Positions 1 to 64,000 of a DNA stretch of 64,000 nucleotides are shown piece by piece. Source of the stretch: Mytilus galloprovincialis (Eukaryota; Mollusca; Bivalvia; Mytilida; Mytilidae); NCBI RefSeq assembly GCF_965363235.1, contig NC_134846.1, positions 55,045,121 to 55,109,120 on the forward strand, written 5' to 3'. Position numbers and translations under genes: made by a program. Numbering within the stretch: the stretch's first letter is position 1; each line of letters begins with the position of its first letter. The notes under the pieces are model-generated. The model saw only the letters and a program-made list of their open reading frames with translations, was not told the DNA's origin and searched no databases.

Positions 1-282
1 TAATAAATTGGATAAAGTTAAACTGGTGAGATTTGTAACAGGTACCAGTAAACGGCTGTCATTCGGTATTTTGAGAAAATTGAGATTGAGGAATATCAAT
101 ATTGCTAACGTTCACTTTGCTCAACAAGGCTGACTATGTTGTATGGGCTTTGTTCATTGTTGAAGGCCATACGGTGCCATATATTGTTAATTTGATTTAT
201 GTGCCATTTGGTTTCTTGTGGAGAGTTGTCGGATTGGCAATCGCACCACATCTTTTTTATATGTGACATCACCATTACTCAC
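1..282 (+). repeat. R1 repeat 3' portion
   Basis: From about 125, GACTATGTTGTATGGGCTTT through TTGTGGAGAGTTGTCGGATT to CACATCTTTTTTAT matches the end of the fuller R1 copy at 46020-46595. Nothing is recognised in the first 110 bp. Confidence 0.6.
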
Positions 283-500
283 CGCCTTGGTGGTCTCGTG
301 GTAGCGTTTGCTCATCGAGTGCTGAAGGTCGTGAGTTCGAGTCAGAATGATGTGTCCGGATAAGGTGACACGTCTTCTTGTGGACTATTATCTTGTGAGC
401 TAGCACGTTAAATATTCAGCTCAGTGTGTCGGTCTACAATGGTCTAGTTGCAATCAGGTTAAATATTCATATTATATTAACAAGTTCTCGTCTTTAATAT
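283..500 (+). mobile_element. tRNA-derived SINE
   Basis: Head CCTTGGTGGTCTCGTGGTAG resembles tRNA box A context and GTGAGTTCGAGTC resembles box B, about 40 bp apart. The body continues with TTGTGAGCTAGCACGTTAAA. Too mutated for a tRNA gene; typical of a pol III SINE. Confidence 0.65.
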
Positions 501-698
501 GTATATTGATTTGCCGCTGGACGTTAAGCAGCCAACCATGTTTATCATCATCTTTACTTACCCTAGCATGTTCTTTATGTTACAGTTTTTTTAAAGACAT
601 ATGTTGTAGATAAAAATTTATTATTAAAACATATAACTTCAAACAAATTTCGTCATGATAAAAAAAAACTTGACCAAAGAAGTATTCGCCAAGCTTAT

Positions 699-1431
699 AT
701 AATGCGGGGTTCACACATTGCCGATTATTGCTCCCGTTTGAGATCACACAGCGATACGACACGAAAAGTGAAAAAGTCGGATTAGTATCCTCAATTATCT
801 GGAATGTCCTATTATTGTCTGAACGCAGTCGTTTTAGTTCGTAACAGATTCCTACTGGTCGGGAAGGGTCCGAATAGTTCGGCAAAGCACCCCGACAGTT
901 AGGTGCGTCCCGTAACATTCGGGGAAACTCAGCCGATTTTTTCTAGTCGGATTACAATCGTGCCTATGTCGTGACAGATTCTGCTGTATCGGATCGAATT
1001 CTTAACAATGTTCTGTGTATTCGGGACGGTGTCCTGTGGAACGGGAATGATCTGGAGAAGTCCCGACAATAACAGAATACAATACGACTGAGACCAGACA
1101 AAGCCGTTTGCAATGCGATAGAGCGGACCGTGATAGGATTACGTTCCGACAGTACCCGATCATCCCGATTATGCCGACAGTTTTCGAACGGATAACTTCC
1201 GTCAGCGTCGGTTCACTGTCTTGTCACTATCTGATCTCTGTCGGATTACATTCGGTAGAATCGGGACGCAGTCGTGACAGACTCGGTCGAATTTTACCTG
1301 GCGAAAGATACAAATCGAATTTCCATCCACGATTCACACGATCTTGATCAGACTTTTGACAAATTTTAATCGGGAATGGTCCTGTCAAGGACGGCAGTAA
1401 AAATCGTGAATGTATGACCCCAGCTTATACC
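699..1431. mobile_element. CpG-rich terminal-inverted-repeat element (non-autonomous)
   Basis: Left end TGCGGGGTTCACACATTGCC and right end, reversed, AGCTGGGGTCATACATTCAC form imperfect inverted repeats. The interior is rich in CGG, TCGG and CGAC words, unlike the AT-rich surroundings. The open frame at 1108-1347 has no recognisable product. Confidence 0.5.
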
Positions 1432-2613
1432 GACGCACGGAATAAAGAAGAATGTGAAAACGTGCAAATTGGTGAAGTTAAAATTAAATATCATATATAC
1501 TGCGAAACGTATGGTATTTCTATGTGATTATTTCGTGTCAAATTCGTGTTGCTCAATTTAGATTTCAGTTTTCCGTTATTCAACTTTTATTCGTATTTTT
1601 TATCTTTGGCCATGTTTTTGTATTACTTTCTTCAACTTAATCTTGTTGTTTTTATTATCCCCTTCGTACCTGACATTAGTATAAAATTTGAATCACATAG
1701 TTTTGAAAGATAAAGTAATCAGTTCAGCGTATATCAAATGTGATAACAAACTGAAAAAAAAACAACAAAAACGGATCAGCTGTTTATGCCAAATGAATGA
1801 AAAATCAAAATAAGCATGATCTATCTTAAACATTTCAGTTTGTTGCTGTTCAATTAATTTACAATTTTTATAAACTCAGGACGTATCTATCTATTCATTT
1901 TGTTAATTTTATGGTTGGGTTGCTGTCTCGTTCCCCCTAAAACACACTCACACACACCACATCCATCTCCTTTTATTTTTATGTGTTTTTCACAATTTTT
2001 TTTTTATTTCGTATATCGGTTATCTTATTAGATCATTGTTAAACTATTCATTCAATGAGATGCTGAAGATTAAAGTTAATGTATACATTACAGGCGAATT
2101 ACTATTACATTTTCGTGTAATAAAAAAATTCAATAAAAAAAATGGGAAAAACATTTTTACTTTTAAAATAATTGATACAAACAGGTCCGTTAAAAGACAT
2201 ATTGTGTAGGTAAAAGGGTAATATTACATTTTCCCGGCTTTATATTTGCCTTTCACGTAATATTTTTCTTTTATTTATTCAAATCCAGTCAAATTTGTCT
2301 TGTCATGATCTAACTGACGAGATACAAATGTAGCTAGGGAATAGTTGACGGGCGCCAAGTATTTATACTTTTATTGAATGACAGAATATAAAAGCAAATA
2401 CGATTTCCGTCTAACTGTGACGATAAATGGGTGCAAATTTATGGTAAAAAACACACCTAAGTAAATATATTTTTAAGAAAAGATTCAAAACTAGATGTTT
2501 TAGTCCTCAGGCTTTCTTGTTTTAAATTAAAAATGTACAAACTCGGTTACAAGTACAATCTATAATATATCTATTGAACATCTCAACAGTATTTGTCGTA
2601 TATCATACTAGTA

Positions 2614-4736
2614 ATGAGGGGGGGCAAGGGGTCCCAATAACAGCAAAACAGCAAATTGATTTGGCTTATAACAGATAACAAGGAATTAAAATGGACAAAA
2701 ACAGATAACAGGAAATGAAATGTTAAAATAAGTCGGGTCCTTGACCTATCCAGTATTTCTAATTACGGGTTTAATCCTTTGTAATGAATTCCATTTTCTA
2801 TGAACATGTTTTTAAAATTATGTATCTAGAATGTGTTTACTACTCAATATATTTTTATACGCTCGTTTACGAGACGTATTATGGAATACTGTTGTCCGTC
2901 TGTCGTCAACATGTCGAACATTAACTCCAACACTCTTTAACCTATTAGTTGCATAAAACTTTGGGAAATTGTCTATATCTATTGACTTGAGCTCCCCTTC
3001 GTTTTTTTTTTTTTTATATAAATTTCAGATTTTAATTTTCTGAGTAATTGGGTTATATTTAATAAAAATGGTTGGTTGTTTTTTTTCAGTTTTCTGATAA
3101 TATCTCAAAAATCCTTTCACAAATTTGCAAGGAATTTTAGTTAATTGATTATATCTATTAACATAAGCTCCCTTTCAATTTTAGATTTTAAGTTTCCAAG
3201 TTAAGGGGTTTGTTTTATTAATTAAAAAGGGGGGATTTTCCAGTTTTCGGACATTAACACAAAAACGTTTTCAGCAGTTTTCATGAAACTTTGCTGAATT
3301 GTTTATAGCTATTGTTGTAAGCGCCCTTTCTATTTTCATTAATTTTAGATTTTATGTTATTGAGTTAAGGGGTTACTTATTCATTAAAAAAGGTGGTATT
3401 TTCTAGTTTTCGGACAAGAGATCAAAAATGTTTTCAGCAGTTCTCATGAAATTCTGGTGCATTGTTTATATATATATTGATTGAAGCTCCCTTTCGATTT
3501 TTATACATATCTGATATGACATAAAGAAGTTATCGAATATTTCAAAAAGGGCGACTGGCATATCATGCGCTCATGTCGTAGCTGTTTATTTGTTATAGAA
3601 TACTTTTTTTCAGCATTTTATTTTTATACAGTTATAGAAACTCACACATGCTTGTAATTTAAATAGTGTTACTGTAATAAAATTAAGAATTGAAATGAGG
3701 AATATGTCAAAGAGACAAAAAAAGATATCTAGTAAAATTTCAAGGGCAGTATTGGTATCAACGCAGGTCCAATTGCCATAGTTCTTGTGTTTGTTGATAC
3801 TAAAAAATGACATAAAAGAGTTTGAATATATATATTCGCATTCTGACTTTTTTAAATGCCCAGTTAATGAGGTGTGTGAATTTTTCTTAATAAGACTATG
3901 AGGCAAGTGGTATATAGGGTAGAAAAATCAAAAGCACCAATTATAAGCATGCAATTTATCAAGTACCTCGAACCAATTTTCACACTCCAAAATTAATTTA
4001 TTCCACTATTTTCAAAGGCTTAATTTGAACAATTTTTTATCAGGCTTTTGATTGCACCAAGTGTACTAGTAAGTAGAATACATAATTTAGTAGAAGAACA
4101 ATGGATTGAAGAAGAAATAAATGTTTGTTTGTAATGAGCTATGTGCAGCTTCGGAACCCAGTAAATGGTTGGAACTTTCATTGTACAATGTGTTTGATTC
4201 TGCTTTGAAAAGAACCACATAGCTGAGTCTATATACCATATTATATAAAAGGCTAACTGGTCCTTAATTGAGATTCTTGTCAGATATTCTTGGCCATATG
4301 TTTTCCTTTAATAAGATAATTCTAAATACATGTTCCAAAAAAATGGAATTTATTACAAAGGATAATCAAAATATACGTATACTGGAATTGTCCTGGACCT
4401 CACTTCTGTGATGGGTATATGTTAATGGAATCCTTCTCCGAATAAGGGACCAACATATTAGTAGTGGTAGACCCCAATGTCCAATGATCTTCAATTTCTA
4501 CCGAAAATTTGCTCTAAAAAAAGTCTAACATTTCAATTTTCAATAACAGTTAACAGCAAATACATTATCACAATATCAGATAACAAAAAAACTAAAAGCC
4601 CAATAACAGCTAACAAAGAATAAGACAATAACAGCTAACAGCAAATAAATTTTCAGAATAACAGATAACAAAAAATTAAATTGCCCCATAACAGCATAAC
4701 AGTTAAACCCCTTGTCCCCCCTCAGTAATATTTGTC
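2614..4736. repeat. Region bracketed by inverted GAGGGGG-CAAGGGG ends, with ATAACAGATAACA repeats
   Basis: At 2614-2760 and 4540-4736 runs of ATAACAGATAACA-type units occur. The outer ends (GGGGGGCAAGGGGTC and, reversed, GGGGGGACAAGGGGTT) are inverted. The middle contains an R6 element (2855-3590). It could be one composite element or two independent copies. Confidence 0.35.
2855..3590 (+). repeat. R6 repeat with internal diverged tandem units
   Basis: Starts TATACGCTCGTTTACGAGACG, contains several roughly 140-bp units (CAGTTTTCGGACA ... TTTCATGAAA ... ATTGTTTATA ... AAGCTCCCTTTC), ends CATATCATGCGCTC. Related to 32073-33050. Confidence 0.55.
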
Positions 4737-4988
4737 CGCCCAGACATATTTTACCAGGACAAATTTATCACTTACAAACACATATCTCATTATATACACT
4801 GGATTTTTCTTGATATATCATGGTTTTCTTAGGACATTATTTCATTTATATATCCTGTAATAAGTCATGCGTTAAGGACAAATGATAACCACATACGTAA
4901 CTGATATGATTGTATATTATCCGCATTTTGTTCGATTTGTTATTTAATAAGTTTAGTATACCCATTTATACTTAATTTATAAAGTTGT

Positions 4989-5367
4989 ATGGAATTAAAA
5001 AATAGTGTAAGTGAAATGGATAATAGCATTTACGAGGAATTATATGAAAACACTATCCACCACCAAGATGAATCTAAAACCTCGACAAGTTCTAATCTAC
5101 TAACATACGAATCTTTAACTCATCAACATGATTCTGCAGTAGTGTATGACAGCTTACAAACCAAAAAGTTTAAAACAACAAAATGGAAATGTCTACGTCA
5201 TTTTAAATCAAGGAAAATAGCAATAACAGTTTTCCTTTTTTTAAGTGTCGTCTGTTTTCTTGCATGTGTTATCATCTTTATACACACGACCAATGTAAAC
5301 AGTGAACAGACTCAGACTGTGTCTAAAGAAACAAATGGAAATAAAAATGGAGGCTATTTTCCTAATG
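4989..5367 (+). CDS. Gene 1 exon 1: tyrosine-rich N-terminal tail and first membrane segment
   Basis: Encodes residues 1-126 plus one base. Tyrosine motifs YEEL, YENT, YESL and YDSL lie before the membrane segment; YESL and YDSL are nine residues apart, close to ITAM spacing. A basic stretch precedes a roughly 24-residue hydrophobic run beginning KIAITVFLF. The donor is G|GTATGT, phase 1; the last G joins AT of exon 2 to give Asp. Confidence 0.75.
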
Positions 5368-8300
5368 GTATGTAAATCTTTGACTAAAAACTGCATACGA
5401 TGCACATATTTCTCTTACCAAACACTGTAAATATCGTAATTGTTTATTAATCAACTATTAACACGAAGATTAGGGGCAAAGTTTTAAAAGAATGTATTGG
5501 GAGCTATGATGATGAACCTTATCATTCTCTTTTCTATGAATGATCTGAAATCAAACAAAAATAGGACAATTCTTATTATTCTTTTGCACGTGTACACAAG
5601 TCATATTTATATTTATATTTATGATATATTTAGTAGTAAATACAGTAGCACGAAATGCAACTATAAAAAAGAACGCAATGAAATACCATACAAAACACAC
5701 ACAAACAATTATACAATAAACAAAATATTTTTAAAACAACAACACGCAAATTGTAAGGTAACCCAGGTGCTTCATATTAGTAATTGAGCAGTTCTTTTAA
5801 AGCTTTTAAAACAAGACAAAAGTAGAAGTGAGGGTAACCCAGGTGCTAGGAACCAGAAAGCATTTTATATATACTCTCCTGTTGAAATATATGATAAAGC
5901 GTATAAAACATTGCAAAATCTGTATCACATGCCGTATCACCCTCGACCAGTATCATCCCTCGGGCCTAAAAGCCGCCAGGCTGTATTGGTATCTCGGGAT
6001 GATACGGTATGTGATACAGATTTTGCCATGTATTATTCTCTATTTATCGATATCGGGACAGGGGACAAAAATTATATATTTAACATTGACTACTATATAT
6101 AATGTTCTTACAATACTTCCTGTGTATTTGTTTTTAATTTTTTTTAAATGGTATAAAAAATCATGACATTTAACACTAATCTTAGTTCATAAAGAAAAGT
6201 AAATTTGTTTGGGCAACACCTAGACTTTGAAGACACATTTTTGAAAGAAAAAATGAGTTTAATCCATAACCGAGTTGATCAATATATTTCTTATATACTC
6301 AAGAATGTTCACTTAAAAGCAAATTAATTTAATCTCATGCGAAAAACTACAAATTCAAAAAAAGGGCTTCATTTTTTTGGGTAAAAACATGCCCATATAT
6401 GGAAGACACATGACTTCCATTGTTGAGAAATGGGGTCAAACCGGGGTCAGCTTTCCGACTGAATAGAGGCTCTGGAGAGATTGAATCGATCACCTATATT
6501 TAAGACGCCCAATGAGCGAAAACAAAACTTTTCATTAGAACCATATTAATGACGTAAGGAACAACCTTGGTTGCAAAAGTATCGGTAGATCTTGTGAAGA
6601 AGATCTTTGAAAATCAAAAAGAATTGTACCGTTTTGGTCCATAGCAACTATATTGGACACATTCAAAAACCAAAGCATACGCCATTTGTTTTAGTAGGGT
6701 TTCAATTTAAAATATGAAATATCAAATATCAAATACGAATTTTCTAATAGCTGTTGAATAAAAACCTCCATTCGTCAAGTATGTGTTAAATTTGATCTAC
6801 CGTTGTTTATGAATGATCCTGCGTTCAGCAAATTGATAATCAGAAAAGCCAGTGACCTTGTTTGTTGACAAATTAGCAAAAATTAAAGTAAAAACATTGA
6901 AAATGGACTTTCTAGGAAATATTTATGCATAGTAATGTTGTATTGTGTTCCGTGCTTATTAAAGAGATAATTTGATTATCAAACTATGGCGTTAACGGGC
7001 GGGCGTATGAGGCCAAGTGATGGCAACGAAAGCCATGAGGATGTGGATAGGGTTTGCAGTTGTATCTATAAATTCGATAGCTTATTAGGTCAAGCATTAA
7101 ACAAACTCATGTGTCCGCGGTTTAAACTTGCATTGTTTGAGGAGAAAACAATTTCGCACACAATACATTCGTCTCCGGGACAATTATCATCCTGCACGCA
7201 CTCAACCTACTCTCCGGACAGCCAAACATATTTGAATGATCTATTAAATTTGATTTCTTGTTTATTACTAGCTTAAAGTCCCATGACAACTATTTCAATC
7301 ATAGTCAGGACGATGTTATACTTTGATAGATTAAAACAATAATATGTGAAATACATATTTGATTTAAATACATGCACATATATGTCCACAAGGAGAGTAC
7401 ATACAATATCTTACTTTAGGACATAAAATTACATCAATTTGGTCCTCAATTTAGTGAGAAAAAACATAGCATCCATTTTTTTTTAAACATCTATTTTAAA
7501 TTCTTAAATTTATATGTGTAGCATTGATTGTTCGTTCAAAGGAGTAGGTTCATCTAAAGAAAGATTGTGTACACTTTAAAAAAAAAACCACTTAAGTGTC
7601 TACTTCAGTCGATTCAATTAGTTTGTGTGAAATATTTGAACTGATTTAGTCATTTCAGACGCTCATATTCAAGCTTAAATATGAAAAATCTATCAATTAT
7701 TTCAGATATTTTTTGTCAAAAATGAAAGTGGCCGCTACCATGTTTATCCTCAACCTTTATACATGTTATGCATTATCATCAAATACAATTTACATTTAAA
7801 TATTGAAAATGAACACGAATGCGGCCACTTCCATTGAAGACGAAACCCGTATAAAATTTTACTCAAATGCTAAAATAATTTAGCATGACTTAATCTTACA
7901 AACATGTTTAGAGATCTCACAAACATGTTTAACCCCGCCGCAATTTTGCGCCTGTCCAAAGTCAGGAGCCTTTGGCCTTTGTTAGTCTTGTATTATTTTA
8001 ACTTTTAGTTTCTTGTATACAATCTGGAGTTTAGTATAGTGTTCATTATCACTGAACTGGTATATATTTGTCTAGGGGCCAGCTGAAAGACGCCTCCGGA
8101 TGCGAGAATTTCTCGTTGCATTGAAGACCTGTTGGTGACCTTCTGCTGTTGTCTGCTCTATGGTCGGGTTGTTGTCTCTTTGGCACATTCCCCATTTCCA
8201 TTCTCAATTTTATTAATGATGCTAGTACAAAAAACAATCCATATGTATGTAGCAGAAGTATTCTACTTTCCAATAAATAGCTAAAAGTTTACATTATAAC

Positions 8301-11300
8301 AATTTTGTAAAACTGATATATTTTGGGGCCAAAAAGAGTCTTACTGAACCTTCTCCTTTTAACGACATGTTTTTTTTTTACATTTTAGATTGTGAAAACA
8401 AAATGATTCTACACACGCCTAACAAATATGCATATCGACCATTTATCTTGTCAAATCATGGTTTGTTTATTTCTGATAAAGAATCGTTTTCCTTTCACGT
8501 GCAAGCATGTAATGACGTACATGTTGCCTTACTGCCTAAAGACTATGGTAACATTACTGACGAAAGTGCACTCTATGAAATTGTTATCGGAGCGTATAGA
8601 AACACAAGGTCAATTATTCGCAAAAGAAAACAAGGGCAATCAATGGTTGAACGAGAACGAATAGGATATCTCAATTGCACAGAAGTAAGGCAGTTTAATA
8701 TAGATTGGTCAAATGGAAATATTTCTGTAAGATACATTATGAAGAACAGTACTGTTGAAACTATCATGGCATGGTTGGACCCAGCACCTCTGATGATTAT
8801 TGATGCGGCAATAACTACAGGTTTTGGTGCAACAGGATCATGGACCTTCTGTGCAAACGGTAAACAAATAAGATTTTAAAGGTTTGCAGAAAAGTGCAGT
8901 GATCAATACTTAGTCTACATGACGCTACATGATTTATGATACAAGGAAAAAATAGCCAAAGAAACCGAAACATAAAATTTAGTTTCTGTCAGTAAAACTG
9001 AGAACATGTGATATGATTACCAATTATACAACTGTTTGTTCACGAGTTTAAAACCAGACGAGTAGCCAGTCATTCGGTACTTGCATGAAAATACGGATAT
9101 TATTTTGTTTAAATTTGTTTTTATAAAATTCCGGAATCAGATTAAGGACTGTATGCCTGATTCCATGTCAGGGTTTGGTTTTACTTTTGGTTCTTTGTAG
9201 TTTTATATTGATCCGTTTATCAACATTTGCAAATAGGTTTGGACCTCTAACATCATTGCAGAGACATTAGATATTGTTGAAATACGCATACGGTGCAATA
9301 AAATTGGTACCTTTAATATAATGACTACATATCCAAGTGTTCAAACCCAAATATAAGAACACTGTACGTAAAGCACTACATGTTTTTGTTGTCCACACGT
9401 ATTCACAGTTAAAAATATCACAGGTAGTCAATGGAAGAGCACGATAAACTCCATTTTAAAGTTGTCAGAAAACGTAATCAACAGAAAAGTACATGAAATG
9501 TATTTTGATGGTCCTCCTATCGAGATAAAAAGGAAAAATGCTGAGTTCCTATAATTAAACTTGTTAATCCTAACACATGTTAGAGTCGCCAATAAAATCG
9601 TTATGACGAGTTACTTTAAACGTTATAACAAGTAAGCTTATTCGTTATAACAAGTTAATGCTATTCAACAAAACAGTCGTTTCAATTAGTAACCGAGGGG
9701 GGGGGGGACACAAGTACTAACTCGTTTCGTTTGACTCAAACACAAAATGTTCTTTTACATTCAACCAATTATTCCTAGAATATTTTCTATATGGATGGTT
9801 ATTAAGAGAGAACCGATAACGAAGAAACTGTATTATAAATCTAAAAATTCAAAATGTACCGTAAGGAGAGTACATACAATATCTTACTTTAGAACATAAA
9901 TTGACCTCAATTTGGTCCTCAATTTAGTGTCATCTTCGGGAGAGAAAAAACATAACATCCATTTAAAGTAATATAAAACGAGTGACCGGTGAAACATAAG
10001 GTTTATTCAATTCTTAAACCAATGCATGTATGTATCATAAACTTAGTCTTCTGTGCACGATTTCATAATTTTTTTACGCAAAAATATCGTATAATCGTCA
10101 TTTTTTCCCCTTTCTATCTGTTATGAAGTGAAAATATGACAGCTCATTAATTGTCGCATTCTGAAGCAGAAGTTTTCCGATTGTCACCTTATAGTAAACA
10201 ATCAACAAAAAAGCATTGATATTGACCACGTATGACGTAACTCAAACAAAATCTTTTACTACATGTTTATATATTTGTGTTTAATTTTACTTGCAGATTT
10301 TAAGAATAGTACTGACAAAGATGGATTAATAGATGGTAAGTCGTTATACGTATGGTAACAATTGTTTGTATATGCATTTTCTAAATCACTACTAGCATCT
10401 GAAATACAGAGTAAGTACATACTCAACGTTAGGAAAAAAAATACCATATGATATACAAACCTTTCTGAAGAATCAATTAATTCTACCGAATCATATGTTA
10501 TTTTCTTTGCAAGATGTTGTGTTTTTGTTAACTTTTTGTCATATGCATCTCAATGATACCCCTTTCTACAAGTTGCCTGAAACAGAACAGGCAATTTGTT
10601 AAATTTTGATTAAAAATTTCAATTATTTTACAAAAGGACCAAGTATTTTTAGTCATTATATAATGCCTGTCAAGGTAAGGCAGAACTGTACCTAGTGCTT
10701 TTTTATTGGAGGTTTATAAGTATTCTGCCACGTCCAGACGTCATGGACATTAAATATACAAAAAACAGTAAATATAGAAATTGAACATGTTACACATTTT
10801 ACTACATGTTAACATATTTACGTATAGTTTTACTTGCAGATTTTAACAAAAGTGCTGACAGAGACGGATCAATAGATGGTAAGATAATAATACAACGAAT
10901 AAACGGTACACTAGAAATTACACTTTATGATCATTGGAATTGGAAATTCTATAATTTAATAATGAGATAAAGGTATCGTAGGGTAAATGTGTTAGTAGTG
11001 ACATCTGAAAGTTTGCCGAGTAACTTTTTATATACATGTAGTAACCGGTCACCTGACTAGATTTCCTCTTTGATATGCCACTATACCGTATCCATTTCAT
11101 TTTTCATCTAACTATGTGTATAATCATAAATTGCTGCAAACATTAATTATACAGGTATGTTTGTTAATGTCAATCAAGTGAAACACGTTAGCTTCGTGAG
11201 ACAACATTTAATGAGTGTGTTGACCGTTATGGAATAACCGTTTCACAAATGATATCGGATATGTTCCTTACGTCGTAATTACAATCCCCTTCCCTTCCAT

Positions 11301-14300
11301 GAATGTGACCTACCGACTGTTTATCGGACTTGTTATAACATAAGCAACACGACGGGTGCCACATGTGGAGCAGGATCTGCTTACCCTTCCGGGGCACCTG
11401 AGATCATCCCTAGTTTTTGATGGTTATTCTCTAGTTTTCTATGTTGTGTCATGTGTTCTATTGTTTGTTTGTCTTTTTCATCTTTAGCCCGGCGTTATCT
11501 GTTTTTTTTTCTATTTATGAGTTTGGCTGTCCCTCTGGTATCTTTCGTCCCTCTTTTAATGACAAATTGAAATCCGTGAAATTGTCTCAATATACACAAG
11601 ATATAACATTGGATAACTTCCCTTTAACATTTCATAGTATTTATCATAAACACCGGGCGGTTTCTGGCTTATGTGCTGCTTCAGAATGTAATAAGATTTG
11701 ATAAAAAGAAGATTTTTAGGTGCAACATGTGAGTGTTTTGGCTTATTATTGTAGAAATTTCATGTCAATACATTCAGCAATTCAAAATGTCGGCTTCCTT
11801 AGTTACATACAAGGAGATAGAGAATTTTACGTTAACTGTCATCCAATTAGAACCATTGATACAAAATAATTGCATTAGAATTAAGAGATAACTGTATTGA
11901 ATTTGAACCACATCTTCTTTTTTATATATACCAAACAAAATGTACATAATTCTTTCTTTTGAAAAGCTTTAAACTAGTAATCAGTTTTTGAATAGTATAC
12001 CATTTCAAAGAATGTAGAAAGCTTACATATACTTCTAAGGAGATGTGGTATGTTTTCTAATGAAACATCTGTTCACCAAAAGATCAAGCAGAATAAATGT
12101 AAGCAAGCAAAGGCCACCAACGACCTTCACCAATGCCAAAACACCATACCTGATAGTCGGCTTTAAAAGGTCACATATTCTAACAACGCATGAAATAATC
12201 ATACCGTCCTTACAATTATATTTTGTTTGCACAATGTAAAAAATACTGCACCGTTACAAATAGTAATAAAATACACGATCTTAAGCATTGAACAAAAGGA
12301 ATACAAAGGAAACATTTTAGTCTTCCTTCAAATTTAAAAAGATGTTTTTCCATAAAAATATCAAACTTGACATTAGTCGTAGAGTAACAAAAACCCAGCA
12401 ATATAATTAAAGCCATCTCTGTGTATGGTAGGGATATATGCTTTGATAATGGGTCTTCCAAACAAGAGCCTTTTAATAGCTTGAATCGCTCATCGTTAAT
12501 TTCTTTTGATTGATCTGCATCAGTGATTACTTTGCTGTAATTGTAAAAATACTCCATTTTGTAACGTGCTTTTATACGTTTCTATCTATCATAATTTCTG
12601 TAAAGAAATCGGTTAAAATCATCTTCCAATGGCGTTAACTCATTTAATGAATCCCTGGATGATTTTGGTCATGTCGACTTTTTTGTAGATCTTACTTGGC
12701 TAAAAATGTATCCCTATGTTCTGTATTTAGCAAAGGCCATCACGTTTGTTGAATCACAGGAATATAGAAAAAAACATGCATACTATATATAGCTAGATAC
12801 CATAAAATTAGAAACTTTCACCCCAATTTATGTTGAAATTGGATGAGTAGTTTCAGAGAAGATTTTTGAAAAAGTTTATGCCAACGACGACGGCCGCAAA
12901 GTAATGGCGATAACTCACAATTAGATGCGACTGTCATACAGGTGAGAGGTTAAGCTTGGAATGCTATAAAATCAGGTTTAATCCGCCATTTTCTTCAGAT
13001 GAAGAAAATGGCCTGTATCAAGTCATGAATGTGACAGTTGTTATCCGTTCGTTTGGTGTGTATGAACTTTAAAATTTTGCAACTTAATTAGGGACTTACT
13101 GTTTTGAATTTTCTTCCGAGTTCGATATTTTATGTTATTTTACTTTATACATGGCTCGGGTGAGCTAAAAAGAGGAGGTTCATTATTACAGAGTACGTTT
13201 ACATAGTAAAAGTCTTTAATAATATCATAATATATATTTGATAATCCAGAAATTATTATTGGTGTCATCGGAGGAGCTGCTTTGATTTGTATTTTAGTCT
13301 CGTGTGAATACAGATTACGGTTTGTTTTTGTATTTGTTCAAACAAATAATTTATAATGTATAAGTTTATCTTTTTTTAATGATTATTATGACAATTATGG
13401 TTGTATCATGAGAATCGCTTTTTGATTGCACAACCAATTCAGTTTAGGAAATAAATGTTGGTTGAACTATGATAAATGCCACAATATAACATTGGTTATC
13501 CCCAAGCTTTAACCAGACATTCAACATTTCACATTATTCATCCACGAGTTATGGTACGTACAACGACAACATTTCATATTGAAATTAGTCCTTCTCTTTA
13601 CATTATTTCAACATATTTGTAGGACAATATCGTGCTTCACATATAGCATTCGTTATGATAAAAAAAAGTTCTCTTACTATTATAGAATGTATGGCTTTTT
13701 CTATGCTAGTTTGGCTCTAATATCTAAAAGAGGGACGAAAGATACCAGAGTGAGAGTCAAACTCATAAATCGAAAATAATGACAACGCCATGGCTAAAAA
13801 TGAAAAGGACAAACAGACAAACAATAGTAGACATGACACAACATAGAAAACTAAAGAAGAAACAACACGAACCCCACCAAAAACTAGGGGTGATCTCAGG
13901 TGCTCCGGGAGGGTAAGCAGATCCTGCTCAACATGTGGCACACGTTGTGTTGCTTATGAGATAACAAATCCGGTAAATAGTCTAATTCGGTAGGTCACAT
14001 TCATGAAAGAGACGGGGATAACGACGTAAGGTACATATCCGATATCATTTGTGAAACGGTAACGGTCAACCAAGTCGTGATGGCGTCCGTAAAATGTACG
14101 AAGTGATGATTTCAACTTCACCATTTGGAACTCTTGATTTAATAGTTTCCCTGTGAGCAACAACCCTCTATCAAGAAAAGCATGATAGGAAATGCAAGCA
14201 CGGGCATATCTTATCAATTAGGAGATATATACACCGTATGCAGGTGCTGCTGGAATGTTGCTACTTAGAAATGGAAAGTTCACACCTGAAAAGCTGAAAT

Positions 14301-15765
14301 CATCTCTTTTGTCGTGAAGTTTTGTTTTCAATCGACTCTCTTTGTCAATTTCTAGATGTTAGTTAAGATATGAGGCCGACTTACCTGTATCTGTTGTATC
14401 CTTTAATTCTAGTTCAATGGGATAGATGCTTTCAACATAGTCACCAAATTTTGAATTATTTAGTGAAAGAACATCATTTATATAGCGGAAAGTAGAGTTA
14501 TAGAAGATATTGCTAACTTCTTATCTTTCTTCCTAAGAAGTACCTGTATGAAGTCAGCCTCATAGTAATAAAGAGACAAGTCGGCAAGAAGAGGTGCACA
14601 ATTCGTTCCCATTGGAATGCCAATAGTCTGTTGAAAAAATCCTAACTCTTGAGACAACTTGAGAATTGCAATTGAAATGAAAGCGCTGACAAAAAACTAC
14701 AGTGAATTTATGTAAAATCGAATTTTTAATGCATGAAAAGATTTTAAAAAAGTTGCAGAACTTTATCGAATTTTGCATGTTTCATGAAAGATCTAGATCG
14801 AGCTTTTGCTCTCAGCTTTTTTACAATTTTAAGATGGCGGAAGACATTCGATATATCTAGTGTAACGCTATTTTCAGTACATTTGTTGTTGTAGACTCTA
14901 TCAACGTCTTGTACTAATTGGATTCTTATTGCTTGCTTAACCTGTAGTGCCAATTATTTAATGCATATTTAGCACGAGAACAAATCAATTCATTTTTGTA
15001 TGATCGGACAATCATCATGAAAGGCGAGAAATTTAGACTGGCAATGAAAAATGAGTTATGTTAAATATGATATAACGTTTGTCTTGCAAAGTGGTTGCTT
15101 CGGTTCTTCAACATGCGGAGAGCGTGGTACTTCAGGATCAACCGAATTTAAACGTCCCCTTCTGACCGGACATGACTGTCAATTTATGCATTCAGCTAAG
15201 TTCAACGGTCGCCCTACTTTATAAAGGGTTTTACTTGGGGAAGGAGAGTAATTCAGGGATTACCATATTTCTATACACATGCTCTTACAGAATCTGTTTC
15301 TACATAAATTTGATAAGAAATATTTGCATAGTACATACTCGCTTTCTTTCAGTTTATTATAAATATTAGAACAACTATTATTCCATTAACTACATGTATA
15401 TTGTTATTATATACGGGTATTTTTTTAGATTACATTTGGAAGCTAGTATGGAAAATGGAGAAAAGCAAACAAATTCTTTAAGGACTGTGTGGACCAAAAA
15501 ATCTTCATCAAAAAGGCCTTCCAGTGAAGGACTGGCAAGCTACACAGACTTGCAATCACAAACGGTCTTTTGTCCATATTCCATACTAAATACTAGTACT
15601 CTACAAACAAGCAGAAACATACAGAATGATAATTCTAAAAACAGTAATACATCCAAAAGGACGTCAACTTACAAAGATTACGAAGATATTCATGATACAC
15701 ATGTCAAGGAAGGTTATGAAAACACTAATAAAATGCAATGTACAGAATCACTTCCTAAGTATTAA
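4989..15765 (+). CDS. Gene 1: two-pass FAMeT-domain receptor-like protein with ITAM tail (6 exons)
   Basis: Exons 4989-5367, 8389-8859, 10297-10335, 10840-10878, 13250-13319 and 15429-15765 total 1335 nt and read through as 444 residues plus stop. Every junction is GT-AG; phases are 1,1,1,1,2. Order: cytoplasmic N-terminus (1-75), membrane segment about 76-99, FAMeT domain (127-283), two 13-residue DxDGxID modules (284-309), second membrane segment (about 311-331), tail (333-444) with an ITAM. KWKCLRHFKSRK before the first segment predicts N-in, so the FAMeT domain is outside and both tails are inside. The domain family is named for farnesoic acid O-methyltransferase but in many animal proteins acts as a binding module; enzymatic activity is not implied. 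A receptor role is inference. The start is the first ATG of the open exon; no cDNA evidence is available. Four N-glycosylation sequons (NIT, NCT, NIS, NST) sit in the ectodomain. Confidence 0.8.
7718..7835. mobile_element. Small MITE with GTGGCCGC inverted ends, copy A
   Basis: AATGAAAGTGGCCGCTACC at the left, GAACACGAATGCGGCCACTT at the right; reversed, the right end gives AAGTGGCCGCATTCGTGTTC. A second copy lies at 45033-45150. Confidence 0.5.
7911..8214 (+). mobile_element. R2 retroelement 3' end, 5'-truncated copy
   Basis: GAGATCTCACAAACATGTTT through GACCTGTTGGTGACCTTC to CATTTCCATTCTCAATTTTA, matching the 3' part of the element at 34834-35707 and sharing its exact end. Confidence 0.7.
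8389..8859 (+). CDS. Gene 1 exon 2: FAMeT (Methyltransf_FA-type) ectodomain
   Basis: 157 residues in one phase 1-1 exon after a long T-rich acceptor. Family hallmarks are visible: FHVQACNDVHVALLP, then YEIVIGAYRNTRSIIRK (the typical YEIVIGG..N..S.IR core), then FNIDW, AWLDPAPL and a closing TGFGATGSWTF. The length fits the domain, so the whole domain is on this exon. Donor ACG|GTAAAC. Confidence 0.85.
8860..10296 (+). other. Gene 1 intron 2: no gene seen
   Basis: AT-rich. A homopolymer G run sits near 9697-9708. Around 9860-9965 a stretch (GGAGAGTACATACAATATC ... TTTGGTCCTCAATTTAGTG) repeats sequence found at about 7390-7470 in intron 1. Confidence 0.4.
10297..10335 (+). CDS. Gene 1 exon 3: 13-residue mini-exon, copy A
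   Basis: 39-nt exon between TTACTTGCAG and GTAAGT, phase 1-1, encoding DFKNSTDKDGLID. It keeps the frame. The DKDGLID core resembles part of a calcium-binding loop (EF-hand or thrombospondin type 3), but it is too short to call. Confidence 0.7.
10840..10878 (+). CDS. Gene 1 exon 4: 13-residue mini-exon, copy B
   Basis: 39-nt exon encoding DFNKSADRDGSID, same phase and nearly the same flanks as copy A (ACTACATGTT before, TTACTTGCAG acceptor, GGTAAG donor), 543 bp downstream. Clearly a tandem exon duplication; either or both copies could be included without breaking the frame. Confidence 0.7.
11220..11565 (+). mobile_element. R3 (Penelope-like) 3' end, truncated copy
   Basis: From CGTTTCACAAATGATATCGG to CCCTCTGGTATCTTTCGTCC; matches, on the opposite strand, the 3' part of the element at 13728-14950. 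An old fragment. Confidence 0.6.
12035..12560 (-). other. Unrecognised open frames in gene 1 intron 4
   Basis: Overlapping minus-strand frames of 113 and 65 codons. No conserved motif or splice partner seen; may be a decayed repeat. Confidence 0.25.
12965..13170 (+). repeat. R5 dispersed repeat copy
   Basis: Family marked by CCATTTTCTTC..., AAGTCATGAATGTGACAGTT and a TTCCGAGTTCG end. It lies just upstream of the gene 1 membrane exon. Other copies are listed separately. Confidence 0.55.
13250..13319 (+). CDS. Gene 1 exon 5: juxtamembrane/second transmembrane exon
   Basis: Encodes E plus IIIGVIGGAALICILVSC and a short basic end. Phase 1 in, phase 2 out (ACG|GTTTGT). DNA and protein are homologous to gene 3 exon 7 (shared IGVIGG.ALICIL core), unlike the membrane exons of genes 2 and 4. 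Confidence 0.8.
13728..14952 (-). mobile_element. Penelope-like retroelement fragment (R3) in gene 1 last intron
   Basis: Minus-strand reading shows the reverse-transcriptase segment GIPMGTNCAPLLADL followed by YYEADFIQ, then DRGLLLTGKLLNQ, LKSSLRTFYGRHHDLVDRY, typical of Penelope-like elements. Its 3' end is CCCTCTGGTATCTTTCGTCC-like (at 13728 on the + strand, reversed). Old and broken. Absent from the matching intron of gene 3, whose sequence resumes at AATTATTT(A/C)ATGCATATT (14953 here). Confidence 0.7.
15429..15765 (+). CDS. Gene 1 exon 6: cytoplasmic tail with ITAM
   Basis: Residues 333-444. YTDL at 15541 and YSIL ending 15588 are separated by eight residues, exactly matching ITAM spacing (YxxL/I-x6-8-YxxL/I). 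Further tyrosines: YKDYEDI and YENT. Serine/lysine rich, with no enzymatic domain. Stop TAA is followed by AATAAA at 15812. Homologous to the gene 3 tail exon. Confidence 0.8.
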
Positions 15766-15811
15766 GATCTATACGAAACAAATGGCATTTAATATGTAAA
15801 GAGTATTGTAT

Positions 15812-15817
15812 AATAAA
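15812..15817 (+). promoter_or_regulatory. Gene 1 polyadenylation signal AATAAA
   Basis: Canonical AATAAA 46 nt after the stop codon. The 3' flank from about 15840 to 15960 resembles the flank after gene 3 (53415-53560), so the 3' end was part of the duplicated block. Confidence 0.55.
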
Positions 15818-15820
15818 TGG

Positions 15821-15988
15821 GATAAGTTTGAAAAAAACAAATGTTTTCCAATTTTTCAACCTAAAGGCCTCGCAGTCAATACCAAAGGCAGTGAATGTTC
15901 TCTTACATCGTTTACTAGAGGAAATAATGAATTATCATAGATATAATTAAAGGGAGTTTTGTTGCAAACGAAAATGAGACAGCGCCCT
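15821..15988 (+). other. Gene 1 3' flank, duplicated after gene 3
   Basis: GCCTCGCAGTCAATACCAAA ... GTTTTGTTGCAAACG parallels GCTTCGCAGTCGATACAAAT ... GTTTTGTTGTAAACG after gene 3. No gene. Confidence 0.5.
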
Positions 15989-16672
15989 TAATGCCGGCGT
16001 CACACATTTGAGTATAAACCGGCGTGCACCAGACGTACAGAGAAAATTGACAAAGTCGGAATACTTTAGTTGCACGCCAGAGGAACGCTTAAGCAATCGT
16101 TAAATGCGCGATGCATAAGTTTAAAGTCGAAATGCAAAGGTATACGCATGGTAACCGCTTCAAGTCCAGGAAATTTTTATGCAGCATAAAATTTTTAATC
16201 CAGCTCAAGCGTACCTATACCTGTACGCTACATACACGTAATGTATACGTTTCACGCGCGTTGAAAACGGTAAGTTTGAGACACGTTTTGGACACGTTGT
16301 ATACGCTTTAAGATCGTTCGACTTTAACTAGAACGTATGTCGGATGTGTTTGTAATAAACATCCCATACTAAAAGGTCCCCAATACGCCAAAAGCACGGA
16401 TTATGATCCCAGGTACGACGGGGACGCGTCTCAAAGACCTTTTTCCTTCGTGGCGTGCATTCCATCTAAGTTAGACAAACTCCAGACATACGCCAACATG
16501 TTACTTTAACGCCCGACACACACTTAAAGCTCGTTGTGCACACGAGACAGATATGATAGACAAGTTGGATGCAACCAAAATTACTAGCGTATTGGCAGCG
16601 TACATGATTTTTTTTACCACGCCTGGTGTACGTCGGAGCTATACGCTGATGTGGGACGCCGGTATAACACAA
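15989..16672. mobile_element. CpG-rich terminal-inverted-repeat element, second type
   Basis: Left ATGCCGGCGTCACACATTTG and reversed right ATACCGGCGTCCCACATCAG are imperfect inverted ends, continuing to GTGCACCAGACGT / GTACACCAGGCGT. The interior is full of CGTA and ACGC words. Same general design as 699-1431. Confidence 0.6.
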
Positions 16673-18439
16673 AGCAACAAAAGAAAATTAGAAATTGTCT
16701 TTTGATGGAGTTTCAATTGATATTTTTTAGAAAGTCGTTCTATGTTGCGATGTTACACTAGAGCACCCAAAAGGCATTTCAATTAATAGATCAATCAGTA
16801 ATAATGCAAATGAAAAGACCAAGAAGAACCAAACGGAAATCAAAAGTTAGATAGAAACAACATACACAATGACTGAAAATTCAAAAAAAAGGCGAAAAGA
16901 TAAACAATTAAAAAACATTAAATACATGGAAAAAACATTAAAATAAAATGCGACACCGATAGTACTGACGGAAAACTGCTACATTATATTTATATTGTTT
17001 CGTGTCGGAAGTTCTTATCCGCTGAGTCTTTATAAGTTTTCAAAACTTGTAATATATGTGGAGTCATGAAACCTTGTTTTACTGAAAGTCTGTTCGTTTT
17101 CTGTTGGTCTTAATTTAAAATAAAGTGGTGGTACCCTTACTTCCTAATTTAAATTAGTTCATTTTCAAGGTATTACCCCGCTTTTATATAATCACCACTA
17201 CAAATAGGAATTATAAATTAATAAATGATTTTTCTTGATTTTCTGTTCTTAATGTAGTCATTGTATCTCTGGCTAAGGTTAGAATGCGATTTATCGTCCG
17301 TCTGACATCAGTGTTGAATGTTTTGGTAAATGGCTTTCACTCTTTCTACTGAAATTGACATATGTATAACGTGTTAGGCATACATGAATGTCTACACTCA
17401 TCATATATACAAGGATTGTAATATTCGATTTGGGCCAGACGCACGTTTCGTCTACAAAGGACTCGGCAGTAACGCTTGAATAAAAAAAGGTTAGAAAGGC
17501 CAAATAGAGTACGAAGTTTAAGAGCATTGAGAACCAAAAATTACAAAAAACTTGGCAAATTACAGCTCAGGTAATCAATTCTTGAAGTAGTTGGCATTCA
17601 ATTATCTTACCCTTTAAAGTTGTCTTTGTGTAAATACCCTCACAGTTTTACAACAGATAGTCTAAAGAACCTTGGTATATGTAGCATTAAATAATTCTTC
17701 CGGAAATAATGCCCTGACCTTGGTATACAGAATGCTATGTTAACTTTTAGCATATTGAATTTTCAAATCAATGAATATTACAAATCTATCAAATAACGTC
17801 CTGTCAAATGTTAGTATTTTTGTGTAATAGTTTCTGACAATATTTGAGTCAGGCTTTAAAAATGACATTTCTATATGGTCTATAAAGACTACCAAAAGGC
17901 CTCAATTTGATATATAGTCAATTGTATTTCATATCCTAGCCATATAATATAATTGGCTACATGATGTCTTTTACCAAGATACAAAAGATACTAGTGTGGG
18001 TCAAATATTGTTTGTGAAAGTCCTCGGCTTCTATCTTTTCTCCCAAACACATACGTAGGTATGTGTAAAAGTGCTGGGATTATACTAAATCCTGTGAGCC
18101 ACATACAATCATTCTTTGTCTGAACTCTTATACTGTTCACAGCAACTGACCCTGAAAAGTATATTGACTACAAAACATTTACGACACTTATGTTGAATTG
18201 ACATAAATGCTTCAAAATAATGCGAATATAAGAGCAAATTACGCGTATATGTTGGTAATATACGCGTATATTATCGCGCAAATGACATAAACGGCCATTC
18301 ATACTATTGCATTGTTGGTGGAGAGTAAGTACTCCCAAAGTATAAGTGGTCAAGTTGTAGTTCAAACAGTTAGAACAATTTTTATTCAAAATCAATTGTA
18401 ATTTTCAAAAGACGTAATTACTAAGTCAACATTCATATA
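16673..18439. other. Intergenic between genes 1 and 2
   Basis: Contains an R4 copy (17383-17560, minus). Short palindromic ACGCGTATA words occur near 18240-18270. No coding exon recognised. Confidence 0.5.
17383..17560 (-). repeat. R4 dispersed repeat copy
   Basis: Minus strand: CTCAATGCTCTTAAACTTCG ... GTAGACGAAACGTGCGTCTG. The family is best seen at 44050-44440. Confidence 0.55.
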
Positions 18440-18901
18440 AACAGCTGTTTGATACATCGCCCTACGTATATATAAACATGTTTGATATAATGTAAACCAT
18501 GCAAATATTAACAACGAATCCTAACAGTTTTTAAAAAATTTCTTTGTGAAAGTATAATTCAGATATGCATTATATTCTGTGAAAGAAGGCGAAAGATGCC
18601 CATATTCAAACTCACAAGTAAACAAAAGACTGACAACGATTTAGCTAAAACAAAATTTAAAAAAAATACCAGCAGACATAAAGACCGAGCAACACAAACC
18701 CAACCATTACAGGTGTTCAATATTATAAAGAACAAGTAAAATGTATCTTGATTTTGTTTACTTAAAAAAACAATAACAAGGAAAAGGGAAATGTAAGATG
18801 TGGTCATATCCTATCCTGTACATATATTGTAAGCCTCGTCTAGTAATATTTTGTAAATGTGATAAATGTGTTGACTCTCGATAGACTAAAAGAGGATACC
18901 C
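18440..18901 (+). promoter_or_regulatory. Candidate promoter and 5' UTR of gene 2
   Basis: Conserved with gene 4 (about 55060-55426): a CCCTACGTATAT..AAAC stretch holding TATATAAA at 18469-18476, and GGGAA(A/G)TGTA(A/T)GA ... CATATCCTATC just before the ATG. An R3 repeat fragment (18555-18665) interrupts the gene 2 copy only. Transcription start not determinable here. Confidence 0.4.
18555..18665 (-). mobile_element. R3 3' end fragment
   Basis: GAAAGAAGGCGAAAGATGCC ... CAAACTCACAAGTAAAC, the diverged 3' tip of the Penelope-like family, inserted in the gene 2 upstream block but not in gene 4's. Confidence 0.45.
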
Positions 18902-18971
18902 ATGGACTGTTTTTGGTGTCAGATTTGGATCAGTTTTATACTTACAAAATCTGTATATATGGAAACAAACC
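18902..18971 (+). CDS. Gene 2 exon 1: signal peptide
   Basis: Encodes 23 residues beginning MDCFWCQIWISFIL, donor C|GTAAGT, phase 1; the last C plus TG of exon 2 gives Leu. Gene 4 has a matching 70-nt exon at 55427-55496, and flanking DNA is conserved, which supports both calls. Confidence 0.75.
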
Positions 18972-21900
18972 GTAAGTTTATAATTAGATTATTTGTTTTT
19001 TTAATTTCCCGTTTTCCCAAACTCTTTGTCAGTCCGTTTATCTGTCTATAAAAAGTTTAATCAACGCAATAATTCCTTTAACTGACACATGAATTGGACG
19101 AATAATGACGAAAGTACTTTAACTTATCTGGCATTTTAAGGTACTTGTAACTTTGTAAAAACATATACCAATCAGTAGTCAAAAAATGATTTCAACCTTG
19201 ATCGTATCCTGCTCAATATATCATGGAATACACCAAACCACAAAAATGGATGAACATCCCCATTCAAGGGCAATATATCCTTTTTGGAGCCGACTGATGA
19301 GTTTATGTCATTTTTATACTTTTATTAATCGTTTAACAATTACTTTCCAATGCTATCAGTTATAGTTTTCAAGATAATAGCAAACAATTGCAAAACTGTA
19401 AAAATGTCTTGATATGCAAAAGTAATTCCTCGTATAAGGGTTCGACTCAAGGTTACGTTTACTAGACATTTTTTTTTAAATCTTGTCCTGTGAATAATTG
19501 TTATCACACGCTTTCTTTTTATCATATTTTTCAAGATATTAGAAAAATTGCAAAAATTGGCAAAACAGTTATTTAAAAACTAGGATTCCTTTAAGAAGGA
19601 TTAAAATTATTATGATAAAATGAATATTAGCTAGATATAGAAATTCTTATGACGGAATAAAGGGTATAGGTTATTTTTTTTCTAACAGGATCAGACATTG
19701 TAGCATTGTTAATAATAAATTTTCTAAAAGAATTTCGGTTTGGCGGAACAAATTTGCGTTGATATCTTAGACTTGAGACAAGAGACAAATTAACAGCTGC
19801 GCCATGATCGCATGATACGCCTGTAGTCTTGTGTGTGAAGTTTTATGCAATAGTCCTAAATAGTTTCTGAGATACGGTGCGACATGTGAAAACCCCCCTT
19901 TTTTATATAAAAAAAACTCAATAAGTAAACTAAAATTTTGAATCATCACAAAAAAGTGTACAGATCTTTAGATAAATATTATAACTATGAAGTGTGTTAA
20001 GTTTTAAGCAATAATCATTTGTGATTTTTGAGATACGGCGTGACATGTGACCCCCTTCCCCCCCCCCTTTTTTTTTTTACAAAAACCCAATAACTCTAAA
20101 CAAAAATTGAATCATCACCAAAAGATATACAGATCTTTAGATAAAGGGCATACGTTACTGTTACAGTTGATAACGTAAAATGTTATTTCGCGACGTCGTC
20201 AAACTGTGATGACATATCGGGAAAAGATGTATTTTTCGACTGTCCTTTATCATTCAGACTGATTTAACTTTTAAACGAGTTCATGGATCCCTCTTTTTTA
20301 AAATTACTTTCGGTTTGATTACGTATGAAGATGATTTGTACCAAATTTTAAAGATGCATTTTTTTTGAAATTTGATAAATATACACCAAAGAATTACGTT
20401 TTGTTTCTACACTCATTAACATTTGATAAATTTTAGTTATTTATCAATAAAAAATATTTCATAAATTTATAGAAAATTTATAAAAAAAAGAGAACTTATA
20501 AATAATTTAACAAAAAACAGCTGGTGTTTATCTTTTAAAACAAAAAAGTTAAGCATTTCTATCGGGAGGAAAATATGTCCACAAATCCGAATTTTGAGAA
20601 AATATCTGAAATTTCTACCTCATTTTACTCAAAAAGTGGCACATGAAGGTATATTTTTTATAACATATTTCATTTAAGCAGGTAAACAATAGACTATAAA
20701 TGTTAAAGGGAAAAATTATCACCGTCAGAAATACCATGTTGGGTATGTCCTTAATATAACTAAAAAGTGTGTAAAGATTTAAGCAATAATAATAAATCGT
20801 TTTTGTGATACGGCGCGACATGTGACCCCCACCCCGTTTTTTTTTTACAAAAACCTGAATAACTCTTAAATAAAATTTTGAATCACCACCAAACAGTTTA
20901 CAGATCTACGAAGTAAAGTTTTAAGCAATAATCATTAAAAATTTTGAGATACGGCGCGACAGGTGATAAAAAAACCACACCCCTGTTTTAGTTATAAAGT
21001 GCCGTATTTCAAAACGTTATTTTCACCAAAGAGTATACAGATAATTTGACTACCATAAGAAACAACTATGTCAAGTTTCAAGAAATTTTGATAAGTGGTT
21101 CTCAAGTTACGGTGCAACATGTTAACACTGGACAGACAGCCGGACATACGACATTGGTATATCATAATACGTCCCGTAAAAATTTTGACGAGCGTATAAA
21201 AATGAGCTGAAAAGCGCAACACAAATCATTTTAACCATTCAAAATCTTAATTTTGGGAAAGTTGTGTTACAATACAACATAAGAACGAACTAAAAAAATT
21301 CAGTTAAAAAAGGCTTAACTCATAAAATGGATACAAATAGAATTCATCTAACAAAAAACACACAGTGGATGTGTTCATATCGATCTTGTGACAATTGTAG
21401 TGACAGAAATTCTGTGTGAACAACAAGTAGTGGATTTAACATGTGATGAAGGCACTAGAATACATATCAGTGAGGTAAATTTTGGAAAAAAAGAAGATGA
21501 CTTATCTCTTGATACTACCCTGAGCAGAAATGCAAATAACATGAGGGAGATTGTTAGATTGTTATGTAATTCTCACAATACCTGTCACATTGATAACAGT
21601 CTAAACAGTTTTACTGGTTTTCTGTCACCTGTACCAAGAAAAGTTGGTTTCACATACAGATGTGGTGAGTGATACTTTTAAACATTTTTCATATACTAAT
21701 GTAAAAGAGGGGCGAAAGATACCAGAGGGAGAGTCAAACAATCGAAAATAAATTGACAACGTCATGGCTGAAAAAGAAACAGACATACAGATGCTACACG
21801 AAGGCTAGATACAGGGTTTTACTCTTGATCGAAATGACGATACTTCAATATCAGTCAACCATTATGTTTTCTTCAAAAATAAAAATAAAAGATATTTGTA

Positions 21901-24900
21901 TACTCTTATACTGATCTAAATAAAAATTGCATTTTTTTAAAGAGAGAATCACACAATTTTTGGATTGGGGTTTAATATAAGTTATTTTATATTATCGTTA
22001 TGGGCAATTTTACACAACAATTAGATTGATTCATGTAATGCTTACTTTACTCATTTAATTCCTAATGCAAATGAAAATACCTTACCCAATAGTCAGGTGC
22101 ACTAAATAAAACATCAAAGTAACGCTTCTGTCTTCGCCGATATTTAAGATATTGAACACGATATCATGGAAGTTTTTATTTGAATCATTATATGCTCATT
22201 TCAGAATTTGAATATTATGGTTGTTTCGCAGACAAGAGTAATTTTGATCTACACGATCATGGATTTTTACATCGGGCAAATATGTCTGCGAAAATTTGCT
22301 ATCATGAATGCAGCAAAGAAAACGTCACTCGTCAGTATTTTGCTACAGAGGTAACTTTGACAATGTTTATGTTAACTCTCAACTTTTAATTTTTCACATT
22401 ATCTTTTGTTTCCATATTAATCGCATACTGTTCAGCTTCATATGAAGATATCTTACCGGATTGAAAACTCACAGAGCGATTATCTGGAATAATATTCATC
22501 GGGGATCCCAGCCCAAGACCAAGTTAGAAAAGACAAATACACAATATTTGTAATCATCGAAACCTAAAAGGTCTTAAAGAGCACTTGAAACCAAAAGGTG
22601 TTGCAACCATAGTTTAGTTTAAGACGATTATTTTAACAAGAATTACAAAATTATTCATTACTTCAATTTTCCTATGATTCGTAATCAATATCGAAACATG
22701 TGTAAAGAGTTAGGATAGCTTACCGAATATGACTGTTTTGCTAAGTGACAATTCGTAATTCTATAAGACGTGTCACGGTATTTATGAACAGCGGTATTCT
22801 TCTGTTGCCTTTATCTATCCAACATTGTATTTGGTAATAATGTTGTATGTGTAATTCTGATCGGCTATTGTTAAAGGTGTATCGTTTGTAGTTGTAATTA
22901 TGGCACCCTCAACGGAGTTGGGGTGACATATTGTTATTCTACGTTTCTTTTTTTCCACACTTTTTCTCCGCGCCAGTTATCGGAATTGCATGGACCAATG
23001 TTGATGAAACTTTGCTATAATGTAAATCACCATCTGAAGTTGTGCATCTGAGTATGTAATTTTCCAAGATGGCCACCGTTTCCATGGAAACGTCACAAAT
23101 GTAAAAAAAAATCCAAAATCCAAATCTTTCATTATAAGATTCAACTGGATGAAACTTTATGGAAATGTTACCTAGTATGCCTAGATAGAAATTTAGTATT
23201 CAGAAATTCCAAAATGGCCGCCATTGTCATGGAAACCGGGCGAAAGTTTAACATTGGCCCGATGGGAAAACATACAAAAGCTGCATTTTCTTGAAAAATA
23301 TAAGATTAAAACCAATGGAACTTTTAAAATTGGTCTATAACATGTAATTAGTTGAAGTGGTACCTGTCTTTGAAATTTTGAAAATAGAAACCGTTACTAT
23401 GGAAACTAAAAAAAAAATGCAAAATACACTAAACTTCATGAAACTTAATAAAAATGATAAGTAGCATACGCAGAGTTGATGCCTGATTTTTGAATTTTCA
23501 AAATTGCTGTCGTAACCATGGAAACGGCAAAAATGTAATTTTTTCCAAAATGCTCCAAACTGTCTGAAAATTCACAGAAATGATAACTAACATGTCTAAT
23601 TGCGACTTTCCACTTTTAAATGTTAATAATCGCTGCTGTTTTACTGGCAATGGGGAGACGAGGGTGTCATCAGTTATTGCTAGCAATTACAAATCTAGTT
23701 CTGTTTTTATTCGTACGTAAAAGTTTAGATAATTAATCACCCAGATCATTTGTAAGATTTTAATTCAAAGCAGCTAAACGTTTAGAATTTATTTGATTTA
23801 CAGTTTGATTGGGAAGAAATTCCGTCATAGCTAGATAATACAATTAATTATCTAATTACTGACACAATTCAATATTTAATCTTGTAATTGTTATAAAATA
23901 CAACAAATACGATAATTTCAAACCTAGTCTTGAATATCAAATTTTTAGAAATTTATCTGTGACGTTACTTTTGTTGCGTCGATCTGGTCGTGTGATACCC
24001 AATGCGTGGTTCAGTTGTGCTGTTTGTATGTGCTGCCATAGGTTATTTTACGTGTTCGTTTTCATTCTATTGTTAGTCAGCACTTTGGTGTTGACATGAA
24101 TATCAATTATATGGTCTTTTTTTTTTATAAATTTACTGTTTGCAGAAGACTGAATAGATCTAAATACTAAGGATTTTCTTATCCCAGGTATAGATATCAT
24201 TAGCCGTATTTGGCACAACTTTTTGATATTTTAGGTCATCAATGCTCTTTAACTTTATACTTGTTTAGCTTTCTGACATTTTGATCTGAGCGTCACTGAT
24301 GAGTGGCGTATTAAATTATAGGCCTGGTACCTTTGATAACTATTAGCATGTCGAAATCTATTATTGTATTGTTTATTAGTATATTTCTCTGTCCTGAATG
24401 TTCTTGCATTTATTTGAACTGCAGTCCTGACATGTAATGTTGTCCTTTTAGTGTTATATTTAACATTTCCATAAAAGTGCGAGGTTTGTCAAGCCACAAA
24501 ACCATGTTCAACCCACCATTTGTCTTTAAAAGTCCTGTACCAAGTCAGGGAAACGGTAGTTGATATCATGTACTTCGTTTCTGTGCGTGTTACACTGTCA
24601 TTTGTTTTTGTTGCACTTTAGTGCTTTTGTTGTTTCTTTTTTTCCCTCTTATAGTTGATGTGTTTCACCTGGTTTTAGTTTGTAATCCAGATTTGTGATT
24701 TATGACTTTAGAACAGCGGTATACTACTGTTGCCTCTATTTACCCTTTATAATAGAATTAAAAATTTTATGGCAGTGGTGATATATAAATGTATAAATAA
24801 TCTGAATTTTTATCTGAACTATTTTCAAGCTGTTCAACTGTAAACAAATATGCATTAAGATCATCTACCCAAAATAATATTTTGTTCAACGATATGGAAC

Positions 24901-27900
24901 TAATTATGATAAAAGAACTTTTAAGAAAACTGGAACCTTATTGTGGAATTATTTGCCTTTAAATTTGAAAGAAGGTAAAAGTTTAAATAATATTTTAAGC
25001 AAACTGTCAATCTCATCTCTTAAAGATACAAGAAGAGACGTTTGTAGTTAAAATGCTATAACTTTACTGTAGTTATACTTTTATGTCAGTGGTATTGGTC
25101 TATCTGTACTTTATACTAATTAGGTAATTTTGTACACATGTATTGCAATAGGCTTTGTTTATCTTTGTGTATGTATGTAAATAAATCATATAGATATAGA
25201 AGGCCATGGTTTGGATTAACTGTATTGTTTTCTGTTTTATTATTGTTGTTGTTATTATTATTACGTTCTGTGCATATCTGTTGTAGGATGGCTCTCATTG
25301 TGTTTGCGGTGGTATCATAGGTCTGAGTACGCTAAAACAAATGAAACAGAAAGAAAACAAATGTGAAACTCCATGCATGTCAAATGAAAATGAAATGTGT
25401 GGATCCAAAAACAGAGCATCAGTTTACGTGTTTAAAACAGGTATTTTTTCTATAAGTTTGTTATTTCGCCTTTTTTGCCAAGATTGAATAAATTATCATA
25501 TATTTTAATTGGAAATATATCATTGGATTTTCAGTATATTTCTTGTATTCGTTAATAGACTGTCATACAAATGAGCGGTTTAACTAGCTTTTTATCAAGG
25601 AAATGCCTTTACCAAGTCAGGAGTATGACAGTAGTTTTTCATTTTTTTAATTTGTTTAAGCTATAGCATTTGCCTTTTGTTAAGGTTCTTTCCGTTTTGA
25701 ATTTTCCTACAAGTTCGTTTTTTTGTTGGTTATAGATATACAAAACTTAAACAAACACATCTTGAAGGAAAATTAATTACACTGAACGTTTTAAGAAAAG
25801 AGGGAAAGTAGAATTTTGTGTTTGCCAAAATGAAATAATACATGAAAGCTTCCAAAGTGCATTTCTGATATGTTATTTTTATGAAAAACGCTCTTTTTGA
25901 AATTGACATTCTTTTCAGATCTATAATTTTATTTGAATAAATGAAATACTATAATTTGATGTAAAATGTATATCATACATGTAACATTGTACGTTGCAAC
26001 ATTACAAACGGCTTTTTACTCAGCCCTTTCTTTCTAGATAAACAACAAATAGATTCAACTTACATAACGCAGATGAATTTGCATAGTTGTCACTACGGTT
26101 CAGAAATGAAAGACATCAGCATAAAATCACTAGAGAAGTCCGAATATTGTAATGATCTTACTGATGCTGCTTTTTCATATACTCGAGATATAACTGACGA
26201 TTCTCGTTACTTGAAAAAGTATATGACGATTTCTTATACTTGTTTAGGTAAGTTACAGGTTTTCGTGATTGAACTGAATAAGACCACCCCTTCTCTCCAA
26301 ACCCCACCCCTACCCCCTTCCCCACCCCTAAATGGATCAAGTGTATCTAAAACAATATCTTCAGGATAAGTTCATTTATATTTCCCTTGTCTCAATGACA
26401 CAATACACTTACATACTTAAAAAAGATAGGTAACGAGCATGCATTACAATTTAAAAACAAGCGATAAAGAACGAAGTAACTTAAGATTCAATGTCTGTTC
26501 TATGTACAAATTGAATTTTTCAATAAATGAGTCAATAGAATAAAGTTTACTTGATAAATGTGTAATTGCAATTTCTTTTCTTTCTTACCCCATTTGTTTC
26601 TCATGTTCTGCAAATAATTTACTTTGTCATAACTTTCCTGGCTTTTGATACAAATGTTTTTGCTAAGAACGACAATCCTTTTATCATACAAATTTTGTAA
26701 AACATTTATAAACATATCTTACTAGTAAAACTAACCATTGATTCAACACGTATTCCCTTACTTGCTATTTTGTAGAAGAATTTAATCGCCAAAAAGGATC
26801 AGTACACTCAATAAACGGAATTACGAGTTCATATAACAGCAATACAATAAAAAGTGTTTCTGTGGGACCATTTTACTCAGTAAACGCAAGTACGTGTTCA
26901 TATAAAGAATAAATTGTTGTAGTAGTTTTTATTGTTTTGAAGACGTTTGCATATATTTAGTTCCATGAAATGAATTGTACAATTAATTTTAAAGTAACTT
27001 TCATGATTAAAGACACTTTCTGACATTTCATTAGTGTATTTACTATACCATTTTTTAAAAAAGTCTATTTTTTCCAGTACAATAGTAAATGAAATCCAAG
27101 ATCCAAGATAAATATTTCACATCTCGGCAAAAAAAGGCTTCGCTCAAAAAGTAATACATAGATATAACAATTGATAAAGAATTATATTAAAATTCTATCA
27201 GTTATATAAGAATTATGGCATACTTAAAAATTTATATAGTTAATGTCTTCGATATAAATATAACAATAACGTGTGGAGTATGTAAATCATATATCTAACA
27301 GTTTTAGGAAGAAAGGATATTTTTTTCAGGAATTATTGGTGGAGTGATTGGAGCTGTTATCCTCATTGTATTTCTGACCTTGTGTTTGTTTAAAAAGTAA
27401 GCTGATTGTTGTACAATCAGTAATTAGTCACTACTTTATTATACATAAATGTACATATATTTACAATAAGAAGGTAAACTTAGGTTTGAAAATTCGGAGA
27501 TTTTGTCTCGCCTCGACAAAGTCGAAAAGAACAGACTCATGTGTGCTGTTTCTTTTATCAGCGTCAAAAATGTATTATTGTGTGGTAAGGTCAGTCTATG
27601 TGTGACCACTTGAATTAGTTCAAAGATATTTGGTATGCAGATGTATAAGCATTGTTGCATCCTATTTCCATTAAAATAAAGACCGCCAATCAGTCATGGT
27701 CTATTAACTTAAAATTATTAGCATAATGTACATGGTGACGTGCGTGATTACATCAGTCTTATTTCCATGCAGATTTTGTTTTATCAACCCCCTAGTCAAG
27801 GTCTATTAACTTTGAATACTAGTGGTAAATAACATTCGAAAACGATCTGGCAATACCATTATAAAATTAGACGACTTTAAGACAGAAAACACTCGACAAA

Positions 27901-30761
27901 GAACATAAAAAACGAAAGACTAAACATCACGTCATCCTCTGCTATAAAACAGATATTCGATAACAGTCGACCAAATTGTAATGGCGTCCTTAAAATTATC
28001 GAAGGGGTTACTTCTACTTCACCACTTGAGACTCTAGATTTAACATCTTCCTTTAAAGAAGATATCATATATTAAAGAAACTGTGGTGGGTATTGCAAGG
28101 TCGGTAATTTTGTATAACCAAGGAGATATAGTTCCCTATATGCAGGCTCCCTTGGTATGTTATATTACATAGAAATAGACAGTTCACAATGTGGAAGCTG
28201 GATCTTTTCTTTTTTGGTAAACCTACCTTCATTTTTTAATATATAGATGCGGTTCATGATACGATTAATTTTTAACTGTATTGTTTCCTTTGTCTCAAGT
28301 TGCATAGTATAGACGCTTTCAGCAAAGTTATCAAAGCATATATAGTAAAATTTGAAGTTAAAGACTATGCTTGTTTTTCTTTCTTCCTCATATGAATAAA
28401 GAACATGGTATATTTTGAGTTTCAGAGAATTTATTTTATTAGTTGGTTTTACAATTAAAATATATCCAGTCCTTAATCAAGATATCGGTTTGGACGCTGT
28501 TGATTTTTTTTATGGAAAAAAGCACTACCATTTAAATTATGTGCTGTGTACCAAGTCAGGATTATGACAGTTGCTATACATTCGTTTTATGTTTTTGAGC
28601 GATTCATTTTGCCATTTGATTATGGACTTTCCGTTTTGACTTTTCTCTGAGTTCGTTATTTTACTTTTTCTTTTAGATTGCGTTATGGAATAATTGTGTA
28701 AATGTTAGAAAATCAAATGTTTGAATGATGCTGGAATAGGAAATAGACTTAGATTGTACATTGTGTGAAAGATCTTTGGAATATTTTAGAATCCACATCT
28801 GATTTCTACCGTCTTTTTGAGTAGTTGTATTACAATAAGTCTGAAGCCCGGATTCGATTATGGACAAAACTGACGTTTATAATTTAGAAAAAGGTTTCGT
28901 AAAGCATTTGCAAAACCTAGCATTTTTGTTGTTCGTTATATGTGTTACTTATGTATCCAATATAGTAGTTGGAGGAATATAGAACAGCCATATGATAAGT
29001 CCATGATATTTTGCGTACAGTTTTTATAAGCACTCGCATTTCCCATTTCAATGAAGGTTATAGAAGAATATTCTTAAATCATTCACTTTTTAGTTCGAAA
29101 TTCATTTTTCTTAATCGATTGCATATGCGCTTATCGGTTAATTGTCATAATAATTTATTGACACGCTTAGCATTAGGTGTTTGGATTGCAACATGTTGTT
29201 TTGTATTAATTGGGTTTTCGTGATTATACTTAATATATAGATGTGTAAAATTCGCTATGTTCGACGAGTAATCGAGTTATAATAGCTCTGAATCTGATGC
29301 ATATTTCTTCTAAGAATTTCAAAAATAGATGACGATAACATTTTTTAAATTTCGTGCGTCCGAAAAACTTTGTTGTTTTTGCGATTTAATTTTAGAAGGG
29401 GGAATGCTTAGATTCAATCATGTGTAAATACGTGGAGAGTTTATGAGCCATATAACACTCGAGAAAGATCATTCAACTGCAATGTCAAAATATATAAGAA
29501 ATTGTTATTATGCATTCAAAGGATATACTGTTGAAATTGAATTAATAAACTAAAATTTATTTTAAAGGTAACTAATTATTAAAAGGAGTATTGGTGTTGG
29601 TTCAAACTAAACAAGACGCAGTTATACTATTTCTCATCTTTAATTGACAAAAAACATATATTACATCATTACAGATACATATACGTGTACCAGATTTTCA
29701 CATAATCACAATAATTAATTGTGACACATTTATGCCAATTCTGTACAAATTGCAATAATACACACACGTAATAATTTCTCAATTTACAATTTTGAATATT
29801 TAATCCCATGTATTTACTTTATCTCTTTGTGTCCTGTAGTAAAAACAGAAAGAAGAATGGGAGACCGTATACAACTGCTAGAAACGTTTCGGAGATACCA
29901 GATAAAGCTTTACTGGTTATGTTATCATCTAATAATCCATCATCACCCGGATACGAGAGTCTTCCGTTAAATCAAACTGAGTTCTTCGAATATGCACACA
30001 CCATGGTTACAGAAGAACAAGATTTAACCGACGATGAGATAATAAATTATCATTGTTCAAAGCAGTCAGCGAATGCTAATAATGAAGTTAACCATTACGA
30101 GTCCGTAGAAGCAGCAAATTATTCTCAATATGATAAGAACAGTCCTAGTAATCAGTTTAGTAATACATTTGAATCTGTTTCCAACAAAAGTCGATTTAAC
30201 AGTAGCAATAAAATCGAGGGATTATTGCCTGGTGCAAATATCATCTGTGAGGCCACAATAGATAATCCATATGACACAATTGATCCAGACGAAACTGGAT
30301 TCAGAAGAAGTAAATCTAATGCTAGTACCAGTAAATTAGATAAAACTATAAATTGCGAATATCTTACTCAAATGGAATGTACAGGTAATGCATATGCAAT
30401 TCTTGATCCTAAAGAAACTGGATTTTATAGAATTAATTATTATAAAAGAGACAGTCAATTAGAGAAAAATGTCCGCGGAGAAGCTCCCACTCAAAGGGAA
30501 AGTACATGTAATGCATATGATGTACTTGATCCAAAAGAAACTGGATTTTACAGAAATAATTCTTACAACAGTAACAGTAAATTAGATCAAATTTGCCATG
30601 GTGAAGATTTAAATCAAAGAGAAAGTACAGGTGATGCATATGCCGTGCTTGATCCAAAAGAAACTGGATTTTATAGAAGTAATTCTTACAACGGTAAGAG
30701 TAAATTAGAAAAAAAGTCACAAGGTGAAGATCTAACTCATCGGGGTGGTATCGCTAATTAA
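18902..30761 (+). CDS. Gene 2: type I SUEL-WSC-SUEL lectin receptor with tyrosine-repeat tail (8 exons)
   Basis: Exons 18902-18971, 21401-21664, 22205-22350, 25287-25440, 26038-26247, 26776-26889, 27330-27396 and 29840-30761 sum to 1947 nt (648 residues plus stop), all GT-AG, phases 1,1,0,1,1,1,2. Order: signal peptide (1-23), SUEL/rhamnose-lectin domain (24-111), WSC domain (112-211), short SUEL-like domain (212-281), Ser/Asn-rich stalk (282-319), membrane segment (about 320-340), 307-residue tail. SUEL domains bind galactose/rhamnose and WSC is a cysteine-rich carbohydrate-associated module, so glycan recognition at the cell surface is likely. The tail carries four intact 41-residue tyrosine repeats, plus two more beyond the stop. 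Odd points: second SUEL copy is 48 nt shorter than in gene 4; exon 6 holds an in-frame 69-bp repeat. Signalling role is inference. Confidence 0.82.
18972..21400 (+). other. Gene 2 intron 1: repeats only
   Basis: Includes an R6-related minus-strand region (about 19780-21205) and an R1 fragment (21268-21373) ending close to the exon 2 acceptor. No further exon found. Confidence 0.5.
19780..21205 (-). repeat. R6-related element with about 125-bp tandem units
   Basis: The unit 'GAGATACGGCG(T/C)GACATGTGA' followed by C/T homopolymers, 'ACAAAAACC.AATAACTCT' and 'TACAGATCT' recurs near 19870, 20030, 20810 and 20945. The end ATTTTGACGAGCGTATAAAA is the reversed R6 start. Confidence 0.5.
21401..21664 (+). 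CDS. Gene 2 exon 2: first SUEL/galactose-lectin domain
   Basis: 88 residues, phase 1-1. ILCEQQVVDLTC, GTRIHISEVNFG, LLCNSHNTC and a closing GFTYRC follow the SUEL pattern (LxC...IxI..A.YG...C...C...V.Y.C). Acceptor CAATTGTAG|TG, donor TGTG|GTGAGT. A fragment of dispersed repeat R1 ends about 28 bp before the acceptor. Confidence 0.88.
21703..21800 (-). mobile_element. R3 3' end fragment in gene 2 intron 2
   Basis: AAAAGAGGGGCGAAAGATAC ... GACAACGTCATGGCTG; same 3' tip as 13728. Confidence 0.55.
22205..22350 (+). CDS. Gene 2 exon 3: WSC domain, N-terminal half
   Basis: EFEYYGCFAD followed by NMSAKICYHECSK and QYFATE, the usual start of a WSC domain. 146 nt, identical in length to the matching exons of genes 3 and 4. 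Ends in phase 0, splitting the domain as in those genes. Confidence 0.88.
22780..22832 (+). repeat. R8 repeat tip
   Basis: GAACAGCGGTATTCTTCTGT then TGCCTTTA; the end of the family also seen at 24340-24745 and 56150-56290. Confidence 0.4.
22903..23672. mobile_element. Inverted-ended element with internal 'CCATGGAAAC' units
   Basis: Ends ATGGCACCCTCAACGGAGTT and, reversed, ATGACACCCTCGTCTCCCCA. Inside, four diverged units of about 110-170 bp each carry a TGGCC/CCGTTxxCATGGAAAC core (near 23072, 23212, 23388, 23500). Lies in gene 2 intron 3. Confidence 0.55.
24070..24335 (+). repeat. R4 dispersed repeat copy
   Basis: GTCAGCACTTTGGTGTTGAC ... GCCGTATTTGGCACAACTTT ... GAGCGTCACTGATGAG; lies in gene 2 intron 3. 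Confidence 0.6.
24340..24745 (+). repeat. R8 dispersed repeat, longest copy
   Basis: Ends GAACAGCGGTATACTACTGT TGCC. Partial copies at 22780 and 56150. Confidence 0.45.
25287..25440 (+). CDS. Gene 2 exon 4: WSC domain, C-terminal half
   Basis: HCVCGG, CETPCMSNENEMCGS and ASVYVFKTG match the CxCG...C...C.G....CGG...SVY end of WSC. 154 nt as in gene 4; phase 0 in, 1 out. Confidence 0.88.
25575..25735 (+). repeat. R5 dispersed repeat copy
   Basis: ACCAAGTCAGGAGTATGACA ... CTACAAGTTCG, in gene 2 intron 4. Confidence 0.5.
26038..26247 (+). CDS. Gene 2 exon 5: second, shortened SUEL-like domain
   Basis: 70 residues from DKQQID to ISYTCLG. LHSCHYGSEMKDISIKSL and SEYC align with gene 4 exon 5, but a 16-codon block containing the two cysteines of the gene 4 segment CNGEFYC is absent. 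Frame and phase (1-1) are kept. Confidence 0.8.
26776..26889 (+). CDS. Gene 2 exon 6: Ser/Asn-rich stalk with internal repeat
   Basis: 38 residues, phase 1-1, donor GCAA|GTACGT. GSVHSINGITSSYNSN is followed 69 bp later by GPFYSVNA, a diverged second copy. Gene 4's matching exon is only 45 nt and has one copy. Confidence 0.72.
27330..27396 (+). CDS. Gene 2 exon 7: transmembrane exon
   Basis: Encodes IIGGVIGAVILIVFLTLCLF then Lys; phase 1 in, 2 out (AA|GTAAGC). Closest to gene 4 exon 7 (VGGVLGAIIL...FLTLCL). Confidence 0.82.
27860..28390 (-). mobile_element. Old Penelope-like fragment in gene 2 intron 7
   Basis: Minus-strand sequence parallels the reverse-transcriptase downstream part of 13950-14400 (ACAAAT/TGTAATGGCGTCC, CTTCACCACTTGAGACTCT). 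Heavily diverged. Confidence 0.45.
28520..28672 (+). repeat. R5 dispersed repeat copy
   Basis: ACCAAGTCAGGATTATGACA ... TTTGCCATTTGATTATGGAC ... GAGTTCGTTATTTTAC. Confidence 0.6.
29840..30761 (+). CDS. Gene 2 exon 8: long cytoplasmic tail with 41-residue tyrosine repeats
   Basis: 307 residues ending in TAA. The first half has scattered tyrosine motifs (YESL, YAHT, YESV). The second half is a tandem array: each unit holds Y-x-x-[IL]-D-P-[KD]-E-T-G-F, usually followed by YR or RR. Four units precede the stop (30264, 30387, 30510, 30633), and repeat DNA continues past it. YxxI/L motifs spaced this way are candidate SH2-docking sites; no enzyme domain is seen. Confidence 0.83.
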
Positions 30762-31008
30762 TATGCTGAACTTGATCCAAAAGAAACTGGATTTTACAAA
30801 AGTTATTCTTTAGGCAATGAACTGGAGAAAGACTTTCCCGGTGATGATCTCAACCACAAGTATCACAGTACATTTGATACATATGCCATACTAAATCCAG
30901 AAGAAACTGGGTACCATGGAAACGAAGAAGAGATATGCAAACGCGCATGCAGTAAAACAACAAAAATATATCCCCCAAATTTATCTTTTCACAACAACAA
31001 AATATAGG
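30264..31008 (+). repeat. Coding minisatellite, 123-bp (41-codon) units, partly beyond the gene 2 stop
   Basis: Units start at 30264, 30387, 30510, 30633, 30756 and 30876 (the fifth is 120 bp). The gene 2 stop TAA (30759-30761) lies at the second codon of unit 5, where other units have GCA, CCA or ACA. Units 5 and 6 stay open in the same frame (YAELDPKETGFY, YAILNPEETGY) until a TAG near 31006, so they look like recently lost coding sequence now in the 3' UTR. Confidence 0.8.
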
Positions 31009-31039
31009 ATTAAAATTAGAATATCTTTTGTATTTTTGT

Positions 31040-31260
31040 CTTTCATTTTTGCTAATATGCTCTGTCTCTATAGGACTTTTTGTGTTTCTATGTTACATTT
31101 GACGTGGCCTTTTTTTTTTATAAATCCCGTCATTTTGTTATTATTCCATGATTATTTTTGTATTCTTATCATCAATTTTTTACTAATATGCTATGTCTAT
31201 AAGCCTTTTTGTGTTTCCTTGTTACATATGACGTGGCCCTGTATCTATACATCCCGTTAT
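31040..31260 (+). repeat. Two diverged tandem copies in gene 2 3' flank
   Basis: A segment with TATGCTCTGTCTCTATAGG ... GACGTGGCC recurs about 130 bp later as TATGCTATGTCTATAAGCC ... GACGTGGCC. It gives an apparent open frame at 30916-31302, read here as repeat, not gene. No AATAAA is seen close to the gene 2 stop; ATTAAA occurs at 31009. Confidence 0.5.
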
Positions 31261-31444
31261 AGTGACATGGTAAATTGTTTACATATTTGTTTGTTTTTAT
31301 AATGATTAAGATAATAACACCATGTTGACTGCTATTTATCTATTTGTTGACATTTTATCTATCATATCTGTTTGTTTTGTTCATACATCGTTGTCAATAT
31401 AATAGAATGTTTAGCTATTGTTAAATAGATAAGAGGATTATCTA

Positions 31445-31640
31445 GCTATAAAATCAGGTTCAATCCACCATTTTCTACTTAAGAAAATTCATATACCGAG
31501 TCAAGAATATGACAGTTGTTGTCCACTCGTTTGATGTGTTTGATGTGTTTGAGTTTTTGATTTTGCCATTTGATTAGAGTCTTTCAGTTGTGATTTTTCT
31601 TCAGATGTCAGTATTTTTGTGATTTTATTTTGTTTTTAAC
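31445..31640 (+). repeat. R5 dispersed repeat copy
   Basis: ATAAAATCAGGTTCAATCCA ... GAGTCAAGAATATGACAGTT ... TTTGCCATTTGATTAGAG. Confidence 0.6.
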
Positions 31641-32072
31641 TGGCGATCAGAACAAGACCAATAGTAACCATATTTCTATTTCCCCGATCACACCTAGTGG
31701 TTACTGTCGAGGCGTGCGCGCGACCGAAATAATAGTTATAAATAGCGAAGAAACATATACTATTTCATGTACGTGCATTAATTACAATCTTTGTATCAAT
31801 AATGTGTGGCCTTAAGACACCGTGCCCTTCACATGATCCGATTTCAATGGAAAATATTATATCAAAGCGTTATAATATAACGGATTCTTTGAATACGCAC
31901 CTTTGATTTATTATTCCAGTAAAAAGGAAATAGGACTTTGGTTTTTTTTTTAAGTTTCATCTTTTTACTGCAACTATTTGAACAATCCAAAACTGAACTA
32001 AAAAAAACAATTATACATTTAATAATTAAAATAACTCTATAATATATTTGGTCTGTCCCATGCCATTTGTAT
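31641..32072. other. Intergenic, nothing recognised
   Basis: AT-rich, no exon, no repeat family recognised. A short open frame (31630-31815) has no motif. Confidence 0.4.
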
Positions 32073-33050
32073 ACGCCCGTCTTTTAGACGGGACTTATTA
32101 TAATATACTGTTGTCCGTCCGTCTGTCCGTCCGTCCGTCTGTCCGTCCGTCTGTCCGTCCGTCTGTCCGTCCGTCTGTCCGTCCGTACGTCCGTCTGTCC
32201 GTCTGTCCGTCCGTCCGTCCGTCGTCCACACTTCGGACAATAACTCAAAAACACTTTCACCAATTTCCATGAAACACAACTGAATTGTTTATATCTATTG
32301 ACGAAGCCTTCCTTTCGTCTTTTTTAAATTTCAGATTTTAAGTTTTGGATTTATTCATAAAAAAAGGGGGGATTTTCAACACTTCGGACAATAACTCAAA
32401 AAGGCTTTCACCAATGTCAATGAAACTTTGGTGAATTGTTTATATCTATTGATGAAAGCTCCCTTTCAATTTTTATAAATTTCAGATTTAAAGTTTTGTA
32501 TTTATGGGGCTTTATTCATAAAAAAGGGGGGTTTTCAACACTTCGGACAATAACTCAAAAAGGCTTTCACCAATGTCCATGAAACTTTGGTGAATTGTTT
32601 ATACGTATTGATGTAAGCTCCATTTCAATTTTTATAAATTTCAGATTCTAAGTTTTGGATTTATGGGGCTTTATTCATAAAAAAAAAGGGGGGATTTTCA
32701 ACACAGTGGACAATAACTCAAAAAGGCTTTCACCAATGTCCATGAAACTTTGGTGAATTGTTTATATCTATTGATGTAAGCTCCCTTTCAATTTTTATTA
32801 ATTTCAGATTTTACATTTCCGTGTTATGAATTTTTATGCTTAAAAAAGGGGGATTCCATTTTTATAAATTTTAGATTTTACGTTTTCTTAAGTAATGAAT
32901 TTTTATACTTAAAAAAGGGGGATTTTATGAAATTTTGGTGAATATATTAATGTAACATCCCTTTTGATTTGTATATATATTTCTAGTTGATCATATAAAT
33001 TCATTTAAAGCATAAAAGACAAGTTAAAAGAGCAACGGGCGTATCATGCG
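32073..33050 (+). mobile_element. R6 element with (CCGT)n head and about 160-bp tandem units
   Basis: Ends ATACGCCCGT and ACGGGCGTAT are inverted. After TTATAATATACTGTTGTCCG comes a CCGT/CTGT microsatellite (32115-32223), then four to five units beginning near 32225, 32380, 32538 and 32700 (CACTTCGGACAATAACTC ... GTGAATTGTTTATA ... CATAAAAAAGGGGGG). Open frames over the microsatellite on both strands are artefacts. Confidence 0.65.
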
Positions 33051-33099
33051 CTAAAGCGCAGCCCTTTATTCTGGATATATTAAGAACACTTAAACCCCA

Positions 33100-34440
33100 C
33101 CAGTTTAAAGCCAATGATGTTGAAGTTATCTAAACAAGTGAAGAGCTATATGACCAAGGCTAACTACAAAAATAATAGAGTAATCCATCGAAGGTCAGGT
33201 TTGACTGCAGGAGTGGGAATTCAGTTTCTTTATGATTTCTCTTTTCAAATAAACGGTAAATTTAAGAAAATATATGTTTTAAATCATGTCAGTATCGTTC
33301 AACTGAAAAATGAGCTGATAATACCTTGGTTACTCACAGTTCACCAGCAGAACTACGGACACAATCTTTGAAAAACATTATATAAGTTTGTTTCATCCGA
33401 AGCATTTTCTGATTTATCTACATCATGAACACCAAAACCCTACATTCTAAAAGCCAATATCAGTGTTATGGTTCGCTACTGTCCATATCGGATCCAAAGA
33501 GGGATATTTGTCTTCTGTCTTTTTAAGACATAGTGTTGTCAATTAATTTTTTGAGTTTGAATGTCCTTCTGGTATCTATCGCCCCTCACTTTTAGTAAAA
33601 TGCATAAGTATTTAGGCCGCAGGCCGCTTCTTCTCAGGATATAACTCACCATTTATGATTGAGTGGGGGTCAGCAGTAAACCGTATAAAGAGTTTATCGC
33701 ATACTGAACTTTTCCTGTAACGTTTCATTATTTTATTTCTTTTTTGTAGAACAATGAAAAATGAAATACATGAAACATCGATAGATGACATCACCATTAA
33801 CTGTTGACGTCACATATCATGAACCCCATTTTATATTTGATAGCCTGACCATTAGGGGGTCACTACGTCACAATGTCATTTTTTATCAATTGTGCGATGA
33901 GGAAGTATAAGTAAATAAACACGTGAAAAGCTATATGAAAAAGGTAGTCAAAAAAAAATAGCCGAACTATATACTTCAGGCAAACTTTGACGGAAAGGAG
34001 TTAAAAAAATTTTATAATCATAAATTTTTCAACGGAGACATGAAGAGGTACGTTATATACTTACTATATAAGAACAATACTACTCAGCACTAAACTAATG
34101 ATAACCTGGGATACTAACAGTACACCAGCAACAGTATTTACTTTGGTAGAAAGGAAACGCTGTATAAATTAAGTGCCTCCGTAACTCTTCTCTAGTTTTA
34201 CTTTCATCTGGACTGCTCAAACAAACAAAAAATGTATTGCCAATGATATTGAAGTACATAAACACATGATCCAGGACATAAAAGAATAGCTAAATTCATC
34301 GAAAGTCACCTGTTAGTTCGCTTCTTATTTCTGATCAGCTTACAGTTCAGTGTGAACATGTAAAGCCAAGGAACTATATGACATAAACACATGATTCGGG
34401 ACTTCAAAGAAGAACTAAATTCATCTAAGATCGACTGTGA
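33100..34440. repeat. Diverged direct repeats of unknown type
   Basis: Segments 'GCCAATGAT.TTGAAGT.....AAACA' recur near 33108 and 34236, and a related 'ACATAAACACATGAT' piece near 34380. The open frame at 33114-33371 falls here and is not supported as a gene. R3 tip at 33545-33597. Confidence 0.35.
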
Positions 34441-34444
34441 ATAT

Positions 34445-34833
34445 AAAAAAAAAGATGTGGTATGATTGTCAATGAAAATACTCTCCACAAGAGACAAATG
34501 ACAAAAAAATAAAGGTAACCGTACGGCCCTATACCGCATAGTCAGCTATAAAAGGTCCCAAAATGACAAATATAAAACACTTCAAACGAGAAAACTTACG
34601 GCCTAATTTTTGTACGAAAAAATGAACGAAAAAACTAATATGTAACCCATCAACAAACGACAACCACTGAATTACAGGTTCCGGACTTGGGACAGGCACA
34701 CACATACAGAATGTGGCGTGGTTCAACATATTATCGGGATTCCAACCCTCCCCCTAACATGGGATAGTGGTGTAACAGTACAACATAAGAACGATAGATA
34801 ATAATCAGTTGAAAAAAGCTTAACTCATCAGGT
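34445..34833 (-). repeat. R1 repeat, left half, split by a retroelement
   Basis: Minus-strand R1 (GATGTGGTATGATTGTCAAT ... AAAAAAGCTTAACTCATCAGG). The remainder continues at 35718 after the inserted element. Confidence 0.7.
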
Positions 34834-35707
34834 TAAAACTCATTAAAACATTTCCTAAATTTTATCATCGGTATAAGGACATAATTCGTAAATATAGCTC
34901 AACATGCACACTCTTATACGTTCAGGTATTTCACATCCAATTTTTTATGGAAATATTCTTTATAAAGCACAAAGGTGTCAGTATTCACCTCAAAAACTAA
35001 CAAAACCTTTGAATAGACTTATTAAGAAGGGATATAGTTACGATACTGTTGTCAGGTCATTAAAAATTGCATATTTTGGCGTTAATATTGATTCACTTAT
35101 AGGGTCTTTTCATCGGAACTAAACACATTTATTCAAAAACCAGTTATTGGCATGACACGGGTTATGTTCTCATATATGTTATGATGGTATGATACTAAAC
35201 CCCTAACGGGAAGGATTGTGCCTGATGTTCATATGATGAAATCATAATCTTTCAGTCAGTTTAATTGAAGTCTGGAGCTGGCATGTCAGTTAACTGCTGG
35301 TAGTCTGTTGTTATTTATGTATTATTGTCATTTTGTTTATTTTCTTTGGTTACATCTTCTGACATCAGACTCGGACTTCTCTTGAACTGAATTTTAATGT
35401 GCGTATTTGGGAGGGTTGAGATCTCACAAACATGTTTAACCGGCCGCATTTTTGCGCCTGTCCCAAGTCAGGAGCCTCTGGCCTTTGTTAGTCTTGTATC
35501 ACTTTAATTTTAGTTTTTGGAAATTAGTATGGCGTTCATTATCACTGAACTAGTATATATTTGTTTAGGGGTCAGCTAAAGGACGCCTCGGGGTGCGGGA
35601 ATTTCTCGCTACATTGAAGACCTGTTGGTGACCTTCTGCTGTTGTTTTTTTCTATGGTCGGGTTGTTGTCTCTTTGGCACATTCCCCATTTCCATTCTCA
35701 ATTTTAC
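34834..35707 (+). mobile_element. R2 retroelement, 5'-truncated, with 10-bp target duplication
   Basis: Flanked by CTCATCAGGT at 34824-34833 and 35708-35717. Encodes the C-terminus of an element protein (34904-35119; RSGISHPIFYGNILYK, LNRLIKKGYSYDTVVRSL) followed by a long 3' UTR ending CCATTTCCATTCTCAATTTT. The protein end resembles that of 36000-36850, which has reverse-transcriptase remnants. Probably a Penelope-like or related retroelement; class uncertain. Confidence 0.72.
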
Positions 35708-35717
35708 CTCATCAGGT

Positions 35718-35895
35718 GGATAATAGAAATAATCTATCAAAAACACAGAGTGGACTTGGCTAGGTAATTGTATACAAAATGACACCAAGTACTGATATTA
35801 GAGTACTCGCAGTTACTTACAGCTAGTTCAAAGCCACTAACAACTAATAACAAAATGCATGCATCTAAGACTAAATTATCAATCAGCACACATTC
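35718..35895 (-). repeat. R1 repeat, right half
   Basis: ACACAGAGTGGACTTGG ... AGTACTCGCAGTTACTTACA ... AAAATGCATGCATCTAAGAC; continues 34445-34833. Confidence 0.65.
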
Positions 35896-35999
35896 AACAT
35901 CCCATGGATTTAGTTTAAAGACGTCATAAACAGTCAGAGAAAAACATGACCTTGTGCAATGCCAAGATACTGTAGATCCATGAATCTGTACATGTATAT

Positions 36000-36850
36000 A
36001 ACAGTACTATTTAGTTTGCTTTTAATCTACTGAAGACCAAATCAATAATAATAACAATAAAAACAATATTCAATGGTCTAATTAGTGTTGAATTGGTAAC
36101 CTTTTGGAATACGTTTATTTTAGGATCGATAAGTTTACGAGGATCGTTTCTAAATTTCCGGGCAAGGTAAACAATAATTCCGTAAAAATTTGCTATCCCG
36201 TATGAAATAAGTTTTATACAGGTACAACAAAACTTCAAAACCAAATCTTTATATATATGGAAGAATTTAGTAAAGGTTTTAAATAATTTGGGGTAACGAA
36301 AGCCCTGGCATAATATTTTACAAGTAATACATAGATTACGTTCGTTCAATCAAAAATGTCACATAAGACACGGCAAAGCTAACTAGTTGATAAATATAAA
36401 CAGCGTCAGATGGAGCCGAAGGAAAATCACCATCCAAAGAGGGGAAATTAACAATAGGGAACATAAAAATCGTCCCTTTAGTTGTAAATTTTAGTGTTGA
36501 GTTTCCCGTGTAAAACCGAAACATCTTAATCTAGGAAAGGACGGTTATTACTGTTTAAATTTGTTTTTTTTTAGTAATCCTTTGAGTAAATTTCGGCATT
36601 ATAATTAGAAAAAACTTGATTAATTGACGAAAAAATATCAAGATAACAGTAAATGTTGAATATATCAATTAAATGCAATTTAGAGAGGGGTTCACAGCGT
36701 TTGGTCATAAACTGTGATTCATAACAGCACACACACAAGTCTGTTTTTAAAGGTGGGAAATAAATGCTTATTGGAATACCTACAACCTGTCGATAAACTT
36801 TGTTAAAAAAAATCCCTTTGACTAAAAGGTATTTTATGTTTTAAGGTTCA
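36000..36850 (-). mobile_element. Old reverse-transcriptase retroelement fragment
   Basis: Minus-strand reading shows remnants of an RT region (YRQVVGIP, CCYESQFMTK), then FPIVNFPSLDGDFPSAPSDA and ISYGIANFYGIIVYLARKFR, a pattern known from Penelope-like families of marine invertebrates. Broken and diverged. Confidence 0.55.
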
Positions 36851-37979
36851 ATAGGACCTCACGGAGGCAAAATGATATTTATAGTTTAATCCACACTAGG
36901 TACCAGTAATTTTGAGTGTATTATGTATCCTGTAATGTGTCTATCACCTTTCCTGTCGTTATCAAAATTAAAAAAGTATAGAAACACCGATAATGCTTAT
37001 TTGCTCGTTGACGTATATATGCGACAATTAGTCGTCCGTGGTTTTTTTTTATGCAATTAAAATCGAGTTCGTTACTGCAATACAAGTTTTTTGAAAAACA
37101 CTATAAAGAATATCATTTTCGTTTTGTCAGACTGACCTATCTTGTTTATACTAGTTTATATGGTATTCAGTTCACACTCCATGACCCCCTCTGTCCTGTT
37201 TTTGTTATGTGGTCAATATTATGATAATCTCTGAGGGGACTACATACACTTCTTTAATCAGACTAGTTCGGATTCACCTGAAATTTCACTTGCACTGGCT
37301 GTGTCCCTAATATTTGATTTGGTTCTTAGAAAAGGTCTCCATATCAAAAAATTGTTTTCATGTTCTCAAAAATCCCAAAAGCTGTCTCCGGTCATCGTAA
37401 CCTGAGGGCGTTTGAACCTTAGTTTCTTGATAATATACTTTTTAAGAATTTTGAAAATGAGAGTCAGAAACCTCAACAATAGTTCCATCTGATTTTCCAA
37501 CACTTAACTCTTTTCCTTATATAGATATATTAAGTATGTTTGTATGTTTTCGTTATGTTTGATCAAATATCAATATATGAATCATAGTGAAAGGGGAATT
37601 TAAGTATTTCTATTTGTTAACGCTTCGTTTCAACATATATTGATAAATTAGTTATAGGTGAAAAGGGATTTTATATTTCTTTTTCCTCAAAAATATGTCA
37701 TACAAAGTCGATTTCATTGCAAAATATAACACGATTCAAACTGCATTCCACGCTGCCTAATAAAGGAACAGTAGTAACATTGTATAACAGGTACACCTGT
37801 GGTGATGTGAGGCATTATTGTGGATACTTCGTGTATCTAAGATTTTATGAATGAACATCTGATCAATCCCTGTAAATAGGTACATGTATTTACACAATAT
37901 CAATAATTTATTACGATCTTGTCATATTAAGGAAGTCAATTTATAGTATCAGCGGAAACAACAACTTGTTAATAAAAAA
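36851..37979. other. Intergenic upstream of gene 3, candidate promoter region
   Basis: No exon or familiar repeat seen. Not similar to the upstream blocks of genes 2 and 4. Confidence 0.35.
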
Positions 37980-38052
37980 ATGGTAAAGATGATTTTGCAA
38001 GTGTACTACCTCTTTGTTTTTGCAAGAGAAGTATTTTCTATTGAGCTAAATA
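37980..38052 (+). CDS. Gene 3 exon 1: signal peptide
   Basis: MVKMILQVYYLFVFAREVFS then IELN; donor A|GTAAGT, phase 1. A+GT of exon 2 gives Ser. 73 nt, against 70 nt in genes 2 and 4. Confidence 0.65.
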
Positions 38053-41000
38053 GTAAGTAACATAATATTTATGAGTTTACAATTTGTTTTAATATTACGT
38101 TTGTTGTGTCATAGATAGGGAAAAATGCTCTTTAACCGTACAGATGTTAAAAGGCAGTATCCAGACTATACTACAACTACCAGTCTGTGACATAATACCG
38201 CTCAATAACTTCAAATGTGCTCGGAATTATCATTTCTCTTAATGTGTTTTCATTGACAATAAGACGAAGAAATTTGGTACATGTACACAATTATTCAATT
38301 TACACTTTGTCGTTAAAACAGTCACTTTCAAAAGCTTTTGAAAATTAAAAATTAAACATTATTAATCGTATATACTTATGTTTGAAAACATTTTTGCTTT
38401 CTAATCTTTTGGAATTCACGAAAATTAGAAAGATCACTTAATAGGACTATATTGAACGCATCTATCCCAGCCAACTTGTCGTTTTTATTGAGATAAAGGA
38501 TTGAGCAAGTACAGGGCTGCCTCATATCATGACTTGCATCTACGAATTGACAATGAGGGTCGGTTGAAAACAAAATTATCGACAAAAAAAATATTTTCCG
38601 TTGTATGCAGCAATATTCCAGTAGCGGCTGTATAAGGGATATATATCTCCAAGTTAATACAGTACTCCCGGGCTTGTGGTTTCTATCATTCTTTTATAGG
38701 GCTGCTGCTCACTCACATGGAAGCAATTGAACCAAGAGTTCCAAGTAGTCAAGTTAGAAAAAAGCACCGACATAAAAAAAAATATGAAACAATTCAATTG
38801 AGAAAACTAACATCCCGAGTTTTACCAAAACAGTTTACAAAAAGTGGACGTGGAATGAAACTTATACATCCAAAACAAAATGACAGTAAAACAGTCCTCT
38901 CAATTATTGACAGTAACGACAGGTAGACTAATTTGGGATGGAAAAAAAAACAAAAAATGAACATGTTAAGTTTAATTTGTATTGAAGATTGAAATTGGTC
39001 GATGCGCGACACGAACATTTTTACGACCTTGTAGTGTATATCAAATCCTAAATTGTACTGTTTATACAACTTAAATGTGTTAATTGAGGAATAAGATATA
39101 CATAAAATCAAATGCATACTAAGGAAATTAAATTAAGACTAGTTCAACACTGTCAAAATGTAGACTGAGATTTACCTGATGTCTGACGTCTTTAAAGGAC
39201 TTAATGTAGATAAGGTGTCTTTCTCCATCTTTGAAATACCAGAAAACAATCGGTCTAGATCTTTAATAAAATGTGCAAATTTTGGAATTATTAGGTATTC
39301 ATGTGTAAGAATTTTCATTTAATTATAGAAAATGACATTTTTATCTTATTTATGGTTGTATTTCACAAAAAAAAGAAGACTTTTGTTTGATTAAATTTTT
39401 TCTAACTTTGCCACTTAAAGGGATGCAACTCAAATGTAAGGGCAGATAATTAGATAAAGAAACTTCTACAATAGAATGTGTTAGGAATCTACCTGTTTTA
39501 TGATGTAGCATGAAAACGGGTCCCGTCTTTTTCTTATCTGAAAGCATAATATTAGAGCTATCTTTTCATATTTCATCTCAAATTTCTATGATGTTGTTTT
39601 TGTTTGATGGCAGAAAATTGAATTTTCCATGCATAATCTATACAAATCTGTCAATTTTGCACATCTTTTTGCGTCAGAATAAGCTCCGTGAACCATTTTT
39701 TATAATTATTTTTTAAAGCATGATATACACTACGTTTTAGCAAATTATTAAACAATTCTATGGATTATAATTCAGATACCCCATCTTCCTTAATGGGCCC
39801 TGCATTCTATCTTCCTTAATGGGCCCTGCATCCCACCTCTTTAATGGGCCCTGCAGATCTTAAAAATTTTAGTACGACTTCAAAGCAACTGCGGAAATTA
39901 TCAAAAGAATACCAAACCTTATATTTACATTTTCTTTATATAGTTGTTCTAGTTTTAATTGGGGAAAAGGCAGACATATTCAACATGTTCAAGATATAAA
40001 AAAAACAGGAATCAATGCATAGTTTGAAAAAAGATTACTATTATTCCGTTTATATTTTCTGACCTTTTAATTTTTTTCAGGTACTATTACGATGTGTGAA
40101 CATGAACCAGTTAAGCTCTTGTGCATCAATAATTCGAATATTAAAATAACAAGTGTTCAAATTAGGCCAATGAAAAACCCTTACAATATTGAAACTGGAA
40201 GTGATTATCCTGTCAATAATAATAACCAACACAGCAACATATTGAAGGAGTATGCAATGAGAGACAGTCATGTCAAGTTAATGAAACTTATTTCAATTTG
40301 ACACGATACCAAATACCAAGGACAATTGATGTATTTTACAGATGTGGTATGTTTTTATGAAAAATTAGAGCAATTTGTTTTGCTCGGTAAATTATATTAT
40401 ATAGAGGAAATGTCTCCGTTTAGAGGATATTATTATTATTATTATTTAAAAGCTGCTTAAAGCTTACACCTTTTCCCGATATAATTGGGATCGATTACGA
40501 CATGTCTTTATCAGCGCTTTGCTTTTGCGCCTATTGGCATTTCATATGTGCCAAAACAATCTTTCATTTGCACCACCAAACATATTTCATTTACGCCACA
40601 AATAAAACAATTCATTTGCGCCAATATTACTAGTATATACAGGTGAATAAAATGACACATAGATGTATTCAAATGAAAATGTTTATATTGATTTTAAAAC
40701 ACAGTTTTGCTTGCATAATTAAAACATATTCAACAGAAATTAGACATCATATAGAACCATAATGAAATCACAATACACTGATATGTTGCACTAAAAGCAA
40801 TTGTTGTATTTGTTCAAAGTAATACAATGTGTCTGTCTTCACGGGAATGATTAAATTCGATGACACTCGATTTACATTGATTGAAATATAGAGATATCAG
40901 CTAGAATATATTAACATTATGTTTTTTTTTATTGTGAATGCTACCTGGTTTTAACGAATGTTTATTGTTCGAATCGATCTTATTGTGAATGCTGTTTCGT

Positions 41001-44000
41001 CCCAAAAATCTAAATAAAAATTAACTTGCAACATTGTCACATATCTGCCTATTTTTAAGAGATATGATATTTATTTCCCTGCATCCAACAGGCTGGCTTC
41101 TCTCTATCGCTTTCTTTTAACTAAGATAATTATAGTTGACTTTTAAATCAAAAGTGTAAGTGGTAAAAATAAATGAAATGATATGCTCTCTATTGAATAA
41201 GCAACAATGAAAAGGACATACGATCGAAAGCAGTAGATAATCGTCTATACAATATACAACTCTATATCGTCCAAAATCTAAACCAGATGTGAATATATTT
41301 TAGTAAGACTATAACACCTATTCTTTAAACAAACAATTTCTTAAAGTTAGAAAAAGGGGAGCAGATTGAAGGGGATATTAACAAACTTTTAATAGAAAAA
41401 TGTCCTAAAAATCACACACAAAGATAAAGATGAAAAACAAAACACAAAACATTCGGTGAACTAAGCTGTTTTGGACCGATACTTAATTTTATTGTCTATT
41501 CAACTTCGTACTTCATTTGACTTTTTTTACATTTTTTTATTCGGGTGTCACTGATGAGGTTTTTGTAGACGAAACGCGCGTCTGGCGTAAATATAAAATT
41601 TCAATCCTGGTATATAGGATGAGTTTATCAACAACCACTGGGTCGATGCCACTGTTGGTGGAGTTTTAATTCCCCAAGGGTATCACCAGCCCAGTAGTCA
41701 GCACTTCTGTGTTGACTTGGGTTATCATTGATATGTTCTTATTATTATAAATTGACAGTTCACGAAACTTTGAATTTTTGAAATACTAAGGCTTTTTTAT
41801 CTCAGGAAAAGATTACCGGAGCTGTATTTGCCAACTTTTTGAAATTTTTGGTCCTCAATGCTCTTCAACCGCGTACTTTATTTGGTATTTTTTACAGTTT
41901 TTGATTCGAGCGTCTGGCATAAAAATAAAATTTTAATCCTGGTATCTATGATCAGTTTATTTACAACCATACAACATAACACAATGAAGCATTTAATTTT
42001 TATAATAGAAATGTTGTTCCCATTGGATTATCGGTCATACAACTTAATAATTTATCTAGAAAACGAATTTGTATATTACCAAATTAAAAATAAGAACTGT
42101 GACCTCCATGTATTGTTGCATATATCCACGCCATTTGAACTTAGATGAAAAATTGGCAATCATTTAACCTGATGTTTATAATTTGAGGTATAGAGCTTTT
42201 CTTTCCTTTTTCAAAACGTTTCTCAGGGTTATTTTTGTATTCTTTATAAATAAAAAAAAAATGTAACTACTGCAAGACTAAGAGTCATAAAAACATAATA
42301 TTTTTATAATAGGAAGTCATGTGGTAGTGCTTTTCATTGATTAATATTATTAACAAAACCATGTATTTTCAACGATGTGACAAACTGGTCTCTGAAGAAC
42401 CTAGCTTATCGAAAACTTTGAGTACTTTATATTAAATATTTAGAAGTTCTGTTGATATCATATTTTATAAATAGTTAAATCTTTGATATTCAATGGGTGC
42501 AATTGTTAGATTTTAGTAGTGTCGTATCGTATACAGTTTATTGAAATTCCGTTTTAAATTGAATCTGAGTTCAAATGTAGTAAAAGGTATTTGAAATTTC
42601 TTTTCAGAATATGAGTATGTTAAATGCTATCAAGACAACTGGAACCGAGTTTTTGACTTTCAACGTGGAAATCTACATCATATGATGTCGACACAGATTT
42701 GCTACCAATTTTGCTCAACACAAAATCAATTGTTTAAATATTTTGCAACATCGGTATATATTTATTTAATAGTTGAATTCTCCTTCTTTTAATTTTATTT
42801 TGATCTATAAGCATTAACCGAAGCACATCTTCCATGAAATTACAATCTGTAGCTATTTTTATGCCCCATTTATGGGCATTATGTTTTCTGGTCTGTGCGT
42901 CCGTTCGTTCGTCCGTCTGTCCGTTCGTTCGTTCTTCCGTCTGTCCCGCTTCAGGTTAAAGTTTTCGGTCGAGGTAGTTTTTGATGGAGTTGAAGTCCAA
43001 TCAACTTGGAACTTAGTAAACATGTTCCTTAGGATATAATCTTTCTCATTTTAATGCCAAATTAGAGATTCATCCCATTTTCACGGTCCACTGAACATAG
43101 AAAATGATAGCGCGGATGAGGCATCCGTGTACTTAGAACATATTCTTGTTCTTTTCTTTTTTTCATAGTGAAATGTTATGAAGTTGTCATGAGAAGAACT
43201 TAATCTCATGAATGTTGAATTTAATTTAAAAGAAATACAACTTGATCTCGGTGTGACTCGTGAAGGCTTTCGACAGGCAAAATTATAAGTTCTTATGAAA
43301 CATACATGCTACATGTGTAATGTTATTATAAAAAAAGTAAAAGGAATAAAAACAATACAGAATAAAAGTCGTTAGTTTTTAAACAAAACGTCTTATTTCT
43401 GGTATTGCCAAAATTAGCAAATTTTATAACGGACCATTTTCGATTTAAAGTCCTCTGAATCGAGTTTCTTATAATTTTATTGTTCTTGAAATTATTGCAC
43501 TGCAATAATATATGCATAAACACTAAATTAATTAATTTATGCACGTTTGTGCATATCTATTACTAATCTTCAACATGTTATTGACAAATAATATTGCATT
43601 CAGTGATTGAAAGCATATCAACTTTCGAGGTTGTTGCCGAAGTAAACCGGATCGAAACCTTGATCAACAATGAACATGAGCACGTGGAGCATGTGACATT
43701 TAAGTGATTCGATATAGCCTTGATAGTGGTTTTTATATTCTCACTGCGTTCCCATCTTTTTAATTAAACATTACCTTAACATTTCCTAAATTATTATTTT
43801 TTTATATTTAAATTGTTCTTTTTGGTTCATTTATTACTTTTTACATTCCATTTCTACTCTGTTTACATTCTATAACTCCCTTTCCCCTTGCACTTGTGCT
43901 GGGCGTTAGCCAATGTTCTAATGAGAGTTCTCGTAATTATTGCCACTGCATACGGGAAAATATCGGCATATTACGGTTAAATATATCAATAGCAGTACAT

Positions 44001-45927
44001 TTTGATTTTCATAATATAAAGGATTTTCATTACAAATTCATGTACACTTGCTAAATTATAATCCTGGTACCTTTGATAACTATTTACACCACTGGGTCGA
44101 TGCCACTGCTGGTGGACGTTTCGTCCCCGAGGGTATCACCAGCCCAGTAGTCAACACTTCGGTGTTGGCATGAATATCAATAATTTGGTCATTTTTATAA
44201 ATTACCTGTTTACAAAAGTTTGAATTTTTCGAAAAACTAAGGATTTTCTTATCCCAGGCATAGATTACCTTAGCCGTATTTGGCACAACTTTTTGAAATT
44301 TTGGATCCTCAATGCTCTTCAACTTTGTACTTGTTTGGCTTTATAAATATTTTGATATGAGCGTCACTGATGAGTCTTATGTAGACGAAACGCGCGTCTG
44401 GCGTACTAAATTATAATCCTGGTACCTTTGATAACTTGTTACATTGCAAATCTTAGCCATTAAAAAAATATAAAAGAACCTTTTTTTGTCCCAAAATATA
44501 ACGTCTTTATAAAGTTGCTAAATTGTAAAATATTACTTATTTATTTGAAAATAATTACATTAGATGTATGTTTCATTATGATACTTTATTCTGATTGGCT
44601 AACTGCACATCACGTGTTATTCCGTAAGCAATTGCATTGCTCAATAAAACTTTTCATTCATGATAACACGTGGTCCCACAATAAAGTGCACAGGTGAATT
44701 AAATAAAACAATAATAAAATTCGTCTTTTCATGATCATTGCTAAAAAAATGTAATTATAAGTATTGAATGCTTCTTTTTGTAACTTCATAGGGTTGTAAA
44801 AGCGTTGACCGTGCGCACATTTTTAGTAAATGTACTTCGGTCAACGCTTTTACATCCCAATGAAGTTGCAAAAAGAAGCATTCAAATCTTAAGTAAAATA
44901 CTTTTGTTACATACATTGGGTTGTTTTTGATAGTACAATGAACATACATCATGTACTAGCATCATTATTCCATGCAAACATAATTGATATCTTCACAATT
45001 TAAACATTTGTTTGAATTCTAAGAATGGTTTTTAATGTGGCCGCACTTGTGTTCAGCCATAATATTTAGATATATGTTGTATTTATTGTTATAACACAAT
45101 ATATGTAAATGTTAAGGATGAACACGAATGCGGTCACTTTCATTTAAAAAAAAGTTGTCTTTTAACTGTAAAGAGTAGGATTTGTAACATAATGATTTCT
45201 TTCTTATTTCTGTTTTGAGAACTGTCATTTATGATGTTGAATTTCTCTTTTCGATTTAAGATTGTATTTTCTCATTTTTAAAACTTCTAAATTATTCGCA
45301 AAATACCCGGTATGTATTTACTGTGTGGAACGTTATCATGCAGGTTTACAAGTGGCATAAAAATAGAACGTCAAGTATTTTATATAAAAAATATGTGTAG
45401 ACCAATAAAGAGCTGTAATGATGCAAAATAACAAACTATATTCTTTGAAAGTACTAACAGATAAGTGTGCAGTTTCAAAAATGGTATAGGAATCAGAGAA
45501 ATAAATTTATTATAATTATTATTTCAATATTTTATATATGTATATTATATGTACTAAGAGTATAGCCAAACATGTATATTTAATGATTTATTTTCATCAT
45601 AGCTGCGTCTGTGGTCATATTTGTGTGAGCTTTTTTTCGTAAATGGTTTTCTTTTTCCTTTATAAACGTAAGAAAAATCAAAAACTACTTACTACTTTTA
45701 TTAAATCAGATATAAGTAGTATCTAGAAAAGAAAAGAAAAAAACGTGCGTGCGCATCACATATAACATTAAGAAAGTGCGATGTCAAAAATTTCCATGGC
45801 ACGAAATACTGTGTCTTGACTATGAAAGAAAATCTACTTTTGCCCTTGGTGATTCTCAAAATAATTTTAATAATGGATTTTGAAATTGTTTTTTTTCTTT
45901 CATTTCTATATTTGGATCTTTAGTTAA

Positions 45928-45961
<34 letters not shown>

Positions 45962-48900
45962 CTTCAATACTCTCATAGTTTGATTGTACTAGTAAAACAG
46001 ATTCTGCATGTGTACGGATTGATTGTTTAGTTTTAGATGCATGAGTTTTTTTATTAGTTGTTAGTGGCTTTGAACTAGCTGTCAGATAACTGCGAGTACT
46101 CTCAGACGTGTTCCTAGTGTCTTATTGTTGTCGGGATGTACAAGTTCCCGACCACGTCCACTTGTATTTTTGTCCCTCTGATGAGTTAAGCCTTTTTCAA
46201 CTGATTTTTATAGTTCGTTCTTATGTTGTACTGTTATACCACTGTCCCAGGTTAAGAGAGGGTTGGGATCCCGCTAACGTGTTTAACCCCGCCACATTAT
46301 GTATGTATGTACCTGTTCCAAGTCAAGAGCCTGTAATTCAGTGGTAGTCGTTTGTTTATTTGTTACATATTTTTTTTCGTTCATTTTTTTATACAAATAA
46401 GGCCGTTAGTTTTCTCGTTTGAATTGTTTTACATTGTCATATCGGGGCCTTTTATAGCTGACTATGCGGTGTGGGCTTTACTCATTGGTGAAGGCCGTAC
46501 AGTGACCTATAGTTGTTAATGTCTGTTTCATTTTGATCTCCTGTGGACAGTTGTCTCATTGGCAATCATATCACATCTTCTTTTTTATATCTACCGGGTT
46601 CATTGATAACATTGGAAAATTCTAAGTAATATTTTAGAAGTATAACTGTGTTTCAGCATGGAGACGAATGTTATTGTGGTAACGGAGAGGAGTTAGGCAA
46701 AGGTCCGTATACATCTTCCTCTGGGTGTTATAAGGCCTGCAAAACTAACCGAGATGAGATATGTGGTGGTGCTTGGAGAGTGTCAGTTTATAATATGAAA
46801 ACAGGTACGGACTAAAACAATTTGATTATACAGCAATAAACACATTGGTCTAAATAGTTCATCTGCAGTTGTAACTAGCCTTATAAAGTCTAACCTTGGT
46901 CCTGGTAGGTGGTCCGACTTTAATTGACTAGGTTTGCTAGTTTTCCAGCCGTAGCTCGGTGGTTCTTTTCGTATGGCTTTCTACAACAATAAAAACTATG
47001 GCAACAATAGAGCCAAGAGTGCTAAATTTGGCGCTATTCACCAACAATTAACCAATCAATCAAAGAAAATTTGATAATTTACATATCGATACCGGTAGAC
47101 ATTCCTTAAAGTATAAGTACAAAATGTATTACCTTTTGAACCTGGCCTTATCAATCATTCCCTTAACTGAATAGTTAAAATAAAACACTGAAAAAGATAT
47201 TTCAACTCGTGTCTTTCATTTCCAACCCATGAAAACAAAGAAATGTAGATATACATTTAAACAAGAGAATACGGATATTTAAAGACTATTACTACAATAC
47301 CTGTACACTATGGATACTTTAGGGCTTTTAAATGCCAATATCTACCGATATGAAAGTATATAACTTATAATATCAGTAATTCCAACTACTCTCAGAACTG
47401 CACTTAGTGTCTTTTTATTGTTGGGATGTCCATGAACACGTCAATGTCTACTCTATTTCTATATGTATCCACCTGATGAGTTACGCCTTTTTTCAACTGA
47501 TTTTTTATTGTTTGTTCTCATGTTTTACTATTACACAACTGTTCCAGGTTAGGGGTGGTTTAAGATCCCGCTAACAGGTTAAACATCGCCACATCCTGTA
47601 TGTGCCTCTCCCAAGTCAGGAGCCTGTAATCAAGTGTTTATCGGTTGTTGATGTGTTACATATTTGTTTTTCGTTTATTTTTTTGTACTATCCTTGTTTG
47701 AATTGTTTTAAAATTGACATTTCGATGCCTTTTATAGATGACTAAGCGGGATAGTCCTTGCTCATTGATGAATGCAATACAGTGACCTTTAGTTTGCTAA
47801 TTTCTGTGTCATTTGGTCTCTTGTGTAAATCATGTCACATCTTCATTTTTATATGTGACAGATTTAAGTAAAATACTTTTATCTTTGACTCTTTCGAATT
47901 TAACTGAAAATCTAAAAAAAAATAATGCACATATCTCTTTTATTTTCTGAAACTTCACCGACTAAATTCTTTTGAAATATGTTATAATTTGTATAGAATG
48001 CACATCAAATCGTCGAAAATGTTCATAAATTTTCTTTACTTCAAGTCCGAAGAATGTTTTTAAAAATTTCATAAATTTCGTTCAAATGGAGTAAAATAAT
48101 GTTTCGATCACCAAATTATTTTAATGGTTTGCATCATTCAAAGTTGTGTGTCTCTAGAAGAAAACAAAAATACCACAAACTGTCAAAAGAAGTTTATTAG
48201 TGTCGTCGCGTTGTTGGTCGTGATACATCGAATTTTACGTTTTTCCCTACCAAACAAACTCATCATAGATACAAGGCTTCAAATTTTGTATTAGTGCCAG
48301 ATGCGCGTTTCGTCAAAAAAAAGACTCATCCATGACACTCGGATAAAAAAGTTTCAAAGGCCAAATAAAGCACGAAGTTGAAGAACATTGAGGACCAAAC
48401 ATTTCTAAAAGTTTTGCATGTTCATGTAGGTATAAACGTATTGGTTAATTCACCAAAATTTAAAACGATGGTGTATGTATCAACAGACAATTTTCTAAAG
48501 AAAATTGAAGTACTTAAAATAATAGATGTGATGATACATTTTTCGAGTTTTTTTCTGTACTTTCTATATACATGTTTATTTATTTTGAAAGAATCTAATC
48601 AGTGAAATTTCAAATAATAAAACTGAAACACATTATTTTTAGTGCATAAGTTATATGCAAACTTTTCTCAAAATCTGTGTCATCAACATTAAAAAAAAAA
48701 TGTTTTGTCAAATGTTTGATTTGATGTGTCACTTAAGAAGCTGCTCAAATATTATTACATCTAATCGGAAGAATATTTAAAACATGTACTAAATGAAGTA
48801 AATTGCAGAAGTTATCAATGTAAATTTTTCATTGTTTAGGTCAACAAACAGTCAATAACGTGTTTACAAATAACAGGATAGACGTTAACTGCAGTCATAA

Positions 48901-51900
48901 TGCTGGTGCCAAAAGAATTAGCGTAATGTTTCAGAATTCAGCCTGCGAATCGAATGAAAGTACGAAGATCAAAGTGCACTCGTTAAGTACAGACAAAATG
49001 TACATCGGGAAAGACTATTGTTCTCTACTTGAGGATAGATTTTCTTGCTACAAGCCATTGTATGCGATCCTGAATTTTTCTTGTGTTGGTGAGTAAATTT
49101 TATTCTTGCAGATGAAGATATAAAGAGAATACATGAGGTTACTTCAATAACAATGGCCACAAAAAAAACAATACAAGTCGCAGTGTCTTTTTTTTTATCT
49201 GTACCATGTACAATGTATATGCAATGCACCAATGATTTATTATTATTTTTTTTTATCTCCATCTTTGAAACATGATTCGGTTTTGTCTGTTCTATGGTTG
49301 GGTTATTGTCTCTTTGACACATTCCCCATTTCCATTCTCAATTTTTTTTATTTACTGAAAACTTCTAGTTTCAGACAGATCAACTCATCATTCTGTAGAC
49401 ACTATAAAACCATCTTTTGGTATGATGGATGACTGTACTTTTATACATATATGTGTGTTCGGTTAGACAATCGTTAATGTAAAATAACGGACAGATCTTC
49501 AAAGTAAAATTACAAAAATACTGATCTCCGACGAAAAATCATAACAGAAAGTCCATAATCAAATGGCAAAATCAAAAGCTCAAACACATCAAACGAATGG
49601 ACAACATCAGTCATATTCCTGACTTGGTACAGGCGTTTTCTAAGTATGGTGGATTGAACCTAGTTTTCAAACTAGCTAAACATATCACTTGTATGACAAT
49701 GGCATACAATTCCATGCAAACAGCTGTGTCCAAACTACCAAAGTTCAGTACATTTCTTACCAGACTCAACAGTGCTATAATGTCGATGCAGTTCCGATCT
49801 AAAACAGCTTTTTCTCGTCGTCTCCTTTTATACAATCTTTCCCCCTCAACAGTTACAAGTTCAAATGCAGTGTACCGTTTTTCTACACGCTTTCGCAATT
49901 TGCGTCAATATAATTTTCAATAATATATTACAAGACTTTGCTTTATCAATATTGATGTTCACATCATCAAATAGTTTGTTGTCGAAAAATTAGTCTTTTA
50001 AAGTGTATTCATTTTATCATCAGTTCTGTTTTTCGCCGCACAATTTACATTCTCGCATCGCTTACGCGCTTGTTAGAGTACCTGTGTTAAATGTTTTATA
50101 AAGCCCATAAACATGGAAACCGCGGCTAAGCTATTCTTTATAAATGTCTACTCACAATATATTATATTTACATTTTAGGGCGATACCTCAGAGTTGACTC
50201 AAGAAACACCGACGAGCTAAATCGAACAGGCAAGTAATAAGAGAAATGTGTTCTGTTCTTTTTTTAAAGCTTAATAGATATAGGAAGATGTGGTGTGAGT
50301 GTTAATGAGACAACTCTCCATCCAAATAACAATTTAAAAAAGTAAACCATTATAGGTCAATGTACGGCCTTCAACATGGAGCCTTGGCTCACACCGAACA
50401 ACAAGCTATAAAGGGCCCCAAAATTACTAGTGTGAAACCATTCAAACGGGAAAACCAACGGTCTAATCTATATAAAATTAAAAAACGAGAAACGAGAAAC
50501 ACGTATAAATTACATAAACAAACGACAACTACTGTACATCAGATTCCTGACTTAGGACAGGTGCAAACATTTGCAGCGGGATTAAACGTTTAATGGATCC
50601 AAACCTTCTCCCTTTTTCTGAAACAATAGCATAACATCACAACATAGAAAAACACACGATAAATATCAATTGGCAGGCTTAACTCAATCAAAAAACGTAC
50701 ATTGATACACTATAAACGAATAAATTTGATCTGCGATATCTGAATGCAAATGCACAGTTAATAAAATATTAGGGAAAAACATGCAAGGCCAAAAAGTAAA
50801 CAAACAAGTTCAAACACAGCCATGGCAAGTCACCACTGCGAAATATTTAACCCTTCGAAAATATTCAGTTTAGAAAAAAAAATGGTTTTAAAAAGATACA
50901 GGTAAATCTTTAAGTTTATACAAATGTAGTAAGAAGAAGTAAAACTTAGAATATATTCCAAATAATCAAAGTATGTTTTGAAAGTTGAATCTTTGTCACC
51001 TATCAAGTCAATTATGTAAGAGTTGACAAACAAGAGTTAACATCTGGAATATTTATGGCGATTGTTTAAATAGAGTTGAAAATAAGGCTAACACAATAAA
51101 TATTCGATTTATGTAAATATATTTTTATCTACGTGTGCACAAATTATTTCAACTGAATCCTAATTGTTTGCCATTCTATCAAAGAAGAAAAAGACAGTTG
51201 AATAAATTATTATTTTTAACACATGAATTCGAATCCATGATACAAGAATCAATTCAATACATCAGAAAACTGGTGAAAACACATTTGTTGAAAACTGTGA
51301 TTTTTTAAAGCCAGACTGGCAAACATAATCACACAGAAGTTATCTTTTTTTTAAAGTTTACATTGCATTAAATGTCAGCATTTTTCATGTTGTGCATGTC
51401 GATAGGTCATATCGTCAGTAGCTAGTTCTGGCTTAACATAACTTTCTTAGTAAGCGGGTTAAAGTTTTATAAATAGTTAATTTAGCAAATATTTTTTGTG
51501 GTCACAAAATTGATTGAAAATTATGAATTATTTTGTAAATCGTATAAAATGATAAAATTATGATAACTTATATTCCAGCAATTGCCATTGGTGTTATCGG
51601 AGGGCTAGCTTTAATTTGCATTTTATTTGTATTTACATACATATTACGGTATGGGTTTTTTTCTGGTTAAACTCGTATTATTCTATATCTCAGTATCAAG
51701 GCTTAGTTTATTTAAAGTTTCTTAACTTTTAATCAAAGACTTTTAACATGCTGATCATGATATAAGGACTTTTGCTTTCAAATTGTATACAGTACATTTA
51801 ATCAAAAACAATAGAGGTTGATTTTGTTGCAAAAATATCTTTGATAATATTTTCTTTTTCAAAAATATGATACAAGTATACATTAGTTATCAGGGTTATT

Positions 51901-53372
51901 TTAAACTATCGATTATGCAAAATTGTTAGATTTTGTATAGATTTTACATGAAAAGTTAAATTATGTGTGATCAAAATAGAAAAAAAGAAATACTTTAGTT
52001 TTAAGATAAAATAAGCAAAGATTACACTTGTAATGTTCATTCACAAAATAAAAAGAAAAATGGGTTTATGGAGCTATTTTAAATGTTACAAAACAAAATA
52101 GGAAAGTCACTACACATTCCCAAATAAAGGTTACTATCTATCTCCTTGTATGGAGGTGTTTCTTGGAGAAGACGTTGGAGAAGACGTTGCTAAGTTGTAA
52201 AACTTGTGTCTGATCCTTTTGTCATTTTGAACAATGAAATATGTTTAAACTAAACTAAGTGTTTATAAAATTGAATCAACATGTTACATTAAAAAAAAAA
52301 TTGCAAACCTCTTTTTCAAACTTCATTAAGGTCGATTTTCTTTCTGCTATTTCTATTATCTAAGATGATTGAATACTGTCTCAGATATTTTTCTAACGCC
52401 AATTTTAGTATATTTATTGTTATGATTAACAACTTTCGTTGATTCTTTAGTTTTACTTGCTTTACATCCAGTCGCAATTATTTCATGCATATTCAGGACG
52501 AGAACAAATAACAATTATTCAAATAGGTATCCAGCTTAAGGAAATCGCTCGCCAATTTTAAAAAGGGTTTAACTGGCGGAACAGGAGATGTCCAGGGATT
52601 AACATATGCCTATATCATGTATGAAGCAAAATCACAAAAATACTGAACTTACAGGAAAATCAATTTGGAAAGTCCATAATCACATGGCAAAATCAAATAA
52701 CAAAACGCATCAAAAACGACTGGACAAGAACTGTCATATTCCTGACTTGGTACAGGCATTTTCAAATGTAGAAAATGGTGGATTAAACCTGGTTCTATAG
52801 CGCTAACCCTCTCACTTGTATGACAGTCTCATCAATTTCCGATATATTTACATTGATGCGTTAAATAAACAGACACAAATCAACTCAGTCAACCCTCAGG
52901 GTTTCTACTTCTACAAAGCATTGACCTCAAGCAACATTCTCCTAACATCCCACCTGCTATCTCTCAAATTAATATAAATATTACGTCATCAACTACGTGT
53001 TAAGTTTTTTTTCTTCAGATAACATTGGAATGATAGTATGGAAATAGAAAAAATAAAACAAATTCTTCAAGGACTGTGCACAACACAATATTTGCACCAG
53101 TTATGCCTTCCAGTGACGAACTGGCAAGCTACACAGACTTGCAATTGCAAACGGGAATACGTCCATATGCTATACTGAATACACGTACTCAACAATCAGA
53201 TATAAACAGGCCGAACGTTAGGGAAACATCATATGGGTCATCAACTTCCAACAATTACGAAGATATCCAGCATCAATCTAAAAATGAACACTATGAAAAC
53301 ACTCATCAATTGCATCGTACAGAATCGGACCATGAATATTCAGATTTATACGATACAAAGGAAACCATTTAA
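37980..53372 (+). CDS. Gene 3: SUEL-WSC-SUEL receptor with gene-1-type membrane/ITAM tail; possibly pseudogenised (8 exons)
   Basis: Exons 37980-38052, 40081-40346, 42608-42753, 46657-46804, 48840-49088, 50179-50229, 51579-51648, and a tail to 53372. Order: signal peptide, SUEL, WSC, divergent SUEL, 17-residue stalk, membrane segment, ITAM tail. Exons 3-7 are open and phase-matched. Exon 2 is 266 nt, one base short of the 267 of gene 4, and its two halves match SUEL in different frames. The tail exon at the acceptor homologous to gene 1 reads CGA TAA at once. Another AG at 53046-53047 would restore the ITAM frame. Intron 6 needs a GC donor. Either a young pseudogene, an allele or assembly error, or a gene with altered splicing. 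Confidence 0.72.
39195..39790 (+). repeat. Intron-1 block shared by genes 3 and 4, copy A
   Basis: TAGATAAGGTGTCTTTCTCC ... AGAATGTGTTAGGAATCTAC ... TTTTCCATGCATAATCTATA ... ACCCCATCTTCCTTAA; matches 57250-57875 over about 600 bp, at the same place relative to the SUEL exon. Confidence 0.65.
39785..39857 (+). repeat. 26-bp minisatellite, three units
   Basis: CTTCCTTAATGGGCCCTGCA at 39785 and 39811, and CTCTTTAATGGGCCCTGCA at 39837. Present at the end of the shared block in gene 3 only. Confidence 0.75.
40081..40346 (+). CDS. Gene 3 exon 2: SUEL domain with one-base frame break
   Basis: From the acceptor, TITMCEHEPVKLLC and IKITSVQI read in one frame to about 40247; VCNERQSCQVN and IPRTIDVFYRC read in the next frame to the donor TGTG|GTATGT. 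Both halves align to the same gene 4 exon. The break lies about 40240-40252. Read in the first frame, the exon stops at TGA (40299-40301). Confidence 0.72.
40347..42607 (+). other. Gene 3 intron 2: repeats
   Basis: Short TTA trinucleotide run at about 40430-40445; R4 copy 41490-41960. An open frame at 41858-42148 overlaps the R4 copy. Confidence 0.45.
41490..41960 (+). repeat. R4 dispersed repeat copy (one and a half units)
   Basis: GTCACTGATGAGG ... AGACGAAACGCGCGTCTGGC ... GGTATCACCAGCCCAGTAGT ... CTCAATGCTCTTCAAC. Confidence 0.65.
42608..42753 (+). CDS. Gene 3 exon 3: WSC domain, N-terminal half
   Basis: EYEYVKCYQDNW, MSTQICYQFCST, KYFATS; 146 nt, phase 1 in and 0 out, as in genes 2 and 4. 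Donor TCG|GTATAT. Confidence 0.82.
42855..43155 (+). repeat. R7 dispersed repeat with TCCGT microsatellite
   Basis: TATGCCCCATTTATGGGCAT ... TCCGTTCGTTCGTCCGTC ... CACGGTCCACTGAACATAGA ... GGCATCCGTGTACTTAGAAC; in gene 3 intron 3. Confidence 0.55.
44050..44440 (+). repeat. R4 dispersed repeat, fullest copy
   Basis: TAATCCTGGTACCTTTGATA at both ends; CACTGGGTCGATGCCACTGC, CCCGAGGGTATCACCAGCCC and GACGAAACGCGCGTCTGGCG inside. Confidence 0.7.
44758..44891. repeat. Long near-perfect hairpin (inverted repeat)
   Basis: Arms 44766-44811 and 44838-44883 are 46 bp with three mismatches; GAATGCTTCTTTTTG and AAAAGCGTTGACCG are exact in both. The loop is 26 nt. Weaker pairing extends to TAAG at the outer ends. 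In gene 3 intron 3. Confidence 0.8.
45033..45150. mobile_element. Small MITE with GTGGCCGC inverted ends, copy B
   Basis: AATGTGGCCGCACTTGTGTT at the left; GATGAACACGAATGCGGTCA at the right, its reverse. Confidence 0.5.
45929..45959. repeat. (TA)n microsatellite
   Basis: About 15 uninterrupted TA units. Confidence 0.9.
46020..46595 (+). repeat. R1 dispersed repeat, fullest copy
   Basis: From ATGCATGAGTTTTTTTATTA to CATATCACATCTTCTTTTTT. Landmarks: CTCTGATGAGTTAAGCC, GGGTTGGGATCCCGCTAACG, GGCCTTTTATAGCTGACTAT. Ends 60 bp before the exon 4 acceptor of gene 3. No coding potential recognised. Confidence 0.7.
46657..46804 (+). CDS. Gene 3 exon 4: WSC domain, C-terminal half
   Basis: ECYCGNGEELG, GCYKACK and EICGGAWRVSVYNMKTG; the most canonical WSC end in the cluster. 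148 nt, phase 0 in, 1 out. Confidence 0.85.
47385..47855 (+). repeat. R1 dispersed repeat copy
   Basis: AACTACTCTCAGAACTGCAC ... CCTGATGAGTTACGCC ... TGTCACATCTTCATTTTTAT; in gene 3 intron 4. Confidence 0.65.
48260..48415 (-). repeat. R4 dispersed repeat copy
   Basis: Reversed AGATGCGCGTTTCGTC and AAGTTGAAGAACATTGAGGA mark the family. Confidence 0.55.
48840..49088 (+). CDS. Gene 3 exon 5: second SUEL-like domain
   Basis: 83 residues, phase 1-1. RIDVNCSHNAGAKRISVMF, CSLLEDRFSC and LNFSCVG keep the SUEL spacing of cysteines, with little identity to gene 2/4 exon 5. Donor GTTG|GTGAGT. Confidence 0.75.
49262..49350 (+). mobile_element. R2 retroelement 3' tip
   Basis: TCTATGGTTGGGTTATTGTC to CCATTTCCATTCTCAATTTT, the same terminus as 35705; only about 90 bp. 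Confidence 0.6.
49520..49710 (-). repeat. R5 dispersed repeat copy
   Basis: CATAATCAAATGGCAAAATC ... TTCCTGACTTGGTACAGGCG. The adjoining open frames (49597-49923 on +, 49611-49898 on -) overlap it and are not called genes. Confidence 0.6.
50179..50229 (+). CDS. Gene 3 exon 6: short stalk exon with GC donor
   Basis: Encodes RYLRVDSRNTDELNRT between an AG acceptor and ACAG|GCAAGT. G plus CA of exon 7 gives Ala and continues into the membrane segment in frame. The GCAAGT hexamer is the usual form of GC-AG introns. Confidence 0.6.
50278..50710 (-). repeat. R1 dispersed repeat copy
   Basis: GGAAGATGTGGTGTGAGTGT ... AAGGGCCCCAAAATTAC ... AGGCTTAACTCAATC, in gene 3 intron 6. Confidence 0.6.
51579..51648 (+). 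CDS. Gene 3 exon 7: transmembrane exon
   Basis: AIAIGVIGGLALICILFVFT then YILR; phase 1 in, 2 out (ACG|GTATGG). Same length (70 nt) and clear homology to gene 1 exon 5. Confidence 0.78.
52635..52830 (-). repeat. R5 dispersed repeat copy
   Basis: CATAATCACATGGCAAAATC ... TTCCTGACTTGGTACAGGCA, in gene 3 last intron. Confidence 0.6.
53048..53372 (+). CDS. Gene 3 exon 8: ITAM tail (start at a shifted acceptor, uncertain)
   Basis: Open from 53048 to TAA at 53370. ASYTDLQ then PYAIL with eight residues between the two YxxL (53130-53177) is an intact ITAM, as in gene 1. The acceptor homologous to gene 1 (53017-53018) leads straight to TAA, and a one-base deletion follows. The AG at 53046-53047 skips both and gives the right phase, but has a poor pyrimidine tract. 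AATAAA at 53396. Confidence 0.6.
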
Positions 53373-53395
53373 CCTTTGAAGGGTACAGGATATGA

Positions 53396-53401
53396 AATAA
53401 A
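53396..53401 (+). promoter_or_regulatory. Gene 3 polyadenylation signal AATAAA
   Basis: Canonical hexamer 24 nt after the stop. Its flank is homologous to the end of gene 1. Confidence 0.5.
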
Positions 53402-55059
53402 GTAACTTTAGAAAAGTATTATTGTCTTTCAATTTTTTCATTCTAATAGCTTCGCAGTCGATACAAATGACAGTGAGTGTACTCCTATATTATTAACTAA
53501 AGAGGAAACTATGATCTATTATATATATAAATACATTTAAAAAAAGGGTTTTGTTGTAAACGTCAATGAGACACCAAAAATAACGACAAAACAACAAAAT
53601 AACATCTTAAGAAGGTTTGCTTCTCAGTTTCAAAATGACAAGCTTTTCATAACGCTAGTATATATTGATAGGGGATTAATAAAGGAACCAAAAATGCAAA
53701 AAAAAGGTCAATGTGCTTGTTTTCGAGATATTAGTCATTGAAATTTTGGCGGGAAAATGTTCTCTCTTGATTTTTCTTAGCTTTATTATTGACAAATTTA
53801 TGTTTTCAAGAACAATTAAAAAATAACAAAGATTTTATAAAACTTTTACAGATAGCTTCTTATTGTCCTAAAAAACATCTATATATATTTTCCCTTTTGA
53901 TAATTTTCATTACAGTAGAAAAATCACAGAAAATTGTATGATAATATGCAGTAATGCAGCAGGATGGTAATATCTAAAGCAATCAAAAAGAAAAACCTAG
54001 TGAATTTGTGTTCAATTGTTTCTTAAATATTTGAATCTGGACTTTAAACTGCACTATCATACTGTAAAAACTACGACAAAGCCCAATTTTGAGATCCTGT
54101 CATTTTAATCGGAGCCAAAGTCTTACAATAGAATATATTTTGGGAGAAGGTGTCTTAAAGCAAGATGAGAAGTTCTTTGCTACTATCTTATTTTTTCACA
54201 ACGTATGAATAGAATCAACATCATTGGTAAAATATGCTTTGGACATGAATCGATGTTACAGTGGCATCACAAATGATTTTTTGGGTTCCATTTAATTATT
54301 CTCATCCTAACTCCTCCATTATTCTACCGGTACAATGAAATTTTGTTAAAAAGCCAGCAAGCTTTAAGACTGATTGAAACTAGCAGATATTATTCCTCAT
54401 TTGAAAAGCAAATTTACAAGCACGTTATATAGGTCCCGGTGCATTTTCAGCTGAAATTTGTGGCAATGTTTCATTGAAATTTTGCTCAATAAGTTTGAAT
54501 TTCCTTGATAGATAGGTAGCCACCACTTACTGCGTCGGCAAACTATAAAATTTGAATTATGTTATATAAAAATTGGTGAAAAATACAGAACTCCTCATTT
54601 CCAATTGACCAAATATCAATACAGCTAACACTTTCAACTGTCCTGGGATAAAGAAATCAACAAAATTTAAAACTGAAATATAACATTTATTTGTTTTTTC
54701 TTTGTAATACAAAAAAGTAAAAATCATAACAAAACATTTTGACACATCTGCATTAGATGTCTTTTATATTTTTTTACAAATCTAAAATACAATTTTTTCA
54801 GAGTTTTAATAGTCTTTTTGCACAACAGCTTTACGTGCGCCGAAACAAATACTTTTACTTCCATCTTTCAAATCTAAACAATCGCGCAGTTAACCCCAAA
54901 TAAAAAATCGAACAGCACAAATTCAACAGCGGGTCAATTTCATTATGATTAAAAATGAAGAAACGCAAAAGTATGAATGGTCATATGTGATTCTAACAAT
55001 TTTCTTTTCCTAAGTGGTGATTGGTCAGTAATGCAAAGGTCCTATGAACGGTTATTTGC
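53402..55059. other. Intergenic between genes 3 and 4
   Basis: First 150 bp resemble the gene 1 3' flank. The rest is AT-rich with no exon or repeat recognised. Confidence 0.45.
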
Positions 55060-55426
55060 TACTGTTTATAAAGTTCCCTACGTATATTTAAACGTGTTTG
55101 ATACTTTTAATGTGAAATATTTGCTAAAAATGTCAACGAAAAATTATGTATTTTGGATTTCATCATGCAAGAAGATTTCAGAAATTGATGTCCTGTTAGA
55201 TAAAAGGTAGTTGTCTCATTGGAAATCATACCACAACTTATTTTCTATATGCATACATTAATGTAAAGGTTAATATTTTTATTTATATTGTTAACGTAAA
55301 AAAAATATAAGGGGAAAGGGAAGTGTATGATTTGATCATATCCTATCATGTACATATTGTTAACCTTATGTAGTTATGTACATGTGAAAAATGTGTTATG
55401 TCTCTATCGACTCAAGGAGCATACCC
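55060..55426 (+). promoter_or_regulatory. Candidate promoter and 5' UTR of gene 4
   Basis: Counterpart of the gene 2 block, with TATATTTAAAC near 55084 and the CATATCCTATC segment about 80 bp before the start codon. It contains a short R1 tail (55207-55252). Confidence 0.4.
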
Positions 55427-55496
55427 ATGGACTGTGTTTGGTTTCATATTTGGATCGGTTTTATACTGATAAAATTTGTATACTTGGATAGAAACC
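55427..55496 (+). CDS. Gene 4 exon 1: signal peptide
   Basis: MDCVWFHIWIGFILIKFVYL plus DRN; donor C|GTAAGT. 70 nt, aligned base by base with gene 2 exon 1. Confidence 0.75.
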
Positions 55497-58400
55497 GTAA
55501 GTTTAAATTATTTTGAATTTTTCTTCCTTTTTCTTAGTATAAATGTTTCGAAAATTACGTTTCCATAAAAACCCTACAAAACATGTACATGTATGAGTGT
55601 TAGTCGAGTTATAAATTGATATTGGACATCGAATAGAGAAGACTACATTCAATCGAACTATGTTTATTTTTGCAATACATTACGTCACATTGGACGTCGA
55701 TTTATAGAGTATCAAAATATTGGACGTCGATTTGAGAATGTGACGTCAGATTTTGACGTCGAATTTAGGAACGGCCGTCGATTTCAGGTATGGACGTCGA
55801 TTAGAGGCCGGACGTTGATCTGAGTCTAACATATATATGACACTTTTGTCAACACAAATCATAAAAAGCTATCAAAATAATGAAACTTGGTTTAATTTAT
55901 TTAGATAATTGTTTTTTATTAGAATGCTTTTCGGTTGTGTGTACATGTGGTTTGATTAAATACTAGTATATAGTTGTTGTTCCTTATAATAAAAAGTATA
56001 AAATATACTCATCACAGATACCAGGATATTATAATGGGGAATAGTTGTAGTGTATTATATAAAACTCCGCTTAACAAGGAGAGTTTTTTTTAAATTTGAA
56101 TAACAAAATTCACATATTTTATAACTTATGAATTTTAAATGCAAGAAATTACACCACCAAGTTTACTTAGATACGTAATAACATGTTATATGTGGTTTAC
56201 CTCAGTTTTAGTTTATTATCCAGATTTGTTTTCTCTCATACGATTTATGACTTTCGAACAGCGGTATACTACTGTTGCCTTTATATACGACGTCAAATTG
56301 TTAGCTAATGCATTAATCAAACATACATCTACAACAAACATTAATAAGTATTTAGCTTTTTTGGCGTACGGCGGTCTCAGAAATTTAGCGTGCATGGTCA
56401 CTTTATCCGAATTTTTTTGAAAAACAAATAGAAATAGTGTAGTTGTAGGCAAACTGCGGTTTGCTTGCAAACATAACTTTAAAGTAGTCAGATCGGCTGG
56501 TTAGTGCCCAGTGTCTAATCTAGTTTAAAGCTACTACAGAAACACTATATTATGCACAATCCGCTCTCCTGGTTCCAAAGCATGTGATTGATAAGCATCT
56601 GAACTGTGATTCAGATAAGTAGCCAAAGATATAGTAGAAAGCCAGAGAGAGCCGATCTGCGAAACAATTAGCATAAGCCTTTGTCTGAGCTTTCTAGCCA
56701 GAAAATATTGGCAAGACTTATGCTAAAGTTAGGATGTAAGTGATCACTGAATACCCCGTAAATTTGTGATTTGAGTGAAAACTCGAAATGACCCACATGA
56801 TCTAACAGTATGAAAACATTAGCATTCAACTGAGACAACAATTATAACAATGAGAAAAAAAAATGATAATAATAATATATAGATATCTATATATAAAAAT
56901 ACACTAGATAAACCATATGACATGCTAATAATGTGTAACAGTAAAATCTATCGGTGGTGGAGGGGAGGAAGGTGGTTAACAAAAAGAATGGCGATGCCTT
57001 CAACGTAAACAAAGAAAATTTATAAATAGTTTTCACGCGCTAAAAATAATTGAATGTAGATAATGCAATGAGGAACGGTAAGGGGCAAATCGTCTTTTGT
57101 ATAAACCTGAATTATATACATAATTCTCATTTTAGAAAAAAGTTTTATCTGCAATCGATTTATTGAGCTTTTAGAGGGTTTTTTTAATTAATGTTCATAG
57201 GATTTTTAATAAATAAAAGTCAACAACTACTAGTTTAATTGACATTAGAAATGAGTTTAAGGTAGATAGGGTGTCTTCCTCAATCTTGGATTTAAAAATA
57301 CCAGAAAACAAGGTCTAAATCTTTAATAGAATGTGCAAATTTTTAGACTAGTAGGTAATTCATGTGTAAGAACTTCCACTTCGATATAGAAAATGACATG
57401 TTTTATCATATTTATGGTTGTATTTTACAAAAAACTGAAAAAATTTGTTTAATCAATTTTTTTCCAACTTTGCAACATAAGGGGAGGACCCTCAAATACA
57501 AGGGCAGATAATTCAGATTAAGGTACTTTTACTATAGAATGTGTTAGGAATTTACCTATTTTATAATGTAGCAAGAAAACGGGTCCGGTGACCCCATTGT
57601 TTCTTTTTCTTAACTGAAAGCATACTATTAAAGCCATCTTCTCATATGTTATCTCAAAATTCTATGGTGTAGATTACGCTTTGTTGCAGAAAATTGAGTT
57701 TTCCATGCATAATCTATACAAAATTTGTCAATTTTGAACACCGTGTAGCGTGAAAATAAGCCCGATGACCCATTCTTTTTATTAGTTTTTTCAAAAAAGC
57801 ATGATATAGACTACATTTTGGCAAATTATTAAAAAATTCGATGGATTATAATTTAGACACCCCATCTACCTTAATTTAAATGTATTTGTTGGTTTAAACC
57901 TATCTTGTCACCTTGTAGTGACAGCAATTCTATGTGAACGACAAACAGTGTCATTAACATGTGATGAAGGAACTAGGATTCATATAAATGAGGTACATTT
58001 TGGACGAAAGGAAGACGTCTTAACTCTCGACAATACAACCCTGACTAGAGATGAAAATAAAACTAGTAGAATTGTTGCATTATTATGCAATCAACACAAC
58101 ACCTGTCACCTTAATAACAGTCTTAACAATTTTACTGGTTTTCTGCCAACGATACCAAGAAAAATAAGTTTCACGTATAGATGTGGTGAGTGTTGACAAT
58201 TTTGAATACAAATTTTAATCTGTTTAAAAGGGAAAGTTGAATTTTGGTTTTTATAGGACTATAATTCGTCAAAATGAATAAACAGTGGAATGATTCAAAC
58301 TAATAACACAAAATTAAGCAGGTCAACATACCGTATACCTTAAACTTCTTTGATGACAATTTCAATTACATATTTGAAATAATGGGTGTTGTTTTTTTTT

Positions 58401-61400
58401 CGTTTATTAAAAGAATTTTGTCTGGTTTTATATCACAATGATAAGATAATTTGTGATTCAATTGACCCTAGATATAAAACCACGTTTAGTCTACCATTTT
58501 TGACATAGGACAATGTCTGCACTAAGTAAGGAATATGACAATTGTTATCATTCGTTTGAGGTGTTTGAGCTTTTGGTTTTGCCATTTGATTACGGACTTT
58601 CCGTTTTCAGTAACCTTTGAGTTTTCATTTGTTATTTTAATTTTTAATTCTCCAAAATAAAATCAAAAACTTTAAAACACATAAAGATACCTTTATGTCA
58701 ACATACAATCTTCAAAGACATACAATGTGTACATACCAGTTTGTTTACGAACTGATTAAAATCGTTTTCAGGATAATGATAATTAAACATTAATTCGTAT
58801 CTGTTAGAACATATGTGTAACCACAACTATGTAATAATGTGTATTAAAAAAATATTTCATTCCTTATGCAAAATAAAATGTCATGTGTTACCATCAACAT
58901 CATGACTCTGCAGTAGTCTTCGACATTTTTATGTATTGTACTCAATATTATAACTGTTCATTATATTTGAAAAAAAATAAATACATTTCAGAATTTGAAT
59001 ATCGTGGTTGTTTCACAGACGAGGAGGAATATGGTCTGCATAGTCGTGGATTTTTCTTAGCCGAAAACATGTCTGCAAAAATTTGCTATATTATGTGTAA
59101 CACAGGACACGTCATTCATAATTTCTTTGCTACAGAGGTATCGTTATTTATGTTAATGTATTACTAATAATTTTTGATACCTTAGTTTTTGTATCCATAT
59201 CATTTGCCATCCGCTTAATTTCATTAGTTCCGAGTGACGTTCACGAAACACGTCTATCTGGAATTATCTACATCAAGTACCCTCGAGATCAAGTAAATTA
59301 AGCTAGATACAAAACAGGTGTACAATTAAAAACTAAAATGACCTTAACCGGTAATTGACGTCAAACGAGGGATATAAGTTTGTCATTTTGTGTAATGTTT
59401 AAGCAATTTACCAAAAATAAATCTACAGTTCAAACAAAGACCTTGAAAGGACCGAACTTCAGTTTTGTTTGAAGAGGTCTGACACCGCCAAATATAACAT
59501 TTTATTTCTTTTATCGACTTATTATTTACTAGAGCACACATTTCAAAATGAGACAAATAGTATCAATACAGTGTGCTGCCGTCATATTTAGAGATATTAT
59601 CTTAATACAAAATCTAGATAAGTATGCATAAACGTTTATCGTGCATATTGGACTGTTTGAACTTTGCATATCTGTAACTTAAATGTTATTTATAGGTAAC
59701 GGCCGTGAGAAAATATTGGGAGTAGTTTTTTTTGCAAATCACTTTCATCTTTTTTCAGTATTTCCCTTTGTAGAAAAATGTAAAATCACAAAAAAAGAAA
59801 CGCCATCTGCATGTTTATTTATGTTGATCTTAAAGAGTAAAATAAAACTTTTTCTGTACATTGTCTCTTCAATATCTTGTATTTGGTTTGTAAATTTATG
59901 AATCATTGTCATTTTGGTTATTTTCTTTTAGTACCTTTTCTTGCATCGGATTCGGACTACTTTTAAACTGAGTTTTTTATTTTCAATTCTATTATTTCAA
60001 AATATGGAACAGATAAAGCCGCGAGGACCGAGGTAAACAAATACATCAAACAAACAAAATTGAGTAGAAAAGATACTGTATTATATGTTGTTGGTTGTTT
60101 ATTTTGGGAAAGGGATTAAAATGTCAGATTCGTTTCAACTGTTGTAGAATGGCGATCAATGTTTTTGTGGTAGTACCATCGGTCTGAGAAAGCTAGAGAA
60201 AGGGAAACAGAAAGAAAACAAATGTGATACTCCATGCGTGTCAAACGAAAATGAAATGTGTGGATCCATAAACAAAGCGTCAGTTTACGTGTTTGAAACA
60301 GGTGTTTTTTTTTCTATAATATGAAAATAAAGACATGTTTTATGATTGCCAATGAGACAAATATCTACCAAAGTTGAAATGAAGTGGATATAAGCTGGTT
60401 ATATATGACGTTGAAAGTAAAATATGCAAAAATACTGAAATACAATTTTCGTATCGTTAAAGGTCTCTAATTGAACAACTTATCATAATAGGAAATTTAT
60501 CATGGGATACTAGTAAATTCTAGTCTTCTTTGTAATATTCGTTAAAAGTGTACTACATGGTTTAGAAGAAGTTGAGATAGCATAAAAGTACAATGCTTTT
60601 AACTTTAAGGTAACATTTTATAACACTTTACAAAATAAATAGTATTCATTAATATCTTTTATAGATTGGATAGGACTTCAATATTCACCTCTTAGGGGAA
60701 AAGTAATGATACATTACGATTTTTAAATTTGTCTGTTCAAAACGTTACTTTATATTTCATGCGTCCAAAGTGCTTTTCTATGTTTACCTTCATGAGGATC
60801 GCTCAAACCTACATGACCTGTTCCAAATAATTATGACGTCTTAAGGGTTATTTATTCTGCATAATGAAAATCGAATGTACTAGTTGGGTCCAAATTTGAT
60901 ATTTTATATTCTCGATTTCCAACCGTTAAGGAAGATTTAATGCCAAAATAAGGTCTGAAAGTTCCTTCCAAAACTCTATTTCAAAATCCACTTGGAAAAC
61001 ATTGCTTCAGCGTTATGACGTCGTAAGAATGCATCACAGAAAAAAAAATTAAAATAGCCTTTCAAGACGTCATAAATATTTTGATAAGTATTACCTTAAA
61101 GGACTTACAATTATCAAAGATGTCATGGAATATCAGTAAGTTTAATTAAGTCAATTTCATACATGTACCATCACTCTGTAATATCGCAAGATGCATTCTC
61201 TTTTTAGATAAACAACAAATTGATTCAGCATATACAACGCAAATAAATTTGCATAGTTGCCACTACGGTTCAGGAATGAAAGACATCTACGTCAAATCAC
61301 TCGAGAGATCCGAATATTGTGATGATCTGGCTGATGCTACCCTGTCATATACTCAACATTGCAATGGAGAATTTTACTGTTTTAATTCGTCAAAAGAGTT

Positions 61401-62948
61401 CCGTAATATTACAGAGGATTTCCGTTCATTAAGAAAGTATATGAAGATTTCTTATTCTTGCTTAGGTGAGTTTTAGTGTGTAGGAGTCGAACTGAATAAA
61501 ACTCTCTCGTCTACATAAAAAGTAGTCACTTAATTCAAAACATACCCACGGGTTTAGTGCATTTATATTTCCTTTTCTCTATGATACCATCCGCTTACAT
61601 ACTTGAAAAAAGGGGCAATGGGTATAATCTATTTAAAAACAAACAAGTGATAACACTTTGACGATTCAATTCGAATTAGAGATTCACTGTTCTTTACGAT
61701 AAATGACGCCGACAATGAAGTTTACTGGATACTAGTATTTATTTAATTGTGTTTCAATTTTTTATTTTTAAATCCATTTGTTCTTTGTTACCTATTTTGT
61801 ATACATTTCATGGCTGCGAATGAGAATGACTATACACATTTTGTTAAACCTTAAAAAAAAAAGTAAAATCACAAAAATACCGAACTCCATGGAAAATGCA
61901 CAACGGAAAGTCCCTAAGCATAAAGCAAAATCAAAAGCTCAAACACATCAAACGAATGGATAACAACTGTCATATTCCTGACTTTGTACTTGTTTACTTA
62001 GAAACTGGTGAACTAAACCTGGTTTCATAGCTAACTTAACCTTGTATGACAGTTGCATAAAGCATTTTATACAAGACCTATGAATCATTCTTCCATTTAT
62101 TTTTGTCCAGGAGATCCCAATGCCTCTGTAGGATCAGTACACTCAATAAATGCAAGTACGTATTCAAATACAAACCAAATGTCAAGTAATGTATTTATAA
62201 AGATTTAACTTTTTCAAAGTTGTTTGGAAATATAATCAGTTATGCGTAATCAACTAGTTCAAAACATATGCATTCACTTCAAAATTTGGTTAATAATTAT
62301 CAAAGTTGACATTGACGTATGGTTAAATTCTTACATTTCATTTGTGTAGTTAATATTACTTTAAATAAAAATATCGTATTTTTTTTAGTATAATGGGTCA
62401 GAATATACTCCGATTTTTTGCAAACGATAAGGCGAGAAATACGGATAATGTATAAATACGGAACCTGATCCAATTTATTTTTTGTATTAAATCTGCTTTT
62501 CTTATTTCTATCATTCTCATTTCAGAAAATCTTTTTGTATAATTTTGTTTTAGTACACGAACTCTCAGTTCATTTATAGATATTTCTACAATTCAAACTC
62601 TGCTGATTGGATTGATCATTGTAAAGATTGGAATAAATGTTTTCCACACACAAAGCTTTTTGTTCCTTTGCTAAAAGGTTTATCATTAATAATAAACCTT
62701 GATGGGGTATAATTTCAAACTTTAAAGAAAGAAACTAAGCTTTATGACTTGTCTTAAGCTTAGATTCGTATGTTTACTGTCATCGATATAGAATAGTTGT
62801 CTTAATGAAAATGTATGGTGTCTGTAAATCGTTTATCTTACAGACTTAGAAAGAAGTGATATATTTTTTCAGATATTGTTGGTGGAGTGCTCGGAGCTAT
62901 TATCCTTACTGTTTGCATTGTATTTCTGACCTTATGTCTGGTTAAAAG
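55427..62948 (+). CDS. Gene 4 (partial): type I SUEL-WSC-SUEL lectin receptor, tail beyond window
   Basis: Exons 55427-55496, 57919-58185, 58992-59137, 60148-60301, 61208-61465, 62111-62155 and 62873-62948, all GT-AG, phases 1,1,0,1,1,1,2; 338 complete residues so far. Order: signal peptide, SUEL (24-112), WSC (113-212), full second SUEL-like domain (213-298), short stalk, membrane segment. It is the closest relative of gene 2 at every exon, and exons 1, 3 and 4 are the same length. The phase 2 end requires a tail exon; the intron to the window edge is homologous to gene 2 intron 7, so a tyrosine-repeat tail probably follows. Likely a surface glycan receptor, by inference from the domains. 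Confidence 0.8.
55620..55830 (+). promoter_or_regulatory. Cluster of GACGTC palindromes in gene 4 intron 1
   Basis: Degenerate repeats of TTGGACGTCGATTT. GACGTC occurs five times exactly and several times with one change in about 200 bp, and includes one perfect TGACGTCA (CRE/ATF type). It begins about 120 bp after the signal-peptide exon. Regulatory role is a guess; it may simply be a minisatellite. Confidence 0.45.
56150..56295 (+). repeat. R8 dispersed repeat copy
   Basis: TTATTATCCAGATTTGTTTT ... GAACAGCGGTATACTACTGT. The open frame at 56139-56420 lies over it. Confidence 0.45.
57250..57875 (+). repeat. Intron-1 block shared by genes 3 and 4, copy B
   Basis: Counterpart of 39195-39790, ending about 45 bp before the SUEL exon of gene 4. 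Lacks the 26-bp minisatellite. Confidence 0.65.
57919..58185 (+). CDS. Gene 4 exon 2: first SUEL/galactose-lectin domain
   Basis: TAILCERQTVSLTC, GTRIHINEVHFGR, LLCNQHNTCHL and ISFTYRC; 267 nt, phase 1-1. Acceptor CTTGTAG|TGACAG is shared with gene 2. Confidence 0.88.
58490..58645 (+). repeat. R5 dispersed repeat copy
   Basis: TAAGGAATATGACAATTGTT ... TTTGCCATTTGATTACGGAC, in gene 4 intron 2. Confidence 0.6.
58992..59137 (+). CDS. Gene 4 exon 3: WSC domain, N-terminal half
   Basis: EFEYRGCFTDEEEYG, NMSAKICYIMCNT, NFFATE; 146 nt, phase 1 in, 0 out. Confidence 0.88.
59138..60147 (+). other. Gene 4 intron 3: nothing recognised
   Basis: About 1 kb AT-rich. The matching gene 2 intron is nearly 3 kb, mainly because of inserted elements there. 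Confidence 0.4.
60148..60301 (+). CDS. Gene 4 exon 4: WSC domain, C-terminal half
   Basis: DQCFCGS, CDTPCVSNENEMCGS and ASVYVFETG; 154 nt, strongly conserved with gene 2 exon 4. Confidence 0.88.
61208..61465 (+). CDS. Gene 4 exon 5: second SUEL-like domain, full length
   Basis: 86 residues. LHSCHYGSGMKDIYVKSL, SEYC, then HCNGEFYCFNSS (the C..C pair missing from gene 2) and ISYSCLG. 258 nt against 210 in gene 2. Confidence 0.82.
61857..62062 (-). repeat. R5 dispersed repeat copy
   Basis: AGCAAAATCAAAAGCTCAAA ... AACAACTGTCATATTCCTGA, just before gene 4 exon 6. The open frame at 61778-61963 is part of it. Confidence 0.6.
62111..62155 (+). CDS. Gene 4 exon 6: short stalk exon
   Basis: DPNASVGSVHSINA, 45 nt, phase 1-1, donor GCAA|GTACGT. 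Single copy of the unit that is doubled in gene 2 exon 6. Confidence 0.7.
62873..62948 (+). CDS. Gene 4 exon 7: transmembrane exon
   Basis: IVGGVLGAIILTVCIVFLTL then CLVK; phase 1 in, 2 out (AAAG|GTGAGA). Last exon of this gene inside the window. Confidence 0.8.
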
Positions 62949-64000
62949 GTGAGATTGTTGTTCTATTTACAGTAAAATTATAATAGCAATACAAACTAAA
63001 ACTAGAGATTGAACTGATAAAACGATCTCCACCTTTCAAAAACTGGAAAAGTTGTAACATACCGGTATTTGCTATGTTTTATAATTGATGTATAATCCTT
63101 TTATAAATACTCTTCGGTTGACTATTACTTTTATGAGACGATTGCATATGCACTTATATGGTATCGGTTAATTATCACAACAATGTCTTTAAACTATTGT
63201 TACCAAAATAATTGAAAAAAATAAAACATCATATAACAATATTCTCAAAGTCTTTTATGATAAAAAAAAAAAAAGGGAGGTTTGGAATATGAAAATGAAA
63301 CGACACACAAAATAAGAGTGTTCATTTACCCATCTTGTAACAAATCCCTGTCCCTCCACATTTATATCAGTAGCTTTATGAAGAAGGTTGTTTTGATGAC
63401 GAAACGGATATTCATCAATCGATATATAGATATGTGATTTCGCTATGACCGACGAGTAAGTGAGTTACAGTAGATATCAATGTGATGCAAATATGTCAAC
63501 ATCAATAATGTTATATACTTTATAGAATTCGTGCCTCCGATTTCATTTTTATAAGAGAAACACAAAAATCCAACCTTTGGTAAAAACGCAGAAATTTTAG
63601 GTGATATAGGACTTAGACTCAAGGGAATCGCAGAAGATCATTTAACTGCAATATGCAAATGTATAAGAAACTGATTTTATAAAATTGAGAATGGAAATGC
63701 ATGTATCAAGAAAGAATAAATAACTTTCCCTGAAAAATATTACCGAAATACTTCTCGTATATGTTGGGTTATCATTGTAACAGTAAAAACTGTAAAAATA
63801 GTTGAAAAAGGTTTAACTCATCTGATGAATATAATTAGCAATACTTCCAACAAAAACTCAGAGTGGACGTGGACGGGTAAATGTACATTAACAAAACAAT
63901 AGGACAATACGTACAGTTCTGAGAGGATTCGCAAACTAATGGAATAAAATCATGCATCTAAGACTAGAACATTAGTTTCATGATTACATACATATTGCTT
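62949..64000 (+). other. Gene 4 intron 7 (partial), homologous to gene 2 intron 7
   Basis: TTGCATATGCACTTAT...CGGTTAATT, GACGAGTAAGTGAGTTA and AAGATCATTTAACTGCAAT parallel 29118-29500 in gene 2. From about 63677 foreign repeat DNA enters: an R2 tip (63677-63697) and an R1 fragment (63805-63975, minus). Confidence 0.6.

Follow-up and report, generated by a model that had tools for sequence, protein, structure and literature searches.

The 64,000 nucleotides of Mytilus galloprovincialis DNA analysed here (the window) are, with a probability of about 60%, part of a chromosome-restricted complex of ITAM-type receptors whose ectodomains have been exchanged, and the complex probably serves the recognition of non-self or damage. 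An earlier note on this DNA had proposed a tandem family of modular membrane receptors with phosphotyrosine-type tails, and this general picture is borne out by the gene models and by the tail motifs.

Gene models and layout of the array

The window is part of a plus-strand tandem series of genes, A, B, C, D and E, in which exon modules are common to several genes (Table 1). The earlier note had counted four consecutive plus-strand genes; the tandem order and the common exon modules stand, but E overruns the window (its tail exon lies at 65088-66078) and an extra gene, B, lies between A and C. When their exons are joined in silico, C and E are each open across seven exons with GT-AG, phase-matched splice sites, in the order signal-like exon, SUEL-like, WSC, second SUEL-like, TM and tyrosine-rich tail, and encode predicted proteins of 610 and 653 aa, respectively. 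Just outside the window are gene F, which is open across eight exons, and an antiparallel exon set, U, with SUEL, SRCR and TM exons. C and E are paralogous, sharing 67% identity across 608 aligned aa; D and F make up a second paralogue type, distinct from C/E, so that the pairs C-D and E-F point to a pair duplication. D and F have common ectodomains and different tails, in agreement with the proposed mixing of ectodomains and tails.

Table 1. Features of genes A to E in the window (positions counted from its first nucleotide)
Gene	Feature	Position	Strand	Remarks
A	First coding exon	4989..5367	+	N-terminal tail, basic stretch, TM, stalk
A	FAMeT (Methyltransf_FA) domain exon	8389..8859	+	PF12248; phase 1-1
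B	TM exon	13250..13319	+	Homologous to D TM exon
B	Tail exon	15447..15765	+	ITAM YTDLQSQTVFCPYSIL at 15541-15588
C	Exon 1	18902..18971	+	Hydrophobic start; conserved with E
C	SUEL-like domain 1	21401..21664	+	PF02140, 23.0 bits
C	WSC exon 1	22205..22350	+	
C	WSC exon 2	25287..25440	+	
C	Second SUEL-like exon	26038..26247	+	16 codons shorter than in E; two Cys lost
C	TM exon	27330..27396	+	
C	Tail exon	29840..30761	+	In-frame TAA at 30759-30761
C	Open reading beyond stop	30762..31007	+	Two more YxxL(D/N)PxETG copies, untranslated as the gene stands
D	Exon 1	37989..38052	+	Hydrophobic start; conserved with F
D	SUEL-like exon 1	40081..40346	+	Ends by eye; frame broken
D	WSC exon 1	42608..42753	+	Ends by eye
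D	WSC exon 2	46657..46804	+	
D	Second SUEL-like exon	48840..49088	+	No Pfam SUEL match
D	Stalk exon	50179..50229	+	GC-AG donor; conserved in F
D	TM exon	51579..51648	+	
D	Tail	53048..53372	+	ITAM YTDLQLQTGIRPYAIL at 53130-53177; start uncertain
E	Exon 1	55427..55496	+	Hydrophobic start
E	SUEL-like domain 1	57919..58185	+	PF02140, 29.3 bits
E	WSC exon 1	58992..59137	+	
E	WSC exon 2	60148..60301	+	
E	Second SUEL-like exon	61208..61465	+	
E	TM exon	62873..62948	+	Tail outside window

Tyrosine motifs and the tail family

The B and D tails each contain an ITAM pair (YxxL/I-x6-8-YxxL/I) with x8 spacing; none was found in the C, E and F tails, and A has an x9 pair only. An ITAM in every gene of the cluster is not supported. 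Across 24 tails (a fetched tail being the open frame richest in tyrosine at the locus concerned, and L042, identical to L041 over 3,387 bases, being counted once), the strict form YxxL/I-x8-YxxL/I occurs in nine, against a shuffle mean of 0.134 and a maximum of 2 in 1000 runs, though the tails are not independent because they include the close paralogue pairs B/D, L050/L051, L055/L056 and U/L060. Without B and D, in which the ITAM had already been seen, the count is 7/22. The x8 pair is missing from 15 of the 24, no Yxx[LI] pair is spaced x3 to x7, and one is spaced x9.

In each of genes A to E, Yxx[LIVM] motifs are more numerous than in sequences shuffled at the same composition (their counts are reached by about 3% of shuffles or fewer); the F tail has none. 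The tail of C carries 41-aa repeats with Y-x-[IV]-L-D-P-K-E-T-G-F-Y-R, and the LDPxxTG motifs of the C and E tails were reached by 0/2000 shuffles. Between paralogues, the residues of Yxx[LIVM] motifs are kept at 11/12 positions in B/D (35/84 at other positions) and at 20/24 in C/E (180/281 at other positions). Tyrosine columns taken all together are conserved no better than other residues (12/23 in C/E; 5/7 in B/D, not significant). A tail alignment covered 18 of the 24 tails; in a C-terminal alignment of 11 hand-picked from those 18, the ten columns conserved to at least 90% are five Y, four D and one H. Conserved tyrosine motifs of the tails include YDHF, VYDS and DDYDIS.

Tails of this kind could also belong to endocytic scavenger or uptake receptors, in which YxxPhi motifs act as AP-2 sorting signals and ligand is cleared without ITAM-type signalling. 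The YxxPhi motif doubles as an endocytosis signal, many single copies are found in the C, E and A tails, the conserved YDHF fits it as well, and SRCR and SUEL modules are known from scavenger-type proteins. However, the exact x8 spacing in the nine tails, the conserved tyrosines of VYDS and DDYDIS, which are without a hydrophobic +3 residue, and the 41-aa repetition of YxVLDPxETGF, which exceeds what sorting signals need, all argue against this explanation, and we consider it unlikely.

In this assembly the tails of the favoured ITAM-type complex are, but for a single match, restricted to the chromosome of the window, C9. The L046 tail, which is related to those of F and U, gave 61 genome matches, 60 on C9 and 1 on C11, and the matches of the other tail searches were all on C9 (6/6, 21/21, 16/16 and 23/23); these counts include each query, exact duplicates and tails broken into several pieces. 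Tails of the F and U types are members of a family with dozens of tail exons: F and U match L046 (4.0e-9 and 2.1e-9), and C and E match L041 (6.5e-6 and 1.4e-4). By sequence match C, E, F and U are thus members of the C9 family, whereas the tails of B and D gave no match to it (D as query returned only D and B) and share the ITAM only; the tail of gene A did not match the family. The C/E tail motif recurs 22 Mb away (C9:32.70 Mb), where a tail exon follows a WSC domain at a distance of ~4 kb. The ectodomain exons close to related tails differ: SUEL and SRCR at U, WSC at this distant locus and SUEL-WSC in C/E/F, the assignment at U and at the distant locus being by proximity of exons. A tail profile had 0 matches in the PDB, and the tail modules of 11 members gave one weak Pfam match each to two families (best 0.007, DUF7249).

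Ectodomain modules and integrity of the genes

Domain searches had been put forward as the check on the SUEL, WSC and FAMeT assignments, and the latter two hold. With the two exons joined, WSC domains score 46.2 (C), 47.5 (E), 52.2 (F) and 44.0 bits (D) against a PF01822 cut-off of 27.8 (4/4 pass); it is the joining that brings them above the cut-off, since the first WSC exon alone gives 20.9 bits in C and 14.5 in E and single-exon Pfam scans fell below. The FAMeT exon scores 84.6 bits against a PF12248 cut-off of 24.2 (1/1).

The SUEL assignment is weaker. First SUEL domains are below the PF02140 cut-off of 31.4 bits in C, E (Table 1) and U (20.9 bits), and that of F has no Pfam SUEL match, but a profile comparison of the four with eight genuine SUELs from this genome gave a probability of 93%. 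The second SUEL-like domain reached 14.8 bits in E, had no Pfam SUEL match in C, D or F and a profile probability of 10.6%, and its identity is unconfirmed; a structure model of it from a three-row alignment (mean pLDDT 35.3) was too poor for use. YGR and DPC are the sugar-binding motifs of SUEL lectins. Both are visible in 8/8 reference SUELs and were found in 0/4 first SUEL domains (C, E, F and U; E has FGR), so the lectin activity ascribed to these domains is not supported. No Ig or C-type lectin ectodomain was seen, the exons and models scanned giving only WSC, SUEL, FAMeT and SRCR at or near Pfam cut-off. A PDB search with the E ectodomain gave weak matches (best 0.003, in the WSC part; latrophilin-like 0.068, in the first SUEL). 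Unlike the tail family, the ectodomain modules are, on these matches, dispersed over the genome: counted by eye, 20/100 SUEL matches (150 of 158 candidates scored) and 6/150 FAMeT matches (150 of 190 candidates scored) are on C9. Searches for SUEL lectin with WSC domain and bivalve, or for SUEL with WSC and SRCR, returned nothing in the literature searched, subscription papers being largely outside its scope.

A C9-restricted tandem family that combines ITAM tails with varied ectodomains might instead mediate allorecognition, or gamete or cell-cell recognition, as in the Hydractinia Alr complex, and not be anti-microbial, and the inactivated D could fit a presence-absence polymorphism. The modules, however, are of carbohydrate or scavenger type and not IgSF, and mussels are not colonial; we regard this possibility as improbable.

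The N-terminal tail of gene A carries three ITIM-like motifs (SIYEEL, LTYESL and VVYDSL) that match the pattern [SIVL]xYxx[LIV], a number reached by 0/2000 shuffles. From the positive-inside rule, with the charge judged by eye, we infer that A is a type II protein with this tail in the cytoplasm. A sequence search found no relative of its first exon elsewhere in the genome. Should the donor at 8860 not be used, the FAMeT exon stays open as far as a stop at 8879; a donor at the equivalent domain position is present in both of the other FAMeT exons examined, and the phases of the FAMeT donor and the gene B TM exon agree. Following the type II exon and spliced to the TM-ITAM exons of B, the FAMeT exon may unite A and B in one gene; alternatively, A may be a separate type II FAMeT protein ending at the stop. 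Taken alone, B, for which we found no ectodomain, is a relic or partial gene between A and C. A candidate signal exon for B at 10263-10335 was dropped because of its likeness to a nearby repeat. A PDB sequence search with the FAMeT exon (first query residue E for D) gave 0 matches, and its single-sequence structure model (mean pLDDT 38.6) was too poor for use. Judged by title, none of the papers retrieved on farnesoic acid O-methyl, mussel, receptor and immune treats such receptors. Methyltransf_FA is also named in a paper on abalone shell matrix (PMC6003135), and the domain is therefore not confined to immunity.

The arrangement SUEL-WSC-SUEL-TM-ITAM, described in the earlier note, is literally present in D alone, where the second SUEL is as doubtful as elsewhere and the frame is broken in this assembly by a first SUEL exon 13 nt shorter than its F counterpart; the frame of the D tail depends on a weak acceptor. 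With D broken and no ectodomain found for B alone, the window offers no ITAM gene that forms a clean, open receptor. For C versus E, dN/dS is 0.45 (608 codons; 0.32 in the first SUEL and 0.48 in the tail), which indicates purifying selection on C/E-type genes; D versus F gives 0.43 to 0.65 by exon. That the array is mostly decaying, a set of receptor remnants with little present function, would fit the D frameshift, the truncated C tail, the state of B, the shortened second SUEL of C and the D/F ratios, but is very improbable given that C, E and F are open across all their exons and given the C/E ratio.

Proposed signalling and known receptor systems

In the ITAM-type complex that we propose, extracellular modules on symmetric exons (SUEL-like, WSC and FAMeT; SRCR in U) would be joined to TM and tail exons. 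The common element would be the tail, with the strict ITAM, YxVLDPxETGF motifs and a C-terminal array of conserved tyrosines, of which each gene type would have a subset: the ITAM in B/D, multiplied LDP motifs in C/E, the C-terminal array in F and, at the N-terminus, ITIM-like motifs in A. We infer that the exons are so spliced in vivo and that phosphorylation, partners, ligands and an immune role would come together as follows. Ligand binding would cluster the receptors, and Src-type kinases would phosphorylate the tail tyrosines. ITAM members would then engage a Syk- or Shark-type kinase with tandem SH2 domains, leading to phagocytosis or activation, while the LDP and C-terminal arrays and the ITIM-like tail would bind different SH2 proteins with adaptor or inhibitory roles.

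More tentatively, at somewhat less than even odds, C9 holds an invertebrate receptor complex of several dozen tail exons over ~50 Mb, defined by one conserved tail (strict ITAM, LDPxETG and near-invariant tyrosines) rather than by the ectodomain; ectodomains of the WSC, SUEL-like, SRCR and perhaps FAMeT kinds would have been exchanged onto this tail, and the complex would have arisen independently of LRC/NKC. If so, recognition and signalling output would diversify separately, as in the vertebrate LRC/NKC families, and the complex would be an invertebrate counterpart of our own immune-receptor gene clusters. Much of the described immune recognition of bivalves is soluble (C1q, lectins), and its link to hemocyte signalling is poorly known. 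Syk/Zap70 homologues are present in invertebrates with CARD-CC/Bcl10, and molluscs are among the Bcl10 holders (PMC5978004); the genes described here would be named, testable candidate receptors for the ITAM/Syk-CARD-Bcl10 route that has been proposed in invertebrates such as molluscs. The near-restriction of the tails to C9, together with genome-wide ectodomain modules, would also offer a testable case for the origin of paired activating/inhibitory receptors.

The vertebrate LRC/NKC receptors (LILR/KIR/CHIR and C-type lectin-like) are likewise tandem, chromosome-localised families with activating and inhibitory members; here, however, SUEL-like/WSC/FAMeT/SRCR ectodomains take the place of Ig or C-type lectin, the ITAM belongs to the tail of the receptor itself, and the tails have extra LDPxETG and C-terminal Y modules. 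The Hydractinia Alr complex is another invertebrate clustered family with ITAM/ITIM-like tails, but has IgSF-like ectodomains and a role in allorecognition. Draper/CED-1/MEGF10 receptors differ in their EGF-type ectodomain and, to our knowledge, form no chromosome-wide family. Draper is likewise an invertebrate ITAM receptor with Src-type and Syk-family kinase signalling, being phosphorylated by Src42A and recruiting Shark (PMC5138034), a kinase route that is here proposed only. Chicken CHIR is reported to lie on microchromosome 31 (PMC3601082). The SUEL module is in common with bivalve SUEL/C1q proteins and rhamnose-binding SUEL lectins; in PMC6835236, sSUEL/C1q is named as secreted and the C1q family of bivalves as subject to tandem duplication, whereas the SUELs described here are divergent, fall below the Pfam cut-off and lie in genes with a TM exon.

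Gene models and layout of the cluster

Exon pieces were first seen by ORF listing and Pfam scans, and exons were rebuilt from paralogue conservation and splice phase. The window was extended by 60 kb on its upstream side and by 100 kb on its downstream side, and the whole was compared with itself; the genome searched comprised 1.385 Gb in 331 contigs. Joined in silico, the plus-strand receptor genes C and E and the open downstream gene F share one exon order, namely a hydrophobic start, a SUEL-like domain, WSC (two exons), a second SUEL-like domain, a transmembrane (TM) exon and a tail, and a stalk exon precedes TM in D and F. The genes are of two types, C with E and D with F, and the order C-D-E-F, together with flank blocks that match within each type, points to duplication of a pair.

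Coordinates of the features (window numbering unless a contig, C9 = NC_134846.1, is given)
Feature	Position	Strand	Remark
Gene C	18902-30761	+	seven exons, stop-free reading, 610 aa
Gene E	55427-66078	+	seven exons without stop, 653 aa; last exon beyond window
Gene F	70022-81704	+	directly downstream of window; eight exons read through, 526 aa
Stop in FAMeT exon	8879	+	
TAA in C tail	30759-30761	+	in frame
Reverse-transcriptase-like fragments	13954-14217, 14478-14696	minus	ORFs, likeness seen by eye
Minisatellite of CCGTCTGTC type, then 151-163-base tandem repeat	32088-32855		between C and D
GC-AG donor (CAG|GCAAGT), stalk exons	50229 (D), 79549 (F, L016)	+	kept between paralogues
U exons (L010, L011)	C9:55004145-55011506 (about -41.0 to -33.6 kb)	minus	antiparallel to window array
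Tail 80% identical to U tail	C9:54983163		
L041	C9:32702198		3,387 bases
L042	C9:32745074		identical to L041, 42,876 bases apart
Interleaved SUEL, FAMeT, WSC-like matches	C3:78.20-78.56 Mb		

An earlier note had described four consecutive plus-strand genes with shared modules. This stands for C and E, which are open and of one type, but E extends past the window, B (upstream of C) is partial, its sole exons found being a TM exon and a tail resembling that of D, and D is broken: its exon set is that of F, but its first SUEL-like (SUEL1) exon is 13 nt shorter and out of frame, and its tail frame depends on a weak acceptor. Since gene presence-absence variation is reported in mussels (PMC7653742), the broken D may be an allele. 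The TAA cutting the C tail is absent from E, and the C repeats stay readable to position 31007, the C tail being truncated or polymorphic. A decaying array is a rival reading of the cluster. A Pfam scan of the minus-strand ORF 14478-14696 gave no match.

Ectodomains

Gene A starts with a 126-codon exon for an N-terminal tail, in which three ITIM-like motifs stand, a number reached by 0 of 2000 shuffles; a basic stretch and TM follow, and the exon joins the FAMeT exon in phase. The FAMeT domain claimed earlier is returned by Pfam at 84.6 bits, and the WSC domains likewise lie above the Pfam cut-off in all four spliced genes (two exons joined). In a genome search nothing but A itself matched its first exon; every other row lay on the FAMeT stretch or on the sequence leading up to it. 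The FAMeT exon would either end at its stop or splice from a donor whose position is the same in both other FAMeT exons seen and whose phase agrees with that of the TM exon of B. With at least 150 matches in the genome, some with stops, FAMeT itself is ordinary here.

The SUEL claim survives in part. SUEL1 falls below the Pfam gathering score, but profile comparison gives 93% probability, and judged from sequence it is probably a real but divergent SUEL; for the second domain the likeness is only suggestive. Window SUELs were absent among the 100 PF02140 matches listed from the genome scan, and a genome search with C SUEL1 matched only C and E. As YGR/DPC occurred in none of the four SUEL1 domains checked, "lectin" rests on ancestry, not on kept binding residues, and the lectin role is putative.

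Outside the window, the U exons carry in order, unspliced, SUEL (20.9 bits, under cut-off), a second Cys-rich exon, SRCR (36.8 bits versus a cut-off of 26.1), a TM stretch and a tyrosine-rich tail; a Pfam scan of the second Cys-rich exon gave no match. Among the matches listed, and counted by eye, 20 of 100 SUEL and 6 of 150 FAMeT matches lie on C9, in contrast to the tails treated below; SRCR matches occur on many contigs among 150 of 827 candidates scored. The interleaved matches on C3 possibly form a second modular cluster off C9.

A tail family on C9

Every match returned by searches with the tails of L041 (21 matches), U (16) and F (23) lies on C9. The L046 tail returned 61, of which 60 are on C9 and the remaining one, at 2.6e-4, is on C11; these rows include the query, split pieces and exact duplicates, so loci are fewer than 61. 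Outside the cluster the C tail matches only L041 and L042, at C9:32.70 and C9:32.745 Mb, which are identical. The former has four YxxLDPxxTGFDR repeats in its tail and, about 4 kb upstream on the same strand, a WSC (48.1 bits, two exons joined). Further tail pairs show the L041/L042 offset; either the region was duplicated recently, or the assembly contains both haplotypes of it.

Most of 18 aligned tails share, in order, versions of DYTGxQ(N/D)IALP, sometimes an ITAM, NYxVLDPxETGFNR, YELAxP, YAxSxEGVYD, NIYNHAVDxVYDS and DTYDHFFGQKTEDDYDIS. In the C-terminal modules (11 hand-picked tails of the 18) the columns conserved at 90% or more comprise five of Y, four of D and a single H. ITAM spacing was scored in 24 tails: 16 fetched as matches to three query tails regardless of motif (most tyrosine-rich frame of each), and those of L041, U, A (N-terminal), B, C, D, E and F. 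Yxx[LI] pairs stand at spacing 8 in nine tails, at spacing 9 once and at 3 to 7 never; shuffles gave a mean of 0.134 spacing-8 tails (maximum 2 in 1000 runs). Excluding B and D, whose ITAM was known beforehand, leaves 7 of 22. Merging paralogue pairs reduces the nine to an estimated six or so lineages, well above chance.

The ITAM tails proposed earlier are present in B and D, but C and E carry multiplied LDP (YxVLDPxETGF-type) repeats and F the C-terminal array instead. The proposed mixing of ectodomains and tails is borne out by F, which has D's ectodomain but a different tail. In a genome search with the D tail, B/D tails showed no sequence match to the C9 family, the ITAM being the sole link.

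Selection and interpretation

By a simple counting method on short exons, with no significance test, C versus E (608 codons) gave dS 0.43, dN 0.195 and a ratio of 0.45 (SUEL1 0.32, second SUEL 0.19, tail 0.48, WSC exons 0.84 and 0.88); the corresponding ratios between D and F were 0.43 and 0.61 for the WSC exons and 0.65 for the second SUEL. Yxx[LIVM] residues are kept at 11 of 12 positions versus 35 of 84 others in B/D tails (Fisher 0.001), and at 20 of 24 versus 180 of 281 in C/E (Fisher 0.04); counting all Y columns gave no significant excess conservation (B/D 5/7, C/E 12/23). Endocytic signals are a rival function of these motifs, and allorecognition receptors a rival role for the genes.

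Most parsimoniously, these genes would form a receptor family organised on a common signalling tail to which different ectodomains can be attached. Members with an ITAM would be expected to recruit a kinase of the Syk or Shark type. Syk/Zap70 homologues are reported in invertebrates having CARD-CC/Bcl10, with molluscs among the Bcl10 holders (PMC5978004), and the fly receptor Draper recruits Shark (PMC5138034). We infer phosphorylation and an immune role, as well as the ligand and cell type.

The SUEL-WSC-SUEL-TM-ITAM arrangement had been called unrecognised, and a search of open-access papers yielded none joining SUEL lectin, WSC and bivalve, or SUEL, WSC and SRCR, which carries little weight beyond that set. 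The one gene here with this arrangement, D, is frame-broken. We class ITAM/ITIM-type receptor complexes as known, and the ectodomain sets and tail design as new.
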